Below are positions 1 to 64,000 of a DNA stretch of 64,000 bases, piece by piece. Under the pieces are notes generated by a model. That model searched no databases, had not been told where the DNA came from, and saw nothing but the letters and a program-made list of their open reading frames with translations. How positions within the stretch are numbered: the stretch's first letter is position 1; each line of letters begins with the position of its first letter. Location of the stretch: assembly GCF_014395785.1 (NCBI RefSeq), contig NZ_CP060713.1, forward strand, positions 1,330,501-1,394,500, written 5' to 3'. This DNA is from Nocardioides mesophilus (lineage in GTDB: Bacteria; Actinomycetota; Actinomycetes; Propionibacteriales; Nocardioidaceae). The position numbers and the translations under genes are program-made.

Positions 1-1
1 G

Positions 2-454
2 CGAGTCCGGTCCATGCCCGAGCACACCGAGCATCACGGCGTCGACGGCGAGTGGTCGATGGTCGAAACCCTGCGCCACCTTGTCTTCGTGCACGACTCT
101 TGGTTCCGACGCTGCGTGCTCGGGCTCACAGAACCGTTCACGGCCATCGGACTCGGTCCACCGTTCATCATGGACCAGAAGGAGAACGGGCTCGACCCGT
201 CCGCCCAACCAGGACTCGACGAGGTGCTCGCCGTGCGCATCCGGCAGGCTTCGGAGATCGAGACATGGCTGGCGGAGGTCACGCCCGATCAGCTCGCACA
301 AACCGCGCCTGTCCCGGACGACGACAGATGGCCCCCGTACGCCAAGGGGCGGACAGTGCGGCAATGCCTCGGCACCGTGCTCAACGAGGAATGGGCCCAC
401 CACGGCTTCTGCCAACGCGACCTGGACAAGCTGTCGCGTCAGGAGTCTTCGTGA
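2..454 (+). CDS. DinB-superfamily protein, 5' end cut by window
   Basis: The reading frame is open to the left edge, so the true start probably lies outside the window; the first Met inside it is at 14. The sequence has the DinB/YfiT-like helical-bundle pattern, with GEWSMVETLRHLVFVHDSW near the start and a late helix with EEWAHHGFCQRDLD. The first helix's histidine and the late Glu-x-x-His-His are typical metal-ligand positions in this superfamily. Actinobacterial members are often mycothiol-dependent transferases or isomerases, but no substrate can be read here. Two more DUF664/DinB sequences lie within the next 10 kb. Family confidence is good; function is unknown. Confidence 0.75.
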   Translation, partial: RVRSMPEHTEHHGVDGEWSMVETLRHLVFVHDSWFRRCVLGLTEPFTAIGLGPPFIMDQKENGLDPSAQPGLDEVLAVRIRQASEIETWLAEVTPDQLAQTAPVPDDDRWPPYAKGRTVRQCLGTVLNEEWAHHGFCQRDLDKLSRQESS

Positions 455-629
455 GGTTCATGAGCGAGACTCTGAGCCTGTGCTGCCGATTTCCTGGCCC
501 TCGCCCGCATGTGGGTACCCCGGGGTTGTCCTCATCGATCCGGACATCCCTGAACTCGTGACGGGTAGGTCACGCCTGGCGGCATGAGTGGAAGCTGGTT
601 CACGACCCACGGGGATGCATACTGCCCCG

Positions 630-1139
630 ATGGGTGTCCGTAACTATCTCGTCGAGGGGGTCTCCGGAACGGGCAAGACCTCGGTATGCCGAGAGCTGAA
701 CCGGCGTGGCTATCAGGCCATCAACGGCGACAGGGAGCTTGCCTATCAGGGCGATCCCGAGACGGGCGAAGCAACCGACAGTGCCCTGCACCAGCACCAC
801 ATCTGGGACGTCGGTCGAGTGCGGGCCCTGGTGGTCGACAATCAGGAGCCGGTCACGTTCTTCTGCGGCGGATCCCGCAACTTCTCGAAGTTCATTGACT
901 TGTTCGACGAGGTCTTCGTTCTCGACATAGATCTCGAAACCTTGCACCGGCGACTCGACCGGCGCCCGCAAGACGACTGGGGCTCAAGACCATCCGAGCG
1001 CCACCTCATCGTCCGGCTCCACCGGACCAAGGAAGACATCCCGAGTAACGGAGTGGTGATCGACGCGACACAGCCGCTCACAGAGGTAGTCGACAAGATC
1101 CTTCGTCATGTGGAGCGGCGATACCTCGGCGACGCCTAA
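630..1139 (+). CDS. P-loop nucleoside-kinase-like protein
   Basis: The protein of about 169 residues opens with a Walker A motif, GVSGTGKTS, within 20 residues of the chosen Met at 630. Later come FDEVFVLDIDLETL (Walker B-like strand) and an Arg-rich lid region, HRRLDRRPQDDWG. This layout is typical of small AAA/shikimate-kinase-like or adenylate-kinase-like ATPases that phosphorylate small molecules. In-frame upstream Mets at 615 and 588 would only add residues before the P-loop strand, and 630 places the strand directly at the N-terminus. The gene stands alone, and the substrate cannot be assigned. Confidence 0.7.
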   Translation: MGVRNYLVEGVSGTGKTSVCRELNRRGYQAINGDRELAYQGDPETGEATDSALHQHHIWDVGRVRALVVDNQEPVTFFCGGSRNFSKFIDLFDEVFVLDIDLETLHRRLDRRPQDDWGSRPSERHLIVRLHRTKEDIPSNGVVIDATQPLTEVVDKILRHVERRYLGDA

Positions 1140-1250
1140 CGATTCGGCCGCACGGCCAGAGGCTGTTGCGGACTTCCCTCACCGCGGCAGAAGAGTGCGT
1201 TCACCAGCCACGCCCCGACCCCCTGAGCCTCGACCCCTAGGCTCCCAGCC

Positions 1251-1610
1251 ATGTCCACTCCCGACTGGATAGAACACCGCCGCCCCGACGGCGAGCTCCT
1301 CGGCTGGATGGTGCCCGACGGCGACGGATTTCACATTATCGACCTGCTAGGACGCCAGCGCACCGAGTCCCCGGCAGACTGGCCCGATGCCGAGGAAGCG
1401 CTCGAGACGCTCGGGATCGGCTATCTCGCCAACCGCTACAGCTTGCGGCTCTCGGATGGCGTGGAGCGTCGCGTGCGCATCGGCGAGGTGAACCGATCGG
1501 GCATCGTCGTCCTTGCTGATGACTTCGGCAGCGCCTCAGCGGTCGGGGCGAACCCAGAGGTTTTCAATCTCCCCTTTCCTGCGCCGGAGGCGTTGCGGTC
1601 ACTCGACTGA
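1251..1610 (+). CDS. conserved-type hypothetical protein, 119 aa
   Basis: A small soluble protein starting MSTPDWIEHRRPDGELLGWM, with a run of short beta-like segments (RRPDGELLGWMVPDGDGF, LSDGVERRVRIGEVN) and no signal peptide or membrane segment. Codon use matches a real coding frame, and the gene stands between two intergenic gaps. I do not recognise a domain. It sits in the accessory-like first 11 kb, just ahead of a convergent aldo/keto reductase. Confidence 0.55.
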   Translation: MSTPDWIEHRRPDGELLGWMVPDGDGFHIIDLLGRQRTESPADWPDAEEALETLGIGYLANRYSLRLSDGVERRVRIGEVNRSGIVVLADDFGSASAVGANPEVFNLPFPAPEALRSLD

Positions 1611-1749
1611 CGACAGACGACCAACGGCCCGCGGGCCACGTCCTTGTCGCCCCATCATCGGCAGTTGCGCGCGGAGAGCGGCAGATCTGGGCGTCCTACC
1701 CGTGCGTTCGTATGACAGCTTTGAGGTGAACTGGCCAGGACTCGGCGGG

Positions 1750-2712
1750 CTAAACCAGCTCATCGGCTGCGGTGTTGAGGCGAGTGATCTCTGCTTGGTC
1801 CAGCGTGATGGTTGGCGCTGCCAGGAGCTCTTCGAGCTGCGCACCGGAGGTGGCCGAGGCCAACGGTGCCGTGACGGTCGGTTGGTGCATCAGCCAGGCC
1901 AGGGCGATGGTGGCGGACCGGACGTGATGCTCGCGGGCGATCGCGTCGATGGTGTCGAGCAGGCGGAGTCCCTCGGAGGTGAGCAGAGGTCGCACGCCGG
2001 CGCCCCTGGCACAGTCCTGGGTGTCGGCCTCGGTGCGGTACTTGCCCGACAGGAATCCGCCACCGAGCGCACGGTAAGGAAGCACCGCCAGACCGGCCTC
2101 CCGCGCAAGCGGCGCGATCTCTGCCTCGAACGGCTGCCGATGGACCAGGCTGAAGTGCGGTTGGAGCACTACCGGGGCGGCGAGGCCGTTGCTTCCAGCC
2201 GTGTCGATCCACTCACGGACGGCATCGGTGGTGAAGTTCGACAGTCCGATGGCCCGGATCTTGCCGGCCCGGACCAATGCGTCGAAGGCTGCCGCAGTCT
2301 CCGCGATCGGCGTCTGGTCGTCCTGGTAGTGGGCAAAGTACAGGTCGATGTAGTCGGTGCCCAGTCTCCTCAGCGACTCCTCGGCCGCGGCGGCCACCGT
2401 GGTCGCGGACAGTCCCTCGAAAGCTGGGTGGTTGCCGCCCTTCGTCGACACCACCATCTGGTCGCGGTTGTTCCGGTCGCGCATCCAGTCCCCGAGGATC
2501 GCCTCCGATGCTCCGTCGGAGTAGGTGTCGGCGGTGTCGACCAGCACACCTCCGGCGTCTGCGAACGCGTCGAGGATCCGATGGGATGCGTCGGCGTCAG
2601 TAGTGCGGCCGAACGTGTTGCCTCCGAGCCCTACGGGCAGAGCAAGGTCGTCACCCCACCGATGCGCCGGTGCGTGGCCGAGGGGGCTGGTCGCGGCTCC
2701 GGGTCGGGTCAC
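1750..2712 (-). CDS. aldo/keto reductase
   Basis: An NADPH-dependent oxidoreductase of the AKR superfamily (TIM barrel). Visible signatures are the VDTADTYSDGASE segment with the catalytic Asp/Tyr, the STKGG lysine strand, the DYIDLYFAHYQDD strand with the active-site His position, IRAIGLSNF, and the cofactor-binding C-terminal end. I chose the GTG at 2712 because a GGAGA Shine-Dalgarno lies five bases upstream. An in-frame ATG at 2736 adds eight residues. The still longer open frame reaching 3135 overlaps the next gene and is not needed. The natural substrate is not readable. Confidence 0.85.
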   Translation of the reverse strand: MTRPGAATSPLGHAPAHRWGDDLALPVGLGGNTFGRTTDADASHRILDAFADAGGVLVDTADTYSDGASEAILGDWMRDRNNRDQMVVSTKGGNHPAFEGLSATTVAAAAEESLRRLGTDYIDLYFAHYQDDQTPIAETAAAFDALVRAGKIRAIGLSNFTTDAVREWIDTAGSNGLAAPVVLQPHFSLVHRQPFEAEIAPLAREAGLAVLPYRALGGGFLSGKYRTEADTQDCARGAGVRPLLTSEGLRLLDTIDAIAREHHVRSATIALAWLMHQPTVTAPLASATSGAQLEELLAAPTITLDQAEITRLNTAADELV

Positions 2713-2851
2713 GAGTGTCTCCTTTGATGCGCTCATAGAGAGGGGATCCAAGCAGACCGCACCGACAGCAGCCGATCTGCGCAGCCGCGCGGCAGATCCG
2801 GTATGCCTCAGAGTCGCACTCCGTCTGCGGCATGAGCGCGCGTCAGTGGGT

Positions 2852-3370
2852 TCAGGACGGAGCCGTGCCCAACTCACGTACGACGTCGAACTGGCCCGCA
2901 TGGCGGGCGTACTCCGCGAGAACGTGGAAGCAGATCCACTCCAGGGTGGGAGGGTCTTCTGTGAATCTGCCACCGACACGGGCAGGCTCTCCGAGGCCAT
3001 GGGTGGTGAGAGTCTCTCGGGTGCGCTGGCCCATGTCGCGTAACGAGGTGGCAATGTCTTCCGCCGCCACACCTTCAGCCACTCGCCAAGCAGGGGTGAT
3101 GCCTGTGGGTCCGGAGTCGACCGATGGATCGTCAACGTTCCAGTCGCCCCAGGGATCAGGCACCTGTTCGCCGAGGAATCCCCAGACGAACCAGCGCTGT
3201 TCCATGTGGAGGAGATGGCTCAGCAGTTCGATGGGTGACCACCCGCTGGGCAATCGCGACGCCGCTCGTTCGGCGAGCGGGAGTCCTAGGACACCCTCGA
3301 TAATGTCCTCTCGCACCCAGTCCAGGTAGTCCGCCCAACGCGCTGCGCCGCCGGGACCGTGCTTGGCTGG
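2852..3370 (-). pseudogene. DinB/DUF664 gene, 3' part, broken by IS21 element
   Basis: The frame encodes a DinB-type bundle: WADYLDWVREDIIEGVLGL, then LLSHLLHMEQRWFVWG, and near the end ICFHVLAEYARHAGQFD. These are hallmarks of the DUF664 group. The gene has lost its first codons because the IS21-family element inserted at 3370. The frame continues across the target duplication into 5591-5629, where the missing start codons lie. The rebuilt protein would be about 179-185 residues, normal for the family. The frame running on into the IS is an artefact. Confidence 0.85.
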
Positions 3371-3421
3371 TGTCGACGACGCTTGAAAACGAGGCCATAG
3401 CGACGGTCGAAAACGAGGCCA
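3371..3421 (+). repeat. IS21 left terminal inverted repeat
   Basis: This 51-bp end matches the reverse complement of 5535-5585 at 42 positions. It holds two copies of the GAAAACGAGGCCA motif, 24 bases apart, which are the likely transposase-binding multiple terminal repeats. Confidence 0.9.
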
Positions 3422-3439
3422 CCCAGACAGATTGGATGG

Positions 3440-4711
3440 GTGATCTCTGTGGAGGATTGGGCTCTGATCCGGCGGCTGGTCGCGGAGGGTGTTCCGCAGC
3501 GTCAGGTCGCGAAGGATCTCGGGGTGGGGCGAGCGACGGTGGCGCGGGCGTTGGCCTCGGATCGGCCGCCGAAGTACGAGCGGCCGGCGGTGTCGACGTC
3601 GTTCACGCCCTTCGAGCCGCACGTGCGGCAGCTGCTGAAGGATCATCCGGGGATGCCGGCCACGGTGGTTGCCGAGCGGGTCGGCTGGACGGGGTCGATC
3701 ACGTGGTTCCGCGACAACGTCCGTCGGCTGCGGCCTGAGTATCGTCCGGTCGACCCCGCGGGTCGGTTGACGTGGCTGCCGGGTGATGCGGCGCAGTGCG
3801 ACCTGTGGTTCCCGCCGCGGAAGATCCCGCTCGAGGACGGCAGCAAGGCGCTGCTGCCGGTCATGGTGATCACGTGCGCGCATTCGCGGTTCATCCTCGG
3901 ACGGATGATCGCGACCCGGCACACCGAGGACCTGCTGCTGGGGATGTGGGAGCTGCTGGGGCAGCTCGGTCGGGTCCCGCGGCGCCTGATCTGGGACAAC
4001 GAGTCCGGCATCGGCCGCGGCAAGCGGCACGCCGAAGGCGTCGGCGCGTTCACCGGCACCCTGGCCACCACGCTGCAGCGCCTGAAGCCCTATGACCCCG
4101 AGTCGAAGGGCATCGTGGAGCGACGCAACGGGTTCTTCGAGACCTCCTTCATGCCCGGGCGTGATTTCACGTCACCGGCGGACTTCAACATCCAGTTCAC
4201 CGACTGGCTGAGGATCGCGAACGGTCGCGTGGTGCGCACCATCAAGACCAGGCCGGTCGATCTGCTCGACGCCGACAGGGCCGCGATGCTCCCGTTGCCG
4301 CCAGTGCCCCCGGCGGTCGGGTGGCTCAACCGGGTCCGGTTGGGACGTGACTACTACGTCCGCGTCGACAGCAACGACTACTCGGTCGACCCGGCGGTGA
4401 TCGGCCGGTTCGTCGACGTCACCGCGGACCTGTCCAGGGTGCAGGTCCGCCACGAGAGGCGTCTGATCGCCGATCACGACCGGGTCTGGGCGCGTGGCAT
4501 GACCATCACGGACCCCGCCCACGTTGCATCGGCCCAGGTGCTGCGTGAGGAGTTCCAGCGCCCCCGCCCGGCGGCCGACCCAGATGAGGGGCTGGTGCGG
4601 GACCTGGCCGACTACGACCGTGCCTTCGGGCTCATCGACGGCGGTCTCACCGACGGCGGTCTCACCGACGGCGGCCCCGCCGACAGTGCTGACGGTGAGG
4701 AGGTGGCGTGA
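3440..4711 (+). CDS. istA: IS21 transposase IstA
   Basis: An integrase-type DDE transposase of 423 residues starting at a GTG. An N-terminal helix-turn-helix (VPQRQVAKDLGVGRATVARAL, about residues 19-39) precedes an rve integrase core. DDE candidates are the Asp in AAQCDLWF, the Asp in LIWDNESG and the Glu in GIVERRNGF. The C-terminal domain follows (GRDYYVRVDSNDYSVDP). The last 25 residues carry a repeated LTDGG unit encoded by 15-bp tandem repeats. The stop codon overlaps the istB start (TGATG), indicating translational coupling. Confidence 0.95.
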   Translation: MISVEDWALIRRLVAEGVPQRQVAKDLGVGRATVARALASDRPPKYERPAVSTSFTPFEPHVRQLLKDHPGMPATVVAERVGWTGSITWFRDNVRRLRPEYRPVDPAGRLTWLPGDAAQCDLWFPPRKIPLEDGSKALLPVMVITCAHSRFILGRMIATRHTEDLLLGMWELLGQLGRVPRRLIWDNESGIGRGKRHAEGVGAFTGTLATTLQRLKPYDPESKGIVERRNGFFETSFMPGRDFTSPADFNIQFTDWLRIANGRVVRTIKTRPVDLLDADRAAMLPLPPVPPAVGWLNRVRLGRDYYVRVDSNDYSVDPAVIGRFVDVTADLSRVQVRHERRLIADHDRVWARGMTITDPAHVASAQVLREEFQRPRPAADPDEGLVRDLADYDRAFGLIDGGLTDGGLTDGGPADSADGEEVA

Positions 4712-5520
4712 TGACCGGTAAGGCGAAGGCCGGCGGGACCCATCACAGCGAGGCACTGAAGCAGGTCACCTACCTGGCGTCGGCGTTGAAGGCACCGCGG
4801 ATCACCGAGGCAGCCGGCCGACTGGCCGACCACGCTCGTGACGCAGGTTGGACCCACGAGGAGTACCTCGCCGCGGTCCTGGACCGTGAGGTCGCCGCAC
4901 GCAACGCGTCCGGTGCCCAGCTGCGGATCCGGGCCGCCGGGTTCGGGTCGAGGAAGACCATCGAGGAGTTCGACTGGGACGCCCAACCCGCGGTGCGTCA
5001 ACAGATCGCCGCACTCGCATCGGGTGGGTTCCTCACCGAAGCCCGCAACGTGGTGCTGCTCGGTCCGCCCGGCACCGGCAAGACCCACCTAGCCACCGGC
5101 CTGGGCATCGCCGCCGCGCACCACGGTCACCGGGTGCTGTTCGCGACCGCGACCGAGTGGGTCACCCGACTCACCGACGCCCACCGCGCCGGCCGGCTAC
5201 CCCAAGAACTCACACGGCTGCGGCGCTACGGCCTGATCATCGTCGACGAGGTCGGCTACCTACCGTTCGAGCAAGACGCCGCGAACCTCTTCTTCCAGCT
5301 CGTGTCCAGCCGCTACGAACACGCCTCGCTGATCCTCACATCCAACCTGCCCTTCAGCGGCTGGGGCGGTGTGTTCGGCGACCAGGCCGTCGCCGCGGCC
5401 ATGATCGACCGCGTCGTCCACCACGCACACGTGCTCACCTTGAAGGGCGCCAGCTACCGGCTACGCAACCGCGGGATCGACACCCTGCCCAGCATCAGAA
5501 CCCAAGACACGGCAGACTAG
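4711..5520 (+). CDS. istB: IS21 helper ATPase IstB
   Basis: The AAA+ helper protein that loads on target DNA for IS21 transposition. The Walker A motif GPPGTGKTHLA lies near residue 115, Walker B is LIIVDEVGYLPF, and sensor 1 is LILTSNLPF. I chose the ATG at 4711, which follows a strong GAGGAGG site seven bases upstream and overlaps the istA stop by one base. A GTG at 4708 is the alternative. The length of 269 residues is normal for IstB. Confidence 0.95.
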   Translation: MTGKAKAGGTHHSEALKQVTYLASALKAPRITEAAGRLADHARDAGWTHEEYLAAVLDREVAARNASGAQLRIRAAGFGSRKTIEEFDWDAQPAVRQQIAALASGGFLTEARNVVLLGPPGTGKTHLATGLGIAAAHHGHRVLFATATEWVTRLTDAHRAGRLPQELTRLRRYGLIIVDEVGYLPFEQDAANLFFQLVSSRYEHASLILTSNLPFSGWGGVFGDQAVAAAMIDRVVHHAHVLTLKGASYRLRNRGIDTLPSIRTQDTAD

Positions 5521-5534
5521 AAGACACGAACCGG

Positions 5535-5585
5535 TGGCCTCGTTTTCGAGCGTCGGATCGGCCTCATTTTCGAGCGTTGCCGACA
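5535..5585 (-). repeat. IS21 right terminal inverted repeat
   Basis: The partner of 3371-3421, containing TGGCCTCGTTTTCGAG and a second copy with one change (GGCCTCATTTTCGAG). The outer edge is fixed by the adjacent GCTGG target duplication. Confidence 0.9.
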
Positions 5586-5590
5586 GCTGG

Positions 5591-5629
5591 CTCTCGCGGG
5601 TTTCGGCTCATACGACGGTCTTCGGTCAT
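5591..5629 (-). pseudogene. 5' end of the split DinB/DUF664 gene
   Basis: Joining 5591 to 3370 after removing the element and one copy of GCTGG gives MSRNPRE followed directly by PAKHGPGGAARWADYLDW, all in one frame. The start is the ATG at 5611. An in-frame ATG at 5629 gives an alternative start, MTEDRRMSRNPRE. This confirms that the insertion hit just after the N-terminus of the gene whose body is at 2852-3370. Confidence 0.75.
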
Positions 5630-5982
5630 GACGCGCAGCGTACGGTCCGCTGTCCGACCGATCGACGAACCACAATGGCCGGACGACGCGGGCCGCTGGT
5701 GCACCCATGGATGTCCGCTCGTCGGCATGGCTGCGCCTTCACCATCTGCGGCATTTCCGTGCTGTGCAGATGAACAGGCACGTTGGGCACCCGCGATCGC
5801 AGTTCACGCTCAACAGCACAGCGCTAGATGCCAACCTGCCCGTTCACATGCACCATTCGGATCGCCTGTCCTCGGCGTGATCGCGCTTTCACCCACGGCG
5901 GCATGATCGAGCGCATCACGGGGGGGGTCTCCTACTTGGCCTTCTCCTTGCGAGAACTCAGTGACGACTTACCGCCAAGTGG
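5630..5982. other. gene-free stretch upstream of the split DinB gene
   Basis: After the 5' end of the broken DinB gene this stretch holds only short frames with no recognisable protein. It should include the original DinB promoter. A run of eight G lies at 5920-5927. I see no clear terminator or RNA gene here. Confidence 0.4.
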
Positions 5983-6861
5983 CTATCGCTCTGCCGCGGA
6001 GACGGTCCCAGAGGCCGGAGAGTGTTGCAGCGCGGCCATGTCGCGCAGACGTGGCTGGTTGTAGATCACGATGCCGTCCCTTCGGTGCACTCCGCGAACG
6101 CCCCGCGTCCGGGCGAACATGTCGCGGACGCGATCCAGGTGGTCAACCGGCAACTGCGGAGGCGCCTCGTCAGGCTGAAGGATTCGACCTGCCGGGTACT
6201 CGGCTCCATCGCGTGCTACCTCGACGTGGCATCCGAAGAGCCACTCGACCGGATGGCTCGCGCAGAAGTCGGCGAGTCGATCGAGCGTCGCGCCGTACGC
6301 GTCCGCATCGGACACATAGATCCGGCCGGGCAGGATGCTGTCGCCGGTGAACAAAATCCGTGTCACCGGGTCGTAGAAGGTGATGGCCGCGCGGTGGTGG
6401 CCGGGGCTCGGGATGAGGGTGATTGGCCGGTCACCGAGGTCGTACACCGTGGCTCTGGTCGGCCACTGATCCATGCCGAAGAACACCCGGACCTGCTCCG
6501 GGTCGGAGCTGACAACTGTGGTGTTTGGCCGGCCGCGGAACTGGGCGTCGCCCGCGGTGTGGTCCTGATGCCCGTGCGTATGCGTGACTACGAGCTCGTA
6601 CCCGGCGGGGCGATCCGAGAGGAGCGTGTCGACGGTGGCCCGCAACGGCCACCGTTGCCGGTCCTTGCTGGCCCCGGTGTCGAGCAGCAGGGCGCGTTCC
6701 GATCCCAGCAAGAGAGTCAGGAACGGCGCCTCGAAGGACGTCCGCTTGCTCTGACGCAGGATGACTGTGGAGTCGTCATACCAGTGGACCTGGATGAGTG
6801 GCTCGTCCACTTCGCCGTGAAGCCAGTCGATCTGCCAGCCGGCTCCGCTCAACTCGGACAC
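5983..6861 (-). CDS. MBL-fold metallo-hydrolase
   Basis: A metallo-beta-lactamase fold hydrolase of about 292 residues. The zinc-binding motif VVTHTHGHQDHTAGD is complete (HxHxDH type), followed by SPGHHRAAITFYD, ILFTGDSILPG (bridging Asp) and a late His in LFGCHVEVARDG. The conserved N-terminal LRQSK-x-EAPFL-LLLG-ERALLLDTG stretch is typical of the cytoplasmic group. The start is uncertain. I used the GTG at 6861, but a GTG inside GEVDEPLIQ further downstream is possible. The substrate is unknown and no signal peptide is seen. Confidence 0.8.
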   Translation of the reverse strand: MSELSGAGWQIDWLHGEVDEPLIQVHWYDDSTVILRQSKRTSFEAPFLTLLLGSERALLLDTGASKDRQRWPLRATVDTLLSDRPAGYELVVTHTHGHQDHTAGDAQFRGRPNTTVVSSDPEQVRVFFGMDQWPTRATVYDLGDRPITLIPSPGHHRAAITFYDPVTRILFTGDSILPGRIYVSDADAYGATLDRLADFCASHPVEWLFGCHVEVARDGAEYPAGRILQPDEAPPQLPVDHLDRVRDMFARTRGVRGVHRRDGIVIYNQPRLRDMAALQHSPASGTVSAAER

Positions 6862-7227
6862 TCCTCCAGGCGCAGCGGCCGTGGACGGCCATGGGTGCGG
6901 GACGCGCAAAAGCTCGGGCGGAAGTCTCGCAGACTGTTCGGCCGCACGTGCCTGATCACAGCTTCGCCGTGAATCTGGTCCAGCCGTTAGACGACAAGAC
7001 TGACGCGCAACGCCTGCAAAAGTCCCTTCGGACAGCCTGCCCGTAGAGCGGGGCGAATGATGCGGGTCGCGAGTCGCCGACCGTCCAGTAGCGTTCAGAT
7101 CGTCCGAACAGCGCCTTTTAGGGAATGCCTGGGTCACGTCATGAAGACGTTGTGCGAGCGTTTGATCGTAGGAGCGTTGCCACGCCGGTGGGCGCGCACG
7201 CGAGCGCGGGACCGGAAAACGAACGAC
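6862..7227. other. divergent intergenic region
   Basis: This lies between the minus-strand MBL gene and the plus-strand HEAT-like gene, so it should hold both promoters. In-frame ATGs at 7057, 7060 and 7141 upstream of the chosen 7228 start mean part of it could encode extra N-terminal residues. That part is Arg-rich and looks non-native. No RNA gene is evident. Confidence 0.35.
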
Positions 7228-8370
7228 ATGCCGAGCAGGCAGACAGGCACCCCCTCCTGGGCGCAGACTTATCAGACCACGTTCCCGAGCAGGGCCGCAG
7301 CCGACGAGATGGCGGATGCGTTGGCAGTTCGGGGACACCTCCTCGTGGCGATCAGGGAGGCGGACCATTTCCTGCACGATCCGTCGAGTTGGTGGTACGG
7401 CAAGCCATCGCTGCGGCCCGATGAGCAAGGCCACTGGGACGTCTTCTCCGTTGCGTCCGGTCCTGTGCCGGACGACGACCTGGAGTGGTGGCAGGCTCAA
7501 GAAGACCAGACGGTGCGCCGGCTGGCGGTCCGCCTCGGCGGTCGAGCCGGTGGCAGCGGAGGCGGCAACTTTGACCAGGTGGTCCAATCGTTCGCACGTG
7601 ACGGTCTGGTACACGAGCTCGACATGGCAACCGCGGCCCCGCGACGCCTGACCGCGCTCAACGAGAGTCCGGCGCGCGCCGGGGAGCGCGAGGCACGCGC
7701 CATCGACGACGACCTCCCCGACAGGTCTGGGGAGGCCATCGTCCTCCGGGGCATTTCAAAGGTGGATTGGGGCGCGCTCGTCCACGCATACGGCCCAGCG
7801 ACCGAGGTACCCGACCTGCTTCGTGGACTCGCAGCCAACGACGACCGGTGGGATGACCTGCACAATGAGTTCGTGGGCGCGGTACTCCACCAAGGCAGCA
7901 CCTATTCCGCCTCGGCACCTGCCCTCCAGGTGCTCGCCGAGCTGGCCAACGCGCCAGGACTAGCGCCAAAGCGACGGCTGGACCTTCTGTACATCCTGTT
8001 CTTGGCCGGATCTTCGTCGGCGCAAGCCGACGCCTACGGCTACGGCGCCGACGATCACGCCACTGAGGTCCAAACGACCGTGATAGGTGCGGTGGACCAA
8101 CTGCTGATGCTGTGGCCCTCAGTGTCACGAGCGGAGCAACGGTTGCTGCTCCTCCTCGCGGCGCTCGCTGCCAAACCATTGCCCGAATCGGACCTGAATG
8201 ACCCGGCAAGCCGACTGGCCCTCGCGATGAACCGAGACATGCAGAGCGCCGAGGCGACGCTCCGCGAACTCTCCACCCGCAACGAAGACCTCATCGAACT
8301 CGCCGACAGTCCGGCACCACTCCGCTCACGACTGGTCGCCGCCCTCGAGAGGCTGCTCTGGGAGCCGTGA
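7228..8370 (+). CDS. hypothetical protein with HEAT-repeat-like C-terminal half
   Basis: A protein of about 380 residues. The first 110 residues (TYQTTFPSRAAADEMADALAVRGHLLVAIREAD) look like a compact alpha/beta domain I cannot name. From about residue 175, the segment VDWGALVHAYGPATEVPDLLRGLA followed by paired helices (APALQVLAELANAP, LDLLYILFLAG) resembles the HEAT/armadillo-type proteins common in actinomycetes. I chose the ATG at 7228 because upstream residues are Arg-rich and look unlike protein. The ISL3 element lies just 35 bp after the stop without breaking it. Confidence 0.6.
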   Translation: MPSRQTGTPSWAQTYQTTFPSRAAADEMADALAVRGHLLVAIREADHFLHDPSSWWYGKPSLRPDEQGHWDVFSVASGPVPDDDLEWWQAQEDQTVRRLAVRLGGRAGGSGGGNFDQVVQSFARDGLVHELDMATAAPRRLTALNESPARAGEREARAIDDDLPDRSGEAIVLRGISKVDWGALVHAYGPATEVPDLLRGLAANDDRWDDLHNEFVGAVLHQGSTYSASAPALQVLAELANAPGLAPKRRLDLLYILFLAGSSSAQADAYGYGADDHATEVQTTVIGAVDQLLMLWPSVSRAEQRLLLLLAALAAKPLPESDLNDPASRLALAMNRDMQSAEATLRELSTRNEDLIELADSPAPLRSRLVAALERLLWEP

Positions 8371-8405
8371 CCCCCAGGTTGATGTGGTGATAGCGGCGGA
8401 ATGTC

Positions 8406-8429
8406 GGCTCTCCTGACCCTTCCGTGGGT
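8406..8429 (+). repeat. ISL3 left inverted repeat
   Basis: Matches the reverse complement of 9809-9832 except for three adjacent bases at positions 13-15. The adjacent GGAATGTC copy fixes the outer edge. Confidence 0.9.
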
Positions 8430-8516
8430 GGTTGAGCGCGCCTGAACGAGCGCACGCCGTTCCCTATCTAGGTTTCTGAGCTGTCTAGGAACAGGAACCA
8501 CAGAGCGGAGAACGGC

Positions 8517-9809
8517 GTGCAGAACGCCACCTTATGGCGCGCCCTGCTTGGGGTCGAGAAGACGGTCATCGAGTCGGTCGAGTACGACGAGGACGAGCTG
8601 CGGCTCATCGCCCATGTGCGGGCACGTGCCCGGGCACGTGCCCGGTGCGGACGGTGCCAGCGACGGTCGTCGGCCTACGACCGCGGGGAGGGACGACGTC
8701 GGTGGCGGGCGCTGGACCTGGGCACGATCCAGGTGTTCCTCGAGGCCGACGCCCCGCGGGTGAACTGTTCGGTGCATGGCCCGACGGTGGCAGCGGTGCC
8801 GTGGGCGCGGCACGACGCCGGCCACACCCTCGCCTTCGACGAGCAGGTCGCCTGGTTGGCCACGCAGTGCTCCAAGACCGCGATCACCGAGCTGATGCGC
8901 ATCGCCTGGCGCACCGTCGGGGCGATCATCACCCGGGTCTGGGCGGACGTGGAGGCCGTGCACGACCGGTTCGCCGGGCTGCGACGGATCGGGATCGACG
9001 AGATCTCCTACAAGCGAGGGCAGAAGTACCTCACCGTGGTGGTCGACCACGACTCCGGTCGGCTGGTGTGGGCTGCACCCGGCCGGGAGAAGGCAACCCT
9101 GGAGCAGTTCTTCGACGCCCTCGGCGAGGAACGCTGCGCCCAGATCACCCACGTCAGTGCCGACGGCGCGGACTGGATCAGCGCCGTGGTCGCCAACCGG
9201 TGTCCGAACGCGGTGCGGTGCGCGGACCCCTTCCACATCGTCAAGTGGGCCACCGAGGCCCTCGACGACGTCCGCCGTCAAGCATGGAACGCCGCCCGCA
9301 GCCGACCAGGCGGCCGCGCCGACCGGATCCGATGGTCACGTGGACGCATCCGTCAAGACGCCGCCGGCGCCGCGAAGGCCCTCAAGCACGCCCGCTTCGC
9401 GTTATGGAAGAACCCCGAGAACCTCACCACCCGACAGGCCGCGAAGCTGGCCTGGATCGCCAAGACCGACCCCACGCTGCACAGGGCCTACCTACTCAAG
9501 GAAGGACTCCGGCTCGTCTTCCAGCTCGGCTACGACGAAGCCGCCAAGGCCCTCCAGGCCTGGATCGGCTGGGCGCGTCGCTGCCGCATCCCGACCTTTG
9601 TCGACCTCCAACGCCGCATCGTCAAACATAGGCCCTCGATCCTCGCCGCGATCGAGCACGGCCTGTCCAACGGACGCATCGAGTCGGTCAACACCAAGAT
9701 CCGCCTGATCACCAGGGTCGCGTTCGGATTCAAGTCACCAGACGCCCTCATCGCCCTGGCCATGCTCAACCTCGGCGGCCACCGACCCGCACTCCCCGGC
9801 CGGAAATGA
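8517..9809 (+). CDS. ISL3-family transposase
   Basis: A full-length transposase of 430 residues with a GTG start. An N-terminal zinc-finger-like segment (CGRCQRRS, later NCSVHG) precedes the helix-turn-helix and the DDE domain. Catalytic candidates are the Asp in GIDEISYKRG, the Asp in SADGADWI and the Glu in NGRIESVNTK. The FGF(K/R)SPDALIALAMLNLGG ending is typical of ISL3 transposases. The N-terminal RARARARAR-type run comes from a GGGCACGTGCCC-rich direct repeat in the DNA. Confidence 0.95.
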   Translation: MQNATLWRALLGVEKTVIESVEYDEDELRLIAHVRARARARARCGRCQRRSSAYDRGEGRRRWRALDLGTIQVFLEADAPRVNCSVHGPTVAAVPWARHDAGHTLAFDEQVAWLATQCSKTAITELMRIAWRTVGAIITRVWADVEAVHDRFAGLRRIGIDEISYKRGQKYLTVVVDHDSGRLVWAAPGREKATLEQFFDALGEERCAQITHVSADGADWISAVVANRCPNAVRCADPFHIVKWATEALDDVRRQAWNAARSRPGGRADRIRWSRGRIRQDAAGAAKALKHARFALWKNPENLTTRQAAKLAWIAKTDPTLHRAYLLKEGLRLVFQLGYDEAAKALQAWIGWARRCRIPTFVDLQRRIVKHRPSILAAIEHGLSNGRIESVNTKIRLITRVAFGFKSPDALIALAMLNLGGHRPALPGRK

Positions 9810-9832
9810 CCCACGGATCAGTCAGGAGAGCC
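9809..9832 (-). repeat. ISL3 right inverted repeat
   Basis: The partner of 8406-8429. Its first base is the last base of the transposase stop codon, so the gene runs into the element end. Confidence 0.9.
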
Positions 9833-9915
9833 GGAATGTCGCACTCATTGCGGGCGGATTCGTCCGTTGACATGTCGACACATGGGATGACACGCGACCT
9901 ACTGACCTAACTGCC

Positions 9916-10041
9916 CTACTGGCCGACTCGGCCGTCGATGCACTCGCGCAGCAGGTCGGCGTGCCCGCAGTGCCGGGCGTACTCCTCGATCCGGTGGACC
10001 CACAACTCACGCACAGCGACACCACGATCGCCGATCCGCTC
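9916..10041 (-). pseudogene. C-terminal remnant of a DinB/DUF664 gene
   Basis: Only the last helix of a DUF664 protein is recognisable: [19 protein letters not shown], then the stop. No start codon, N-terminal bundle or metal-binding first helix is found upstream in any frame, so the gene is decayed. The upstream boundary is approximate. It lies 83 bp beyond the ISL3 right end, but the IS itself did not cut it. Confidence 0.6.
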
Positions 10042-10240
10042 AGCCAGGTCCGGACGCTCAGCCAACGCTCGGTCAGTAGCGCCTGACTCCAGCATGTGTG
10101 TGCAGGCGAACCTGAGGATGTTGGGGGCGGGGTCGACGCTTCGTGCTCTCAGCAACCCCGAGCGCCCTCTACGAATCACCCAAAACACTGATTGCGGATC
10201 GGAGGTGAGCTCGCTGACCACTGCCACCGCGTGAAAGTGC

Positions 10241-10885
10241 CTACTCCGAAGCGGAGCCGCGCCACCGCCAGCAGGACCAAGCAAGACACAGGACGAGCAC
10301 GATGAAGGCCATCGGCGCGGCGACTTCCAGAGCCGCGCTACCGGCCAACAGGAGGACGGCCCGCAGCCCGCTCAGCAGCGCGACGACCGCGGAAACCGCT
10401 CGCAGCCACGTGGTGTTCACTGCGACGGTCACCGCTCCACTGAAGACCGCGATGGCGACGAACAGTGCGACGTCGGTCAGATCAGAGGCAAGAGCCAGTG
10501 ACCTGACCGTGCCGTCCCCGGCTGATCCCGCCACCTGCGAAAGCAGGAGCGGCGGTACGGCGGTCAGCACGGCCGTGCCGGCGACCGCAGCCCCACTGAC
10601 AAGCACCCACGGGGCAGCACCGACCCAGTCGCTGTGCTGAAGCCCGCGTACAAAGCCAAGCAAGGCAACAGCCGCGGTCAGCCCGATGACCTGCGCGGTC
10701 ACGATGACCCCGCTGTGGTCCTGGTAAAAATCGCGAACGAAGGCGACCCCATCCTGCTCACCCGGCACCGACACCATGCCCGCGCTAACCAGGAGGAGTA
10801 GAACGAAGGCGATCCCCCAGTACGCCGCGGACCGCCCCGACTTCGCCCGCGCCACATCGCTCCGAGGTCGAGCCGGATGCCCCAT
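10241..10885 (-). CDS. putative integral membrane protein
   Basis: A 214-residue protein with about five or six predicted membrane segments: [88 protein letters not shown] and [13 protein letters not shown] chose the ATG at 10885 because a GAGGGAG site lies five bases upstream. A longer open frame to 10975 exists. No catalytic motif is visible and the role is unknown. Confidence 0.6.
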
Positions 10886-11025
10886 GTCGACTCCCTCGTG
10901 CTCCGATGACATCAGGCAGGACTGCGTGACGCACTGATGCCCTCGGAATCGCCACATGTCGAGCCGACAGCTCACGGTACATCCGGCGGCAAAGCGTTTT
11001 CGCGCCTCTACGTACGCTCATGCAG

Positions 11026-11060
11026 TGCGTACGTCTCGGCCACGTGCATACGTCTCGGCC
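11026..11060 (+). repeat. short direct repeat, 16 bp, 19-bp period
   Basis: TGCGTACGTCTCGGCC at 11026-11041 is repeated with one change (TGCATACGTCTCGGCC) at 11045-11060. It lies in the divergent region upstream of the HNH endonuclease gene and could be an operator pair. Nothing else supports a function. Confidence 0.5.
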
Positions 11061-11111
11061 CTGAGCGCCATCACGCCGCAATCATGAAGGGTGCCCACTC
11101 CTCCCACTGAT

Positions 11112-11127
11112 TCGAATTCACGTTCGA
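11112..11127 (+). promoter_or_regulatory. SOS (LexA) box-like palindrome
   Basis: TCGAATTCACGTTCGA matches the Gram-positive/mycobacterial LexA operator pattern TCGAAC-N4-GTTCGA with one mismatch. It sits 33 bases upstream of the HNH endonuclease start. Actinobacterial 13E12-family genes are often reported as DNA-damage inducible, so LexA control is a reasonable inference. Confidence 0.6.
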
Positions 11128-11159
11128 AAACTGTCGGTGCTCGGTGAGATGGTCTTTCC

Positions 11160-12455
11160 ATGTCAGTCCACGCGCTCCACGAGCCCGAGCTCACCGGTTG
11201 GGTGGGCGAGGCGCGCGAGGCGACCATCGCTGCGGCCGGAGTGCCGCTGGGCCGTGTGGGCGACGACGAGCTGGCCGCCGCCCTGCACGACGTCGTGCAG
11301 CTCGAGTCCCGGCTGCGCGCATTCCGCCTCTCCCTGCTGCACGAGGCGGACTGCCGCAAGCTGGCCGAGGAGACTGCCGCCTCCGGCACCGCCGCCTGGG
11401 CCGCGAAGCTCACCGGCACGACCCGCGGCGTGATGTCCGGCGGCCTGTGGCTGGTCCGGGTGCTCAACGAGCGCTACAACCTGACCCGCGACGCCTTCGC
11501 CGCCGGCAGCATCAACGAGAAGCAGGTCCGGGTGATCGTCAACGCCGCCGAGGACATGCCCGAGGGAGTCAGCCAGGAGGACCGCGAGGCGGCCGAGGCC
11601 GGTCTGGTCGAGCTCGCCGTCGACGGGACCAACGCTCGGGCCCTCCGACAGCGCGCCCGCCGGATGCTGGACCGGATCTCGCGAGAGCTGGCCGACAAGC
11701 AGGAGTCCGGCATGCTCGAGAAGGAAGAGGAGCGGGCCGAGGGCGAGACCTGGCTGACGCTCAGCGACCGCGGGGACGGCACGTTCGTCGGCAAGTTCGT
11801 CATCCCCGAGCTGCAGGGCCGGATGCTGCAGAACTTCCTGGAGCGGCTCACCTCCCCACGACGACTCAGCCGCAACAAGGCCGGCGAGGAGATCGAGGAC
11901 GACTCGGTCGGCGGCACCTTCAACGGGCTCAACTGGTCCGAGACCCTCGGCATGGGCTTCCTCGAGCTGATCGAGCACCTCCCCGAGGACGGCTGGTCAG
12001 GCGTCAACGCCAGTCTGGTGGTCACCATCGACCTGCAGCACCTGCGAGACGGGCTGGCCGCCGCGCACCTCGACACCGGCGTCTCCGTGTCAGCCGGCCA
12101 GGCCCGCCGCCTCGCCTGCGAGGCCGGGCTGATCCCGGCGGTCCTGGGCGGACGCTCCGAAGTCCTCGACCTCGGTCGCAGCATGCGGCTGGCCAACCTC
12201 GCGATCCGCCGAGCGATCCACCTGATCTACGACACCTGCGCCGCCGAGGGCTGCGACCGTCCCGTCGCCTGGTCCGAGATCCACCACCTGGAGCCGTGGA
12301 GCGAGGGCGGCGTCACCAGCCTCGAGAACTCGGTCCCTCTGTGCGGCCACCACCACCGACGAGCCCACGACTGCTGCTACGAACTGATCCGCCTGGACAC
12401 CGGCGAGCTCCGGTTCCGCTATCGCCGGCGACCAAGATCATCACCCCCGACCTAG
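11160..12455 (+). CDS. 13E12/DUF222 family HNH endonuclease-like protein
   Basis: A 431-residue protein with an N-terminal DUF222 region (roughly residues 1-300, rich in charged helices) and a C-terminal HNH nuclease motif at about residues 360-405. The motif reads CAAEGCDRPVAW, then IHHLEPWSEGG, then LENSVPLCGHHHRRAHD, with zinc-binding Cys and the His-His/Asn/His catalytic set all present. This is the 13E12 repeat family, which is multi-copy and mobile-looking in actinobacteria. The natural target is unknown. The upstream LexA-like box suggests damage induction. Confidence 0.85.
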   Translation: MSVHALHEPELTGWVGEAREATIAAAGVPLGRVGDDELAAALHDVVQLESRLRAFRLSLLHEADCRKLAEETAASGTAAWAAKLTGTTRGVMSGGLWLVRVLNERYNLTRDAFAAGSINEKQVRVIVNAAEDMPEGVSQEDREAAEAGLVELAVDGTNARALRQRARRMLDRISRELADKQESGMLEKEEERAEGETWLTLSDRGDGTFVGKFVIPELQGRMLQNFLERLTSPRRLSRNKAGEEIEDDSVGGTFNGLNWSETLGMGFLELIEHLPEDGWSGVNASLVVTIDLQHLRDGLAAAHLDTGVSVSAGQARRLACEAGLIPAVLGGRSEVLDLGRSMRLANLAIRRAIHLIYDTCAAEGCDRPVAWSEIHHLEPWSEGGVTSLENSVPLCGHHHRRAHDCCYELIRLDTGELRFRYRRRPRSSPPT

Positions 12456-12465
12456 CTCCCCGCCG

Positions 12466-12528
12466 ACGTAGCTCAGCCCGAGGTGGCTCCATCCCGTACG
12501 TAGCTCAGCCCGAGGTGGGTTCATCCCG
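12466..12528 (+). repeat. two-copy 32-bp tandem repeat
   Basis: ACGTAGCTCAGCCCGAGGTG starts at 12466 and again at 12498, each copy continuing with a near-identical TCCATCCCG/TTCATCCCG tail. A degenerate third start (ACGTCGCTCCACGCCGACG) follows at 12529. It lies just after the HNH gene and shows no dyad, so it is not a terminator. Confidence 0.6.
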
Positions 12529-12721
12529 ACGTCGCTCCACGCCGACGGTGGGCAGCCACCACCACCACCCGCTTCAGCGCTGGGCGGACCGTGCCGTATC
12601 GCAAAGGTCTGGACCGGGGTGTGGAACACAATCCGGATGGGAATCCTGAAAGGCACAGGTCAGACACAGCCCGGAGCGAGCGTGACCCGCTCCGGGAACG
12701 GGGGCCAACACCGGAGGAAAC

Positions 12722-13072
12722 ATGCTGCGGCCCCTCGACGCCAGCCCCGCGCTGCACCCCCACGCCAGCCCCGTCGACACCCTCGACACAGCGGCGGAGA
12801 CCGACACCACCCTTGCCCAGCTGGTACGTCGCTCGCTCACCGATCTCGCCCGGCACAGCAGCGGCTACGCCCGGCTCTTCGCCGAGCGGGCCGGCGTCCG
12901 GCTGGCCTACCACGTTCAGGCCGGACAGATCGACCAGCTGAGCGACGAGGGCCGCGAAGCCCTCCGCTCGGTGTACCTCGCGATGCAGGTCGCCCTCACG
13001 ATCGAGCCGGGCCTCAACACCAACGAGCTGCGCAAGCACCTCGTCAAGCGCAACGCCCCCACCCCGCACTGA
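12722..13072 (+). CDS. hypothetical protein, 116 aa
   Basis: A small, soluble, mostly helical protein (TLAQLVRRSLTDLARHSSGYARLFAERAGVRLAYHVQ), with a strong GGAGGAAAC ribosome-binding site directly before the ATG. No domain is recognised. It is followed 24 bases after the stop by a GC-rich hairpin terminator. Single gene, function unknown. Confidence 0.65.
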   Translation: MLRPLDASPALHPHASPVDTLDTAAETDTTLAQLVRRSLTDLARHSSGYARLFAERAGVRLAYHVQAGQIDQLSDEGREALRSVYLAMQVALTIEPGLNTNELRKHLVKRNAPTPH

Positions 13073-13095
13073 CCGGCGGGATTACAAGAAGAACC

Positions 13096-13115
13096 CCCGC
13101 GAGCAGGCTCGCGGG
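13096..13115. terminator. bidirectional hairpin terminator
   Basis: CCCGCGAGC and GCTCGCGGG form a perfect 9-bp stem with a 2-base apex, with outer GAAGA/TCTTC pairing. It lies between the ends of the convergent genes at 12722-13072 and 13145-13693 and can serve both. Confidence 0.75.
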
Positions 13116-13144
13116 AGTCTTCACGTGACGCGGTGCGCCAAGGA

Positions 13145-13693
13145 TCAGGTGGTCTGGTTCCGGCGGCGGGAGTACAGCAGGGTCGCGCCGCCACCGACGA
13201 GCAGCAGCGCACCGGCGCCACCGATCAGGAGGCTGGACTGGCCCGCGCCGGTGTCCGGGAGGCCGAGACCGTTCTCGTCGATGTCGTCGCCGCCGACGCC
13301 GGCGACCGCGTCACCGACGACCACGACGGACTCGCCGACGCGGTTGCCGGCCTCGTCGAGACCGACCAGCGTGTAGTAGGCCTCCACGCCGAGGATCACG
13401 GTGAACTCGGCGGTGCCGGCAGCAGTGGTCGCCTTAGTCAACGACGTCGTCTGGACCCCGTCGATCGTGATGGAGCCGGCAGGCACGCCGTCCGGCGGGG
13501 TGATCGTCAGCGTCGCTTCGTCGCTGCCCTCACCGGCGTTGACGATCACCTGGAACGGCTGACCGGGAGCAGGGTTGGTGTCGCTGACGGCGACCCCTTC
13601 GTCGTCACCCTCGTAGGCCATCGCCGCACCAGGTGCGGCCAGGATCAGGGTGCAGACAGCAAGAAGGGTGCCGAACGCGCGTCGCAGAGTCAT
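13145..13693 (-). CDS. LPXTG-type cell-wall-anchored surface protein
   Basis: A 182-residue secreted protein. The N-terminal signal peptide (MTLRRAFGTLLAVCTLILAAPGAAMA) has a clear cleavage site. A beta-rich domain with Gly/Val repeats follows (about residues 30-130). The end has a sortase signal: LPDTG, then a hydrophobic stretch (LLIGGAGALLLVGGGATLLY) and the positive tail SRRRNQTT. No sortase gene is in the window. It is divergently spaced from, and just downstream of, the DUF4012 gene on the same strand. Confidence 0.85.
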   Translation of the reverse strand: MTLRRAFGTLLAVCTLILAAPGAAMAYEGDDEGVAVSDTNPAPGQPFQVIVNAGEGSDEATLTITPPDGVPAGSITIDGVQTTSLTKATTAAGTAEFTVILGVEAYYTLVGLDEAGNRVGESVVVVGDAVAGVGGDDIDENGLGLPDTGAGQSSLLIGGAGALLLVGGGATLLYSRRRNQTT

Positions 13694-13748
13694 GAAGAAG
13701 AATCCCCCGGGAGGATAGAGAACGGGTGCCCCAACACCATAGCGGCTA

Positions 13749-15587
13749 TTACGGACACACCAGACTCGTGTTGCGGAACCGATTCTTGGCCGGTCCAGGA
13801 GTGCTCCGGACCCTCACCTCGCCGGAAAGCGCCCGCGGCACCGCCATCCGGTAGTGCAGCGTGACCGACTTCCCCGGGTCGAGCGTGAACGTGCGCGCCG
13901 CGACGTAGAGCCCCTCGTGGAAGTGCGTGGTCACCGGCGTCGCCTGGTCGCTGGCGCGGACCCCGGTGATCACCGCACCGGTCGGTGCGTAGATCAGCAG
14001 GTCTGAGCGGATGTCACCGACGTCGACCGCGTTGCCGCCGCCGGTCAGGTAGTCCGGCAGCCGGTCCGCGTCACGCGGCACGTTCGAGGCCAGGGTGACC
14101 GCCACGTCCAACGTGCGCGGACCGTCGTCGACCGCGCAGCGGAGCTCCCGCACCGTGACGTCCATGTCCTCGTAGTAGGCGATCTTGGCGGCGCTGCGGT
14201 CGTGCAGGTAGACCCCGACGACCGGTGCGCCCTTCCGGTCGCCGCGCAGGATTCCGCTCACGGCCGTCTCCGCGATGGTCGTCTGTTCCCGGGCGTTCGC
14301 CGACCAGACCAGCACCCGGCCCTCCTTCGCGGCGGCGGCAAGGGCGTCGGCGGCGGCGGGTACGTCGATGCCGCCGGAGGTGACCTTGCCGAAGATCGCC
14401 GCCGCGGCCACCGCGAAGAACCGGTCCTGGGCCTGCGGGTCCTCGATCTCGCGGTAGACGGTGTTGAGCAGCGTGCGCGCGGTGTTCTCGGCGGTCAGCC
14501 GCACCCCGCCGGGGAGGGTGACCGGACCAGTCGCCCGGAGCAGCCCCTGCAGCGCCACCGGATCGATCGCCAGCACCCCGTCGATGCCCCGCCGGCCGGT
14601 CCCCTGCCGCCACATCGCCCGGGCCAGGTGGGCGGCCCGCGGGAAGTCCGGGGTCGCCGTCACGTTCTGCATGTAGCGCCCCAGCTGGGTCCCGTAGAGC
14701 GCCACCTCCGCTCGGGTCAGCGGCAGCACCGGTTCGGTGCTGCCGAAGGAGCTGGCCGGCCGCTGCTCCAGCAGCCGGATCCGGCCGTCGTCGGCGCGCA
14801 GCTTGATCACCGCGCCCGGGATGCCGCCGAGGGCGCGCGGCTCGGCGTTGTTCTGCACCAGCACCAGGTAGTCGCGGGGGCCCTCGGCGCCGAGCATCGG
14901 GGGCAGCAGCTGCGCGGCGTGCGCGACGGCCGCGGTGAGCCCCTGCAGGTCCTCGACCTTGCCGCTCAGGTCGCTCACCGGCTGCCGCAGCCCGTCGACG
15001 AGGCCCGCCGTGTCGAGGTCCGCGAGCCGGTCCGCCGCCGAGCTCACCGACGCCTCGGCGTCGACCAGGTGCGGCGCCGCCCGGGCGAGCGGGGTCAGCT
15101 CGATCCGACCCCGGGTCGGCTTCAGGTCCGCCAGGTCCACGACCTGGCGGGCGGCCACCACGTCGGCGAAGGCGTTGCGGGCGAGGTCGTCCACGACCAC
15201 GGTCACCACCCGGACCGCGTCCACGTCGTCGCCGATGCCCGGAACCGCGGAGAGCAGGGCCCACTGCGGCCCGTCCAGCGCCTCCCGCGCGGCGCCGGTG
15301 TCCTCCTGCAGCGCGCTGGTGCCGGCGGCCAGCTCGGCCTCGTCGCCGTCGAGCAGCAGCTCCCGCAGCTCGGGCATCTGCGCGGCGGCCGAGGTGAGGT
15401 GCCGGTACGCCGAGAACGCCTGCCAGCCGGTCACCACCAGCAGCAGCAGGAGCAGCAGCGCGAGCAGGACGAGCACCTGCCGGGGCACCGAACGCCCGAT
15501 CCCGCGGTGCCCCGCTCTCCCCGCGCGCTGCGCCACCCGTCCCCCTGCCCTGCGCCCCGAGGGGCTCGCGTTCTCGCCGGTCCGCAC
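13749..15587 (-). CDS. DUF4012 domain-containing envelope protein
   Basis: A 612-residue protein with one N-terminal membrane anchor (VLVLLALLLLLLLVVTGW, about residues 38-55) and a large extracytoplasmic part carrying the DUF4012 hallmarks (NNAEPRALGGIPGAVIKL, VLAIDPVALQGLLRATGPVTLP, NTVYREIEDPQAQDRFF). DUF4012 proteins sit in exopolysaccharide loci of actinobacteria, but their reaction is unknown. It lies just downstream of the PatB-type gene on the same strand, with 78 bases between them. Confidence 0.8.
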   Translation of the reverse strand: MRTGENASPSGRRAGGRVAQRAGRAGHRGIGRSVPRQVLVLLALLLLLLLVVTGWQAFSAYRHLTSAAAQMPELRELLLDGDEAELAAGTSALQEDTGAAREALDGPQWALLSAVPGIGDDVDAVRVVTVVVDDLARNAFADVVAARQVVDLADLKPTRGRIELTPLARAAPHLVDAEASVSSAADRLADLDTAGLVDGLRQPVSDLSGKVEDLQGLTAAVAHAAQLLPPMLGAEGPRDYLVLVQNNAEPRALGGIPGAVIKLRADDGRIRLLEQRPASSFGSTEPVLPLTRAEVALYGTQLGRYMQNVTATPDFPRAAHLARAMWRQGTGRRGIDGVLAIDPVALQGLLRATGPVTLPGGVRLTAENTARTLLNTVYREIEDPQAQDRFFAVAAAAIFGKVTSGGIDVPAAADALAAAAKEGRVLVWSANAREQTTIAETAVSGILRGDRKGAPVVGVYLHDRSAAKIAYYEDMDVTVRELRCAVDDGPRTLDVAVTLASNVPRDADRLPDYLTGGGNAVDVGDIRSDLLIYAPTGAVITGVRASDQATPVTTHFHEGLYVAARTFTLDPGKSVTLHYRMAVPRALSGEVRVRSTPGPAKNRFRNTSLVCP

Positions 15588-15665
15588 GCCACCGTATCGC
15601 CCACTCCACGGCCGGCCCCACGCCCAGCCGGCGGTCGCTGGCCGCGGAGACGAGGGTGGACGCGC

Positions 15666-16841
15666 TCAGCGGGGCTGCAGCGCGGTCGCCATCCGCGACA
15701 CCGCCTCGGTGAGGATCTCCGGGGTGGTGGCCAGGTTGAGCCGCACGTGCCCGAAGCCGCCGGTGCCGAAGGTCGGCCCCGAGTTCAGCGCCACCCGCCC
15801 CCGCTCCAGGAACACCTCGGCCGGATCGGCGTCGAGCTCGAGCCGGCGGCAGTCCAACCAGGCCAGGTAGGTGCCCTGCGGCGGCCGGTAGCCGATCTCC
15901 GGCAGCCGCTCGGCGAGCAGGTCCGCGAGCAACCGCCGGTTCTCGTCGAGGTCGACCAGCAGCGCGTCGAGCCAGCCCCGGCCCTCGCGCAGCGCCGCGG
16001 TGTGCGCGATCGCCCCGAGGTGGCTGGCGCCGTGCGTGGCCTCCTCCGGCACGCGGCGCAGGTCGCACACCGCGTCCGGGCCGGCCACCGCGACCGCCGA
16101 CTTCAGGCCGGCCAGGTTCCACGCCTTCGAGGCGGAGACCAGCACGAGGGCGCGGCCGGAGCCGGGCAGCGACAGGAACGGGTGGAACCGCTCGCCGAGG
16201 TGGACCAGCGGCGCATGGATCTCGTCGACGACGACCCGGACGCCGTACTCCTCGGCGAGGGCGATCACCGCGGTCAGCTCCTCGCGGGTGTGGACGGTGC
16301 CGGTGGGGTTGTGCGGGCTGCAGAGCAGGTACGCCGCGCGGCCGGTGCGCAGCCGGCTGGCCCGGAAGGCGTCCTCGAGCTCGACGAGGTCGATCCGGTG
16401 GTCGGCGCCGAGCGGCGCCTCCACCACCCGCCGGTCCAGGTGCTCGATGAAGTCGTAGAACGGCGGATAGACCGGGGAGTTCACGATCACCGGGTCGCCC
16501 GGACCCGTCAGCACCTTGAGCAGCTCGACGATGCCCAGCATCACGTCCGGCAGCGACATCGACGCGTCGGCGTCGAAGCACCAGCCCCAGCGGTCCCGGG
16601 CGAAGTCGGCGTAGGCCTCGGCGTACCCGGTGCCGGCGGAGTAGCCGGTGTCGCCGCGCTCCAGCGCCGCCTGCAGCGCGGCCCGGACCGGCTCGGCGAG
16701 CGGGGCGTCCATCTCGGCCACCCACAGCGGCAGCACGTCGTCGGGGAAGGCCCGCCACTTGATGCTGGTGCGCTCGCGCAGCTCCTCGAGCCGGAGCGCG
16801 CGCAGCGGCCGCACCGGGGTCGCGCCGTCTACCAGGCTCAT
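15666..16841 (-). CDS. PatB/MalY-type aminotransferase (C-S beta-lyase)
   Basis: A 391-residue fold-type I PLP enzyme. Signatures include [40 protein letters not shown] (PLP Asp) and [14 protein letters not shown] with the Schiff-base lysine. This subgroup cleaves cystathionine or other C-S bonds (pyruvate, ammonia and thiol release), though a transaminase role cannot be excluded. The ATG at 16841 has a GAGGAAG site upstream. The longer open frame to 17225 is a chance extension across the promoter region. Confidence 0.85.
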
Positions 16842-17109
16842 GCCGCCACTTCCTCGCCTCTGGGCCTTCGTCTCCATGCGTTCGTCTCTTCGTACCCAAC
16901 TTCGGGCATTCGGCTCATCCTGGTCAGCACCCGGATGGCCGCGGTCCGTGGCCGGTCGCCCGGATGGATGGACGACGCTGCGGATCGCTGCCGGATGCCT
17001 CCGGAACCCGCGCTTCAGGCTCGGATTATCGCCCTGGTTGAGTGTTGCTGTCATTGAAAGTTGTTGCAACACACCGAGACTTGTGCGTTCCGGCAACGAT
17101 GCTGGGTCG

Positions 17110-18684
17110 GTGAAGCTGGCCGAACCGTCCTGGTTGTTGCGCGCGACGCGCGTGAACGCAACCGACTCCCGGTGGCGGACGGCCTCCGTCTTCGCGCAGG
17201 GAACCGACGACGTGCCAGCGGTCAACCGGTCCCAGGTGACCCGGTGGGAGCGCGGCGAGATCGCGCCGACGTACGCCGTGGTCCGCCGCTACGAGATCAT
17301 CTGCGGGCTCCCCGAGGGTCACCTCGCCACCGCCTTCGACCTCGTGCACCGGCACGCGCACCCGGTCGCGGCGGCACCCGCGCTGCGCCGGCCGATGCCC
17401 CAGGACCCCGGGGCGGTGGCCGACCATCTGGTGGGCCGCGCCCTCGACGGCGGCCCGGTCACCGGCCTGGAGTGGGACCAGCTCTCCGCGATGCTCGGCG
17501 AGACCCCGATGGCCTTCATGCTCGGTCGCGACTGGCAGCAGCTGGTGCGCCGCGGCCTGCGGGAGATGGACGTCAGCGTCCGGCTCGGCTACTGCCAGCG
17601 CTCCGAGGCGATGAGCCGGATCGCCGGCCATCCCCGGGCGAGCGGGCACGTGGTCGACCTGACCCGGGCGATCCTCAACGACCCGGATGCACAGGTCTAC
17701 AGCGAGGCGGCGTCGCTGCTGCGCTACGTCGACCACCCGGACGCCCACCGGTTGCTGTACGACGTCATCGCCGACCCGGTCGGTCCGCATGCGCTGCGAG
17801 CCGCGCTCTACGCCGCGGCCACGATGGTGCGGGACCGCCGCACGCCCCACCCCGTCGCGGTCGACCTGGTCCGGCAGGCGCTCGACATCGCGCGGGACGT
17901 CGAGCACCCCTACCGCGTCCGGCGCAGCGCCGCCGACGTGCTGCTCGCCCTGCGACCGGCCACCCGGACCTCGATCGCCGAGGAGTTCCGGCGCCGGCCC
18001 GAGGATCTCGCGCTCGCCTCGATCATCTCCGGCGACGGGCCTCGGCCGCGCTCGCAGGGGCGCGCGCTGCGCGGCCGGATCGTGGAGCAGGTGCAGGACC
18101 AGGTCGACGGCTCGCTGCACGACCAGCCGCAGCTGCTCCGGCTGCTCACCTACATCACCGTGGAGAGCAACGACGAGCTGCGCAGCTTCGCGCTGAACCT
18201 GCTGATGCTGCTGCCGTTCGGGCCGGCGGTCGGCCACGCCTACCTCACCGAGCTGCGCTCGTGCGTCGAGCACGGCGACATGTTCGGCATCCACGAGGCG
18301 CTCGGGGTGCTGATCGCGCTCGCCCCCGGCGAGGACCTCTCGCTCGTGACCGACCTCGCGGTCCGGGCGGTCCCGGTCCCGGCCGACGTGGACCAGGTCG
18401 CGGTGGAGGCCTGCTGGGCGCTGGGCAACGCGCCGGTCGTGACCTTGTCCGCCGACCCGGACGATCGGATCGCCGAGGCCGTCCGGCAGAGCTGGCAGCA
18501 GAAGACCGCCATCTGCCCCGACCTGGTGGGTGCCTGGGCCTACGTGCTCGGCATGCGCGGGCGGCGCGACCTCCTGGAGTCGCTGGTCCCGCCCGCGGGC
18601 GTCGCCACCGGGGCGGTCTGGGACAACGCCCGGCGCTGGTGGCTCGACGCGCCAGCCCACGCGCTCGGCAGCCGGAGCTGCTGA
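17110..18684 (+). CDS. large HTH-type transcriptional regulator with HEAT-like C-terminal region
   Basis: About 524 residues. The N-terminus carries an XRE-type helix-turn-helix ([24 protein letters not shown], about residues 36-60). The rest is all-helical ([36 protein letters not shown]), like HEAT repeats. I used the GTG at 17110; the frame is open upstream to 16648, but that part overlaps the divergent PatB gene. It resembles actinomycete regulators of unknown ligand. No DNA target can be read. Confidence 0.7.
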
Positions 18685-18755
18685 GCGGAGGTCCGCCCGC
18701 GACCCGGAGCGTTAACGCCCGGACACGGCCAGGCCGAGCATCGCCCGGAGTCGGC

Positions 18756-19169
18756 TCAGCCGCGCAGCGGCTGCCGGGTGACGACGGCGTCCGGGTCCTT
18801 GCTGGTCAGCGCCCCCACGAAGGCGTCGATGCGGGCGTGGATCGTGTGGCTGCTGGTGGGCACGCCGTACCGGGACTCCCAGCGCAACGGGCCGACCTCC
18901 ACCACGAGGGTGTCGTCGACCTCGGACCGGGTGTGCAGGTAGATCCGTTGCCGGCCTCCGAAGAGCATCGAGCTCTGCGCCACCATCGGCATCCCCTGGT
19001 CCACCACCAGCCAGCCGGCCCGCGAGACCCGCTCCTTGAACAGCGCCCGCACCGTCGGCTCGGCCAGCCGGGTGGTCACCACCCGGGGGCTGATGCAGGC
19101 CCGGGCCCAGGCGACGTAGGCCGCGAGGCCGCCACCGACGAGGAGCAGCAGGGACACCGCCGCGACCAT
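18756..19169 (-). CDS. single-pass membrane protein, hypothetical
   Basis: A 137-residue protein with an N-terminal membrane anchor (MVAAVSLLLLVGGGLAAYVAWA) and an extracytoplasmic or cytoplasmic alpha/beta domain (VRALFKERVSRAGWLVVDQGMPMVAQS). I used the ATG at 19169; a GTG at 19175 also fits. No domain is recognised. Confidence 0.55.
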   Translation of the reverse strand: MVAAVSLLLLVGGGLAAYVAWARACISPRVVTTRLAEPTVRALFKERVSRAGWLVVDQGMPMVAQSSMLFGGRQRIYLHTRSEVDDTLVVEVGPLRWESRYGVPTSSHTIHARIDAFVGALTSKDPDAVVTRQPLRG

Positions 19170-19379
19170 CGCCACCCTGCATCCCCCCGGATGAATCGTG
19201 CCCGGGGGACTCTGTGGCCCCCGACCATTCGGTCCGCCGATCGGGCGGAGTGGTTGAACGTTCTCAGGACCTGGACGAAATCGCCCGGATTGATCACTTT
19301 TCGGACAGACCCGCAACTTTCGGCTGAAACCTGTTCATTAACTACACCGATGTGCTGCGACCGGCAGGGCCGTCGTCGC

Positions 19380-19853
19380 TCAGCCGGGCCCGGTCGCGCC
19401 GAGGCAGTCGCGGCACGTCCCGAAGATCGTCAGGTGCCCCAGGTCCGGCTCGAACCCGTGGTCGCGCCGCAACAGCTCGGTGAGCGGGTCCAGGTCACGC
19501 GCGGGCAGCTCGCCGACCCGTCCGCAGTCCCGGCACACCAGGTGGGCATGGGTGGGCGCCGTGGTCGAGTGGTACGTCGGCGCGCGGTCCGTCAGGTGGG
19601 CGTGCCGTACCAGCCCGAGCTCCTCGAGCAGCTCCAGCGTGCGGTACACCGTCGACAGGTTCACCGCCGGCGACTCCTCCCGCGCGGCGGCCAGCACCTC
19701 GTCGGGGGTGGCGTGCCCGAGGCGCTGCACCGCGGCCAGCACCAGCTCGCGCTGCGGCGTCAGCCGGTAACCCTTGGCCCGCAGCTGCGCCTGCCAGTCG
19801 TCCGTCGCGGGCACCGCGGGGTGCTCGGGGGACGCGGGCGGCTCGGCTGGCAT
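19380..19853 (-). CDS. Fur-family metal-responsive repressor
   Basis: A 157-residue protein. The winged helix (LRAKGYRLTPQRELVLAAVQ, then NLSTVYRTLELLEELGLV) is followed by a dimer/metal domain with HLVCRDCGRVGEL and a second CRDC pair at the C-terminus (structural zinc, four Cys). It could sense Fe, Zn (Zur) or peroxide; the metal cannot be told from sequence alone. It is transcribed away from the phosphatase gene at 19999, and their promoters share the gap. Confidence 0.85.
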   Translation of the reverse strand: MPAEPPASPEHPAVPATDDWQAQLRAKGYRLTPQRELVLAAVQRLGHATPDEVLAAAREESPAVNLSTVYRTLELLEELGLVRHAHLTDRAPTYHSTTAPTHAHLVCRDCGRVGELPARDLDPLTELLRRDHGFEPDLGHLTIFGTCRDCLGATGPG

Positions 19854-19967
19854 GCGCCCGAGTCTAGAGCCGTCCGCCCGTCCGGCCCCCGCCGTGCGAG
19901 CGCGACACATCTGCGCCAGAACCGGCAGATCACCGGACCTGGGGGCGATTATCGGGCCAAGACGTCG

Positions 19968-20006
19968 TACATTGTCTCCATGACGATGGGGCTCGTCCAT
20001 GGCTGA
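19968..20006 (+). promoter_or_regulatory. probable -10 box and 8-codon leader ORF
   Basis: TACATT at 19968-19973 is a good -10 hexamer, six bases before an ATG at 19980 that opens an 8-codon ORF (MTMGLVHG) ending at 20006. The next ATG, at 19999, starts the phosphatase in another frame, so the two overlap. If transcription starts at or near 19980, the upstream mini-ORF would be leaderless and would affect translation of the phosphatase. Confidence 0.35.
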
Positions 20007-21648
20007 GCGATTCAGCCGCCTGGCGATGCTCACGTCTGCCCTCGGCGCCGCCGTCACGGTGGACGAGGTGGTCCGCACGGCCCTCCACCAGGCGATGAAC
20101 ATCGAGGGCGTCGTGCGCGCCGGGCTCGCGCTCAGCGAGGGCGCCGGCCGCGAGCTCCGGTTCGTCTCCACCGACGACGAGTCCCTGGGCCCGCTGAACG
20201 TCCGCTGGTGCACGATCGACGGCTTCGAGGACGTGCCGCTCGCGCGGACCGTCCGGACCGCGGCGCCCGTCTGGCTGGGGACGCTAGCCGACCTCGAGGC
20301 GGCCTTTCCTGACCTCGCGCCCCGGCAGCGGATCCTCGGCACCAAGAGCATGGCCTCGGTGCCGCTGATCGTCGAGGGCAGCTGCGTCGGCGGCCTGCTG
20401 TTCTCCTACGACCGCGAGGTCGTCCACCTGCCGGAGCACCAGGCGTTCCTCGCGGCGTTCGCGGCCCAGGTGGCGCAGGCGGTCAACCGCGGGCTGGCCT
20501 ACCAGGTGCAGCACTCCACCTCCGAGCAGCTGCAGCGCAGCCTGATGCCGCACTCCCTGCCCGAGCTGCCCGGGCTCGCGATCGGGTCGCACTTCCAGCC
20601 CGGCGGCGTCAACGTCGACGTGGGCGGCGACTGGTACGACGTGCTGGAGCTCGCCGACGGCTCGGTCGTGCTGACCCTCGGCGACGTGATGGGCAAGGGC
20701 CTGCAGGCTGCGATCGTGATGAGCGAGATCCGCGCGGCCACCCGGGCCTACGCCGTGCTCGACCCCGACCCGGCCACGGTGCTGGCCCGGCTCAGCGACC
20801 TGGTGGGCTACCTGCCGGCCGCCGACCAGGTCGTCACGATGCTCTACGGCCTCATCGAGCCGGACCGGAAGGCAATGAGGCTCGGCATGGCCGGCCACCC
20901 GCCGCCGCTGCTGGTCACTCCCGAGGGGCGGCCGACCGTGCTCGACCACGAGGTCGGCCCGGCGCTCGGCCTGGGCTCCGGCTCCTGGCAGGGCCTGCGG
21001 GTCCCGATCGAGGACGGCGCCACCGTGCTGTTCTACAGCGACGGCCTCGTCGAGACCCGGCAGCAGGACCTGTTCGACGGCATCGACCGGCTGCGCGACT
21101 GGGTCGGGGAGCTGGCCCCGCGCCGCCGCAACCCGCGCGAGCTCTGCGCCCGGCTCAGCCAGCTGATGGGCACCGGCGACGCCGAGGACGACGTGACGAT
21201 CCTGGCGGTGACCGCGGCCCCCGGCCAGCGGCGCGCCTCCCGCGAGCTCCCGGCCGACCCGAGCGCGGCCGGGCTGGCCCGCCGCTTCGTCACCTCGGTG
21301 CTCCAGGACTGGTCGGTCACCGAGGCGGTCGTGGACACCGCGCAGCTGTGCGTCTCCGAGCTGGTCACCAACGCGGTGATCCACTCCGGCACCACGTCGT
21401 CGGTGACGGTGCAGGTCGACGACGAGTACGTCATGGTGCTGGTGCAGGACCGGGGCGGTCGCGGCGCCGTACGCCAGCCCGAGGAGCTCCAGCCGGAGAG
21501 CATCTCCGGGCGCGGGCTCTCGCTGGTGGACGCGCTGACCTCGGCCTGGAGCGCGGAGCACAGCACCGACGGCACCACGGTCTGGTTCGAGCTGGCTCTC
21601 GACCCCGCCGAGGTCGACCCGGAGTCACTGCTCGCGATGTTCTCCTAG
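19999..21648 (+). CDS. GAF-SpoIIE phosphatase-HATPase fusion (RsbU/RsbW type)
   Basis: A 549-residue cytoplasmic regulator. A GAF sensor domain (about residues 5-155, PLIVEGSCVGGLLFSYD) is followed by a SpoIIE/PP2C serine phosphatase domain (about 175-395: VGGDWYDVL, LGDVMGKGLQAA, GMAGHPPPLL, AEDDVTILAV). The C-terminal HATPase_c_2 domain (about 400-540) shows LCVSELVTNAVIHSG (N box) and RGLSLVDAL. Such fusions combine the anti-sigma kinase and the phosphatase of a partner-switching system. The partner antagonist and sigma factor are not in the window. Confidence 0.9.
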   Translation: MAERFSRLAMLTSALGAAVTVDEVVRTALHQAMNIEGVVRAGLALSEGAGRELRFVSTDDESLGPLNVRWCTIDGFEDVPLARTVRTAAPVWLGTLADLEAAFPDLAPRQRILGTKSMASVPLIVEGSCVGGLLFSYDREVVHLPEHQAFLAAFAAQVAQAVNRGLAYQVQHSTSEQLQRSLMPHSLPELPGLAIGSHFQPGGVNVDVGGDWYDVLELADGSVVLTLGDVMGKGLQAAIVMSEIRAATRAYAVLDPDPATVLARLSDLVGYLPAADQVVTMLYGLIEPDRKAMRLGMAGHPPPLLVTPEGRPTVLDHEVGPALGLGSGSWQGLRVPIEDGATVLFYSDGLVETRQQDLFDGIDRLRDWVGELAPRRRNPRELCARLSQLMGTGDAEDDVTILAVTAAPGQRRASRELPADPSAAGLARRFVTSVLQDWSVTEAVVDTAQLCVSELVTNAVIHSGTTSSVTVQVDDEYVMVLVQDRGGRGAVRQPEELQPESISGRGLSLVDALTSAWSAEHSTDGTTVWFELALDPAEVDPESLLAMFS

Positions 21649-21688
21649 CCGGGCCGCACGGCCTGCTGCCGGACGACCGGCGGGGCGG

Positions 21689-22189
21689 CTACTGCCGGAC
21701 GAGCCGACCCCACAGGTGCGGCTGCAGCGGCTGGCCGACCGCGGCCATGTCGTAGGCCCAGAGCAGGTCGCCCTCGACCATGCCGTACATCCGGTGCCCG
21801 CCGGTGTACTCCTTGGCGGTCTCGGTGCGGGCCACCGCGTCGGTGGTCATCTCCAGGCGCGGGGTGCCGATCTCGGCGGTGCCGTGCCATATCTCGGCGA
21901 AGCCGGTGTTGTGCGTCAGCAGCCACTCGAAGCCGCCGTCGGCCTTGCACCGGATGAAGCCGGTCTCGATGGCAGCGTCGCGCACCTTGACGCCCTGCTC
22001 GTCGACGATCCAGGCCCGGCTCATGTAGTGGAAGAACGGCCGGCCGTCGTGGGTGAAGATGCACTCCTGGCCGAACTGGAACGCCTCGATCGTGGGGTAG
22101 TCACCGTGGCCGTTGCCGCGCCACGTCCCCAGCAGCCACGCGATCGGGGCGCAGTCGGGGTGCAGGTTGTCCGGGATCTCGAACGGCAT
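21689..22189 (-). CDS. nitrobindin-type heme-binding FABP-like protein
   Basis: A 166-residue beta-barrel with the family motif GTWRGNGHGDYP and a late His in the QPHLWGRL end as a possible heme ligand. DUF1794/THAP4-like actinobacterial nitrobindins bind heme and react with NO or peroxynitrite. The ATG at 22189 overlaps the stop of the upstream 37-residue membrane ORF (TGATG), so the two are probably translationally coupled. Confidence 0.8.
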   Translation of the reverse strand: MPFEIPDNLHPDCAPIAWLLGTWRGNGHGDYPTIEAFQFGQECIFTHDGRPFFHYMSRAWIVDEQGVKVRDAAIETGFIRCKADGGFEWLLTHNTGFAEIWHGTAEIGTPRLEMTTDAVARTETAKEYTGGHRMYGMVEGDLLWAYDMAAVGQPLQPHLWGRLVRQ

Positions 22190-22302
22190 CAGGACTTGGT
22201 GGTGCCGTTGTCGGTGCGGAACAGCCGGTAGAGCACGAGGACCGCGACCCAGCCGCTGAGCAGCACGACGAGGGCCATCAGGGCGATGAACACTGCTTCC
22301 AT
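22189..22302 (-). CDS. small single-pass membrane protein, 37 aa
   Basis: A short frame starting MEAVFIALMALVVLLSGWVA, hydrophobic through most of its length and ending in a charged LYRLFRTDNGTTKS tail. Its stop overlaps the nitrobindin start by one base. The start lies 25 bases from the divergent DsrE-like gene. It may be a real coupled microprotein or a leader ORF; there is no direct evidence of expression. Confidence 0.45.
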   Translation of the reverse strand: MEAVFIALMALVVLLSGWVAVLVLYRLFRTDNGTTKS

Positions 22303-22327
22303 GACAGGCGAGTCTAGTGTGCGGCGT

Positions 22328-22690
22328 ATGGCGGACCGACTGGTGGTGAAGGTGACCTGCGGCACGGACGACCTGGAGCGCTGCAACCAGGCCTTCACGG
22401 TCGCCGCCGCCGGGGTCGCGGCGGGGGTGCCGGTCTCGCTCTGGCTGACCGGCGAGGCGGCCTGGTTCGCGGTTCCCGGACGTGCCGAGCAGGTGACGCT
22501 GCCGCACGCCACCCCGCTGGCCGACCTGCTGGCGATCCTGCTGGAGGGCGGCCACGTCACCGTGTGCACCCAGTGCGCCGTACGCCGCGAGATCGCCGAG
22601 TCCGACGTGCTCCCCGGGCTCCGGGTCGCCGGCGCCGCCACCTTCGTCGAGGAGGTCCTCGCGGACGGCACCCAGGCGCTGGTCTACTAG
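22328..22690 (+). CDS. DsrE-family small protein
   Basis: A 120-residue alpha/beta protein with the DsrE fold pattern: RLVVKVTCGTDDLERCNQAFTVA, VPVSLWLTGEAAWF, LLEGGHVTVCTQCAVRR with a Cys pair at about residue 79 (CTQC), and a terminal helix. DsrE-like proteins bind sulfur or small molecules, and several have a reactive Cys. It is a single gene, divergent from the nitrobindin pair. The exact role is unknown. Confidence 0.7.
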   Translation: MADRLVVKVTCGTDDLERCNQAFTVAAAGVAAGVPVSLWLTGEAAWFAVPGRAEQVTLPHATPLADLLAILLEGGHVTVCTQCAVRREIAESDVLPGLRVAGAATFVEEVLADGTQALVY

Positions 22691-22741
22691 CGCCGCGCAA
22701 ACCGCCGAAGCAGGGCAAAGCGGTGAGATCGCTCCCGACGT

Positions 22742-22775
22742 TAGAGTGACGTCCGGCCACGAACTCGGCGTGGCC
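22742..22775 (+). promoter_or_regulatory. probable promoter and leader hairpin for BY-kinase gene
   Basis: TAGAGT at 22742-22747 fits a -10 hexamer. About seven bases later begins a leader whose GGCCACG (22755-22761) pairs perfectly with CGTGGCC (22769-22775) around a 7-base loop. The GTG start is at 22800. The hairpin may be a structured leader or a chance dyad. Confidence 0.4.
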
Positions 22776-22799
22776 GTCGCACCGACGAAGTGAGGCTCT

Positions 22800-24197
22800 G
22801 TGGAACTGCGCGACTACCTGCGCGTCATCCGCCGCCGCTGGCTGCTGATCGTGTCCTGCGTGCTCGTCGTGGTCGGCGTCGCCGCCGCCGTGACGTTCAC
22901 CGCCACCCCGATCTACCAGTCCACGGCCCGGCTGTTCGTGTCCACGCCGGACCAGCGGGGGGACTCCGCCTACCAGGGCAGCCTGTTCTCCATCCAGCGC
23001 GTCGCGTCGTACGCCGAGCTGGCCTCCGACCGGGAGCTCGCCCGCCGGGTGATCAAGGACCTCGGGCTCGACCTCGAGCCGGAGGCGCTGGCCGACAAGG
23101 TCACCGCCACCGTGAAGCCCGAGACGGTCATCCTCGAGATCCAGGTGACCGACCCCGACCCGAAGCGGGCCCAGAAGCTGGCCCAGACGCTCGCCGAGGA
23201 GGTCGCGGACTACATCGCCGAGATCGAGACGCCGCCGGGCCGCGCCAACGCACCGATCAAGGCGAGCCTGGTCGGCACCGCCACGGTGCCGAACAGCCCG
23301 ATCTCGCCGCAGCCGGTGCGCAACCTCGGGCTCGGCCTCGTGCTCGGGCTGCTGCTCGGGCTGGGCCTCGCGGTGCTGCGCGAGCTGCTCGACACCAGCG
23401 TCAAGGGTCCCGCCGACATCGCCGAGATCACCGAGACCCCGGTCCTCGGCGGCATCCTCTTCGACAGCCAGGCCCCGAAGCGGCCGCTGCTCACCCAGCT
23501 GGACAGCCACAGCCCCCGGGTGGAGGCGTTCCGGATCCTGCGGACCAACCTGCAGTTCGTCGACGTGGACCAGGACAAGAAGGTCATCGTCTTCACCAGC
23601 TCGGTCCCCGGCGAGGGCAAGACCAGCACCGCGACGAACATCGCGCTGGCGCTGCACACCGCCGGCCAGCGGACGCTGCTGATCGACGCCGACATGCGCC
23701 GCCCGCAGCTCGCGAAGCTGTTCGACCTCGAGCCGGCGGTCGGCCTGACCACGGTGCTGCTGGGCCGGATCGACCTCGCCGACGCCATCCAGGTGCACGC
23801 CGACTCCGGTCTCGCCGTGCTGGCCAGCGGCAACCTGCCGCCGAACCCGGCCGAGCTGCTGCAGTCCCAGGCGATGAAGGTGCTGCTCGAGGAGGTCCGC
23901 GAGGACTACGACGTCGTGGTGCTCGACGCGCCGCCGCTGCTGCCGGTCACCGACGCGGCGATCATCGCCTCCCAGGTCGACGGCGCGGTGATCGTGGTCC
24001 GCCAGGGCAAGACCACCCGGGACCAGTTCGGGCACTCCCTCGAGCGTCTCGAGGCCGTCGGCGCCCGCTCGCTCGGCGTCGCGATGAACATGGTCCCCGC
24101 GAAGCGCCGGCAGGGCGGTTACAGCTACGGGGGCTACGGGTACGGCGGCTACGGGTACGGCTACGCCCCCGAGGGCCGGCGCCGCAAGAAGAGCTGA
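22800..24197 (+). CDS. Wzz/BY-kinase (polysaccharide co-polymerase and tyrosine kinase)
   Basis: A 465-residue fusion. The N-terminal Wzz domain has two membrane segments (WLLIVSCVLVVVGVAAAVTF and LGLGLVLGLLLGLGLAVL). The C-terminal CpsD/CapB kinase domain has Walker A SSVPGEGKTST, Walker A' LLIDADMRRPQ and Walker B VVVLDAPPLLP. It ends in the GGYSYGGYGYGGYGYGY tyrosine cluster typical of autophosphorylating BY-kinases. It controls export or chain length of surface polysaccharide. The gene starts 9 kb upstream of the polysaccharide locus and not inside it. Confidence 0.9.
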   Translation: MELRDYLRVIRRRWLLIVSCVLVVVGVAAAVTFTATPIYQSTARLFVSTPDQRGDSAYQGSLFSIQRVASYAELASDRELARRVIKDLGLDLEPEALADKVTATVKPETVILEIQVTDPDPKRAQKLAQTLAEEVADYIAEIETPPGRANAPIKASLVGTATVPNSPISPQPVRNLGLGLVLGLLLGLGLAVLRELLDTSVKGPADIAEITETPVLGGILFDSQAPKRPLLTQLDSHSPRVEAFRILRTNLQFVDVDQDKKVIVFTSSVPGEGKTSTATNIALALHTAGQRTLLIDADMRRPQLAKLFDLEPAVGLTTVLLGRIDLADAIQVHADSGLAVLASGNLPPNPAELLQSQAMKVLLEEVREDYDVVVLDAPPLLPVTDAAIIASQVDGAVIVVRQGKTTRDQFGHSLERLEAVGARSLGVAMNMVPAKRRQGGYSYGGYGYGGYGYGYAPEGRRRKKS

Positions 24198-24217
24198 CGC
24201 CGGCCCCCTCCCTCCGG

Positions 24218-24780
24218 TCAGGAGACGCCGGGCGCCCCGGAAGGTGCCGGCGCGGTGCGCGGCTGCTCACTCGCCGCACCCGGCTCGTCCCCGTCCTGGA
24301 GAGCGAGCGCCGCCTTCAGCTTCTCGATCCCCCGCGACGTGTGGCTCTTGACCGTCCCGGCCCCGATGCCGAGCTCGCGCGCGGTCTCCTCGACCGACAG
24401 GCCCAGCCAGTGCCGGAGCACGACCACCTTGCGTTGCATGGGGGGAGCTCCTGCAACGCGTCGAAGAGCGCCGACCGCTCCTCCGTGGGCAGCTCCCGCC
24501 TCGCGACCGGGTCGTGCCCGTCGAGCCCCGACCGCTCCCGCCGCCAGGGGCGTCGGCTCTCGTCGATGTTGGCCCGCACGATGATCTGCCGGGTGTAGGC
24601 CTCCTCACGACCGTCGAGGTGCAGCCGCGGCCAGGCGACGTACAGCTTGACGAGCGCGGTCTGGAGCAGGTCCTCGGCCCGGTGCCAGTCGCCGCACACC
24701 GCGTAGGCGATGCGACGCAGGTGGACCTGCCGGGCCGTCACGAACGCGCTGAACTCCTCGTCCCGCGAAGCCAGGCTCAT
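24218..24780 (-). pseudogene. SigE-type ECF sigma factor, broken by a 1-base frameshift
   Basis: The N-terminal part (MSLASRDEEFSAFVTARQVH, then EDLLQTALVKLYVAW) and the C-terminal sigma-4 part (MQRKVVVLRHWLGLSVEETA, GIGAGTVKSHTSRGIEKLK) lie in different frames. The switch is at the run of six G at 24440-24445 (plus strand); one extra base gives a continuous LQELPPMQRKVVV. The remainder is intact, so this may be a sequencing indel. The ATG at 24780 overlaps the stop of the upstream membrane gene (ATGA), suggesting one operon. Confidence 0.85.
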
Positions 24781-25643
24781 CGCAGACCCTCGCCCGAGGC
24801 GTACTTCGCGCGGGCGCCGGACAGGAGCTCCTCGAACGTGGCGCCGACGACGTCGTCGGGATTCGTGGTGATCACGTCGAGCGTCCCGTCGACCACCCGC
24901 CACACCACGAAGTAGCTCGCCTCGTCGCCGGCGACCGAGACGACCGCTGCGCCGGTCTTCGCCCCTGGGGAGGCGAACGCGGGGCCGAGCTGCGGGTCGT
25001 CGGTGCGGTTGAAGACGCGGGTGCCGGCGGTCGCGACGACCCGGCCCTGGCCATCGAGCTCGAACGTCTCCGGCCAGCCGCTGCCGCCGTTCACACCGAC
25101 CTGGTCGGCGACGTAGTCGGCGAAGCTCGCCCAGCCGGCGCTCGGGGTCGAGGCGGACCAGGAGTCACCGCCGCGGCCCGCGCGCTTCTCGATCATCACC
25201 CACTGCCGATGGCCCTTCCAGGTCAGGTCGAGCGCGTCGGAGCGCTGCGGCGGCTCGAAGCCGTAGGGATTGCGGATCCGCTCGTGGACGGTCACCCCCG
25301 GACGCACCTCGAGCTCCCCGTCGACGTAGCGGACGAGCTCGCCGCGGGGCCAGGGCGCCGCGGTGGGGCCGGTGGTGGGGTCCGCGGCTTCCGAGGCGCT
25401 CGCGCTGGCCGAGGGAGTGGCCGGACTCGTGCCGCCGGCCACCTGGGCGGAGCCGGTCTCGGTGCTCGGCGCGACGGCGTACCAGCCGGTCGCCAGCACC
25501 CCGGCCGCCGCCAGCCCGGCGACCCCGCTCGCCACCCGGCGCCGCCTCAGGGCGCGGCGGCCGGCCGCGACATGAGTGTCGACCGACGGCAACGAAGGAC
25601 CGTCGCCGAACGACCGATCGAGCTCTTCCTGCAAGGTGTCCAT
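24777..25643 (-). CDS. single-pass membrane protein upstream of sigma factor
   Basis: 288 residues: a cytoplasmic N-terminus (LQEELDRSFGDGP, RRALRRRRVASGVAGL), one membrane segment (VAGLAAAGVLATGWYAV), a Pro/Ser/Thr/Ala linker (SPATPSASASASEAADPTTG) and an extracytoplasmic beta-rich domain. This is a typical layout for an anti-sigma partner, but no zinc-binding anti-sigma (ZAS) motif is visible, so the role is an inference from the 4-base overlap with the sigma gene. The ATG at 25643 opens the frame. Confidence 0.6.
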   Translation of the reverse strand: MDTLQEELDRSFGDGPSLPSVDTHVAAGRRALRRRRVASGVAGLAAAGVLATGWYAVAPSTETGSAQVAGGTSPATPSASASASEAADPTTGPTAAPWPRGELVRYVDGELEVRPGVTVHERIRNPYGFEPPQRSDALDLTWKGHRQWVMIEKRAGRGGDSWSASTPSAGWASFADYVADQVGVNGGSGWPETFELDGQGRVVATAGTRVFNRTDDPQLGPAFASPGAKTGAAVVSVAGDEASYFVVWRVVDGTLDVITTNPDDVVGATFEELLSGARAKYASGEGLR

Positions 25644-25776
25644 GGCGCGCCTTCCTGTTCCAGCCTGTCCTCGGAATACGCAGTGCGACGTCGATCGGTT
25701 GTCAGGCGGCCCCGCGAGCCCCGCGGCGGGTGGAGCACGAGTGCGGAAACGGCACCAGCGGGGAAGAGTGGACCAC

Positions 25777-26328
25777 ATGGCCACCCTTCTCACCGTCGGA
25801 CACGGCGAGGCGACCCAGACCCAGCTCACCGACCTGCTGGCAGGTGCCGGCGTGGGCCTGGTCGTGGATGTCCGGCGCTTCCCCGGCAGCCGGCGCCACC
25901 CCCACTTCGCCCGGGCCGAGATGGAGCAGTGGCTTCCCGCGTCGGGCATCGGGTACCGGTGGGAACCGCGTCTGGGCGGACGGCGACGCGTGCCCCGCGA
26001 CGACGCCGACGCCGACTCCGACCCGTGGTGGCGGGTGGCTGCCTTCCGCGCCTACGCGGCGCACACCCGCACCCCGGAGTTCCGGGCCGCGACCGGTGAC
26101 CTCCTGGCCGACGTCTCCGGACGCGAGGACCGGGTCGCGATCATGTGCAGCGAGTCGCTGTGGTGGCGGTGTCACCGCCGGCTCATCGCCGACGCCGCGG
26201 TGCTGCTCGATCACGTGTCCGTGCGTCACCTGGGGCACGACGGCAAGCTCACCGACCACGTCCCCGCGGCCGGGGCGCGGATCAGCGCCGAAGGGCTGCG
26301 CTACGACCTGGCCGACGCCGTACCCTGA
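25777..26328 (+). CDS. DUF488 family protein
   Basis: 183 residues. The motif VVDVRRFPGSRRHPHFARAEME near the start and MCSESLWWRCHRRLIAD in the C-terminal half are the DUF488 hallmarks (arginine-rich core, Cys and His positions). I used the ATG at 25777 (MATLLTVGHG); a GTG at 25768 is possible. Function is unknown. It is divergent from the sigma-operon membrane gene. Confidence 0.8.
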   Translation: MATLLTVGHGEATQTQLTDLLAGAGVGLVVDVRRFPGSRRHPHFARAEMEQWLPASGIGYRWEPRLGGRRRVPRDDADADSDPWWRVAAFRAYAAHTRTPEFRAATGDLLADVSGREDRVAIMCSESLWWRCHRRLIADAAVLLDHVSVRHLGHDGKLTDHVPAAGARISAEGLRYDLADAVP

Positions 26329-26368
26329 GCCCGGCCATGAGGTGCCATCAGGCGAGGGGTGAGACGTG

Positions 26369-26764
26369 ATGACCGAGTCGAGCGGGTCGACCCGAACGCG
26401 GCAGCGGTCGGTGCCGCCGTGGGCGCTCCTCCTGGTGGCGCTCCTCGCGCTCGCCCTCGGTGTGGCGATCGGTCGCGCACCGTTCTTCTGGCCCCGTGAC
26501 CCCGAGGTGGCGGTGGGCGAGGCAACGCTGGCGAACAAGCACAACTGGCTGACGATCGTCCGGTCCGACGACCTCGACGGCGTGGTGGCGTTCGACGCGC
26601 GGTCCGTGGCGTGGGTGGACGACGACGGCGTGTACTCCGACGGGTTCGGCGACCAGGAGCCCCCCTGCCTGCGCGTCAACCGGCCGGCGCGCGTGGAGAT
26701 CTCCTACCTCGACCTGGATTCCGGAGCGGTCGTGACCCAGGTGAGGTGCCTGCCGGCCGCCTGA
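26369..26764 (+). CDS. single-pass membrane protein, hypothetical
   Basis: 131 residues with one N-terminal membrane segment (PPWALLLVALLALALGVAIG) and an extracytoplasmic beta-rich domain containing paired Cys at PPCLRVN and VRCLPAA. I used the ATG at 26369, directly after an in-frame GTG at 26366, with AGGGGTGA upstream. No domain is recognised. Confidence 0.55.
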   Translation: MTESSGSTRTRQRSVPPWALLLVALLALALGVAIGRAPFFWPRDPEVAVGEATLANKHNWLTIVRSDDLDGVVAFDARSVAWVDDDGVYSDGFGDQEPPCLRVNRPARVEISYLDLDSGAVVTQVRCLPAA

Positions 26765-26777
26765 GCGTCCGCCGGAC

Positions 26778-27626
26778 CTAGCGGCGCTTGACCTGCAGCA
26801 GCTCGGCCGCCTCGGCCGGCGTCATCGGGGTGCGCTGCACGATCCGGCCGAGCTCGACCACCCGGCTGACCAGCTGCTCGTTGTGCTCGACCGGCACGCC
26901 CTTGGCCAGCGTCAGCACGTCCTCCATGCCGACCCGCAGGTGGCCGCCCTTGCTCAGCGAGGCGAGCGCGACCGGCAGGGTGGAGCGGCCGATGCCGGTG
27001 GCCGACCAAGAGGTCACCTCCGCGGGCAGCCCGGCGACGGCGGCCACCAGGGCGTCGGCGGTGCCCGGCATGCCCCCCGGCACCCCCATCACCAGGTCGA
27101 CGTGCACCCGGCCGCCGTACGGCAGGCCGAACTTGTCCAGCAGCCGGTTCAGCGCGGCGACGTGGCCGAGGTCGAACAGCTCGAACTCGGGCACCACCTC
27201 GCGCTCCTGGCTGAGCTGGTAGAGCTCGGTGATGAACGGCCACGGGTTGGAGAAGACGTCGTCGCCGAAGTTCGTGGTGCCCATCGTCAGGCTGCAGGAG
27301 TCCGGCTGCGCGTCGAGCACCTTCAGGCGCCGGTCCAGCGGATCGTGGACGCTGCCGCCGGTGGAGAGCTGGACGACGAGGTCTGTCTGCTCGTGCAGCG
27401 CCTCCACCGTCGCGGTGAGCCGGCCGAGGTCGAGGGTCGGCTCGTGCCGCTCGTCGCGGATGTGCACGTGGACCATGGCCGCGCCGGCGGCCTGGCAGCG
27501 ACGCGCCGTCTCGACGAGCTCCTCCAGCGTCGTGGGCAGTTGCGGGCAGTCGGCCTTGCTGGTCTCGGCGCCGGTCGGGGCGACCGTGATCAGCAGCTTG
27601 CTCGGGTCCGGGCGGGCGTCGTCCAT
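26778..27626 (-). CDS. BKACE (DUF849, beta-keto acid cleavage) family enzyme
   Basis: 282 residues with the BKACE TIM-barrel pattern. Metal ligands are likely the His residues of MVHVHIRD and a Glu in the EFELFDLGH strand. [21 protein letters not shown] and [10 protein letters not shown] match the family. BKACE enzymes condense a beta-keto acid with acetyl-CoA; the substrate differs by clade and cannot be assigned. The start is between ATGs at 27635 and 27626, both plausible. Confidence 0.8.
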
Positions 27627-27687
27627 GGGCGGCATCGTGCCAGACTTCACGCGACCGGTCGAACCCCCTGCTCAGGAAGATTTCCCG

Positions 27688-28116
27688 ATGCGCGCCGTGA
27701 TCCAGCGAGTTCTTTCCGCCTCCGTCGTTGTTGACGGGACGGTCGTCGGTGCGATCGAGGAGCCGGGCCTGCTGGCCCTGGTCGGCGTGACGCACACCGA
27801 CGGTCCGGCCGAGGTGGCCTGGATGGCCCGCAAGATCTGGGAGCTGCGGATCCTGCGCGAGGAGAGGTCCGCCTCGGACGTCGGGGCGCCGATCCTCGCG
27901 GTCAGCCAGTTCACGTTGTACGCCGACGCCCGCAAGGGCCGCCGCCCGACCTGGAACGCCGCCGCGCCGGGCGCCGTCTCGGAGCCGCTCTTCGAGGCCG
28001 TCTGCGGGGAGCTCGAGCGGCTCGGGGCGACCGTCGCGCGCGGCGTCTTCGGTGCCGACATGCGCGTCGAGCTGGTGAACGACGGGCCGGTCACCCTGGT
28101 GCTCGACACCCCCTGA
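27688..28116 (+). CDS. dtd: D-aminoacyl-tRNA deacylase
   Basis: 142 residues with the DTD signature SQFTLYAD (Ser-Gln-Phe-Thr motif) and the late GPVTLVLDT motif, both needed for the D-chiral proofreading pocket. The ATG start gives [17 protein letters not shown]. It removes D-amino acids from mischarged tRNA. It is divergent from the BKACE gene and stands ahead of the PBP gene. Confidence 0.95.
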
Positions 28117-28208
28117 GCCTCGCCGCGCCTTCGCCCGGAATGTGACGACCTTGTTGCGATCGTGAGGTCCGGGGCGTCGGACCCCCTCGATCTGGGTAGG
28201 GCGGACCC

Positions 28209-30662
28209 ATGCCATCTTTGCGCCCTCGCACAGATCGAGCCCGGCCGGTCGGCGTGCTCTCCCGTCTGGTCATCGCCTCGGTCGTCGCCGGCGTGCTGCT
28301 CGCCGGGATCGCGTTGCCCTTCGTCGCGGTCGCCGGCCTCGCGACCCGGTCGATGGCCGAGGGCATGGACCAGCTGCCCGCCGAGCTCACCACCGAGCCG
28401 CTGCACCAGCGCACCCGAGTGGTAGACCGCCGCGGCAAGGTGATCGCCCGCTTCTTCGACAAGAACCGCGTCAACGTGCCCCTCTCCGAGGTCGCTCCGG
28501 TGATGCGCCAGGCGATCGTCGCCATCGAGGACTACCGGTTCTACGAGCACGGCGCCATCGACCTGCGCGGCACGTTGCGCGCCTTCGTCACCAACCACAC
28601 CAGCGACGAGGTCCAGGGCGGCTCCACGATCACCCAGCAGATGGTGAAGCTGACCCTGCTGGCCCAGGCCGACACCCCCGAGGAGCAGCGCGCCGCGACC
28701 GCGCGCACCTACCACCGCAAGCTCAAGGAGCTGCGCTACGCGATCGCCGTCGAGAAGCAGCACTCCAAGGACTGGATCCTCCAGCGCTACCTGAACCTCG
28801 CCTACTTCGGCGACGGGGCCTACGGCATCGAGGCCGCCGCCCAGCACTACTTCTCGACCTCCGCATCGAAGCTGAAGCTGCGGCAGGCGGCGCTGCTGGC
28901 CGGCCTGGTGAAGAACCCCAGCGGCTACGACCCGACCAACAACCCGGACCGGGCCCGGCACCGCCGCAACGTGGTCCTGAACCGGATGGCCCAGCTGCAG
29001 GTGATCAGTCCCGAGCAGGCCGAGAAGGCGAAGGCCCGCGGCCTCGGCCTCGACGTGCAGCCCGTGCGCAACGGCTGTGTCGGCTCGGTGGCGCCGTTCT
29101 TCTGCGACTACGTGCGCGAGACGCTGTTGCGCGACAAGGCGCTCGGCGAGACCCGGGCCGACCGGGAGCAGCTGCTGCTCACCGGCGGCCTGACCGTGCA
29201 CACCACCCTGGACCGGCGCATGCAGCGGGCCGCCGTACGCTCCGTGCGCGAGCACGTCTTCGCCCGGGACCGGGCGATCGGGGCGCTCGCCATGGTCGTG
29301 CCCGGCAGCGGGGCGGTCCGGGCGCTGGCGCAGTCGAGGCCGATGGGCGGCGAGAAGAAGAAGGGCGAGACCTTCCTCAACTACGTGGTGCCGGAGAAGC
29401 TCGGCGGCGCCAACGGCTTCCAGGCCGGGTCCACCTTCAAGGCGTTCGTGCTGGCCGCCGCGATCGACCAGGGGATCCCGCTGACCACCGAGATCGTCGC
29501 CCCTCCGCAGGTGGCGATCCCGGTCAGCAAGTACCGCGGCTGCAAGGGCCCGCTGCGCAGCGACGCCGTGTGGACGCCGGGCAACTCCACCGGCTCGGGC
29601 ACCTTCGACCTCTACTCCGGCACCCGCCGGTCGGTGAACACGTTCTTCGCCCGGCTCGAGCTGCGGACCGGGCTGTGCCAGCCCTACCGGCTGGCCAAGC
29701 AGATGGGCATCGAGCTCGACGACCCGGCCAACCAGATGGTGCCGGCGTTCACCCTCGGCGTGGTCGACACGAACCCGCTGTCGATGGCCGAGGCCTACGC
29801 GACCTTCGCCGCGCGCGGCGTGCACTGCGCGAGCCGGCCGGTCACCCGGGTGGAGACCGGTGACGGCGCGGTGCTGACGAAGTACCCCGAGAAGTGCGAC
29901 CGGGTGCTGCCGCGCGCGGTCGCCGACGCGGTCAACGACGTCCTCGCCGGGGTGCAGCAGCCGGGCGGCTTCGGCTACGAGGCCGGGGTCAGCCTGCGGC
30001 AGCCGTCCGCGGCCAAGACCGGCACCACCAACCAGAGCCGCGCCGTGTGGTTCGTCGGCTACACCCCGAACCTGGCGGCCGCCGCGATGATCGCCGGCGT
30101 GGACCGCTCCGGCCACTGGGCCTCGCTCAACGGCAAGGTCGTCGGCGGCGAGCTGATCTCCAGCGCCTCCGGCAGCGGCGACGCCGGGCCGATCTGGGGT
30201 GACGCCATGCAGGTGGTCCAGCAGTGGCTGCCCGACCGCCGCTTCCACGAGCCGAACCCGAAGGTGGTCGCCGGCACCCGGGTGACGATGCCCGACGTGG
30301 CCGGCCTGTCGGAGGCCGAGGCCCGCAAGCGGCTGCGCAAGCTCGGGCTGTTCGTCGAGGCGACGACCAGTGTCGACTCCGGCCTCTCCGCCGGCACGGT
30401 GGCCGGCAGCCTGCCCTCGGCCGGCAGCTCGATCGGCTCCGGGAGCTCCGTGACCCTGCAGATCTCGGACGGTACGCCGTACGTCCCGCCGCCGCCGCCG
30501 CCCGAGCCGAAGCCGAAGCCGAAGCCCGACCGGCCCAAGCCGGACAAGCCGACGGCCTCGCCGAAGCCGACACCGAAGCCCTCGCCGAAGCCGACGCCGC
30601 CGCCGAAGCCCGGTGGCGACAAGCCCAAGCCGGACAAGCCGAAGCCGCCGCCGGGCCGCTGA
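28209..30662 (+). CDS. bifunctional class A penicillin-binding protein with PASTA domain
   Basis: 817 residues, membrane-anchored by VLLAGIALPFVAVAGLA. GT51 glycosyltransferase (about residues 70-270): AIEDYRFYEHGAID and GGSTITQQMVK. Transpeptidase (about 365-690): GSTFKAF (catalytic Ser, SxxK), SVNTFF (SxN) and AAKTGTTNQ (KTG). A PASTA domain follows (TMPDVAGLSEAEARKRLRKL). The last 70 residues are a low-complexity Pro/Lys-rich tail. Acts in peptidoglycan synthesis at the outer membrane face. The tail may bind the wall. Confidence 0.95.
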   Translation: MPSLRPRTDRARPVGVLSRLVIASVVAGVLLAGIALPFVAVAGLATRSMAEGMDQLPAELTTEPLHQRTRVVDRRGKVIARFFDKNRVNVPLSEVAPVMRQAIVAIEDYRFYEHGAIDLRGTLRAFVTNHTSDEVQGGSTITQQMVKLTLLAQADTPEEQRAATARTYHRKLKELRYAIAVEKQHSKDWILQRYLNLAYFGDGAYGIEAAAQHYFSTSASKLKLRQAALLAGLVKNPSGYDPTNNPDRARHRRNVVLNRMAQLQVISPEQAEKAKARGLGLDVQPVRNGCVGSVAPFFCDYVRETLLRDKALGETRADREQLLLTGGLTVHTTLDRRMQRAAVRSVREHVFARDRAIGALAMVVPGSGAVRALAQSRPMGGEKKKGETFLNYVVPEKLGGANGFQAGSTFKAFVLAAAIDQGIPLTTEIVAPPQVAIPVSKYRGCKGPLRSDAVWTPGNSTGSGTFDLYSGTRRSVNTFFARLELRTGLCQPYRLAKQMGIELDDPANQMVPAFTLGVVDTNPLSMAEAYATFAARGVHCASRPVTRVETGDGAVLTKYPEKCDRVLPRAVADAVNDVLAGVQQPGGFGYEAGVSLRQPSAAKTGTTNQSRAVWFVGYTPNLAAAAMIAGVDRSGHWASLNGKVVGGELISSASGSGDAGPIWGDAMQVVQQWLPDRRFHEPNPKVVAGTRVTMPDVAGLSEAEARKRLRKLGLFVEATTSVDSGLSAGTVAGSLPSAGSSIGSGSSVTLQISDGTPYVPPPPPPEPKPKPKPDRPKPDKPTASPKPTPKPSPKPTPPPKPGGDKPKPDKPKPPPGR

Positions 30663-30742
30663 CCCCAGGGGGCCGGGGGCCGGGCGCGGCGACAGGCGAC
30701 TGCTGACCTGCGATCGGGGACCGGCGACCGGCGACCGGGGAG

Positions 30743-31806
30743 TCAGCCGGCGGTGCCGATCCGGACCTCGCTGACCGCCATCGTGTCGCGGCTGCCCGGC
30801 GTCGAGTCGAGCACCTCGAGGACGACCGAGCCGGAGGTCGTCACGGGGATCCGGAGCGTCTGCAGGCTCCGGTTCGCCGCGGTCCCGTCCAGCCGCTGCT
30901 CCACCGAGCTGCCGTCGTCGAACCTCCAGCGGACGCGGGTGATCCGGTTGTTCTCGGCGTAGCGGTCCACACCGCTGCGCGGGTCGGTCTTGGCGTAGCC
31001 GGGGATCAGCCCGACCTCGCCGATCCGGGTGCCCTGCCCGAGGGTGAGCGTGAGCGTCTGCCCGACGCCGGAGCCGTCGCAGCGCCAGGCGGTGGTGGTG
31101 TCCTGGTCGACAGCGTTCTGGGGCGGGTAGGCGATCTGGTTGCCGGCCGCGTCGACGCTGGAGTCCGCCTCGCAGGAGGCGGAGGTGCCGGCGACGACGG
31201 CTGCCTGGGTGATCCCCGGTAGACGGCCGCCTCCGGCTTCTGCGTCTGCGCCTTCCGGGGCTTGTCCTGCTTCCGTGGCTTGCCGGTCGCCTCGCCGGCC
31301 TCGGTGTCGGCCTCGCCGACGTCGCCGATGTCGACGCCGTCGGGCGGGTCCGCCACGTCGGCGCCGCCGACCGAGCTGGAGAACAGCCGTCCGGCGCCGA
31401 ACGCACCGAGCAGCAGCACCGCGACCAGACCCGCGAGGATCACCGGCACCAGCCACACCGGCCGCTCCCGGTCGGGACGGTCGGCACGTTCGGCACGCCG
31501 GCGGCCCCGGACGGGGACGTAGCCGTCGCCCTCGGGGTAGCCCGGGTCGCGCTCGGGGACGGGCTGGGCGGGACCGGCCCCGTCGTCGTCCGGCTCCGCG
31601 TCGTGCGCGTCGTGCGTGAGAGAGCCGCCTCGGTCCATGACCACGGTCGGCTCGCTGGCGTCGTCCTCGGCCTCCGCGCCACCGGTGCGCGCGAGGGCGT
31701 CGCGGTAGGCCGCCTGATAGGCACGCCGGTAGGTCTCGGCATGCTCGGGCGGCAGGTCCGGCGGGACGTCCGGCGACCCACCCTGGCCGGGGCTCGGGTT
31801 GGACAC
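30743..31806 (-). pseudogene. membrane protein with discoidin-like C-terminal domain, frameshifted
   Basis: The N-terminal frame from a GTG at 31806 has an acidic cytoplasmic region and a membrane segment (PVWLVPVILAGLVAVLLLGAFGAG). The C-terminal frame to 30743 has a discoidin/carbohydrate-binding-like pattern (AVDQDTTTAWRCDGSGVGQT, GLIPGYAKTDPRSG, LQTLRIPVTTSGSVVLEVL). They join at a run of four C at 31214-31217; one added base gives AAVYRGITQAAVVAG. This is either a real frameshift or a sequencing indel. TATATT eight bases before the GTG fits a leaderless start. Confidence 0.8.
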
Positions 31807-32074
31807 GGTCAGCCAATATACGCAAGCGCACGTGCGGCGGCCCGGCGCACCGCACTCGCCGATCCCGTCAGAGACCGACGGCAGATCCAGGCATGGGCGC
31901 TACGCATTCAACACCCGATATCATGTCCTGGGTTCGAAATACGACATTTCGCGGCGAGTGTTGCCCGGGACCGGGCTGTGGAGATACCTTGCCTAGCGCC
32001 CCGATTGGCATGTTCTGAGTCTCACGGGGTACTTGGAGCAATACCCTGATGGATCCCCATTCGTCAGGCTCACC
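31807..32074. other. upstream region of the polysaccharide locus
   Basis: This 268-bp stretch holds the divergent promoters of the discoidin-like gene and the sugar transferase. I see only short frames and no clear RNA gene; a TTG at 32033 is an alternative transferase start. Confidence 0.35.
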
Positions 32075-33598
32075 ATGGATGTGCCGGGGGGCGCACCCTC
32101 GAGGGGGCAGTTTGTTGTGTTGCAGGAGCGAAGGGGCGCCCGCGCAAGTGAAGTCACTCCTTCCTCGACGGTCCCGCGGGAGCAGGCTGAGGTCCTGACC
32201 ACCGTCGCACCCGAGGTCGGTCCGCTCGCGGCGGAGACAGTCGCCCGCCGCAACCCCGAACCGTGGTGGCTGCGCTCTGGTGTGCGCCCGTATCTCTTCG
32301 CTGCCGACCTGCTGGCCTTCGGCCTCGCCGGCCTTCTCGCGCCACGAACCGACCCGGCCCTGTCACTGGTATGGGCCGTGAGCCTGATCGCCTTCGCTGT
32401 CGCCGGTCTCTACCGGTCCCGGCTGACGTTCTCGCTGCTGGACGACATCCCCGCGCTCTTCACGGGGATCGCGGTCGGGTTCACCGCGCGGCTCTCCATC
32501 CCTGCCGTCTTCGACCGCGTGGAACCGGCGCGCTCACTCATCGCCCACGCGCTGGTACTGCTCGTCTGCGTCTCGGCATTCCGCTCAGCCGCCTACTTCG
32601 CGGTCCGGCTGTCTCGGCGCCAAGGCAGGATCCAGCACCAGACGGTCATCCTCGGCGCGGGCGCCCTCGGCGCCCACCTGGCGCGGATCCTCATCGACCA
32701 TCCCAAGTACGGACTCGCTCCTGTCGGCTTCATCGACTCGAATCCGTCGCCGCGGCTCCGTCCCCTGCTCCCCGTTCCTGTGCTCGGGCCTTATGAGCAG
32801 CTGGACTCGCTGATTCGGGAGCACTCGGTGCGCGACGTCATCGTCGCCTTCGGTGAGAAACGAGAGTCCGAGCTGGTGGACCTGCTCCGCACCTGCGACC
32901 GGCTGCATGTCCAGGTGTTCATCGTGCCGAGGCTTTACGAGCTGCACAACGTCAGCCGCGGCACCGACGACGTGCGAGGAATCCCGCTCGTTCGTACCCG
33001 GGAACCGGCGTTCCGACGCCCCCGTTGGCGGACGAAGCGGCTGTTCGATCTCGTGGTGGCCGCCTCAGCGCTCCTGGTGCTCTCACCCGTGCTCGCGCTC
33101 TGCGCCCTGGCGGTTCGCCGTGAAGGTGGACCAGGCGTCATCTTCCGGCAGGAGCGGGTCGGCCTGGACGGGCGACCTTTCGACCTGCTCAAGTTCCGCT
33201 CGCTGAGCCCCGTCAACGAGCAGGAGTCCCAGACCCAGTGGAACATCCAGAACGACCACCGACTGGGCCCCGTCGGGCGCTTCCTGCGGAGGACCTCCCT
33301 GGACGAGCTTCCGCAGCTGTGGAACATCGTCAAGGGCGACATGAGCCTGGTGGGCCCTCGACCGGAGCGACCTTTCTTCGTGGCCCAGTTCGCGGATCGG
33401 ATCCCTCGTTACGTCGCCCGGCACCGCGTGCCGGCAGGTTTGACCGGCTGGGCCCAGGCACACGGACTGCGTGGTGACACCTCCATCGAGGAACGTGCCC
33501 GCTTCGACAACTACTACATCGAGAACTGGTCGCTGTGGCTCGATGTCAAGATCCTGGTCCGGACCGTGGGACAGGTCCTCAGACGAGAGGGCGGCTGA
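32075..33598 (+). CDS. initiating sugar transferase (polyprenyl-P hexose-1-P transferase)
   Basis: About 507 residues. The N-terminal half has hydrophobic membrane segments ([24 protein letters not shown]) and a Rossmann-like domain ([20 protein letters not shown]). The C-terminal bacterial sugar transferase domain has [60 protein letters not shown] and [10 protein letters not shown]. It transfers sugar-1-phosphate to undecaprenyl phosphate to start repeat-unit assembly. Start is uncertain (ATG 32075; TTG 32033). Confidence 0.9.
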
Positions 33599-33767
33599 CC
33601 CCTCGGTTGGTCCGACCATGGACTTTACCTAGCGGCCGCTCAACTCGGCTCGACCGACGACCGACTCTCCCTGTGAAGGACGCGTTGCCATGAGGTGACG
33701 CCTGGCCGACTCGACACGCAGCTGTGCGTCGAGTCGCCGCCTTCGTGACCTTGGGAGGGGTCATCGA

Positions 33768-35189
33768 ATGTCTGGTGCAGATCGACTCGTTCCGGCACGC
33801 CCGAAGCATCGCGCTCCAAGGCGTCTGACGCCGGACGGGCAGCGGGACCTGACCCGGCGTTCGGTCCTCGGCGGTGCGGTCGCCGGCGCCGGCCTCGTGC
33901 TGCCGGCCCTGGCCCCCGCTGCCTTCGGAGGACAGCGCAAGCCCTCGGGCAAGACGCCCAGCCTCGCAGTGATGCCAGCGTCCCAGGCGGACTCGGTGGT
34001 CAACATGGTGGGCGTCAACACCCACGTCAACTGGCGAACGACTGTCTATGCCCAGGACCAGCGGGTGATGGACCTGGTCCGCGATCTCGGAGTGCGGCAC
34101 GTCAGGGATCGCATCACCAAGCTGGCGGCCACCCGCGCCGCGTTCTCGGAACTGGCGAAGTCGGGTGTCAAGGTGCAGGGCGTCTGTGGTGCGCTGGGTG
34201 ATCCCCAGTCCATGAGCGAGGTCATGTCGGAGGTCGTCGCCGGCTACAGCGACCCTTTCTCGGTCTTCTCCGGCTTCGAGGGCCTCAACGAGCCGAACAA
34301 CGACGCGGTGCCCTGGGTGGACGAGACCCGGGCCAAGCTGCGGGACCTCCGCATCGAGCGAGACCTCCGTGGCCTCAACCGCATCCCGGTCATCGGGCCG
34401 GCGCTGGCTCGGGTGAACGGAGGCGGGGTCGAGGGCGACACGACCGAGGGCCAGTCGACTGCCCTCGGCGACCTGACCGACGTGCTGGACCTCGGCAACG
34501 TGCACGTGTACCCCCGGGTGCAGACACCGAGTGCGGACATCGATCGCTTCGTCGCCTACCAGCGGCTCGTGTGCGGGAACAAGCCGATCGTGTGCAGCGA
34601 AGGCGGCTACTTCACCGCCATGGACTACGTGGGTGGCGCTTGGCCGACTCCGGTGGACGTCGTGGGCACGTACCTCCCCCGGATGGTGATGGAGCACTGG
34701 CTGCGCGGCACGACGCGCTTCTTCGCCTATGAGCTGATGGACCGGTACGACGCCACGAACTCCGACAGGCTTTCCAGCTTCGGGCTCGTCGGTGTTCCGT
34801 CCGAGGACCCGGCCGCCCCGTGGACCAAGAAGCCCGGCTACCGGGCGCTGAAGAACTTGTTGTCGATCATGGCGGACCCTGGGGGGTCTCACAAGGTCGC
34901 CGGCATCCCGATGACAGTGACCGGAGGGACGGATCTGCGAAAGGGCCTCTTCGCCAAGCGGGACGGCTCTCGTTACCTCGCGGTGTGGCGAGACGTCTCC
35001 TGCTACGACGCGCTCAACCGGACGCTCACCCCGGTCCAGGCGACGACAGCCACCCTCACGTTCGACACCCGCCGCACCGTGTCCGTGTACAGCCCCACTG
35101 TGTCGGCCACCCCGGTCGCGAGCTACGCCGCAGCCACGAGCGTCAAGCTCTCCGTCGGCGGCGAGCTTCTCATCGCGCGGATCGGGTGA
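33768..35189 (+). CDS. Tat-exported TIM-barrel glycoside-hydrolase-like protein
   Basis: 473 residues with a twin-arginine signal (DLTRRSVLGGAVAGAGLV). Catalytic-type motifs are FEGLNEPNNDAV (acid/base Glu after Asn in a beta-4 strand) and IVCSEGGYFTAM (nucleophile Glu), as in clan GH-A. A second, related gene is at 40713-42197. Both are next to surface-polysaccharide genes, so a role in trimming or processing the polymer is likely but unproven. Specific GH family is not assignable. Confidence 0.75.
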   Translation: MSGADRLVPARPKHRAPRRLTPDGQRDLTRRSVLGGAVAGAGLVLPALAPAAFGGQRKPSGKTPSLAVMPASQADSVVNMVGVNTHVNWRTTVYAQDQRVMDLVRDLGVRHVRDRITKLAATRAAFSELAKSGVKVQGVCGALGDPQSMSEVMSEVVAGYSDPFSVFSGFEGLNEPNNDAVPWVDETRAKLRDLRIERDLRGLNRIPVIGPALARVNGGGVEGDTTEGQSTALGDLTDVLDLGNVHVYPRVQTPSADIDRFVAYQRLVCGNKPIVCSEGGYFTAMDYVGGAWPTPVDVVGTYLPRMVMEHWLRGTTRFFAYELMDRYDATNSDRLSSFGLVGVPSEDPAAPWTKKPGYRALKNLLSIMADPGGSHKVAGIPMTVTGGTDLRKGLFAKRDGSRYLAVWRDVSCYDALNRTLTPVQATTATLTFDTRRTVSVYSPTVSATPVASYAAATSVKLSVGGELLIARIG

Positions 35190-35987
35190 TCACGAGGGCT
35201 GCGGACTCGTCCGACGGTGTCGCTCTGCTCCACTCCCTTTCGTGGCGTAGGCAATCAGCAGGCCCACGATGAAGCCCAGGAAGGCCCCCAGTCCCGCGTC
35301 CCAGACCGGGCGCGGCTGGATCGGCTGCTCCGGAGGCTGGGCCAGCTGGAGCGGTTGTCCGCCCGAGGAGTCGCTGGGCGTCGACGCCAGGAAGACCTGA
35401 CCCTCGAGGTCGGTCGCGCGCGTCGTGAGCGCGGCAAGCGTCGTCCGTGCGCCGATCTTGGCGTCAGCAGGGACCCCGCGGAGGCTCTTCTGGATGCTGG
35501 TGATCTGGCCACGCAGCTCGACAAGCTGCTGCTCCATGAGGTCCTGGGCGGCGGTCACCTGCTCCGCGCGGTAGTCGAGGTAGCTCTGGGCGAAGGCGTT
35601 CGCGACAGCCGCCGCCTGCTCGCCCGTCGGCATCTGGCTCGTGACGATGAGAACGCTGGTTCCGTCGGAGGGGATCACAGTCGTGGCGTCGACCAGGTCC
35701 TGTCCCTGAGCGTCGAAGTTGACCGAGTCGACGACCTTCGCCACGATGCGGTCCGACAGCACCACTTCCGCCTGCGTGGCGACCTGCTCCGCGTCCAACG
35801 ACGCCTCTGGGACCGATGAAGGTCCTGGCACTGCGAGCACCTTGGCGTCGGCTTCGTAGAGGCGCTGCTGGGTTTGCGAGAAAGCCAGCCCCGCACCCAG
35901 TCCGAGCACGGAGCAGACGATCAGGACGAGCCACCTGCGCCGTAGAACGGCGAGGTGGTCACCAACCGTGACGAGATCTTGGTCCAT
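35190..35987 (-). CDS. Wzz-type polysaccharide chain-length determinant
   Basis: 265 residues with two membrane segments (WLVLIVCSVLGLGAGLAF and LGAFLGFIVGLLIAYA) flanking a coiled periplasm-type region (LMEQQLVELRGQITSIQKSL). It lacks a kinase domain, unlike the BY-kinase at 22800, so it is a pure Wzz. Its stop codon is adjacent to the stop of the opposite-strand GH gene (palindromic TGATCA). Confidence 0.8.
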   Translation of the reverse strand: MDQDLVTVGDHLAVLRRRWLVLIVCSVLGLGAGLAFSQTQQRLYEADAKVLAVPGPSSVPEASLDAEQVATQAEVVLSDRIVAKVVDSVNFDAQGQDLVDATTVIPSDGTSVLIVTSQMPTGEQAAAVANAFAQSYLDYRAEQVTAAQDLMEQQLVELRGQITSIQKSLRGVPADAKIGARTTLAALTTRATDLEGQVFLASTPSDSSGGQPLQLAQPPEQPIQPRPVWDAGLGAFLGFIVGLLIAYATKGSGAERHRRTSPQPS

Positions 35988-36142
35988 GGTCTTCCGGAAC
36001 GAAGTAGCAGGTACGAGGGACGGGGGCGCACATCGGACCTGCGCCGCCCTAGACTACTGGTCGATGCAGTCCCACGGCGCGAGGGGCGGGGCCCGACCCC
36101 GATCCGCGCCGCGGTGGCGCGGCAGAAGCGAAAGGGAGACGA

Positions 36143-37438
36143 GTGCGGCTCTTCCTTCCGGTCCTCTTCGCTGCGCTTCCCCTCCAGTGGTTCGTCGTGC
36201 CGGTCCCAGGGATCGGCGGCCAGAGGCTCCACATCCTCGTGATGGTGCTCTTCGCGGCGCTCATGCTGGTCCGCACCCGGTCACGTGCCTTCCTGCCGCT
36301 GCTCGGGGTGGCCCGGCCGTTCTTGGTGGCCATGTCTTTCCTGGCCGCCGTGTGGTTCGCCACGAACATCTACAACGGGACCTCACCACGGCCCGCCGTG
36401 GAGGAAGCCGTTCAGCTGGTGGTCTTCGTGACCTTGGGAACGGCGGTCTTCCAGGCCGCGCGCGACCTCGCCGGCGGGGCGGGGCTCGCACTGCGGTGGT
36501 GCGGCCCGATCTGCAACCTGAGCCTGGTCACGGCACTGTTCGCGTCCATGAAGATCAATGCCGTCAACCCCCTGTCGGTGCTCGGCGAGACGATCCGCAG
36601 CGGCGATCCGAACGTCCTGCAGCGAGAGCTGTACAAGTCCAGCTTCGTGGGGTTCGGCCTCGACGACGCGGTGGTGCGATCACAGCTTCGTCATGAGGTG
36701 TTCGGCGCGGTGCTGGTGGCGACCGCGGTGTCCTTCGCCGCCGTACGGCTGTGCCCGTTGCGGTCCCGGTCGGCAGCCATCCTGTTCTGGGCCTCCGCTT
36801 CGCTCACCGCGGTCATGTTGCTCTTCTCGCTCAGTCGTTCAGTGCTGATCGCCGCTCTCCTGTGGCCGACGCTGGTGGCCGCCCGAGCAATCCAGTCCGG
36901 CCGCCTCACGCCGGGCCTGGTCGCCTCCGCCGCGGGTGCGGTTCTCGGGGTGATGGCCCTGGCAGCGTCCGGTTTCCTCAGCGTGCTTTGGATCCGGTTC
37001 ACCCAGGACACCTCCTCCTACCAGAGCCGGGAGGGCCTGCTGAAGGCTGCCTTCCGCAACATCCGTTCGCACTGGGTCACCGGAGGGGTCAACACCATCG
37101 GAGAGAGCTCGCACAACTTCGTCCTCGACTCATGGCTGCGCAGTGGGGTGTTCGCCGCGCTCGCTGCGGTCACCGTGCTCGTGCTCCTGGTCGGGCTGTT
37201 CCTGGGGACGGTCGGGCGCCTGAACCTCGAGCCCGAGTGGATGGTCCCGGTGATGGCGCTGCTGGCGCTGGTGCTGGTGCGCATGTTCACTGCCGGCGGC
37301 GGGGCGTTTCCCCCGGTCGAGTGGGTCGCACTGGCGGTGGTCGCCGGGTTCATGACGTTCCGCGTCCACGGCCCTCTGCCAGCCGTTCCGGAGCTCGCAG
37401 CCGACCATCGCCAGCCTGAGTCCCGGGCGGTGTCCTGA
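36143..37438 (+). CDS. O-antigen polymerase/ligase-like membrane protein (Wzy type)
   Basis: 431 residues with about ten membrane segments (LFLPVLFAALPLQWFVV, LVAMSFLAAVWFA, AAILFWASASLTAVMLLF, LVASAAGAVLGVMALAAS, FAALAAVTVLVLLVGLFLG). The large loop with SREGLLKAAFRNIRSHWVTG and GESSHNFVLDSWL matches the O-antigen ligase/polymerase loop. GTG start with GGGAGA just upstream. The stop overlaps the next ATG (TGATG), so it is co-transcribed with the GT4 genes and sulfotransferase. Confidence 0.8.
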   Translation: MRLFLPVLFAALPLQWFVVPVPGIGGQRLHILVMVLFAALMLVRTRSRAFLPLLGVARPFLVAMSFLAAVWFATNIYNGTSPRPAVEEAVQLVVFVTLGTAVFQAARDLAGGAGLALRWCGPICNLSLVTALFASMKINAVNPLSVLGETIRSGDPNVLQRELYKSSFVGFGLDDAVVRSQLRHEVFGAVLVATAVSFAAVRLCPLRSRSAAILFWASASLTAVMLLFSLSRSVLIAALLWPTLVAARAIQSGRLTPGLVASAAGAVLGVMALAASGFLSVLWIRFTQDTSSYQSREGLLKAAFRNIRSHWVTGGVNTIGESSHNFVLDSWLRSGVFAALAAVTVLVLLVGLFLGTVGRLNLEPEWMVPVMALLALVLVRMFTAGGGAFPPVEWVALAVVAGFMTFRVHGPLPAVPELAADHRQPESRAVS

Positions 37439-38616
37439 TGCGCATCCTGCTGGCTCACAGCCAGCACTCGGCGCGCGGTGGCGCAGACAAGGTGATGGAG
37501 CAGGAGCAGGAGCTTCTCCGCGAGGCCGGACACGAGGCAAGGCAGTACGTCGCAGCCGACGCAGGATCCACCGGACAACCCGCGTGGCGACAGGCGGCTG
37601 ATGCAGTGTGGAACAACGCTGCCTACCGGGCCTTGCGCCAAGAGATCCGGAGCTTCCGGCCGGACGTCCTGCACGTCCACACCCCGTTCCCGGTGCTCTC
37701 CCCTGCTGCGTTCCGGGCCGCCTCTGCGGAGGGGATCCCCGCTGTCACCACGGTGCACAGCTATCGGTACTCGTGCATCGCAGGGACCCTGCGGCGTGAC
37801 GGCCGGATCTGCGAAGACTGCGTCGGGTCCCAGTGGAAGACCAGCGGCCTGCGCCACGGCTGCTACCACGGTCGGGCGGCCAGCGCGGCGATGACCACGT
37901 CGCTGGTGCTGCACCACCGCTCGGGAACGTTCAAGAACGACGTGAGCCGGTTCCTGACCCTGACCGAGTTCGCACGGGCGGTGCTGGTCCGGGACGGCAT
38001 CCCTGCCGATCGTGTCGTCGTGAAGCCGAACTTCGTCGAGGACCCCGGCCACCCGGTCGACTACGCCCGTCGCGATCCGATCGCGCTCTTCGCGGGACGC
38101 CTCGTGCCGGAGAAGGGCATCACGACCTTGCTCGAGGCGTGGCGGGGGGCTCGCGGATCTGGTGCGCGACTGGTCATCGTCGGTGACGGCCCGCTGCGAG
38201 AGGTTGTCGAGAGGGCCGCCGGCGATGACCCCAGCATCGACTTCAGGGGGTGGCAGACGCCCGAGGAGGTCGGAGCGCTGCAGGCCCGTTCGCGTCTGAC
38301 CGTGGTCTGCTCGGAGTGGTACGAAGGGCAGCCGCTGGTGCTGCTCGACGCGCTCGCACACGGAACTCCGCTGGTCGTGAGCGACCTCGACAACCTCAGC
38401 AGCTCGGTGCTGGCAGCAGGCGCAGGGCTCAGCTTCCGGACCGGCGACCCGGGCTCTCTGGGCGAGGCGCTCAGCGCCGTCCTCGGCGATCCCGGGCACG
38501 CTGCTGCGATGGGGTCCCGAGCGCGTGACCTCTACCTGCGTGCACACACACCCTCCGCGATCCTGGCCGACCTCGAACGGATCTATGGCGAGGTCATCGC
38601 GGAGTCACACCCATGA
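37438..38616 (+). CDS. GT4-family glycosyltransferase
   Basis: 392 residues, two Rossmann-like halves. N-terminal RILLAHSQHSARGGADKVM and VLHVHTPFPVLSP; C-terminal IALFAGRLVPEKGITTLLEA, LVIVGDGPLRE and the EWYEGQPLVLLDALAHGTP donor-binding motif (Glu-x7-Glu-like). The Cys set near residues 113-143 (CIAGTLRRDGRICEDCVG) is seen in some actinobacterial GT4 enzymes. Overlaps by 1 base the Wzy stop and by 4 bases the next gene. Confidence 0.9.
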   Translation: MRILLAHSQHSARGGADKVMEQEQELLREAGHEARQYVAADAGSTGQPAWRQAADAVWNNAAYRALRQEIRSFRPDVLHVHTPFPVLSPAAFRAASAEGIPAVTTVHSYRYSCIAGTLRRDGRICEDCVGSQWKTSGLRHGCYHGRAASAAMTTSLVLHHRSGTFKNDVSRFLTLTEFARAVLVRDGIPADRVVVKPNFVEDPGHPVDYARRDPIALFAGRLVPEKGITTLLEAWRGARGSGARLVIVGDGPLREVVERAAGDDPSIDFRGWQTPEEVGALQARSRLTVVCSEWYEGQPLVLLDALAHGTPLVVSDLDNLSSSVLAAGAGLSFRTGDPGSLGEALSAVLGDPGHAAAMGSRARDLYLRAHTPSAILADLERIYGEVIAESHP

Positions 38617-39727
38617 GGGTCCTGCACGTCGTCGAGATCACCCACGGCGGAGTGCTCACCCTCGTTCGCACGTTCGCCGAGCTCCAGCAGCGAGCCGGGA
38701 TCGACGTCCACCTGCTCGTTCCGCCGGGGGTGGACGGGCTCACGGGGACCGTCCACCACTGGCGTCCTGTCCGGAACCAGCCCTGGAGCATGGTGCGCGC
38801 GCGGGGGACCTCCGCCATCTCGTGAGCGCCTTGCAGCCGGACGTGGTGCATCTGCACTCCTTCTTCCCAGGTGTGCTGGGGCGGATGAGGTCGCTTCCCG
38901 GCGATCCGCGGGTGGTCTACCAACCGCACAGCTGGGCCTTCGACGCGGTCTCCAACGAAGCCCTTGCCCGAGCCGTCGCCCGTTGGGAGCGACACGCGGC
39001 CACCGGCACCGACGTCACGGTCACCAACTGCCAGGAGGAGCTCGCCGAGGCCCGCACCCGACGGGTCGACGGCAACGCGATGGTCATCGGACTCCCGGTC
39101 GACGTCGACTTCTTCCGGCCCGGAGACCCGTCCGCGGCCCGGGCCGCCCTCGGCATCGATGCCGCCCGGGTGATCACCTGCGTAGGCCGGCTGAGTCGCC
39201 AGAAGAACCAGGAGCAGCTGGCAGCTGCGTGGGAGGCCGCCCCGATCCCGGACACCGTCCTGGCACTGGTCGGCCCCGGGAGCCAGGACGCCGTGCGGGC
39301 AGCAGCCCCGACGACGGCAGATCGGAGCCTGCGGCTCGTCGGTCCGACCGACGACGTACGCACGTGGCTCCAGGCCAGCGACATCGCCGTGCTTCCCTCG
39401 CTGTACGAGGGGCAGTCGGTGAGCATGGCCGAGGCCCTGTCGTGCGGGGTCCCCGTCGTGATGACGCAGGTGAACGGCGCGTCGGAGATGGTGGCACCCG
39501 TTGGAGAGGCACCGGCGGGCGCCGTCGTGCCGGTGGGCGCCATGCGGGAGCTGCTCGCGGAGTGCGCCACCCGGCTCGCTGACCCACCCCGGATGGCAGC
39601 GGAGGGCGTGGCCGCTCGCCGGCGCGCCGTGACGCACTTCCGGGCCGAGACAGTGATGGCACGGCTGCTCGAGGCGTACACCCCTCATCCCGACCCCGTC
39701 CTCCAGCGAGAGAGCCAGCGCCCATGA
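38613..39727 (+). pseudogene. GT4-family glycosyltransferase, broken by a 1-base frameshift
   Basis: The N-terminal frame (MRVLHVVEITHGGVLTLVRT) ends at 38825. The continuing frame (DLRHLVSALQPDVVHLHSFF, then ITCVGRLSRQKNQEQLAAAW, LPSLYEGQSVSMAEALSCG) runs to 39727. They join at a run of five G at 38803-38807; one extra base gives a continuous protein. Both flanking overlaps (ATGA with the upstream GT4 and with the sulfotransferase) are kept, so the gene is well placed and the break may be a sequencing indel. Confidence 0.85.
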
Positions 39728-40650
39728 GCCAACCAGTACCGACCTTCGTCGTGGGTGGCGCGGCCCGCGCCGGCAGCACCGCCGTCATCGAGTCGCTGCG
39801 TCGGCACCCGGACATCTTTCTCACCTCGCCGAAGGAACCGCACTACCTGGCGCTCGGCGGCACGACCCCCGCCTTCACCGGCCCCGACGATGCCGCCACC
39901 ATCAACAGGTTGGCCGTGACGGACGAGGCTTCCTACCTCTCACTGTTCGCGGAGGGCGAGAACCACACGGCGATCGGTGAGGGCTCGGTGTCGACGCTCT
40001 ACTACCACGACGTCGCCGGTCCAAGGCTCCACGCCCTCAACCCTGAGGCGCGCATCGTGCTCGTGCTGCGCGAGCCGGTGGCTCGTGCCTTCTCGAGCTT
40101 CCAGTACCTCAGCAACCGGGGCACCGAGCCGGAGTCGGACTTCCTCACCGCGGTCGACCGAGAGACCACCCGGATCCAGGCCGGCTGGCACCACCTGTGG
40201 CACTACACGTCGATGAGCCGGTACGCCGACAGCGTGCGGCACCTGCGTGGTCTGTTCGGCCCGGACCAGGTCGGTGTCTGGTGGTACGACGACCTCTCCG
40301 GCGACCCGGTGCGCACGCTGACCGAGATCCAGGCCTTCGTCGGGGTGACGCCTTTACCGCCCGACCAGATCGCCAGCGAGCGCGTCAACGCGTCGGGCAG
40401 TCCCCGTAGCGCCCTCCTGCAGTCGACGCTGCAGCTCGTCAGCCGCACCCCCGCCCTGCGCACGGCCGGCAAGGCCCTCGTTCCCTTCGCAGTCCGCGAG
40501 AGGATTCGCCGGGGCAACCTGGTGGTCAACGAAGTGACACCGCAGGTCCGGCAGCGGCTCGCACCTCTCTTCGCCGACGACCTGCGCAGTCTTCAGCGGG
40601 AGCTCGGCAGGCCGGTGCCACCAGAGTGGCTCAGCGGCTCGTCAGGCTGA
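39724..40650 (+). CDS. sulfotransferase, polysaccharide-locus type
   Basis: 308 residues. The 5'-PAPS phosphosulfate loop is FVVGGAARAGSTAVIESLRR near the start; the 3'-phosphate binding region is VLVLREPVARAFSSFQYL (Arg and Ser, as in the family). It transfers sulfate from PAPS, here presumably to a sugar of the locus polymer (inference from operon overlap with GT4 genes). PAPS-supply genes are not in the window. Confidence 0.85.
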   Translation: MSQPVPTFVVGGAARAGSTAVIESLRRHPDIFLTSPKEPHYLALGGTTPAFTGPDDAATINRLAVTDEASYLSLFAEGENHTAIGEGSVSTLYYHDVAGPRLHALNPEARIVLVLREPVARAFSSFQYLSNRGTEPESDFLTAVDRETTRIQAGWHHLWHYTSMSRYADSVRHLRGLFGPDQVGVWWYDDLSGDPVRTLTEIQAFVGVTPLPPDQIASERVNASGSPRSALLQSTLQLVSRTPALRTAGKALVPFAVRERIRRGNLVVNEVTPQVRQRLAPLFADDLRSLQRELGRPVPPEWLSGSSG

Positions 40651-40712
40651 ACAGTGCCCGGGCTCCCCATCCGCGGGCGGACGACGTCGGGTGGGTCGTG
40701 CAGCAGAACGTG

Positions 40713-42197
40713 TCAGCGGAGCGGCAGGCTGGTCACTTCCGCAGAGACCTCCACGGTGCGGGGACCGCGGCGGTCAGTCACGGTGACGGCCACGGGCGCC
40801 ACCTCGATGGGCGTCCGGGTGAACGGGTCCCACACGCTCAGGTCCCGGAAGAGGAAGACGGTAGCGCTCCCGTTGCGCCTGGCAGCGACCACGAACGCGA
40901 CGTCGTCCGCTGCAGCCTCCACGCCCAGCCTGACCGGATCCGGCACGTACGACGGTCCGTCGGGCTCGTCCAGGGCATCGAGCAGGCGGGTCAGCTTCCC
41001 CACAGCCTGCTTGGGGGTCCAGGTCAAGGGATCGCCCGTCTCCACCCGCCACAGGCCGAAATTCGACTCGGCCACGTCCTTCGGACCCGGGTCGGGGTCG
41101 TCGAGGCACTCGTACCAGGCGCACGGGATGCCGCGGTCGGCCAGCTGCAGGACCGCCCGGTCGATGTAGGTGGCCGTCGCGCCCTCGGACGTCGGCCGGT
41201 GGCCGATGCTCTCCTCGCCGCTGCGATAGGTGCCTCCCGCATTGGTGGGCTGGTACAAGGCGTTGTGGTAGCCGGTCTCGGTCATGTAGAGGGGCGTGTC
41301 AGCACCGAAGGCGTCCAGGAGATGCTGCAGGCGACGGTCGATGTCAGTGAGCGGTGGCTCACCCGCGGGATAGAAATGGACTCCGGCCCGGTCCTGCCAG
41401 TCCCCGACCCCGGCGTCGGCGAGCTGGTGGTAGTGCTCCGCCCCACCGGACGGCTCAGCGTCGTCGTAGGAGGCAGCGGCCGCCTGGTCGTGCAAAGACG
41501 GTCCCAGCACCAGCACCTGGGACAGCGCTTCCGATTCCTGAACGCCCTCCCAGATCGCCTTCTGGTGGGGTGCGGTGTAGGCCGTCGCCCAGTCGAGCGG
41601 CACCGGGAAGCTGCCGCCCCGGTTGTGGTTCGGCTCGTTGATGCCTTCAATCCCGTAACAGACGTCCGGACAGGTGGCAGCGATCTGCCGCACGATGGCC
41701 GCGGTGGTGTCCACGGACTGGTCGGTGGGCTTGTCATTCGCCTCGGGCACGATCGTCATGAGCCACTTCACGCCATACCTCCGGCTTGCCGCGACAGCTT
41801 TCTGACAGCCGGCGTTCTGGGGGTTGTAGAGCCCTCTGAAGAGGGTGACGCCCATGGTCGCCAGCCTCTCCATCCAGGCCTCGACGTCGCTGTAGACGCT
41901 GTCGGCGAACGCAGGGTGGGCGGCGACCGCCAAATTCGTGCGGACGTCCATCGCAGAGAGCGGATGGACCTGACGCACCGGACCGAGCGCGTTGGCACGC
42001 CTGCCGGGACCTGCGGAGGAGTCGTCGTCGGTGAGGTAGCGTCCGACTCCGGCCGCCACGGCGATAAGCCCGCCGGCGGAGATGACCGTGAGGGCGGACC
42101 GGCGCGACAGCCCCCCGAGCTCGTCGCGGGCAGGATCGCTGCGCCGGTGCCGTGACCCCCCGTTCGACGGCGTCGGATCAGACTCGGCTCCGCCCAT
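40713..42197 (-). CDS. second Tat-exported TIM-barrel glycoside-hydrolase-like protein
   Basis: 494 residues with a twin-arginine signal (LSRRSALTVISAGGLIAVAA). Motifs YGIEGINEPNHNRGG and PLYMTETGYHNALY carry the two Glu of clan GH-A and are similar to those in the gene at 33768. The ATG at 42197 follows a TACGCT hexamer by seven bases, so translation may be leaderless. Longer frames to 42323 are not needed. Confidence 0.75.
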   Translation of the reverse strand: MGGAESDPTPSNGGSRHRRSDPARDELGGLSRRSALTVISAGGLIAVAAGVGRYLTDDDSSAGPGRRANALGPVRQVHPLSAMDVRTNLAVAAHPAFADSVYSDVEAWMERLATMGVTLFRGLYNPQNAGCQKAVAASRRYGVKWLMTIVPEANDKPTDQSVDTTAAIVRQIAATCPDVCYGIEGINEPNHNRGGSFPVPLDWATAYTAPHQKAIWEGVQESEALSQVLVLGPSLHDQAAAASYDDAEPSGGAEHYHQLADAGVGDWQDRAGVHFYPAGEPPLTDIDRRLQHLLDAFGADTPLYMTETGYHNALYQPTNAGGTYRSGEESIGHRPTSEGATATYIDRAVLQLADRGIPCAWYECLDDPDPGPKDVAESNFGLWRVETGDPLTWTPKQAVGKLTRLLDALDEPDGPSYVPDPVRLGVEAAADDVAFVVAARRNGSATVFLFRDLSVWDPFTRTPIEVAPVAVTVTDRRGPRTVEVSAEVTSLPLR

Positions 42198-42202
42198 GCA
42201 CT

Positions 42203-42237
42203 TGAGCGTACCGTCGGGTTCGAACCCGGGGCGCTCA
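42203..42237. promoter_or_regulatory. promoter with palindrome and strong hairpin
   Basis: On the minus strand, TACGCT (42205-42210 complement) is the likely -10 for the GH gene. Just upstream lies a perfect 14-bp palindrome CGGGTTCGAACCCG (42215-42228), nested in an outer stem of seven pairs (42203-42209 with 42231-42237, one G-T). It could be a repressor operator between -10 and -35. It resembles a tRNA T-arm only superficially. Confidence 0.45.
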
Positions 42238-42395
42238 CCAGGTTCTCGACAGTGGCGAGGACGGACGCTGACCGTGTGGATGCGACGGGTAGCATGCGGA
42301 ACCAGGCTCTCAACCGGCGTCACGCCTTTTGACCGGGATTGATGCGCTTACCGTTGACCGTGGACTCGAGGCGGAGAGATGCACCCAGTCCCTGA

Positions 42396-43811
42396 GTGGC
42401 TGTTCGTACGACGCGTGCACGACGGGGCGACCCTCGACGGCAACATTCCGTGAGCCGGCTCGTGAACGACGCCGGGCGGCCCACCCGCCCGCGGCTGTCG
42501 GTGCTCGGAGCGCTGGTCTGGTACGCCCTGTCCTATGGCGGCTCCGTGCTGGGATACCTGGCCATCAATGCGTTCGCCGCTCGCCTGCTCGATGACTCCT
42601 TCGGCTACTTCGTCGTCGCCATCTCCACGGCGACCGCCCTGGGACAGCTGGGGTTGATCGGCGCCCATCGCGGCGGTCTTCGAGAGGCTGCGCGTCTCGA
42701 GACGGGGGACGTCGAGGGGCTGAGGGACCTCCGCCGGGGCGTGCGCGCGGTCTCCCGGGTGACCCTGCCGGTCACGAGCCTCCTCACCGCGGCCGTGACA
42801 TTCGGCGTGATGAACGACTCCGACCCGGCGTACCGCGGGCTGGTGGCCGTCCTGACCGGGATCCTCGTCTGGTTCGGTGGTCAGCAGAAGCTCTGGGCCA
42901 GCTACTCGCGTGGCTTCGGCAACGTCAGGTTGGCCAGCCTCCTGGAAGGCCGATCAGGGGGCGCGCTGGTGTCCCTGTGCCAAGGAGTGCTGGTCGGCGT
43001 CTGCCTGATGTTCGTGCCCGAGCTCGGCCTGCCGGGAGCACTCGCTGCCATGGCACTCGGGTTCGCCCTCCCTGTCTTCATCGCGAAGCGGCGGGTGGCT
43101 CGTGTCTGGCGCGGTGTTCGCGCAGAGGGTTCAGTGCTCGCGGACGTCCGGCTGGTCGTCTCTCGTCATTGGCGCTTCGCCGTGAACATGCTGGGAACCT
43201 CCGTCAACGGAGCCGCCGACGTGTGGGTCGCGGGGGTGGTCCTCACCGGAAGCGGCGTCGCCCTCTTCGGGGCAGCGCAGCGTCTCTCCCTGCTGCTGGT
43301 GATCCCGCTCGCTGCCGTGGGAGTCATCTTCAGCCCGGTGATCTCCCGTCTCTACGGGAAGGACGATCCGAATCTGGAGCGGCTGCTGCGTACCGGCGCC
43401 AGCCTCGCGGCTGCAGCCACAGCGGTGCTGTGGCTGCCCATGCTCCTGCTGCCCGGTCCGCTCCTCGCTGCCATCTACGGCGACTTCTTCCGTGACGCCG
43501 CACCCCTCCTCCTGCTGCTGACGCTGGGGAGCGTCAGCAACGTGCTCACGGGGATGTGCGGGATCGCCCTGACCATGTCCCGGCATGAGGCAGTGGTGGC
43601 GAAGGTGCAGGTCTTCTCGGCCGCGGTGCGCGTGGGGGCAGGGTTCGTCGCCGCCTGGCAGTTCGGCGCTGTCGGCCTCGCCGTCTGCACCGCGACCATC
43701 TCAACGGTCTCCTCGTTCACCCTGTGGGTCCTGGCTCGCAGGCGCATGGGACTCAGCACTCATCTGACCCTGCGCCCCGCGTTCACCTTGATGCGGAGGA
43801 CCGAGGGCTGA
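42396..43811 (+). CDS. oligosaccharide flippase (Wzx/MOP type)
   Basis: About 471 residues with 12-14 membrane segments (ALVWYALSYGGSVLGYLAI, LVSLCQGVLVGVCLMFV, LSLLLVIPLAAVGVIFSPV, TAVLWLPMLLLPGPLLA). MOP-superfamily pattern; it would flip the lipid-linked repeat. The start is unclear: GTG at 42396 or at 42450, neither with a strong Shine-Dalgarno. Confidence 0.85.
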   Translation: MAVRTTRARRGDPRRQHSVSRLVNDAGRPTRPRLSVLGALVWYALSYGGSVLGYLAINAFAARLLDDSFGYFVVAISTATALGQLGLIGAHRGGLREAARLETGDVEGLRDLRRGVRAVSRVTLPVTSLLTAAVTFGVMNDSDPAYRGLVAVLTGILVWFGGQQKLWASYSRGFGNVRLASLLEGRSGGALVSLCQGVLVGVCLMFVPELGLPGALAAMALGFALPVFIAKRRVARVWRGVRAEGSVLADVRLVVSRHWRFAVNMLGTSVNGAADVWVAGVVLTGSGVALFGAAQRLSLLLVIPLAAVGVIFSPVISRLYGKDDPNLERLLRTGASLAAAATAVLWLPMLLLPGPLLAAIYGDFFRDAAPLLLLLTLGSVSNVLTGMCGIALTMSRHEAVVAKVQVFSAAVRVGAGFVAAWQFGAVGLAVCTATISTVSSFTLWVLARRRMGLSTHLTLRPAFTLMRRTEG

Positions 43812-43862
43812 GCGACGGCCACCCTGCAGGCGCGGGGACGCCTCGTGCGACGGCGACCGTCG

Positions 43863-45218
43863 CTAGGCCCAGGGAAGCCTCGGGCCTGCGGACCCCGCTT
43901 CGTAGTCCTGGAGCACCGGGGCTCCGGCCTTCCAGGCGGCCACTATCGGGTCGACGATGCGCCAGCATTGCTCGGCCTCGTCGTCGCGCACCGTGAACGT
44001 CGGATCGCCCGCGAGGACGTCTCGCAGCATCCGGGCGGAGGCAGGCATCTGCTGACGAGGCCGGGTCACCTCGAGGGCGGCGATCCCGACTTCGGGCAAC
44101 CCCCCTACCCCCGAGACAGGCAGCTGGAAGGTGACAGTGTCCGGGGCCATTCCCAGGCGCAGCACCATGGGAACCGCGGCGATGGCGCGCCCCGCCGTCG
44201 GGCGGAAGTGCAGCGTGACCGTCCGGGCAGGTTGACCCAGGGCCTTGCCGGTCCTCAGCAGGAAGGGCACGCCGGTCCATCGTGGCGAGTCGACCGTCAG
44301 CTCGAGTGCGGCGTAGGTCTCGGTGTTCCTGGAGAGATCCACCCCTGCCTCGTCGATGTAGTCGGGCAGGTCGATGCCCCGCACTCCGCCGGACGTGTAA
44401 CGCCCTCGTGCTGTCCTGACTGCGACCTCGCCGGCATCCAGGGAGCAGACACGGCGTAGCGCCGCGACCTTGGCGTCGCGCAGCGACTGCTCGTCCAGAG
44501 CATCCGGTGGCTCCATCGCCACGAGGGACAGCAGCTGGAGCAAGTGACTCTGGACCATGTCCTTGAGCGCGCCGGTCCGGTCGAAGAAGTCGGCCCGGCC
44601 TGCCAGGCCGGCTGTCTCCTCCCACCTGATCTCCACCGACTCGACGTACTCCCTGTTCCAGACGGTCTCGAAGAGGGGGCTCCCCAGCCTCAGGGCGAGC
44701 AGGTCCTGGACCATCTGGTGGTAGAGGAAGTGGTCGATGCGATAGATCTCCCGCTCCGGCGCGACGTCATGCAGGAGACGGCTCAGCTCACGGGCTGACG
44801 CCAGGTCCTCGCCGAACGGCTTCTCGACGACGACCCGGCTGCCGGCACGCAGTCCTCCCGCCTTCAAGGCGCTCAGGGCCTTCGGATAGACCGACGGCGG
44901 CAGCGCGAGGTAGGCGATCACGGGGCCGTCCTCGAGCAAGGGACCAAGGTCGGGTCGGCGCTCGAGGTCGAGCTGGTGATAGTCGAGCCGCCCCACCAGC
45001 TCTTCCCGAGCGTGCGGGGGAACGTGAGGGGCCTGCGATTCCAGCCGGGCGGTTGCGAGATCCCTGTAGCTGTCGCTGGTCAACGGCTCACGTCCGACCC
45101 CGACGACGCGGAGGTCCACCGGCAGATGGCCCAGGTCGAGCAGGTGAGCCAACGCGGGAAGCAGGTGGCGGGTCGCCAGATCACCTGCGGCGCCCAGCAC
45201 GACGATCCGTCGGATCAC
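43863..45218 (-). CDS. zwf: glucose-6-phosphate dehydrogenase family protein
   Basis: 451 residues. NADP-binding VVLGAAGDLATRHLLPAL, then VVVEKPFGEDLASA and the active-site motif RIDHFLYHQMVQ (catalytic His-Asp pattern, variant of RIDHYLGK). It should oxidise glucose-6-phosphate to 6-phosphogluconolactone. The GTG at 45218 follows an AGGGGA site. It lies inside the polysaccharide locus on the opposite strand and is short for the family, so a sugar-specific paralogue is possible. Confidence 0.75.
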   Translation of the reverse strand: MIRRIVVLGAAGDLATRHLLPALAHLLDLGHLPVDLRVVGVGREPLTSDSYRDLATARLESQAPHVPPHAREELVGRLDYHQLDLERRPDLGPLLEDGPVIAYLALPPSVYPKALSALKAGGLRAGSRVVVEKPFGEDLASARELSRLLHDVAPEREIYRIDHFLYHQMVQDLLALRLGSPLFETVWNREYVESVEIRWEETAGLAGRADFFDRTGALKDMVQSHLLQLLSLVAMEPPDALDEQSLRDAKVAALRRVCSLDAGEVAVRTARGRYTSGGVRGIDLPDYIDEAGVDLSRNTETYAALELTVDSPRWTGVPFLLRTGKALGQPARTVTLHFRPTAGRAIAAVPMVLRLGMAPDTVTFQLPVSGVGGLPEVGIAALEVTRPRQQMPASARMLRDVLAGDPTFTVRDDEAEQCWRIVDPIVAAWKAGAPVLQDYEAGSAGPRLPWA

Positions 45219-45369
45219 TTCACATCCCCTGTCGGCGCTCCGGACTGGAGAAGACCGGTTCGAAGTCAGGCCCGACACCGCTTCGCACTCGCATCCGGCC
45301 GGTCGAACGTCGGACTAACCGGTCCTCCTGTGTCATTATGCTTTCTCGTCCACAGAAGAGGAGCGTCAC

Positions 45370-46092
45370 GTGTCTGTCGACGACGCGCCCTTCGCTGACG
45401 CGATCATTCTCGCGGCGGGAAGCAGCACCCGGATGCGCGGGCCGGACAAGCTGCTGCTGGAGTTCGGCGGCCTGCCGCTGATCGCCTGGACCCTCAGGGC
45501 TGCGGCGCGTGCCTCGAACGTCCGCAACATCATCGTCGTTGCGCACGCGGACCGGGCTTCGGCGTTGCGGGACGAGCCGTGGATCCGCGAGGTGGAGGCG
45601 ACTGTGGTCGTGGGCGGCGGACGTCGCCAGGACTCTGTGGCGTCAGGCGTCGAGGCAAGCCAGGCGGAGGTGGTGCTCATCCATGACGGCGCACGTCCCC
45701 TGGTCAACCCGGAGCTGTTCGACTCCGTCGCTCTGGCTGCTCGCGCACACGGAGCAGCCGTTCCGGTCGTCGCCGTCCCGGAAAGCATGCGCCGGCTGGT
45801 GGACGGCAAGATCGTGGAAATCGTCGACAAGACGGGACTGTTCCGCTCCCAGACGCCACACGGAGCTCGGCGCGAGCTGTTGCTCGAGGCGTACGCGCAC
45901 CTGGACCCACGGGGACCGGAGACGTTCATCGACGAGACGTCGTTGGTGCAGTCCGCCGGCTTCGTGGTGTCAACCGTGGTCGGTGACCCGACGAACCTCA
46001 AGCTGACCCTGCCGGGTGATGAGAAGCTGGCGTTCGCGATCCTCGAAGGGCGGGCGCGCGCCGATGAAGTCCCGCCGTCCGTCTCCGTTTGA
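45370..46092 (+). CDS. IspD/TarI-type cytidylyltransferase
   Basis: 240 residues. The nucleotide-binding motif AIILAAGSSTRMRGPDKLLLEF and the IHDGARPLVNPELF motif are those of 2-C-methylerythritol-4-P / ribitol-5-P cytidylyltransferases. It overlaps the next gene's possible start, a CDP-glycerol transferase-like protein, so a CDP-alditol (TarI-like) role is more likely than the isoprenoid one. GTG start with AGGAG upstream. Confidence 0.8.
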   Translation: MSVDDAPFADAIILAAGSSTRMRGPDKLLLEFGGLPLIAWTLRAAARASNVRNIIVVAHADRASALRDEPWIREVEATVVVGGGRRQDSVASGVEASQAEVVLIHDGARPLVNPELFDSVALAARAHGAAVPVVAVPESMRRLVDGKIVEIVDKTGLFRSQTPHGARRELLLEAYAHLDPRGPETFIDETSLVQSAGFVVSTVVGDPTNLKLTLPGDEKLAFAILEGRARADEVPPSVSV

Positions 46093-46106
46093 GCGACCCG
46101 GCTGCC

Positions 46107-47291
46107 ATGCGGCGTCCTCGAGAAGGTGCGGGCTTGAACATCGTCGACGCCAAGCTCGCAGTGCTGCGTACCTGCCTGAAGTACGCGCCGGCGCTCAACC
46201 ATGCGGTCGTCAGCGGGGCGCCTGACGACGAGGGCAACAGCGTGGAGGTCGTGCGTGCGCTTGCTCGTCACATGCGCGTGTACTGGCTGGTGAGCGACGA
46301 CCCGGCGCAGCTTCGCTGGCTGATCGCCGACGCGGAGAAGGCGGAGACGGTGCGCTGCCTCCCGAAGGAGTCGCGGCGGGCCTACTGGGCCTACCTGACC
46401 GCGAGCCTGGTGTTCTTCACCCACGGCTTGTACGGGTCCCCCAAGCCGCCGCCGCACAAGACGTTCGTCAACCTGTGGCATGGCGACGGGCCGAAGCGAC
46501 GCACCAACTTCGCCCAGATCCGGTCCACGATGGTGGTGAGTGGCACCCACCTCTGGGGCAGTCGCCGGGCCGCCAGCTTCGGGGTCGAGCCGAAGAACGT
46601 GATCATCTCGGGGAACCCTCGGGTCGATCAGTTCGCCCGCCCGGTGGGCGATGCTTCGTTGACCGCCCTCGGCATCCGTCCCGAAGCCCCGTTCATCCTG
46701 TGGCTGCCCACGTACCGCTCCACGGAGTACAAGGGTCGTCGCCTGGGCGAGGTGCGCGACTGGTCGGATGCGGAAGAGATCTCTCGCTCGGCACGAGCGC
46801 GAGCGTTGCTCGCCCGGGTCGCCGAGCTCGCCGAACGGTCCGGCGTCACGCTGGCGGTCAAGCCGCACCATCTCGACGCAGACAAGTTCGCCGACCTCGG
46901 GATGAGGGTCATCACGAACGCGGATCTTCGCGAGAGCCAGGTCAACCTCTACCAGCTCCTGGCCCGGGCCCACGGACTCATCACCGACTACAGCAGCGTG
47001 TGGACCGACTTCTTGGCCACCGATCGCCCCATCGGCTTCTACTGCCCGGACATCGACGACTACACGGCCTCGAGAGGCCTCAACGTCGACGACTACCCGA
47101 GCCTGCTGCCCGGTCCTCTCCTCGAGACTCCGGAGGACTTCGACCGGTTCTTGCATGACTGCAAGGACGAGCCCGCCGCGTCACGTGCGAAGCGACGACG
47201 CTCGATCGAGATGATCGGCGCGCAGATGTCCCCGGGAGCGACGAATCGGCTGCTGCGCGCCCTGGGCATCTCTCCCGACGCCAACGGATAG
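46107..47291 (+). CDS. CDP-glycerol glycerophosphotransferase-like protein
   Basis: About 394 residues of the TagF/TagB family: NLWHGDGPKRR (cf. WHG-x-P of the family), VSGTHLWGSRRAASFGVEP, ISGNPRVDQF, VTLAVKPHHLD, HGLITDYSSVWTDFLAT and IGFYCPDIDDY. It transfers alditol phosphate from a CDP-alditol to a polymer or lipid acceptor. The start could be TTG 46089, ATG 46107 or TTG 46134, the last behind GAGAAGG. The gene is followed directly by a strong hairpin terminator. Confidence 0.85.
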   Translation: MRRPREGAGLNIVDAKLAVLRTCLKYAPALNHAVVSGAPDDEGNSVEVVRALARHMRVYWLVSDDPAQLRWLIADAEKAETVRCLPKESRRAYWAYLTASLVFFTHGLYGSPKPPPHKTFVNLWHGDGPKRRTNFAQIRSTMVVSGTHLWGSRRAASFGVEPKNVIISGNPRVDQFARPVGDASLTALGIRPEAPFILWLPTYRSTEYKGRRLGEVRDWSDAEEISRSARARALLARVAELAERSGVTLAVKPHHLDADKFADLGMRVITNADLRESQVNLYQLLARAHGLITDYSSVWTDFLATDRPIGFYCPDIDDYTASRGLNVDDYPSLLPGPLLETPEDFDRFLHDCKDEPAASRAKRRRSIEMIGAQMSPGATNRLLRALGISPDANG

Positions 47292-47328
47292 GGCCCCGGA
47301 CCACCTTGGATCAGGTGGTCCGGGGCCC
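47291..47328. terminator. strong bidirectional hairpin terminator
   Basis: A perfect 16-bp stem (GGGCCCCGGACCACCT with its complement) around a 6-base loop TGGATC. It begins at the last base of the TagF-like stop codon and ends the polysaccharide locus. Without a T-run, it may rely on the GC-rich stem; it also serves the opposite-strand sulfur operon. Confidence 0.9.
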
Positions 47329-47349
47329 TCACCCGGTTGGAGCGCGCGC

Positions 47350-47646
47350 TCAGATCGCGACGGCGACCTCGGCGACGACACCCTTCTGGGCGACGACGGC
47401 CTTGTCGACGACGTCGGCCTTCGGCGCCAGCGTGCGCAGCGTCCACTGCCCCGGCGCGGCGAAGAACCGGAAGTGGCCGGTGGCCGAGGTCGGCACCTCG
47501 GCGGTGAACTCGCCGGTCCGGTCCAGCAGCCGCACGTAGGCGTTGCCGACGGGCTGCTCACCGCGCGTGACGACGCCCTGGATCACCGCCTCCTTGGCGA
47601 CGTCGACCCCGTCGAGGGAGAGACCGCCCGCGGTCGCCCCGCACAT
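47350..47646 (-). CDS. DUF1416 protein (SseC-like)
   Basis: 98 residues: MCGATAGGLSLDGVD opening with a conserved Cys, then a beta-sandwich pattern (GVVTRGEQPVGNAYVRLLD, FRFFAAPGQWTLR). This small protein is conserved beside SseA-type sulfurtransferases in actinobacteria. Its ATG overlaps the SseA stop by one base (TGATG). Confidence 0.85.
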   Translation of the reverse strand: MCGATAGGLSLDGVDVAKEAVIQGVVTRGEQPVGNAYVRLLDRTGEFTAEVPTSATGHFRFFAAPGQWTLRTLAPKADVVDKAVVAQKGVVAEVAVAI

Positions 47647-48494
47647 CAGGCGTCACCCTTCTCGTCACCGAGGGCGACCGGGACGCCGACGAGCGAGCCG
47701 TACTCGGTCCAGGAGCCGTCGTAGTTCTTCACGTTCTCCTCGCCGAGCAGCTCGCGCAGCACGAACCAGGTGTGGCTCGAGCGCTCGCCGATGCGGCAGT
47801 AGGCGATGGTGTCCTTGCTCCAGTCGACGCCCGCGGCGGTGTAGAGCGCCTTGAGCTCCTCGTCGGACTTGAAGGTGCCGTCGTCGTTGGCCGCCTTGCT
47901 CCACGGCACGTTCGCGGCGGTCGGGATGTGACCGGCGCGCTGCGCCTGCTCCTGCGGCAGGTGGGCCGGGGCGAGCAGCCGGCCGGCGTACTCGTCGGGG
48001 CTGCGCACGTCGACCAGGTTCTGGGTGCCGATCGCCTCGACGACCTCGTCGCGGTACGCGCGGATGCTGGTGTCCTGCTCCTGCGCGGTGTAGGAGGTCT
48101 GCTCGCGGCTGGGCAGCTCGTCGGTCAGCTCGCGGCTGTCGAGCTCCCACTTCTTGCGGCCGCCGTCGAGCAGCTTGACGTCCTGGTGGCCGTAGAGCTT
48201 GAAGTACCAGTACGCGTAGGCGGCGAACCAGTTGTTGTTGCCGCCGTAGAGCACCACGGTGTCGTCGTTGGAGACACCCTTGCCGGACAGCAGCGCCTCG
48301 AACTGCGCCTTGTCGACGAAGTCCCGACGGACCTGGTCCTGCAGCTCGGTGGTCCAGTCGAGCTTGATGGCGCCCTTGATGTGGCCCTTGTCGTAGGCGG
48401 TGGTGTCCTCGTCGACCTCGACGAGCACGATCGAGGGGTCGTCGAGGTGCTCCTGGACCCAGTCTGCGGAGACGAGTGCGGATTCGCGGCTCAT
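47646..48494 (-). CDS. thiosulfate sulfurtransferase (rhodanese, SseA/CysA type)
   Basis: 282 residues with two rhodanese domains. The N-terminal domain has VLYGGNNNWFAAYAYW and KLLDGGRKKW; the C-terminal domain carries the active-site loop AYCRIGERSSHTW with the catalytic Cys. It transfers a sulfane sulfur from thiosulfate or 3-mercaptopyruvate to an acceptor thiol or cyanide. It is the middle gene of the DUF4395-SseA-DUF1416 operon. Confidence 0.9.
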   Translation of the reverse strand: MSRESALVSADWVQEHLDDPSIVLVEVDEDTTAYDKGHIKGAIKLDWTTELQDQVRRDFVDKAQFEALLSGKGVSNDDTVVLYGGNNNWFAAYAYWYFKLYGHQDVKLLDGGRKKWELDSRELTDELPSREQTSYTAQEQDTSIRAYRDEVVEAIGTQNLVDVRSPDEYAGRLLAPAHLPQEQAQRAGHIPTAANVPWSKAANDDGTFKSDEELKALYTAAGVDWSKDTIAYCRIGERSSHTWFVLRELLGEENVKNYDGSWTEYGSLVGVPVALGDEKGDA

Positions 48495-48574
48495 GGTGGT
48501 TCCTTCCTGATGCCGTTTCGCGGCGGTTTCGATGTCTGGTGAACGGGGGTGGGTGACGCGCGACGGCGCCGTGG

Positions 48575-49072
48575 TCACTGCGGTACGGCGGCGCGGCCGG
48601 TCAGTCGCTTGAGCAGGAGGTACACCTCGCAGCCGAGGCAGAAGCCGAACGCGGCGTTGAGGAACGCTGCGGCGAGCGCGGCACCGGTCGCGATCGCCCC
48701 CAGCAGGTCCGCGCCGAGCAGGTAGCCGGCCAGCGCCACCACCGCGAACCCGAGGCCCACGCTCTGGGCGAACCGCGGCGGGGCCGCGTCCTCCAGCTCG
48801 GTGGGTGCCGCGAGGCGCGGCCGGACGAAGGTGCGGAACAGCCAGCCGTACGGCGTCCGGCCGATCCCGGCCACCGCTCCGACCGCGAACAGCACCGTCT
48901 GGGCGGCGAGCAGCACGACCGTCAGCGTGGACGGCGCCGCCAGCAGCGCCGCGGCGAGGACCAGGGTGGTCAGGCTGGCGGCGAACCGGGGGCCGCGCGG
49001 GTCGACCCGAACGGCCGGCGAGGCGTCCCTGTGGGCGGGGCTGGCGGGGCGGGTCTGCGTGATGCTGGACAT
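48575..49072 (-). CDS. DUF4395 membrane protein
   Basis: 165 residues, with an N-terminal conserved VDPRGPRFAASLTTLVLAAALL segment and about four membrane segments. The last has FLNAAFGFCLGCEVYLLLKRL with a Cys-x-x-Cys pair. DUF4395 proteins accompany sulfur-handling genes. GGAGAGAC precedes the ATG at 49072. It is the first full-length gene after the leader peptide. Confidence 0.85.
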   Translation of the reverse strand: MSSITQTRPASPAHRDASPAVRVDPRGPRFAASLTTLVLAAALLAAPSTLTVVLLAAQTVLFAVGAVAGIGRTPYGWLFRTFVRPRLAAPTELEDAAPPRFAQSVGLGFAVVALAGYLLGADLLGAIATGAALAAAFLNAAFGFCLGCEVYLLLKRLTGRAAVPQ

Positions 49073-49241
49073 GTCTCTCCTGCTGCTGAGCGGATGGCTA
49101 GCGGGCGGCCGGCGCCGGAGGACCGGGCGGCTCAGGACGTCGACGTACCGCGGTGAAGAGCGGCTACCTGGATGCAACCGGGACGGGCGCGGAGGTGTTC
49201 CCCCGCAGAACGGCCGTCGGGTGCGAAGAGGGCGACGTCGA

Positions 49242-49319
49242 TCAGGACATTCGACACAGTGCCGAGTGCACGCGGCAGTGGTCCACTGCGCGGCGCTTGG
49301 TCAGCATGGTCGAGGACAT
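49242..49319 (-). CDS. Cys-containing leader peptide of the sulfur operon
   Basis: A 25-codon ORF, MSSTMLTK followed by RRAVDHCRVHSALCRMS. It resembles the small 'putative leader peptide' ORFs with a CRVxSALC-type motif that precede sulfur genes in actinobacteria. TACTCT lies seven bases before the ATG at 49319, so the mRNA is probably leaderless. The DUF4395 gene starts 169 bases downstream. A Cys-supply-dependent attenuation role is an inference. Confidence 0.7.
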   Translation of the reverse strand: MSSTMLTKRRAVDHCRVHSALCRMS

Positions 49320-49326
49320 GTCAGCC

Positions 49327-49332
49327 AGAGTA
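49327..49332 (-). promoter_or_regulatory. -10 box for the leader-peptide transcript
   Basis: TACTCT on the minus strand fits TANNNT and ends seven bases before the leader ATG, the usual spacing for actinobacterial leaderless transcripts that start at the A of ATG. Confidence 0.5.
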
Positions 49333-49652
49333 GGACGAGCGGTGACCTGCCGGGAAACGCGCGTCTCACGATACGAGCATTGCGTCCGACAGGTGAGACG
49401 GTGGCGGCGCAGCTCCAAGTCTGCGCGGGCCGGGAGCAGCGCGACGCCCACGGAGGGTGACCGGTCCTGCGTCACCGCCCGCGGGCGTCAGGGTGTTGCT
49501 GGGTGTTCAAGCGTCCGACTGGCCGGGTCCGACGACCGTGCGCTGTGCGTGACAGCGCCGTGGTGCGTCGAACCCGGCACGCGCTCCCCACAGCGAGCCG
49601 GATGCCGGCGATCCCTCAGGCGTTCGCGTCGCCCCCGCGGCGAAGCCGACCG
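49333..49652. other. gene-free stretch between leader peptide and bldC
   Basis: Contains the upstream promoter part of the sulfur operon. The short frames here show no recognisable domain, and I see no clear terminator for bldC. Confidence 0.35.
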
Positions 49653-49880
49653 TCAGGATGCGGGGCTGGACTTGCGCTGCCGCGGCGGCGTCTGGCCGAG
49701 CAGCAGCAGCCGAACCCGGATCTCCGACGCCGAGTAGCGCCGGTGTCCCCCCAGTGTGCGGATCGAGCTCACCAGCCCGGTGTCGGCCCAGCGTGCCACC
49801 GTCTTCGGGTCCACCCCGAAGATCGCAGCCACCTCGGCCGGCGTGAGCAGCTCGTCCCCCGTCGCGCGTGTTCTGGCCAT
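49653..49880 (-). CDS. bldC: BldC-family MerR-like transcriptional regulator
   Basis: 75 residues with the MerR-type winged helix of BldC: LTPAEVAAIFGVDPKTVARW and the GLVSSIRTLGGHRRYSASEI wing. Free-standing small regulators of this kind bind head-to-tail on DNA repeats and govern development in streptomycetes. The GGGGAGG site lies six bases before the ATG. The symbol is a family assignment. Confidence 0.8.
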   Translation of the reverse strand: MARTRATGDELLTPAEVAAIFGVDPKTVARWADTGLVSSIRTLGGHRRYSASEIRVRLLLLGQTPPRQRKSSPAS

Positions 49881-50215
49881 GGTCTACCTCCCCTTTTTCC
49901 TTGCCCCTCGATATACCGGATGTACGTGATTTCGAGCGTGCGCTCCATTCGGGCGACCGTCAAGAGGACTAAAGTCCATACGATTCGCGCGACACGCCGA
50001 GCGGGTTAACCTCAGGTCAGTGCGCAGGTGGTACGCGATCTACCTGCGCAAACGCAGGATTGTTCACCGTGAGCAGGCTCTCCGGACGCCGGAGAGGCCG
50101 CGCCCGACCGTCCCGATCCGGCGCTGGGGCGGCCACCTACGGGCTCGGCGACCGCGAAGCGCCATACCGCTTTTATCCCGACCAACCAGTCCGGAAATCG
50201 CCTGGTCAGATCGCC
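49881..50215. other. bldC upstream region
   Basis: The promoter stretch for bldC; it holds the GGACTAAAGTCC dyad at 49966-49977. Short plus-strand frames show no recognisable protein. Confidence 0.4.
49966..49977. promoter_or_regulatory. NarL/DosR-like palindromic site upstream of bldC
   Basis: GGACTAAAGTCC: five-base arms around AA. It resembles the core of mycobacterial DevR/DosR boxes (GGGACT-type dyads) and sits 86 bases upstream of the bldC start. No NarL-type regulator is in the window. Confidence 0.35.
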
Positions 50216-51571
50216 CTAATGCGAGAAGTCGCGGCCCGGTCCGGCGCCCTCCACGACCTCGGACAGCGCCTGGTGCAGCCGGGGGTCCCAGCCACCGCCC
50301 TGCGCGGCGACGAAGGTCTCCCGGGTGAGGATCTCCAGCAGGTAGAGCGTGGCGACGGCGGACCGCTCCTGCTCGGGCACCCCCAGCTCGGCGAGCTGCG
50401 GCGCTGCGTCGTACACCTCCGCCGCGGCGTCGGCCAACGTCGCGTCGCGTTCGGCCAGCCGGAGCTGGAAGCGCCAGTGCAGCAGGTCGAAGCCGACCGG
50501 GACGGCCGGCTGGCTGTGCTCCCAGTCCCAGGCGACCGTGCCGGAACGCCCCTGCCCGACGTTCGAGGGCACCCAGTCGCCGTGCCAGCGGCCCAGCGGC
50601 GGACGCGGGGAGCTGCGCCGGACGCGGGCCAGCAGCGCCCCGAGCGCCGCGACCTCTGCCGGCTGCGAGGCCGCAGCCCCGGCCAGCCGACCCTCGAGCG
50701 TGCGCAGGTACGCCGCGACGTCGGCCCCGGCCCGGCGGTGACCGGTCTGGTCAGGTCCGTCCGGTCGAGCCCCTGCCGGACCGGGGCGTCGTGGGTCCCC
50801 CAGGGGTCGCGCCTCGCTGGCCGCCACGCTGCCGACCAGTCGCGACATCGCCTCCGGAGACCGGCCCATCCGCCGCAGCGCCGGCAGCGGCGCGGTGACC
50901 ACGTAGTCGAGCCCCTGCCAGGACCCGGCGTCCCGCAGCCGCGGGACGATCACGTCCCCGGCGCGGCCGCGCAGGCTCCACAGCACGCGGGCCTCGTTGC
51001 GCACCAATGGCTTCGTCGCCGGCGACCAGCCGACCTTCAGGTAGCCCTGGGACACCCCGGAGCGGTCGATCAGCCGAGCGGTCGGCTTCGTCAGCGGCGT
51101 CGCCGGCCGGACCTGCAGCACCGCCGCCACCTCGTGGCGCAACCGGCTCGAGAGGTGCCGCAGCAACAGCCACTCGCGCAGCTGCCGCTCGGGCACCCGG
51201 CGGTCGACGCCGACGACCAGCCGCGCCCGCAGCACCGGCTCCGCCGCCCCGCTCCACCACCCGGCGGCGACCGCCCGGCCGGCCAGCCGGGTCCGCCACG
51301 AGGGGCTGGCCAGGTCGTGCGCGAACGCCGCGGCGACGGCCTGACGGCAGCCGGCCGGGACGAGGTAGCGCGGTGCCCTCAGGTTCGGCGCCACGACGTA
51401 CACCTCGACCGGCCGGTGCGTCGGCGGCAGCTCGCCGAAGGTGGTGACCACCGGGGAGTCGTGCATCACCAGGCCCTCAGGGTCGGTCAACCAGAACCGG
51501 CGCACCAGCGCCGCCAGGTCGCCGGGGGTGGCGGCCGGCCCCGGACGGGTCGAAGGCAGCAGGCTGGTCAT
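50216..51571 (-). CDS. phosphotransferase/kinase-like (APH-type) protein
   Basis: 451 residues. The C-terminal half has the aminoglycoside/choline-kinase pattern: LGRWHGDWVPSNVGQGRSGT (catalytic HGDxxxxN) and VAWDWEHSQPAVPVGFDLLHW (metal-binding Asp). The N-terminal half is a variant lobe (GYLKVGWSPATKPLVRNEARVL). It may phosphorylate a sugar, lipid or small molecule; the substrate is unknown. Start at ATG 51571. Confidence 0.7.
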   Translation of the reverse strand: MTSLLPSTRPGPAATPGDLAALVRRFWLTDPEGLVMHDSPVVTTFGELPPTHRPVEVYVVAPNLRAPRYLVPAGCRQAVAAAFAHDLASPSWRTRLAGRAVAAGWWSGAAEPVLRARLVVGVDRRVPERQLREWLLLRHLSSRLRHEVAAVLQVRPATPLTKPTARLIDRSGVSQGYLKVGWSPATKPLVRNEARVLWSLRGRAGDVIVPRLRDAGSWQGLDYVVTAPLPALRRMGRSPEAMSRLVGSVAASEARPLGDPRRPGPAGARPDGPDQTGHRRAGADVAAYLRTLEGRLAGAAASQPAEVAALGALLARVRRSSPRPPLGRWHGDWVPSNVGQGRSGTVAWDWEHSQPAVPVGFDLLHWRFQLRLAERDATLADAAAEVYDAAPQLAELGVPEQERSAVATLYLLEILTRETFVAAQGGGWDPRLHQALSEVVEGAGPGRDFSH

Positions 51572-52122
51572 CGCAGCGGACCGTCCACCCGGCGCGGGAC
51601 GCGAGGATCGGCTTCCATCTGCGGCCTCCCCCCTCACCCCCGACACCCCCGGCCCGCTGCCCTGCGAGCGACCCGCGGGACCCGCGGGATCGACCGATCG
51701 CGCGGGTCCTTACTCCGGGGTACCACCGCGCGGATCGGGCGCACAACGCGTTCGCGCGGAGTTGGTGCCAACTCGCCAGGGCTGCTCCGACGACCGCCCT
51801 ATGCGAAGAGCCCGAGACGGTCGGGACGCCGCAAACGGGCGCCTCGGTCATCGGCGGCAGCGGGCCGCGGGTTGCCTCGCCCCTGCACGAAATGCCTGCC
51901 TGAGCAGCCGTTTCGGCGAATCGCCGTCTTGCTCCTGACGCAGAAGTGCCATGCCGCCGAAGGGCCGCCCCGTGAGAGATTTGCGGACGTAAGGGGGCCT
52001 CCACACGACCTCGGGTGCACGCGACGACCTCGGACCGGGTGGTGACGTCCGAGCAGCGTCCCCGTGGCCGGGATGAGAGGGCACGTCACCAGAAGTACTC
52101 CCGCGCCCGACCGCCCCGGGAA
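51572..52122. other. gene-free stretch upstream of the phosphotransferase
   Basis: About 550 bases with only antisense or Arg-rich shadow frames. A short CGACCTCGG direct repeat lies at about 52008-52035. No RNA gene is seen. Confidence 0.35.
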
Positions 52123-52162
52123 GGGGGCCACAGTCAGGAGCCCCCCAGCGGCTGTGGCCCCC
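52123..52162. terminator. hairpin terminator of the YgfZ operon
   Basis: GGGGGCCACAG and CTGTGGCCCCC form a perfect 11-bp stem around an 18-base loop, 24 bases downstream of the YgfZ stop. Confidence 0.65.
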
Positions 52163-52186
52163 GCTCGGCCCCGCAGACCTGTCAGG

Positions 52187-53152
52187 TCAGCGCAGCTGCG
52201 GGCGCACGTGCAGGCCGACCTCGGGGTCGACGAGCACCTCCTGCGAGGCGCGGATGTCGTCGGTGTCCAGCTCGGCGTCGAGCGGCACGTTGCGCTTGAC
52301 CATGCCCAGGGCGATCGGGCCGAGCTCGTGGTGGCGGGCTGAGGTGCCCACGAAGCCGACGGTGCGGCCCGCCAGCAGCAGGTCGCTGCCCTGCGCCGGC
52401 AGCCGGTCGGCGGACCCGTCGAGGTGCAGCAGGGTGAGCCGGCGCGGCGGACGGCCCAGCGTGTGCACGCGCGCGACCGTCTCCTGGCCCCGGTAGCACC
52501 CCTTGTCCAGGTGCACGGCGTTGCCGATCCAGCCGGCCTCGTTGGGGATGGTGCGGTGGTCGGTGTCGAGACCCAGCCGGGGCTCGCCACGGGCGATCCG
52601 CAGCGCCTCGTAGGCGTAGAGCCCGCACGCCGGCCCAGCGGCCGCGGCGTACGCGGTGAGCTCATCGCGGGGCACGAACGAGTGCCCGCTGTACGGCGCG
52701 CCGCTCGTCCGCGCGGCGGGGCGCCAGGTGACGGCGAGCTCCTCGGTGAGGTCGGCGACCTCGACGCGCATCATGAAGCGCATCCGGTCCAGCCACTCGA
52801 CGAGGGCGGGCGCCTCCCCGGGCTCGACGTGGGCGGTGAACGACTCGCCGTCGTCGACGCCGTACAACGCGTGCTCGACGTGGCCCTGCGGGCTGAGCAC
52901 CAGGGTCGCGGTCCACACGCCCGGCTCGAGCCGCTCGAGGTGCTGGGAGGTCAGCGAGTGCAGCCAGCCCAGCCGGTCCGGGCCGGTGATCCGGACCACC
53001 CCGCGGTGGGAGAGGTCGACGAAGCCGTCGCCGGCCTCGAGGGTGCGCTGCTCGCCGTAGAACGAGCCGTAGTGCGCCGCGACGGGAGCGTCGACGCCGT
53101 CGCCGGAGACGGCGCCGGGCAGGTCGAGCAGGGGGCTGCGGGAACGGGTCAT
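52187..53152 (-). CDS. ygfZ: YgfZ/GcvT-like folate-binding Fe-S maturation protein
   Basis: 321 residues with the GcvT-type fold and the diagnostic LDKGCYRGQETVARV motif (Lys-Gly-Cys-Tyr-x-Gly-Gln-Glu). Such proteins use tetrahydrofolate to support Fe-S cluster assembly or repair. Its ATG overlaps by 4 bases the stop of the phosphatase gene (ATGA), so they are coupled. Confidence 0.9.
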   Translation of the reverse strand: MTRSRSPLLDLPGAVSGDGVDAPVAAHYGSFYGEQRTLEAGDGFVDLSHRGVVRITGPDRLGWLHSLTSQHLERLEPGVWTATLVLSPQGHVEHALYGVDDGESFTAHVEPGEAPALVEWLDRMRFMMRVEVADLTEELAVTWRPAARTSGAPYSGHSFVPRDELTAYAAAAGPACGLYAYEALRIARGEPRLGLDTDHRTIPNEAGWIGNAVHLDKGCYRGQETVARVHTLGRPPRRLTLLHLDGSADRLPAQGSDLLLAGRTVGFVGTSARHHELGPIALGMVKRNVPLDAELDTDDIRASQEVLVDPEVGLHVRPQLR

Positions 53153-53823
53153 GGTGCCTGCATCCTCTCAGGGTCGGCGGCCGCACCGAAGTCCGCGGTG
53201 CGGGTGGGCACCCCGGTGAGCCGGGGCAGCACGCGATGCAGCAGCCCCTCGATCGCGGCGGCGGTCACCGAGGCGGCCTCGCGGCCACGGCCGAACGGGT
53301 CCGGCAGGTCGTCCTCGGCGGAAGGTGCGTGGAACGACGTGCGCAGCCCACGGAGCAGCTGCGTCGCGGTCGACCTGCCCGACTCCTCCGGCCGGCCCGA
53401 CCTCCCCGTCGAGCCTGGGGCGGCCGGCTGGTCAGCGGGCACGGCGTCCAGCGTGCGGGCGAGCTGGCCGAGCGTGTAGATCTTGCGGAACAGCTCGGGC
53501 CGCTCGTCGAGCACGAACTGCCGGTGCATGCTCTCGGCGGTGAGCACGACGTCGGCCTGCTCGACCATCGACATGGTGAGCGGCCGGCTGCGGAAGCTGC
53601 CGGGGTCGGCCCCGCGCAGCCGGGCCTCCTCGGCCATCGGCGGGTCCATCTCCCGACCGGTGAAGCCGTGGGTGCCGGCGCTGGCGAGCTGCACGGCGTC
53701 CCGACCGCCCAGACCTCCCGGAGCCTCGAGCAGGTGCCGGGCCAGGACCTCGGCGTAGGCGGAGCGGCAGATGTTCGCGGTGCAGATGAACAGCACCCAC
53801 ATCGGTCGACCCGCTGCGCTCAT
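53149..53823 (-). CDS. low-molecular-weight protein tyrosine phosphatase-like protein
   Basis: 224 residues: P-loop CTANICRSAYAEV (CX5R with Ser) near residue 14, general-acid region DLPDPFGRG near residue 175, and a long insert rich in Gly/Ser/Arg between. It could act on phosphotyrosine, including that of the BY-kinase, or on arsenate; both are inferences. Coupled with thioredoxin upstream (TGATG). Confidence 0.8.
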   Translation of the reverse strand: MSAAGRPMWVLFICTANICRSAYAEVLARHLLEAPGGLGGRDAVQLASAGTHGFTGREMDPPMAEEARLRGADPGSFRSRPLTMSMVEQADVVLTAESMHRQFVLDERPELFRKIYTLGQLARTLDAVPADQPAAPGSTGRSGRPEESGRSTATQLLRGLRTSFHAPSAEDDLPDPFGRGREAASVTAAAIEGLLHRVLPRLTGVPTRTADFGAAADPERMQAP

Positions 53824-54278
53824 CAGGCGATCACCCGGGCCAGCGTGGTCAGCACGACGTCCCGGCTGGGCGCACCCGCGGCCCGGGAGACCTCACGGCC
53901 CGCGGCGTCCAGGATCAGCGTCGTGGGAGTCCGCAGCACGCCCAGGCGGCGGACCAGCTCGAGGTGGTGCTCGGCGTCGACCTCGACGTGCTCCACGCCC
54001 GGCACCGTCGCGGCGACGTCGGTGAGCACCCGCCGGGTGACGCGGCACGGCGCGCAGAAGGCCGAGGAGAACTGCAGCAGCGTGGCCCGCTCGCCCAACA
54101 CGTGGTCCAGGTCGCTGTCGGCCAGCACGCTCACCGGTTCCTGCCCTTCCGCTTCCGTGACGTCGGCTCCCTTCACGTGGTGGGTGCCGCGGAACCGGCC
54201 GTCGCGCGCGGCCCGGTAGAGGCCGAACGCGGTCGCCGCGACCAGCGCGACGACGAGGACCCAGGCACCTTGGCTCAT
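53823..54278 (-). CDS. membrane-anchored thioredoxin-like protein
   Basis: 151 residues: an N-terminal membrane anchor (AWVLVVALVAATAFGLYRAA) and a thioredoxin fold with the active-site SSAFCAPCRVTRRVL (CxxC), plus RTPTTLILD (cis-Pro). The domain probably faces outward. It is the first gene of the thioredoxin-phosphatase-YgfZ operon. Confidence 0.85.
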   Translation of the reverse strand: MSQGAWVLVVALVAATAFGLYRAARDGRFRGTHHVKGADVTEAEGQEPVSVLADSDLDHVLGERATLLQFSSAFCAPCRVTRRVLTDVAATVPGVEHVEVDAEHHLELVRRLGVLRTPTTLILDAAGREVSRAAGAPSRDVVLTTLARVIA

Positions 54279-54351
54279 GTTCGGATTCAACCACCGGCGG
54301 CCCGTCGGCATTCCGGGGGTCGCTGCCGCTGCCAGGGCCTATCGTCGGCGG

Positions 54352-54591
54352 GTGCCCGCCGCCCTCCTGCTCCTCGCCCTGGTCCTCGCGGCCGGAACGC
54401 TCGGTCGCACCGGCCGGCAGGGCGCGGTGGCCCTGGCGCTGCTCTCGGTGCTCTGGCTGCTGGCGAACTCCCCGATGGAGGGACCCACCCTCGTGCACGT
54501 GACCGGCTCTCACGGGCTCACCGGCGCCGACCTCACCGGTCTGGCCGGGCTCGCCCTGGCGCTCTGGCAGTGGCGCGAGACCTCCCACTGA
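54352..54591 (+). CDS. small membrane protein, 79 aa
   Basis: A short hydrophobic frame: AALLLLALVLAAGTLG, ALALLSVLWLLANSPMEG and LTGLAGLALALWQW, ending RETSH. The GTG at 54352 follows TATCGT by six bases, as in a leaderless start. An ATG at 54277 is in frame but overlaps the divergent thioredoxin start. No domain is recognised. Confidence 0.5.
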   Translation: MPAALLLLALVLAAGTLGRTGRQGAVALALLSVLWLLANSPMEGPTLVHVTGSHGLTGADLTGLAGLALALWQWRETSH

Positions 54592-54607
54592 CCTGCCCGC
54601 GGGCGGG

Positions 54608-55030
54608 CTACTGCGGCGCGCGGGCGATGTTGACCAGCCAGCTGACGCCGTACCGGTCCGTGCACATCCCGAAGAGGTCGTTCCAGGGGGACTCCCCCAG
54701 CGGCATCGTCACCGTGCCGCCGTCGGACAGCCTGTCCCAGCAGCCGCGCAGCCGCGCCTCGTCCTCGGCCTCCCCGCTCAGCGAGACCGAGTGCGGGCCG
54801 CCGGGGGTGAAGTCCATCCGGTTCGGGGTGTCGGAGGCCATCAGCACGAGGCCGTCCTCGGTGACCAGCATCGCGTGCATGATCTTGTCGGCCTCGGCCG
54901 GGTCGTCGCTGGCCCGGAACTCGGCGAAGGTGCTGGTGGTCAGCTCGCCGCCGAGGACCGACTGGTAGAACTCCATCGCCTCACGGGCGTTGTCCCGGAA
55001 GCCGAGGTAGGGGTTGAGTCGTGCGGTCAT
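54608..55030 (-). CDS. VOC-family (PhnB/glyoxalase-like) protein
   Basis: 140 residues: LNPYLGFRDNAREAMEFYQSVLG, then an IMHAMLVTEDGLVLMASD metal-binding pattern and a GMCTDRYGVSWLVNI end. This is the PhnB subgroup, whose members often lack a full set of metal ligands. The function is unknown. Confidence 0.8.
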   Translation of the reverse strand: MTARLNPYLGFRDNAREAMEFYQSVLGGELTTSTFAEFRASDDPAEADKIMHAMLVTEDGLVLMASDTPNRMDFTPGGPHSVSLSGEAEDEARLRGCWDRLSDGGTVTMPLGESPWNDLFGMCTDRYGVSWLVNIARAPQ

Positions 55031-55111
55031 GAGTGTGCTCCTCGCGTCGAAGGGTTCCTGCCAGGTATGACCGGACCTCGACGCCGGAGTCATCGCCCCC
55101 GGCAGGAACGC

Positions 55112-55411
55112 TCAGCCGCCGGCGAACGGCGGGAGCAGCTCGATGGTGTCCCCGGGGCGCACCGCCACCGCGGCCGGGTCGGCCGCCCCCACCGGACGGT
55201 CCCCGACCAGGACCGAGCAGACCCCCAGCACGTCGGGCAGCTTGGGCCGGTCCCGGTGCAGCCGGCGTACGTCGTCGAGCAGCTGCGCCAGTGACGTGCC
55301 GGAGCCGACCTCGACCCGGTCGGACTCCACCCCGGCGGCGGCGCGCGCGGCCGCCCAGTAGCGGACGACGACGGCGCCGGACTCGGACGGCTCGGACCCG
55401 GTGGTGCTCAC
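55112..55411 (-). CDS. MoaD/ThiS-family ubiquitin-like sulfur carrier
   Basis: 99 residues with a beta-grasp pattern and the C-terminal PPFAGG di-glycine, which is adenylated or thiocarboxylated in the family. GTG start. It is placed beside glnR, as in many actinobacteria, so it may be a molybdopterin-synthase small subunit or a separate sulfur carrier. Confidence 0.8.
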
Positions 55412-55522
55412 CTTCGGTATCCTGCCTCATCGAGACCGTCGCCCCGCGACCCCCTCGACGAATCGGTCGGCTCAACGGCGAGCCGGAGGCTGATCCCCGA
55501 GAGCCCCCGTCCGGGAGGTGCG

Positions 55523-56239
55523 ATGAGCGCCCTGCTGCTGCTGACGAGCACGACCCAGCCCTCCGCGGAGGTGCTGCCCGCCCTTGCCCTGCTGTCGCAC
55601 TCCGTGAAGATCCTGCCCGCCGAGGGCAGCGCGCTGCTCGACGCCCCGGAGGTGGACCTCGTCCTCGTCGACGGGCGCCAGGACCTCGCTCACGCCCGCG
55701 ACCTGTGCCGGCTGATCCGCACCACCGGCTCGGACAGCCCGGTGCTGCTGATCCTCACCGAGGGCGGCCTCGCGGTGGCCGCGGCCGACTGGGGCATGGA
55801 CGACGTGCTGCTGCTGACCGCCGGCCCCGCCGAGGTCGACGCCCGGATCCGGCTCGCGATCGGCCGGCTGGCCGCGAGCCGGGACGCCGACAACCCCGAG
55901 GCGCACATCATCCGCTCCGGCGAGGTCAGCGTCGACGACGCGACGTACACCGCCAAGCTCGGCGGCCGGCCGCTGGACCTGACGTTCAAGGAGTTCGAGC
56001 TGCTGAAGTACCTCGTGCAGCACCCCGGCCGGGTGTTCACGCGCGACCAGCTGCTGCAGGAGGTGTGGGGCTACGACTACTTCGGCGGCACCCGCACCGT
56101 CGACGTGCACGTCCGGCGGCTGCGCGCCAAGCTCGGCCCCGAGAACGAGACGCTGATCGGCACCGTCCGCAACGTCGGCTACCGCTTCGTCCTGCCGCCC
56201 AAGGAGACCGCCACGGAGCGGGAGCCGGCCGACCGCTGA
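55523..56239 (+). CDS. glnR: GlnR-type nitrogen-metabolism regulator
   Basis: 238 residues of the OmpR-type response-regulator architecture: receiver-like domain (residues 1-115), then winged helix ([58 protein letters not shown]). The receiver lacks the normal acidic pocket, as in actinobacterial GlnR, an orphan regulator needing no kinase. The position between MoaD and MshD genes supports the identity. Confidence 0.9.
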
Positions 56240-56480
56240 GGCCCCGGGCGGTGCCGGCCGCCGACGGCGGCGACATGGACGGTGACCCCCACCGGTGGGA
56301 CCTCGGTCCTCCCGATGACAACCGGGCCACCTCACCGGGCCCGACCGGGTGAGTCGGAGCAGGGACCGGAGTAGGTCGTTGGGTGCAGCAGACCTCGCCG
56401 ATCGGGTAATTCTGCGTCTCCCCTCGTTTGTCCCTGCCCGACATGGGGCCATATTCGAGGGAAGTCTTTGGGGGGCTGAT

Positions 56481-57182
56481 ATGAGCACAGTGATGGTGGT
56501 CGACGACGAGGAGCGCATCCGCGAGATGCTCACCCGGATGTTGACCTCGGAGGGACACACGACGGTCACCGCGACTGACGGCCTGCAGGCCCTGCAGGCG
56601 CTGGCGCGGCGAGACGTCGACCTGATTCTGCTGGACCTGGTGATGCCGAACAGTCACGGCATGCGGGTCCTGATGGACCTGCACGCGCGGGGCTCGACGA
56701 CGCCTGTCATCGTGCTCTCCGCGGTCTCGGACGTCTCCGCGCGCGTCGAGGCGTTCGGCCTCGGCGCGGTCGACTTCGTCGGGAAGCCGTTCCACAGCGC
56801 GGAGCTGGTGGCCCGGGTAAGGCGCCACCTGACCGCGCGAGCGGTGCCCGCCACGATCCCACGGGTGCCGGAGCAGCGGAGAAAGCCCGAGGGCCGGTTC
56901 CTGGTCGCCGGCGGCATCGAGCTCGACCTCGACCGGCGCCGCGCACACCACCGCGGCCAGCAGGTCAGCCTGACCGAACGCGAGTTCTCGCTGCTGGCGC
57001 ACCTGATGCGACGCCAGGGCGAGGTGTGCTCGCGCACCGAGCTGCTGCACAGCGTGTGGGGGCTCGATTTCGACCCGGGAACCAACGTGATCGAGGCCTG
57101 CGTGCGCCGGTTGCGCTGCAAGCTCCGCGAGCTCCCGGTCGAGACGGTCCGGTCGGTCGGGTACTGCTTCGACGCGGCGTGA
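56481..57182 (+). CDS. OmpR-type response regulator
   Basis: 233 residues. Receiver domain with acidic pocket DDEER, phospho-acceptor Asp in LILLDLVMPN, and the Lys in VGKPFHSAEL; then a winged helix (LTEREFSLLAHLMRRQGEV, VWGLDFDPGTNVIEACVRRLRCKL). The GGGGGG site before the ATG is strong. Its stop overlaps the kinase start (GTGA), so it pairs with the adjacent histidine kinase. Confidence 0.9.
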   Translation: MSTVMVVDDEERIREMLTRMLTSEGHTTVTATDGLQALQALARRDVDLILLDLVMPNSHGMRVLMDLHARGSTTPVIVLSAVSDVSARVEAFGLGAVDFVGKPFHSAELVARVRRHLTARAVPATIPRVPEQRRKPEGRFLVAGGIELDLDRRRAHHRGQQVSLTEREFSLLAHLMRRQGEVCSRTELLHSVWGLDFDPGTNVIEACVRRLRCKLRELPVETVRSVGYCFDAA

Positions 57183-58255
57183 CGACGATCTCCGGGGCGG
57201 AGCTCGCGGAGCCCTCGGGCTTCCCGCGCCCCGCCCAGCGGCTCCTGGTCCCGTGGTTGGCGGTGTCGGCCGTCTGCTTCTGGTGGATGTGCACGACGCC
57301 CGGCGCGGAGGTGGTGCCCTACCACCTGGTCTGGATCACCTTCGCGCTCGCCTACGGCTTCGAGCCGTGGCCGGTGCCGAGGACGCTGATCTCGCTCACC
57401 GTCATCAGCGTGCTCACCGGCGGAGTGCTCGTCGCCCGGGCGGCTGACGGCGCGATGAACTGGGAGGAGACGACCGAGATCCCGCTGATGCTCGTGCTCG
57501 CGCTGCTGGTCGTCTGGCACGTCCAGCGACGTGCCGCCGTGACGCGCACCGCGGTCACGCTGGCACAGCGGGCGGCCACCGCGGCCACCCGGCGGGAATG
57601 GCTCGGTCGGCTCACCTCGCACGAGATGCGCACCCCGTTGACGATCGCCTCCGGGTACGTCGACCTGCTCTACGAGCGCGAGGACCGGCCGGACCGGCTC
57701 GCCGACCTGAGCGTCGTACGCGACGAGCTCGGCCGGCTGGCACGCGCCGGGGACCGGCTGCTTCGGATGATCCGGCTGCAGGACCCGCTGCCGCGCTCGC
57801 CCGTCGACATCGACGACCTGCTCGAGGAGACCGCACAGCGGTGGTCCTCGGTCGCGGCGCGCCGGTGGCTCGTCGAGACCAGCGCCGGCTCGGTGAGCGC
57901 CTCACCCGAACGGCTGCGGGCCTGCCTGGACACCCTGATCGAGAACGCGCTGCGCTACACCCGCGAGGAGGACACGGTGCGGCTGGTGGCCTTCCGCCAC
58001 GACGGTCAGCTGTGGATGGGGGTGGCCGACTCCGGACCGGGCCTCACCGACGAGGTCGCGCGGCGGATCAACTCCCGTTCCTCGCGCACGTGGGAGGTCC
58101 CGGTGGAGGCGGCGAAGCCCGACCCGCTCTCCCGGACCGGCCTCGGGATCGGGCTGGTCCAGGACATCCTCGACTCACGGCGGGGGCGGGTGCTCGCCGG
58201 CCGGTCGCGCGAGGGCGGCGCCCTGGTCATGACGCGCTCCCCACTGCTGCTCTGA
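57179..58255 (+). CDS. membrane sensor histidine kinase
   Basis: 358 residues. Two or three N-terminal membrane segments (LLVPWLAVSAVCFWW, LISLTVISVLTGGVLVA, LMLVLALLVVW), then HisKA (SHEMRTPLTIASGYVDLLY, phospho-His) and HATPase (IENALRYTREED N box; VADSGPGLTDE; TGLGIGLVQDIL). GTG start overlapping the response-regulator stop. The signal is unknown. Confidence 0.9.
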   Translation: MTTISGAELAEPSGFPRPAQRLLVPWLAVSAVCFWWMCTTPGAEVVPYHLVWITFALAYGFEPWPVPRTLISLTVISVLTGGVLVARAADGAMNWEETTEIPLMLVLALLVVWHVQRRAAVTRTAVTLAQRAATAATRREWLGRLTSHEMRTPLTIASGYVDLLYEREDRPDRLADLSVVRDELGRLARAGDRLLRMIRLQDPLPRSPVDIDDLLEETAQRWSSVAARRWLVETSAGSVSASPERLRACLDTLIENALRYTREEDTVRLVAFRHDGQLWMGVADSGPGLTDEVARRINSRSSRTWEVPVEAAKPDPLSRTGLGIGLVQDILDSRRGRVLAGRSREGGALVMTRSPLLL

Positions 58256-58897
58256 CGCCACCGCGGGGCGCGCCGGCCCCGAGACCTGACCGCGCAGCAT
58301 GCCCCGGAGCCCGAGCCCGGTCGAGAACGCCATCGTCAGCGCCATCACCACCCCGCCGAGCACACCGATCAGCACCATCAGCACCACCGGCTGACCGGCG
58401 TGCCACAACGGGGCGGCCACGGCCATGAAGGTCAGCAGCCCCAGCATCCAGGCCAGCGCGGTGACACCGACCCAGACACCCGAGCGCTGGAGGTGCCGGC
58501 GCAGCTCCAGCCACTGGAACGTCCCGATGGACAGGAGCATCACCAGGACGCCGACCGCTCCCAGGGTGCCGACCAGCGCCGTCGGCCAGGAGCGCCAGAC
58601 CTCGGTGAACGTGCTCGGCGCCAGCCCGAGCAGCCAGACGAGAGCCGTCGACCCGGCGGTCAGGCCGATCCAGCGGTGCCGGTCCAGCCGAGGGAGCACC
58701 CCGCGCAGGACGCGGGCCTGGGACAGGCCGAGCAGGGCGCCCTCCACCGCGCCGGCGGCCACCATGGCGACGAGAAGCGGCAGACCCGACCCGTCGTGCA
58801 GCAGCACCGCCACGGTCGCGGGCACCGTGAAGCCGACCAGCTCACCGATCGTCACCGTGATCGTCCAGTCCCGCAGGGGCGCGTGCTGCCAGCTCAC
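58175..58897 (-). CDS. integral membrane protein
   Basis: 240 residues with about six membrane segments (LVGFTVPATVAVLLHD, LLVAMVAAGAVEGALLG, ALVGTLGAVGVLVMLLS, VGVTALAWMLGLLTFM, PVVLMVLIGVLGGVVM). GTG start at 58897, supported by its 4-base overlap (GTGA) with the upstream gene's stop. The last 81 bases overlap the opposite-strand kinase 3' end. Unknown function. Confidence 0.6.
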   Translation of the reverse strand: MSWQHAPLRDWTITVTIGELVGFTVPATVAVLLHDGSGLPLLVAMVAAGAVEGALLGLSQARVLRGVLPRLDRHRWIGLTAGSTALVWLLGLAPSTFTEVWRSWPTALVGTLGAVGVLVMLLSIGTFQWLELRRHLQRSGVWVGVTALAWMLGLLTFMAVAAPLWHAGQPVVLMVLIGVLGGVVMALTMAFSTGLGLRGMLRGQVSGPARPAVASEQQWGARHDQGAALARPAGEHPPPP

Positions 58898-59175
58898 CCT
58901 TCCAGGCTGGCCGCGTCGCCCCGGTGCCGCAGCGGACCGAGGTAGGCAGCCTCGATGACCTTGGTCCTCCGCTGCGGCCGCCCGGCAGGCGGGGTCTCCC
59001 CGGGCGAGGTGGCGCGCTGAACCGGGATCGCCAGCACCGGCGGCGGCTCCGGGGAGCGCTCCGCGCGCCGCACCGCCGCCGGCAGCCCGTCCTCGAGCCG
59101 GGCCATCCACAGCAGGAACGCCAGGCCGGCCCACGGGAACACCGTCACCAGGGCCAGCACGCTCAGCAGGTCCAT
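58894..59175 (-). CDS. small single-pass membrane protein
   Basis: 93 residues: an N-terminal membrane segment (LLSVLALVTVFPWAGLAFLLW) followed by a charged, Pro-rich cytoplasmic tail (EPPPVLAIPVQRATSPGE). It overlaps the next membrane protein by four bases, so both are translated together. No domain is recognised. Confidence 0.55.
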   Translation of the reverse strand: MDLLSVLALVTVFPWAGLAFLLWMARLEDGLPAAVRRAERSPEPPPVLAIPVQRATSPGETPPAGRPQRRTKVIEAAYLGPLRHRGDAASLEG

Positions 59176-59210
59176 CTCGCCTCTTCCCCGGAGAACCTAG
59201 GGTGGGGCGC

Positions 59211-60167
59211 ATGGGTCCCACCGAGCCGGCAGCCACCGACGACACCGCCAGGGCCGGCCACGTGACCCCGGTCGCGCTGGACGACTTCGACTGGTCCGCC
59301 GACTACGGGCCGGCGGCACGGCTGCGGACGACCCTCGAGGCCGCCACCAGCACCGACGGGGCGTCGCCGCTCGACGAGGCGGCGCTGCTCCGGCTGCGCC
59401 ACGAGGGACTCGCCGGCTCCTCGCTGTGGCTGGGCGACCCACCGGCCGAGGGCTTCGCCTGGTTGCACGTCGAGGCCGGCGAGCTCGCCCTCGACGTGGC
59501 GGTCGACCCGGCGCACCGCCGGACCGGCCTGGGCACGGCACTGGTCGAGGCGGCGCTGGCCGGGACCGACCGGCTGCCGGTCAACGCCTGGGCCCACGGC
59601 AACCACCCGGGGGCGGCGGCGCTGGCGGCCGGCCACGGCTTCGAGCGGGTGCGCGACCTGTGGGTGATGAGGCGCCCCACGTCGCAGGAGCTGCCGCCGC
59701 TGCGTGACATCGACGGCATCGACGTACGCCCGTTCGTGCCGGGGCAGGACGAGGAGGCCTTCCTCGCGCTCAACGCCGAGGCCTTCGCCGGGCACCCCGA
59801 GCAGGGCCGGATGACCCGCGCGGACCTCGACCAGCGGATGGCCGAGGCGTGGTTCGACCCGGGCGGCTTCTTCGTCGCGGAGCCGTCCGACGACCGGGGG
59901 AACCTGATCGGCTTCCACTGGACCAAGGTGCACGACGAGTCCCCCGGCATCGGGGAGGTGTACGTCGTCGGAGTGTCGCCGCACGCGCAGGGCTCGGGTC
60001 TCGGCCGGTTGCTGACCCGGACCGGGCTGGACCACCTCGCGCGGCGCGGGCTCACGGAGGTGCTGCTCTACGTCGAGGCCGACAACGCGCCGGCCCGGGC
60101 GGTCTACGAGCGGCTGGGGTTCAGCCACGCCGACGCCGACACCCACGTCCAGTACCGCCGCGGCTGA
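59211..60167 (+). CDS. mshD: mycothiol synthase
   Basis: 318 residues, two GNAT domains. The N-terminal acetyl-CoA loop is LDVAVDPAHRRTGLGTAL; the C-terminal one is VYVVGVSPHAQGSGLGRLL, then EVLLYVEADNAPARAVYERLGF. It acetylates Cys-GlcN-Ins, the last step of mycothiol biosynthesis. TAGGGT lies seven bases before the ATG, consistent with a leaderless start. The MoaD-GlnR-MshD-PPK order is usual for actinobacteria. Confidence 0.9.
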   Translation: MGPTEPAATDDTARAGHVTPVALDDFDWSADYGPAARLRTTLEAATSTDGASPLDEAALLRLRHEGLAGSSLWLGDPPAEGFAWLHVEAGELALDVAVDPAHRRTGLGTALVEAALAGTDRLPVNAWAHGNHPGAAALAAGHGFERVRDLWVMRRPTSQELPPLRDIDGIDVRPFVPGQDEEAFLALNAEAFAGHPEQGRMTRADLDQRMAEAWFDPGGFFVAEPSDDRGNLIGFHWTKVHDESPGIGEVYVVGVSPHAQGSGLGRLLTRTGLDHLARRGLTEVLLYVEADNAPARAVYERLGFSHADADTHVQYRRG

Positions 60168-60242
60168 TCGGCGAGCCGGCGCCCCCGCGACTGCCGGCGC
60201 GACCGCGCCCACTGCCGGCGGCGGCCCGAGGGCGGCGGCCGG

Positions 60243-61297
60243 TCAGCCGTGCAGGGCGGACTTCAGCCGGTCGGCGATCTCGGTGACCGCGGCCCGCTGG
60301 GTCCGGCCGGCGCCGACGACGTTGAAGAAGCCGTGGATGAAGCCCGGGTAGCGGCGCAGCGACACCTCGAGGCCCTCGTCGAAGAGCCGGCGAGCCCACG
60401 CCTCGCCCTCGTCGCGCAGCGGGTCGAACCCGGCGGTCACCACCAGCGCCGGGGCGAGGCCCTCGGGGAGCTTCTCGGTGTAGGCGACCGAGACCAACGG
60501 GTCGCGCCGGTCGGTCCCCGGCGGCAGGTAGAGCTCGTCGGCGAGGTCGATGAACTCGTCGGTGAGGTAGAACCCGCGACCGAACATCGAGCGGCTGCCG
60601 GAGGGGTCCGCGAAGTTGGTGACCGGGTAGACCAGCAGCTGGAACCGGCACGGCACACCGGCCTCGGCGGCCTTGATCGCGACGACCGCCGACAGGTAGC
60701 CGCCGGCCGAGTCGCCGCCGACAGCGATCCGCGCCGGGTCAGCGCCCAGCGCGTCGGCGTGCTCGACCGCCCACTGGTAGGCCGCCCAGCTGTCGTCCAC
60801 CGCGGCCGGGTACACGTGCTCGGGCGAGAGCCGGTAGTCCACCGCCAGCACGCGTACGTCGCCGCGCTCGGCCAGCAGCCGGCACGGGCCGTCGTGGCTC
60901 TCGAGGTCGCCGTAGATCATCCCGCCGCCGTGCAGGAACACCAGCAGCGGCGAGCGCTCCGCCCGGCCGAGCCGCGACCGGGGGTGTAGAGCCGGGCTGC
61001 GAGCGGACCCTCGGCGCCGGGGAACCGGAGGTCCTCGACGGTGCCGATCGGCAGGCCGCTGCCGGCCAGCCGGGACTGCCGCACGATCGCCCGGCGGCCG
61101 TGCTCGACCGGCAGCGTCTCCGCCGAGGCCTCGCGCAGCACCTCCTTGAGCCGCAGCAGCCACTGGGTCTCGACGTCGAGCACCTGACCGTCGAGAACGA
61201 CCGGGCGGCCGGCGAGCCGGCGCATCAACGGCTCCGGCAGGGCCATCAGGGCCCGGAAGGCGGCAGCCTCGAGACGGGCGGGCGCAGGGGGTGCCAT
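60243..61297 (-). pseudogene. HSL-family alpha/beta-hydrolase, broken by a 1-base frameshift
   Basis: The N-terminal frame ([36 protein letters not shown]) and the C-terminal frame (LLVFLHGGGMIYGDLESHD, VGGDSAGGYLSAV with catalytic Ser, then FDPLRDEGEAW and FIHGFFNVV with His) lie in different frames, joining between 60962 and 60984. That stretch includes a run of five G (60980-60984 on the plus strand). One inserted base gives a normal hormone-sensitive-lipase-type esterase of about 350 residues. Confidence 0.85.
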
Positions 61298-61327
61298 GCG
61301 GGCAACCTACCCGGAGCGTTACCACTC

Positions 61328-61349
61328 GTTCACGTGGCGGTGTCACGAT
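61328..61349 (+). promoter_or_regulatory. possible PHO box upstream of ppk
   Basis: GTTCACGTGGC (61328-61338) closely matches the 11-bp PhoP unit known from streptomycetes (GTTCACCCGGC). A weaker second unit follows (GGTGTCACGAT). It overlaps the polyphosphate-kinase leader, seven bases from the start. Confidence 0.35.
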
Positions 61350-61355
61350 GCAGGT

Positions 61356-63503
61356 ATGACCGTCGACCGGCCGTTGTCCGTGGTTCCCGAAGAGACCTTC
61401 GAGATAGAGCCTCCCTACGACCTCGCTGCCGTCGACCTGCCCGAGGACCGGTTCCTCGACCGGGAGCTGTCGTGGCTGCACTTCAACACCCGGGTGCTCG
61501 AGCTCGCCGAGGACCCGAGCGTGCCGCTGCTGGAGCGGGTCCGGTTCCTGGCCATCTTCGCCACCAACCTCGATGAGTTCTTCATGGTCCGGGTGGCCGG
61601 CCTGAAGCGCCGGATCGCCGCCGGCGTGGCCGTGCCGGGGGCCTCGGGGCTGATGCCCCGTGAGGTGCTGGACCGGATCTGGGCCACCACCGGCGCGCTG
61701 ATGCAGCGGCACGCCACGGTGTTCCGCGAGGAGATCGTGCCGCTGCTCGCCGAGCACGAGATCGAGGTGCTGCGCTGGGCCGAGCTCGACCGCGAGGAGC
61801 AGCGGCACTGCAAGAAGCTGTTCCGGGACCGGGTCTTCCCGGTGCTGACCCCGCTGGCGGTCGACCCGGCCCACCCGTTCCCCTACATCTCCGGGCTGTC
61901 GCTGAACCTCGCGGTGCTGGTCCGCAACCCGAAGACCGGCAAGGAGCACTTCGCCCGCGTGAAGGTGCCGCCGATCTTCAACCGGTTCGTGCCGGTCGGC
62001 GAGCTGCGGTTCGTGCCGCTCGAGGACGTCATCGCCGAGCACCTCAAGCGACTCTTCCCCGGCATGGAGGTGCTCGGCAGCCACACCTTCCGGGTCACCC
62101 GCAACGAGGACCTCGAGGTCGAGGAGGACGACGCGGAGAACCTGCTCGCGGCGCTCGAGAAGGAGCTGCTGCGCCGCCGGTTCGGTCCGCCGGTGCGCCT
62201 CGAGGTCGAGGACACCATGGACGACCACATCCTCGAGCTGCTGGTCAGCGAGCTCGGGGTCTCCGCGGCCGAGGTGGTCCGGCTGACCGGACCGCTGGAC
62301 CTCAGCGGTCTCAACGACATCGCCGACATCGACCGGGCGGAGCTGAAGTTCCCCGCGTTCGTGCCGTCCACCCACACCCAGCTCGCGCCGGTCGAGTCGG
62401 CCTCCCCGGTCGACGTCTTCAAGGCGTTGAAGCGCAACGACGTACTCCTGCACCACCCTTATGACTCGTTCGCCACCTCGGTGCAGCGCTTCATCGAGCA
62501 GGCCGCCGCCGACCCGCAGGTGCTGGCGATCAAGCAGACGCTCTACCGCACCTCCGGCGACTCCCCGATCATCGACGCCCTCGTCGACGCCGCCGACGCC
62601 GGCAAGCAGGTGCTGGTGCTCGTGGAGATCAAGGCCCGCTTCGACGAGCAGGCCAACATCCGCTGGGCGCGCAAGCTCGAGCACGCCGGCTGCCACGTGG
62701 TCTACGGCCTGGTCGGCCTGAAGACGCACTGCAAGCTGGCGATGGTGGTCCGCGACGAGCCGGAGGGGATCCGCCGCTACGTGCACATCGGCACCGGCAA
62801 CTACAACCCCAAGACCGCGCGGATGTACGAAGACTTCGGGCTGCTCACCGCCCACGACGGGATCGGCGAGGACGTCGCGCACCTGTTCAACAACCTCTCC
62901 GGCTTCTCCCGCAACGCGACCTACGAGAACCTGCTGGTCGCCCCGGACTCGGTGCGCAGCGGGCTGCTCGCACAGGTCGAGCAGGAGATCGTCCACCACG
63001 GCGCCGGCCGGCCCGCCCGGATCCGGATCAAGGCCAACTCCATCGTCGACGAGGCCACCATCGACGCGCTCTACCGCGCCTCGCGGGCCGGCGTGCCGGT
63101 CGACCTGCTCACGCGCGGGATCTGCGCGCTGAAGCCCGGCGTCCCCGGGCTCTCCGAGACCGTGCGCGTCCGCTCGGTCCTCGGCCGCTTCCTCGAGCAC
63201 AGCCGGATCTTCTGGTTCGAGAACGGCGGAGCGCCGCGCACCTGGATCGGCTCGGCCGACCTGATGCACCGCAACCTCGACCGCCGCGTCGAGGCCCTCG
63301 TCGAGCTGCCGGGCAGCCGCCAGGTCGACGAGGTGGGCCGGCTGCTCGACCTCTCCTTCGACGACGGTACGGCGTCGTGGTGGCTCGAGGCCGACGGCAC
63401 CTGGACCCGCCACCACCGGGCCGAGGACGGCACCGCGCTGCGCGACCTGCAGTCGACGCTGATCGCCACCAAGCGCCGCCGCCGGAGCTCGTCGCCTTCG
63501 TGA
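61356..63503 (+). CDS. ppk: polyphosphate kinase (PPK1)
   Basis: 715 residues, full length. Order: N-domain ([19 protein letters not shown]), head domain, then the catalytic domains ([75 protein letters not shown]). The phospho-His motifs are the [13 protein letters not shown] His and the HIGTGNYN region. It makes polyphosphate reversibly from ATP. ATG at 61356 ([10 protein letters not shown]). An upstream 20-residue extension to 61296 overlaps the esterase start. Confidence 0.95.
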
Positions 63504-63539
63504 GGTTCGCCCGCCAACGAGCGGGTTGTCGTAAAAAGT

Positions 63540-63730
63540 GTCGATGAACCCTCAAGTGCCGCTCCGGGGACGCCGAACCTCCCTGTGACGGAACCTGCCG
63601 CCGCACCCGTGCAGGTCGCCGTGAGTTCACCACAGATGTCGACGTTACCCACCGAAGCGTGGGAGTCAGCGGCTTGCTGGGAGGCACAGCCGACGACCAC
63701 CTTCACCAGGCCTTGGGAGGGGCCTCAGTG
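63540..63730 (+). ncRNA. long structured-looking 5' leader of the CAP gene
   Basis: About 190 bases between the ppk end and the CAP-domain start, too long for a simple leader. Segments CGGGGACGCCGAACC and GTCAGCGGCTTGCTGGGAGGCA recall parts of the actinobacterial c-di-AMP (ydaO) riboswitch that precedes cell-wall hydrolase and CAP genes, but the full consensus is not clear by eye. Low confidence. Confidence 0.3.
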
Positions 63731-64000
63731 ATGACTGCTGCCAACGCATGGATGCGTCACGCCCTCACGACGGTCGCCGCGGTGCTGGCGACGACCCTCG
63801 TCGCCGCCGGCCTCGTCATGGCCACCAGCTCGACGGCCACCGCGAGCGAGTCGATCGCGACGCGCTGGACGCCGGACACCTACGAGAAGAAGGTGCGGTC
63901 GTGGATCAACCACGAGCGCGCCGCCCACGGCATGTCCCAGCTGACCTTCGTCAAGTGCGCGACCCGCACGGCCACCAAGTGGTCGCAGCACCTCGCCGAC
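63731..64000 (+). CDS. secreted CAP-domain (SCP/PR-1) protein, 3' end cut by window
   Basis: The first 90 residues only. A signal peptide (WMRHALTTVAAVLATTLVAAGLVMATSSTATA) is followed by the start of the CAP domain (VRSWINHERAAHGMSQLTFV, KCATRTATKWSQHLAD), with the first conserved His-containing helix. The start is ATG 63731, directly after a GTG. The gene runs off the right edge. Confidence 0.8.
   Translation, partial: MTAANAWMRHALTTVAAVLATTLVAAGLVMATSSTATASESIATRWTPDTYEKKVRSWINHERAAHGMSQLTFVKCATRTATKWSQHLAD

Follow-up and report, generated by a model that had tools for sequence, protein, structure and literature searches.

Introduction

The Psl locus of Pseudomonas is an exopolysaccharide locus of the Wzx/Wzy type with a hydrolase, PslG; it is not known to contain a sulfotransferase or TagF. 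Sulfate and glycerol phosphate occur together on one polymer in the capsule of Cobetia marina KMM 1449, with the repeat ->4)-a-L-Rhap2S-(1->3)-b-D-Manp6PGro-(1-> (PMC11766843). This organism is a gammaproteobacterium with an ABC-transporter capsule, and for its glycerol phosphate the authors suggest WcbQ, an LTA-synthase-like protein using phosphatidylglycerol, rather than a CDP-alditol/TagF route (PMC11766843). Closer in phylogeny, the wps-1 cluster of the actinomycete Actinoplanes missouriensis has Wzx/Wzy and Wzz genes, two sulfotransferases and a glycoside hydrolase; it is needed for normal sporangium formation, and a sulfated polysaccharide is predicted whose sulfation, according to the authors, awaits verification (PMC13390465). 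In the parts of that report considered here, no TagF- or IspD-type gene is described and the hydrolase is called GH26. In the actinobacterium Pontimonas salivibrio, the cell wall is presumed to be a target of PAPS-dependent sulfotransferases; TagB and TagD are missing, a polyrhamnose core is proposed, and no link to TagF is described in the sections considered (PMC6106888). In both of these sources, sulfated polysaccharides of actinobacteria are a prediction still to be verified. As for CDP-alditols, C. jejuni HS5.18/HS5.17 and S. pneumoniae Mnp1/Mnp2 combine a PF01128 cytidylyltransferase with a co-encoded NADPH-dependent oxidoreductase for a surface polymer, HS5.17 being of the SDR superfamily (PF01370), and the CDP-ribitol synthases of H. 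influenzae and S. aureus likewise combine a PF01128 enzyme with an NADPH-dependent oxidoreductase (PMC10918830 and citations therein).

Here we describe an actinomycete locus that joins predicted genes for sulfation with predicted genes for alditol phosphate transfer. The earlier note on this DNA knew of no well-described actinomycete polymer with both groups, and this agrees with the literature matches listed, among which no actinobacterial polymer with both was seen; that of C. marina belongs to another phylum. The search was thin on subscription journals, the main outlet for actinobacterial wall-polymer structures. A CDP-alditol/TagF route combined with sulfation was not found in print among these matches either.

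Gene content of the locus

We analysed a 64,000-nt stretch of Nocardioides mesophilus DNA (GCF_014395785.1, NZ_CP060713.1:1,330,501-1,394,500, forward strand), called the window below, and give all features as positions within it. The locus spans 32033-47291. The 12 genes called there were all run against Pfam:

32033..33598, plus strand: initiating polyprenyl glycosylphosphotransferase (PF02397, E 1.5e-66; TIGR03025, 413 bits, cut-off 295.55)
33768..35189, plus strand: first PslG-like glycoside hydrolase (no Pfam match; AlphaFold2 model and Foldseek)
35190..35987, minus strand: Wzz-type chain-length protein without kinase domain (PF02706, E 7.8e-7, 29.8 bits, cut-off 25.5)
36143..37438, plus strand: Wzy-type polymerase (9 predicted TM segments; 41-50% homologues in loci L062, L121, L127 and L128)
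37438..38616, plus strand: GT4 glycosyltransferase a (PF00534/PF13692)
38613..39727, plus strand: GT4 glycosyltransferase b (PF13692)
39724..40650, plus strand: PAPS-type sulfotransferase (PF13469, E 9.4e-14, 52.6 bits, cut-off 27)
40713..42212, minus strand: second hydrolase, related to the first (no Pfam match; the ORF could start at 42323)
42396..43811, plus strand: Wzx-type flippase (8 TM segments; MurJ, E 0.002, below cut-off)
43863..45278, minus strand: divergent G6PD paralogue, G6PD' (PF02781, E 3.8e-70)
45279..45369, no strand: 91-bp spacer separating the divergently oriented genes of G6PD' and IspD2 (from coordinates)
45370..46092, plus strand: IspD-family cytidylyltransferase, IspD2 (PF01128, E 2.4e-45)
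46089..47291, plus strand: TagF/TarF-type CDP-alditol phosphotransferase (PF04464, E 5.9e-35)

All the gene types that the earlier note had named were found: Wzx, Wzy, Wzz, GT4, sulfotransferase, IspD-family cytidylyltransferase and TagF-type transferase. It had also called the cytidylyltransferase TarI-like, a label that did not hold (see below), and had overlooked the two PslG-like hydrolases and G6PD'. Neither Wzx nor Wzy had a family match above cut-off in the Pfam scan, and both are named from topology, conserved position and homologues in related clusters. The sulfotransferase-side and the TagF-side groups are kept apart by three genes that do not all share a strand, so that the two groups cannot form one operon here. 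The far flank of TagF holds DUF1416, rhodanese and DUF4395 genes.

Some gene starts are uncertain. The ORF of the initiating transferase opens at 32033 and its actual start is perhaps later, for example at 32282; for GT4 b, the longest ORF runs from 38525 and the gene caller gave 38613-38825 plus 38822-39727. A plus-strand gene at 40626-42155 was ruled out, codon pattern and homology both pointing to the ORF on the minus strand.

Polysaccharide machinery, sulfotransferase and TagF

The locus holds the polyprenyl glycosylphosphotransferase and the Wzz protein expected of a Wzx/Wzy locus, both above the cut-offs of their models. The Wzx gene has no other match in its own genome than itself, and its matches in relatives lie in two places in genome G030, three in G032 and two in G298. 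The first hydrolase was modelled with AlphaFold2 (pLDDT 81), and its three top Foldseek matches in the PDB were all PslG (4zn2, 9g17 and 5bx9; E 1e-16 to 1.9e-16, TMq 0.55-0.56). This structural match makes it a putative hydrolase of the PslG type, as in the Psl locus, and it is probably secreted, judging by eye from its Tat-like N-terminus. The second hydrolase is 25% identical to the first in a nine-protein alignment.

The sulfotransferase exceeded the PF13469 cut-off and carries GGAARAGSTAV and REPVARAFS, which we take to be PAPS-site motifs; of the seven sulfotransferases compared, three agree with a strict form of the second motif. Its PDB match was 3rnl, 'Sulfotransferase' (E 6.8e-44), with heparan sulfate 3-O-sulfotransferases scoring weaker. 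APS kinase, required for PAPS, is present elsewhere in the genome.

The TagF-type protein, the PF04464 transferase expected of a wall teichoic acid (Tag/Tar) locus, carries WHG..P, KPH and TDYSS. It is far under the cut-offs of the TarF, TarL and TarB equivalog models (best 32.8 of 550 bits), and no second PF04464 gene was found elsewhere in the genome. Among the 12 genes called, the Pfam scan gave no ABC export (TagGH) gene.

IspD2 and its G6PD-type neighbour

IspD2 forms its own branch (support 0.999, 22 clade-only residues), apart from three other IspDs. The best TarI-type PDB chain scores 57 bits against it, compared with 112 for IspD, and it reaches 76 of the 166 bits of the ribitol model. 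A fusion protein from Nocardioides ferulae, used as control, ranked TarI chains top and scored 159.5 of 166 bits; TarI identity of IspD2 was thus dismissed. TarJ, the reductase of S. aureus, belongs to the MDRs. A CDP-ribitol synthase of the TarI/TarJ or Bcs1 type would combine a TarI-type enzyme with an adjacent or fused SDR/MDR, and neither was found: the window holds no relative of the SDR of L065 or of the epimerases of L063 and L078, and the Pfam-scanned genes of the locus include no MDR. CDP-glycerol is also deemed unlikely as donor, because CDP-glycerol enzymes belong to a different family. The proposal of glycerol- or ribitol-phosphate in the earlier note is therefore left unsupported, IspD2 not being TarI-like and its partner being of the G6PD type instead of an SDR/epimerase-type reductase.

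This partner, G6PD', retains GAAGDLA, EKPFG (the GxxGDLA and EKPxG motifs of the family) and the 'SHLLQ' histidine. Where Zwf has RIDHYLGK(E) it has RIDHFLYH(Q), so that the substrate lysine of Zwf is missing; in the six genomes where G6PD' was found, RxDH[FL]L[YH]H always replaces RIDHYLGK. The lysine of RIDHYLGK has been implicated in substrate binding and catalysis in G6PD (PMC6165198, PMC12429737, in the parts considered). G6PD' scores lowest of the four G6PDs of the genome, the other three keeping the GK of this motif; it passes PRK12853 (NCBIfam Zwf; 434 bits, cut-off 428) and fails TIGR00871 (365.5 bits, cut-off 400.6). Given the lowest score and the altered motif, an ordinary Zwf is unlikely.

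G6PD' and IspD2 are divergent neighbours in 6/6 genomes, even in G074, whose TagF is 345 kb away from the pair. We searched for the G6PD' motif at codon level in two overlapping sets of genomes, 341 from the family and 394 from the class. Of 19 genomes with a match, the match is a G6PD in four (N. mesophilus itself, G032, G074 and G298), each time beside IspD2, and the remaining 15 matches are in frames without G6PD similarity; the search missed the G030 G6PD' owing to a TTG codon. Conversely, G6PD' is absent from six IspD-SDR loci and two loci with IspD and an epimerase. No relative of these SDR/epimerase partners was found in the six G6PD' stretches, which means little in two of them because they are contigs of only 3.7 and 5.5 kb. 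As an SDR/epimerase-type reductase adjoins the cytidylyltransferase in other TagF loci, we infer by analogy that G6PD' takes part in CDP-alditol synthesis, a predicted function. No CDP-alditol enzyme with a partner of the G6PD type appeared among the literature matches listed, and the IspD2-G6PD' pair was not found in print.

Recurrence in other genomes

Among the 29 TagF loci fetched, three from different genomes (L062, L064 and, in N. ferulae, L065) have a sulfotransferase, 48-49% identical to ours, 2.4-4.8 kb from TagF in one cluster. TagF is flanked there by sulfotransferase-cluster genes, in L062 in one same-strand run. The other 26/29 hold no relative of this type of sulfotransferase; the TagF contig of G030 has another sulfotransferase gene 12 kb off and a Wzz/kinase-like gene 10.5 kb off. 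In 197 family genomes, a TagF at least 40% identical occurs in 10 and a sulfotransferase at least 46% identical in 13, with both in four against 0.66 expected (P 0.002, a value that ignores phylogeny and uses cut-offs set after inspection). All five genomes found with a TagF at least 57% identical (our own, G032, G298, G030 and G051) have a sulfotransferase-bearing polysaccharide cluster; in G030, G032 and G298 this cluster is on a different contig from TagF.

When loci were drawn by sulfotransferase from other family genomes, TagF was missing from the fetched stretch in 12/13 (of these 12, four are contigs of only 3.2-5.4 kb), which indicates that sulfation does not need TagF.

Proposed function and alternatives

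We give an even chance to the reading that the locus makes an exopolysaccharide by the Wzx/Wzy route, with both sulfate and alditol phosphate on its repeat and with CDP-alditol from IspD2 and G6PD'. The initiating transferase would place a sugar-1-phosphate on the lipid carrier and the two GT4 enzymes would lengthen the lipid-linked repeat. In the cytoplasm, the sulfotransferase would transfer sulfate from PAPS to one sugar of the repeat, and TagF alditol phosphate from CDP-alditol to the same lipid-linked repeat. Wzx would then flip the unit and Wzy polymerise it, with Wzz governing length, and the PslG-like hydrolases may trim or release the polymer. G6PD' would act as an NADP(H)-dependent oxidoreductase on a sugar phosphate or a CDP-sugar, filling the slot held in other TagF loci by an SDR or PF01370 enzyme. 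More tentatively, IspD2 and G6PD', a G6PD-fold enzyme turned to use as the oxidoreductase, may be a new CDP-polyol synthase pair for an alditol beyond ribitol and glycerol (e.g. a hexitol or tetritol), transferred by TagF to the sulfated repeat, which would give the first actinobacterial exopolysaccharide with both groups. The lysine that contacts the substrate is lost from G6PD', which would be in keeping with a substrate that already has its phosphate within the CDP ester.

The sulfated polymer with alditol phosphate that the earlier note suggested draws support from the three loci L062, L064 and L065, from the single Wzx and single PF04464 gene and from the C. marina precedent, in which both groups occur on one polymer. 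It falls short of proof, as 12/13 sulfotransferase-drawn loci had no TagF in the fetched stretch. This count would also suit two products made side by side: the genes from initiating transferase to sulfotransferase would make a sulfated exopolysaccharide of the Wzx/Wzy type, and G6PD'-IspD2-TagF with the adjacent Wzx would make an alditol-phosphate polymer or glycolipid of its own. The same goes for G030 and G032, where one Wzx adjoins the TagF module and another lies in a sulfotransferase cluster on a separate contig. However, our genome has a single Wzx of this family, TagF has DUF1416, rhodanese and DUF4395 genes on its other side, and in L062, L064 and L065 it stands within the sulfotransferase cluster; we regard two products as possible but doubtful. 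A Wzx tree, tried as a means to tell one product from two, placed the locus Wzx with neither group, and the N. ferulae Wzx was too divergent for inclusion.

Other alternatives bear on the donor. IspD2 could be the MEP-pathway IspD of the genome, here by historical chance, with the TagF donor made elsewhere, e.g. by the gene at 1177989 of the genome, the one strong match among the other PF01128 genes (three are weak), which directly follows EII-GUT, PTSIIA_gutA (sorbitol PTS) and DRL oxidoreductase genes. There is room for this because no MEP-pathway IspD could be named with confidence among the IspD-family matches checked: two ORFs adjoining the CarD gene have weak or no IspD matches, and on the IspD model IspD2 (166.2 bits) is slightly above the 1177989 gene (161.3), both under a cut-off of 181.3 that does not discriminate, since an SDR fusion passes at 185. 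The 1177989 gene is not taken as the housekeeping ispD, nor the sub-cut-off score as evidence against IspD membership. We nevertheless find this explanation unlikely: IspD2 (E <= 1e-40) was found in only 4/341 family genomes and so is not the usual IspD of the family, it branches away from the IspDs of G206 and G268, which adjoin CarD- and IspF-type genes, and it is constantly paired with G6PD'. That pairing, with the GK replaced in all six genomes, also makes it improbable that G6PD' is an ordinary or decaying G6PD which serves as a source of NADPH or pentose phosphate and plays no direct role in the CDP donor, despite the motifs and histidine it keeps and the narrow pass on PRK12853. Should G6PD' work in the usual oxidising direction of G6PDs, which the sequence does not fix, the TagF donor would be a CDP-activated aldonate or lactone. 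We see only a slim chance of this, as the known TagF-family donors are CDP-alditols, and the CDP-polyol pathways in section 23 of PMC10918830 all rely on NADPH-dependent reduction.

If the one-polymer reading is true, PAPS sulfation and CDP-alditol transfer in one locus would offer the genes for a doubly anionic polymer in compact form. If a G6PD-fold protein does partner an IspD-family enzyme, CDP-alditol synthesis would have taken on an oxidoreductase independently once more. Finally, genes flanking the locus in the window, among them those for rhodanese, DUF1416 and BKACE, are also present in 7/50 fetched stretches, two of them from one genome; silent on the product, this hints at a fixed polysaccharide site.

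Gene content of the locus

The genome of Nocardioides mesophilus (4.49 Mb) is a single contig. Its polysaccharide genes at 32033-47291 of the window are arranged in the following order, with gene starts taken from a simple codon-usage caller:

Initiating glycosylphosphotransferase (PGT)
PslG-like hydrolase
Wzz (-)
Putative Wzy
GT4 glycosyltransferase
GT4 glycosyltransferase
Sulfotransferase
Second related hydrolase (-)
Putative Wzx
43863..45278 (-), glucose-6-phosphate dehydrogenase (G6PD) paralogue, G6PD'
45370..46092 (+), IspD-family cytidylyltransferase, IspD2
46089..47291 (+), TagF/TarF-type transferase, TagF

Wzy and Wzx were named from topology and conserved position, with no family match above cut-off, and the hydrolase was called PslG-like by fold (TMq 0.56, model from a nine-sequence alignment). 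Residues 5-296 of the 308-residue sulfotransferase matched PDB 3rnl, entitled just 'Sulfotransferase'; matches to heparan sulfate 3-O-sulfotransferases were weaker. WHG..P, KPH and TDYSS are all present in the window TagF and in four of the five relatives compared, the exception being the L064 protein from a Nocardioides MAG, which has no exact TDYSS. A Wzz protein with an AAA_31 (tyrosine-kinase-type) domain is encoded at 22800-24197, upstream of the island by some 8 kb; the Wzz within the island lacks a kinase domain.

Identity of the cytidylyltransferase

On two profile models IspD2 stayed below cut-off: it scored 166.2 bits on the IspD model, which requires 181.3, and 76 on the ribitol model, which requires 166. 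Against PDB chains, its best IspD and TarI-type matches reached 112 and 57 bits, respectively. As a control, we used the IspD-SDR fusion of N. ferulae, for which TarI chains come top. This fusion scored 159.5 on the ribitol model and 185 on the IspD model, so that the IspD cut-off does not separate functions; the ribitol-model score does set IspD2 apart. In a tree of six IspD2 proteins, five IspD-SDR fusions and six other IspD-family proteins, the IspD2 proteins were separated from all others with a support of 0.999 on the dividing branch. Twenty-two residues are invariant in this clade (counted over five or six members, the G032 protein being truncated) and missing from the other 11 tree proteins, including D26 (for P/N), S139 (for T/A) and H164 (for Q/T) in window-protein numbering. 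At E <= 1e-30, an IspD2 match was detected in 5 of 394 genomes of the class sample, namely N. mesophilus, G298 (74%) and three at 37-40% that adjoin CarD-like genes.

The other strong IspD-family gene of N. mesophilus, at 1177989, scores 161.3 on the IspD model, below IspD2, and is preceded by sorbitol PTS genes (PF03608, PF07663, PF03612, PF03829) and a DRL-type oxidoreductase gene; on these two grounds it was dropped as the housekeeping ispD. Elsewhere (genomes G206, G268 and G200) ispD adjoins the CarD gene, and beside CarD in N. mesophilus (L057:9055-10920) one ORF is weakly IspD-like and the other has no IspD or Pfam match. Given these poor matches and the score and context of the 1177989 gene, IspD2, which outscores that gene, might itself be the IspD of the MEP pathway, although at E <= 1e-40 it is limited to 4 of 341 family genomes. 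The stretch L057:4409-8741 (G000:C1:1174409-1178741), in which the sorbitol PTS and DRL-type oxidoreductase genes are followed by the IspD-family gene, is a possible second source of CDP-polyol.

G6PD' as the candidate partner of IspD2

IspD2 and a G6PD homologue are divergent neighbours in N. mesophilus, G032, G030, G298, a JPNG MAG (L066) and G074. The G074 pair lies 345 kb from its TagF, among neighbours without a match to the window polysaccharide genes. All six G6PD' proteins carry the motif RxDH[FL]L[YH]H, in contrast to RIDH[YF]LGK in the remaining three G6PDs of N. mesophilus. The six retain the GxxGDLA motif, and likewise the histidine of SHLLQ/GHLLL. The lysine of the LGK motif is replaced in all six; two reports implicate this lysine of RIDHYLGK-type motifs in catalysis and in the binding of glucose 6-phosphate (PMC6165198, PMC12429737). 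A codon-level search for the G6PD' motif in 341 family and 394 class genomes, two overlapping samples, gave 19 matching genomes: four matches were G6PDs (N. mesophilus, G032, G074 and G298), each beside IspD2, and the other 15 lay in reading frames that show no similarity to G6PD at E 1e-3; the pattern excludes TTG and so missed the G030 motif, and may have missed further cases likewise.

Other TagF loci have different oxidoreductases. An SDR is fused to the cytidylyltransferase in six of them (L049, L062, L065, L067, L069, L070), and a PF01370 epimerase-type enzyme lies beside it in L063 and L078, pairs that resemble the PF01128 + PF01370 pairs for CDP-6-glucitol and CDP-mannitol described in PMC10918830. 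G6PD' was not found within the stretches of these eight loci, nor were relatives of their reductases found in the six G6PD' stretches. This pattern of replacement leads us to infer that, in a CDP-polyol pathway, G6PD' would take the oxidoreductase role. The reductase of the C. jejuni pathway works after cytidylylation, on CDP-6-fructose (PMC10918830). We speculate that G6PD' may likewise act after cytidylylation, an order that could account for its remodelled phosphate site. Among the remaining TagF loci, an IspD-like gene is present in L077, where two epimerase-type genes lie 4-5 kb off, and in L068, where it adjoins a CarD-like gene; many others have no IspD-like gene within the stretch viewed.

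Linkage of TagF to the sulfotransferase

Proximity of the two genes would favour a single polymer bearing sulfate and alditol phosphate. In 3 of 29 fetched TagF loci, a sulfotransferase orthologue lies close to TagF, amid PslG-like and flippase/polymerase-type genes: at 4.8 kb in L062 (MAG UBA4001) and at 2.4 kb in both L064 and L065 (Nocardioides ferulae). L062 holds TagF, GT4b, sulfotransferase, Wzx and GT4a in a single same-strand run, with an IspD-SDR gene about 0.4 kb away. In L065, the TarI-type IspD-SDR fusion comes after the sulfotransferase and a GT4 gene, which makes N. ferulae the cleanest prediction, in a named species, of a sulfated ribitol-phosphate polymer. The N-terminal part of the L062 IspD-SDR gene (L062:1340-2644) is interrupted, the N. 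ferulae fusion being matched from residue 58 onward; this could reflect a broken gene or an assembly error. Between Wzx and TagF of the L062 locus, proteins encoded at L062:7584-9970 match thymidylate kinase and APH-family kinases.

Of 197 family genomes sampled, 10 had TagF (>=40%) and 13 had the sulfotransferase (>=46%). The two occurred together in four (N. mesophilus, G030, G032 and G051) against 0.66 expected (hypergeometric P 0.002, with cut-offs chosen after gaps in the lists were visible and relatedness among genomes ignored), which also speaks for one polymer. Evidence on the other side came from loci drawn by the sulfotransferase (n=13, from 12 genomes other than N. mesophilus, two being in G052): TagF was found in just one of the fetched stretches, that of G051, 4 of the 12 TagF-less loci being contigs of just 3.2-5.4 kb. 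At least one homologue of the window PGT, GT4, Wzx or Wzy was present in 12 of the 13 and none in the G094 locus. Therefore, by gene content, the predicted sulfated-polysaccharide set is widespread and TagF is an occasional member of it.

Several comparison genomes are MAGs in short contigs. In G030, G032 and G298, a sulfotransferase cluster and TagF are on separate contigs, although the TagF contigs of G032 (5.5 kb) and G298 (3.7 kb) are so short that the two may yet be contiguous. In G030, the contig with TagF has a further sulfotransferase gene at its end, 12 kb from TagF, with a Wzz/kinase-like gene beside it at 10.5 kb. Wzx of this family occurs once each in N. mesophilus, G051 and G009, with two matches in G030, three in G032 and two in G298; the Wzx tree did not settle the placement of the N. 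mesophilus protein.

The earlier note had proposed a sulfated polymer also carrying alditol phosphate, a combination for which it knew of no well-described actinomycete example. No actinomycete precedent was found in the literature searched, but the combination as such has one: sulfate and glycerol phosphate within one repeat are established in Cobetia marina (PMC11766843). Actinobacterial sulfated polysaccharides have also been predicted in print (PMC13390465; PMC6106888). In the literature searched, which covers subscription journals thinly, we found no report of a CDP-alditol/TagF route joined to sulfation or of the IspD2-G6PD' pair.

Plausible PAPS supply and genomic surroundings

An APS kinase domain ends a 787-aa ORF that adjoins a TauE-type gene in N. 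mesophilus, so that a supply of PAPS is plausible. A further initiating glycosylphosphotransferase gene (L056:12108-13547) lies some 3 kb away from the APS kinase gene, a hint that the PAPS genes may have a second polysaccharide locus nearby. A 728-aa ORF (L058:7043-9226) carries a second sulfotransferase-family match in this genome.

The start of the window, a lower-GC stretch, carries IS21-type transposase genes (3440-5520) and an ISL3-type transposase (8517-9809). The island is flanked at 26778-27650 and 47350-48578 by BKACE, DUF1416 and rhodanese genes, which also occur near the TagF or sulfotransferase loci of some relatives; these recurring flanks hint that variable polysaccharide genes may occupy a fixed site.
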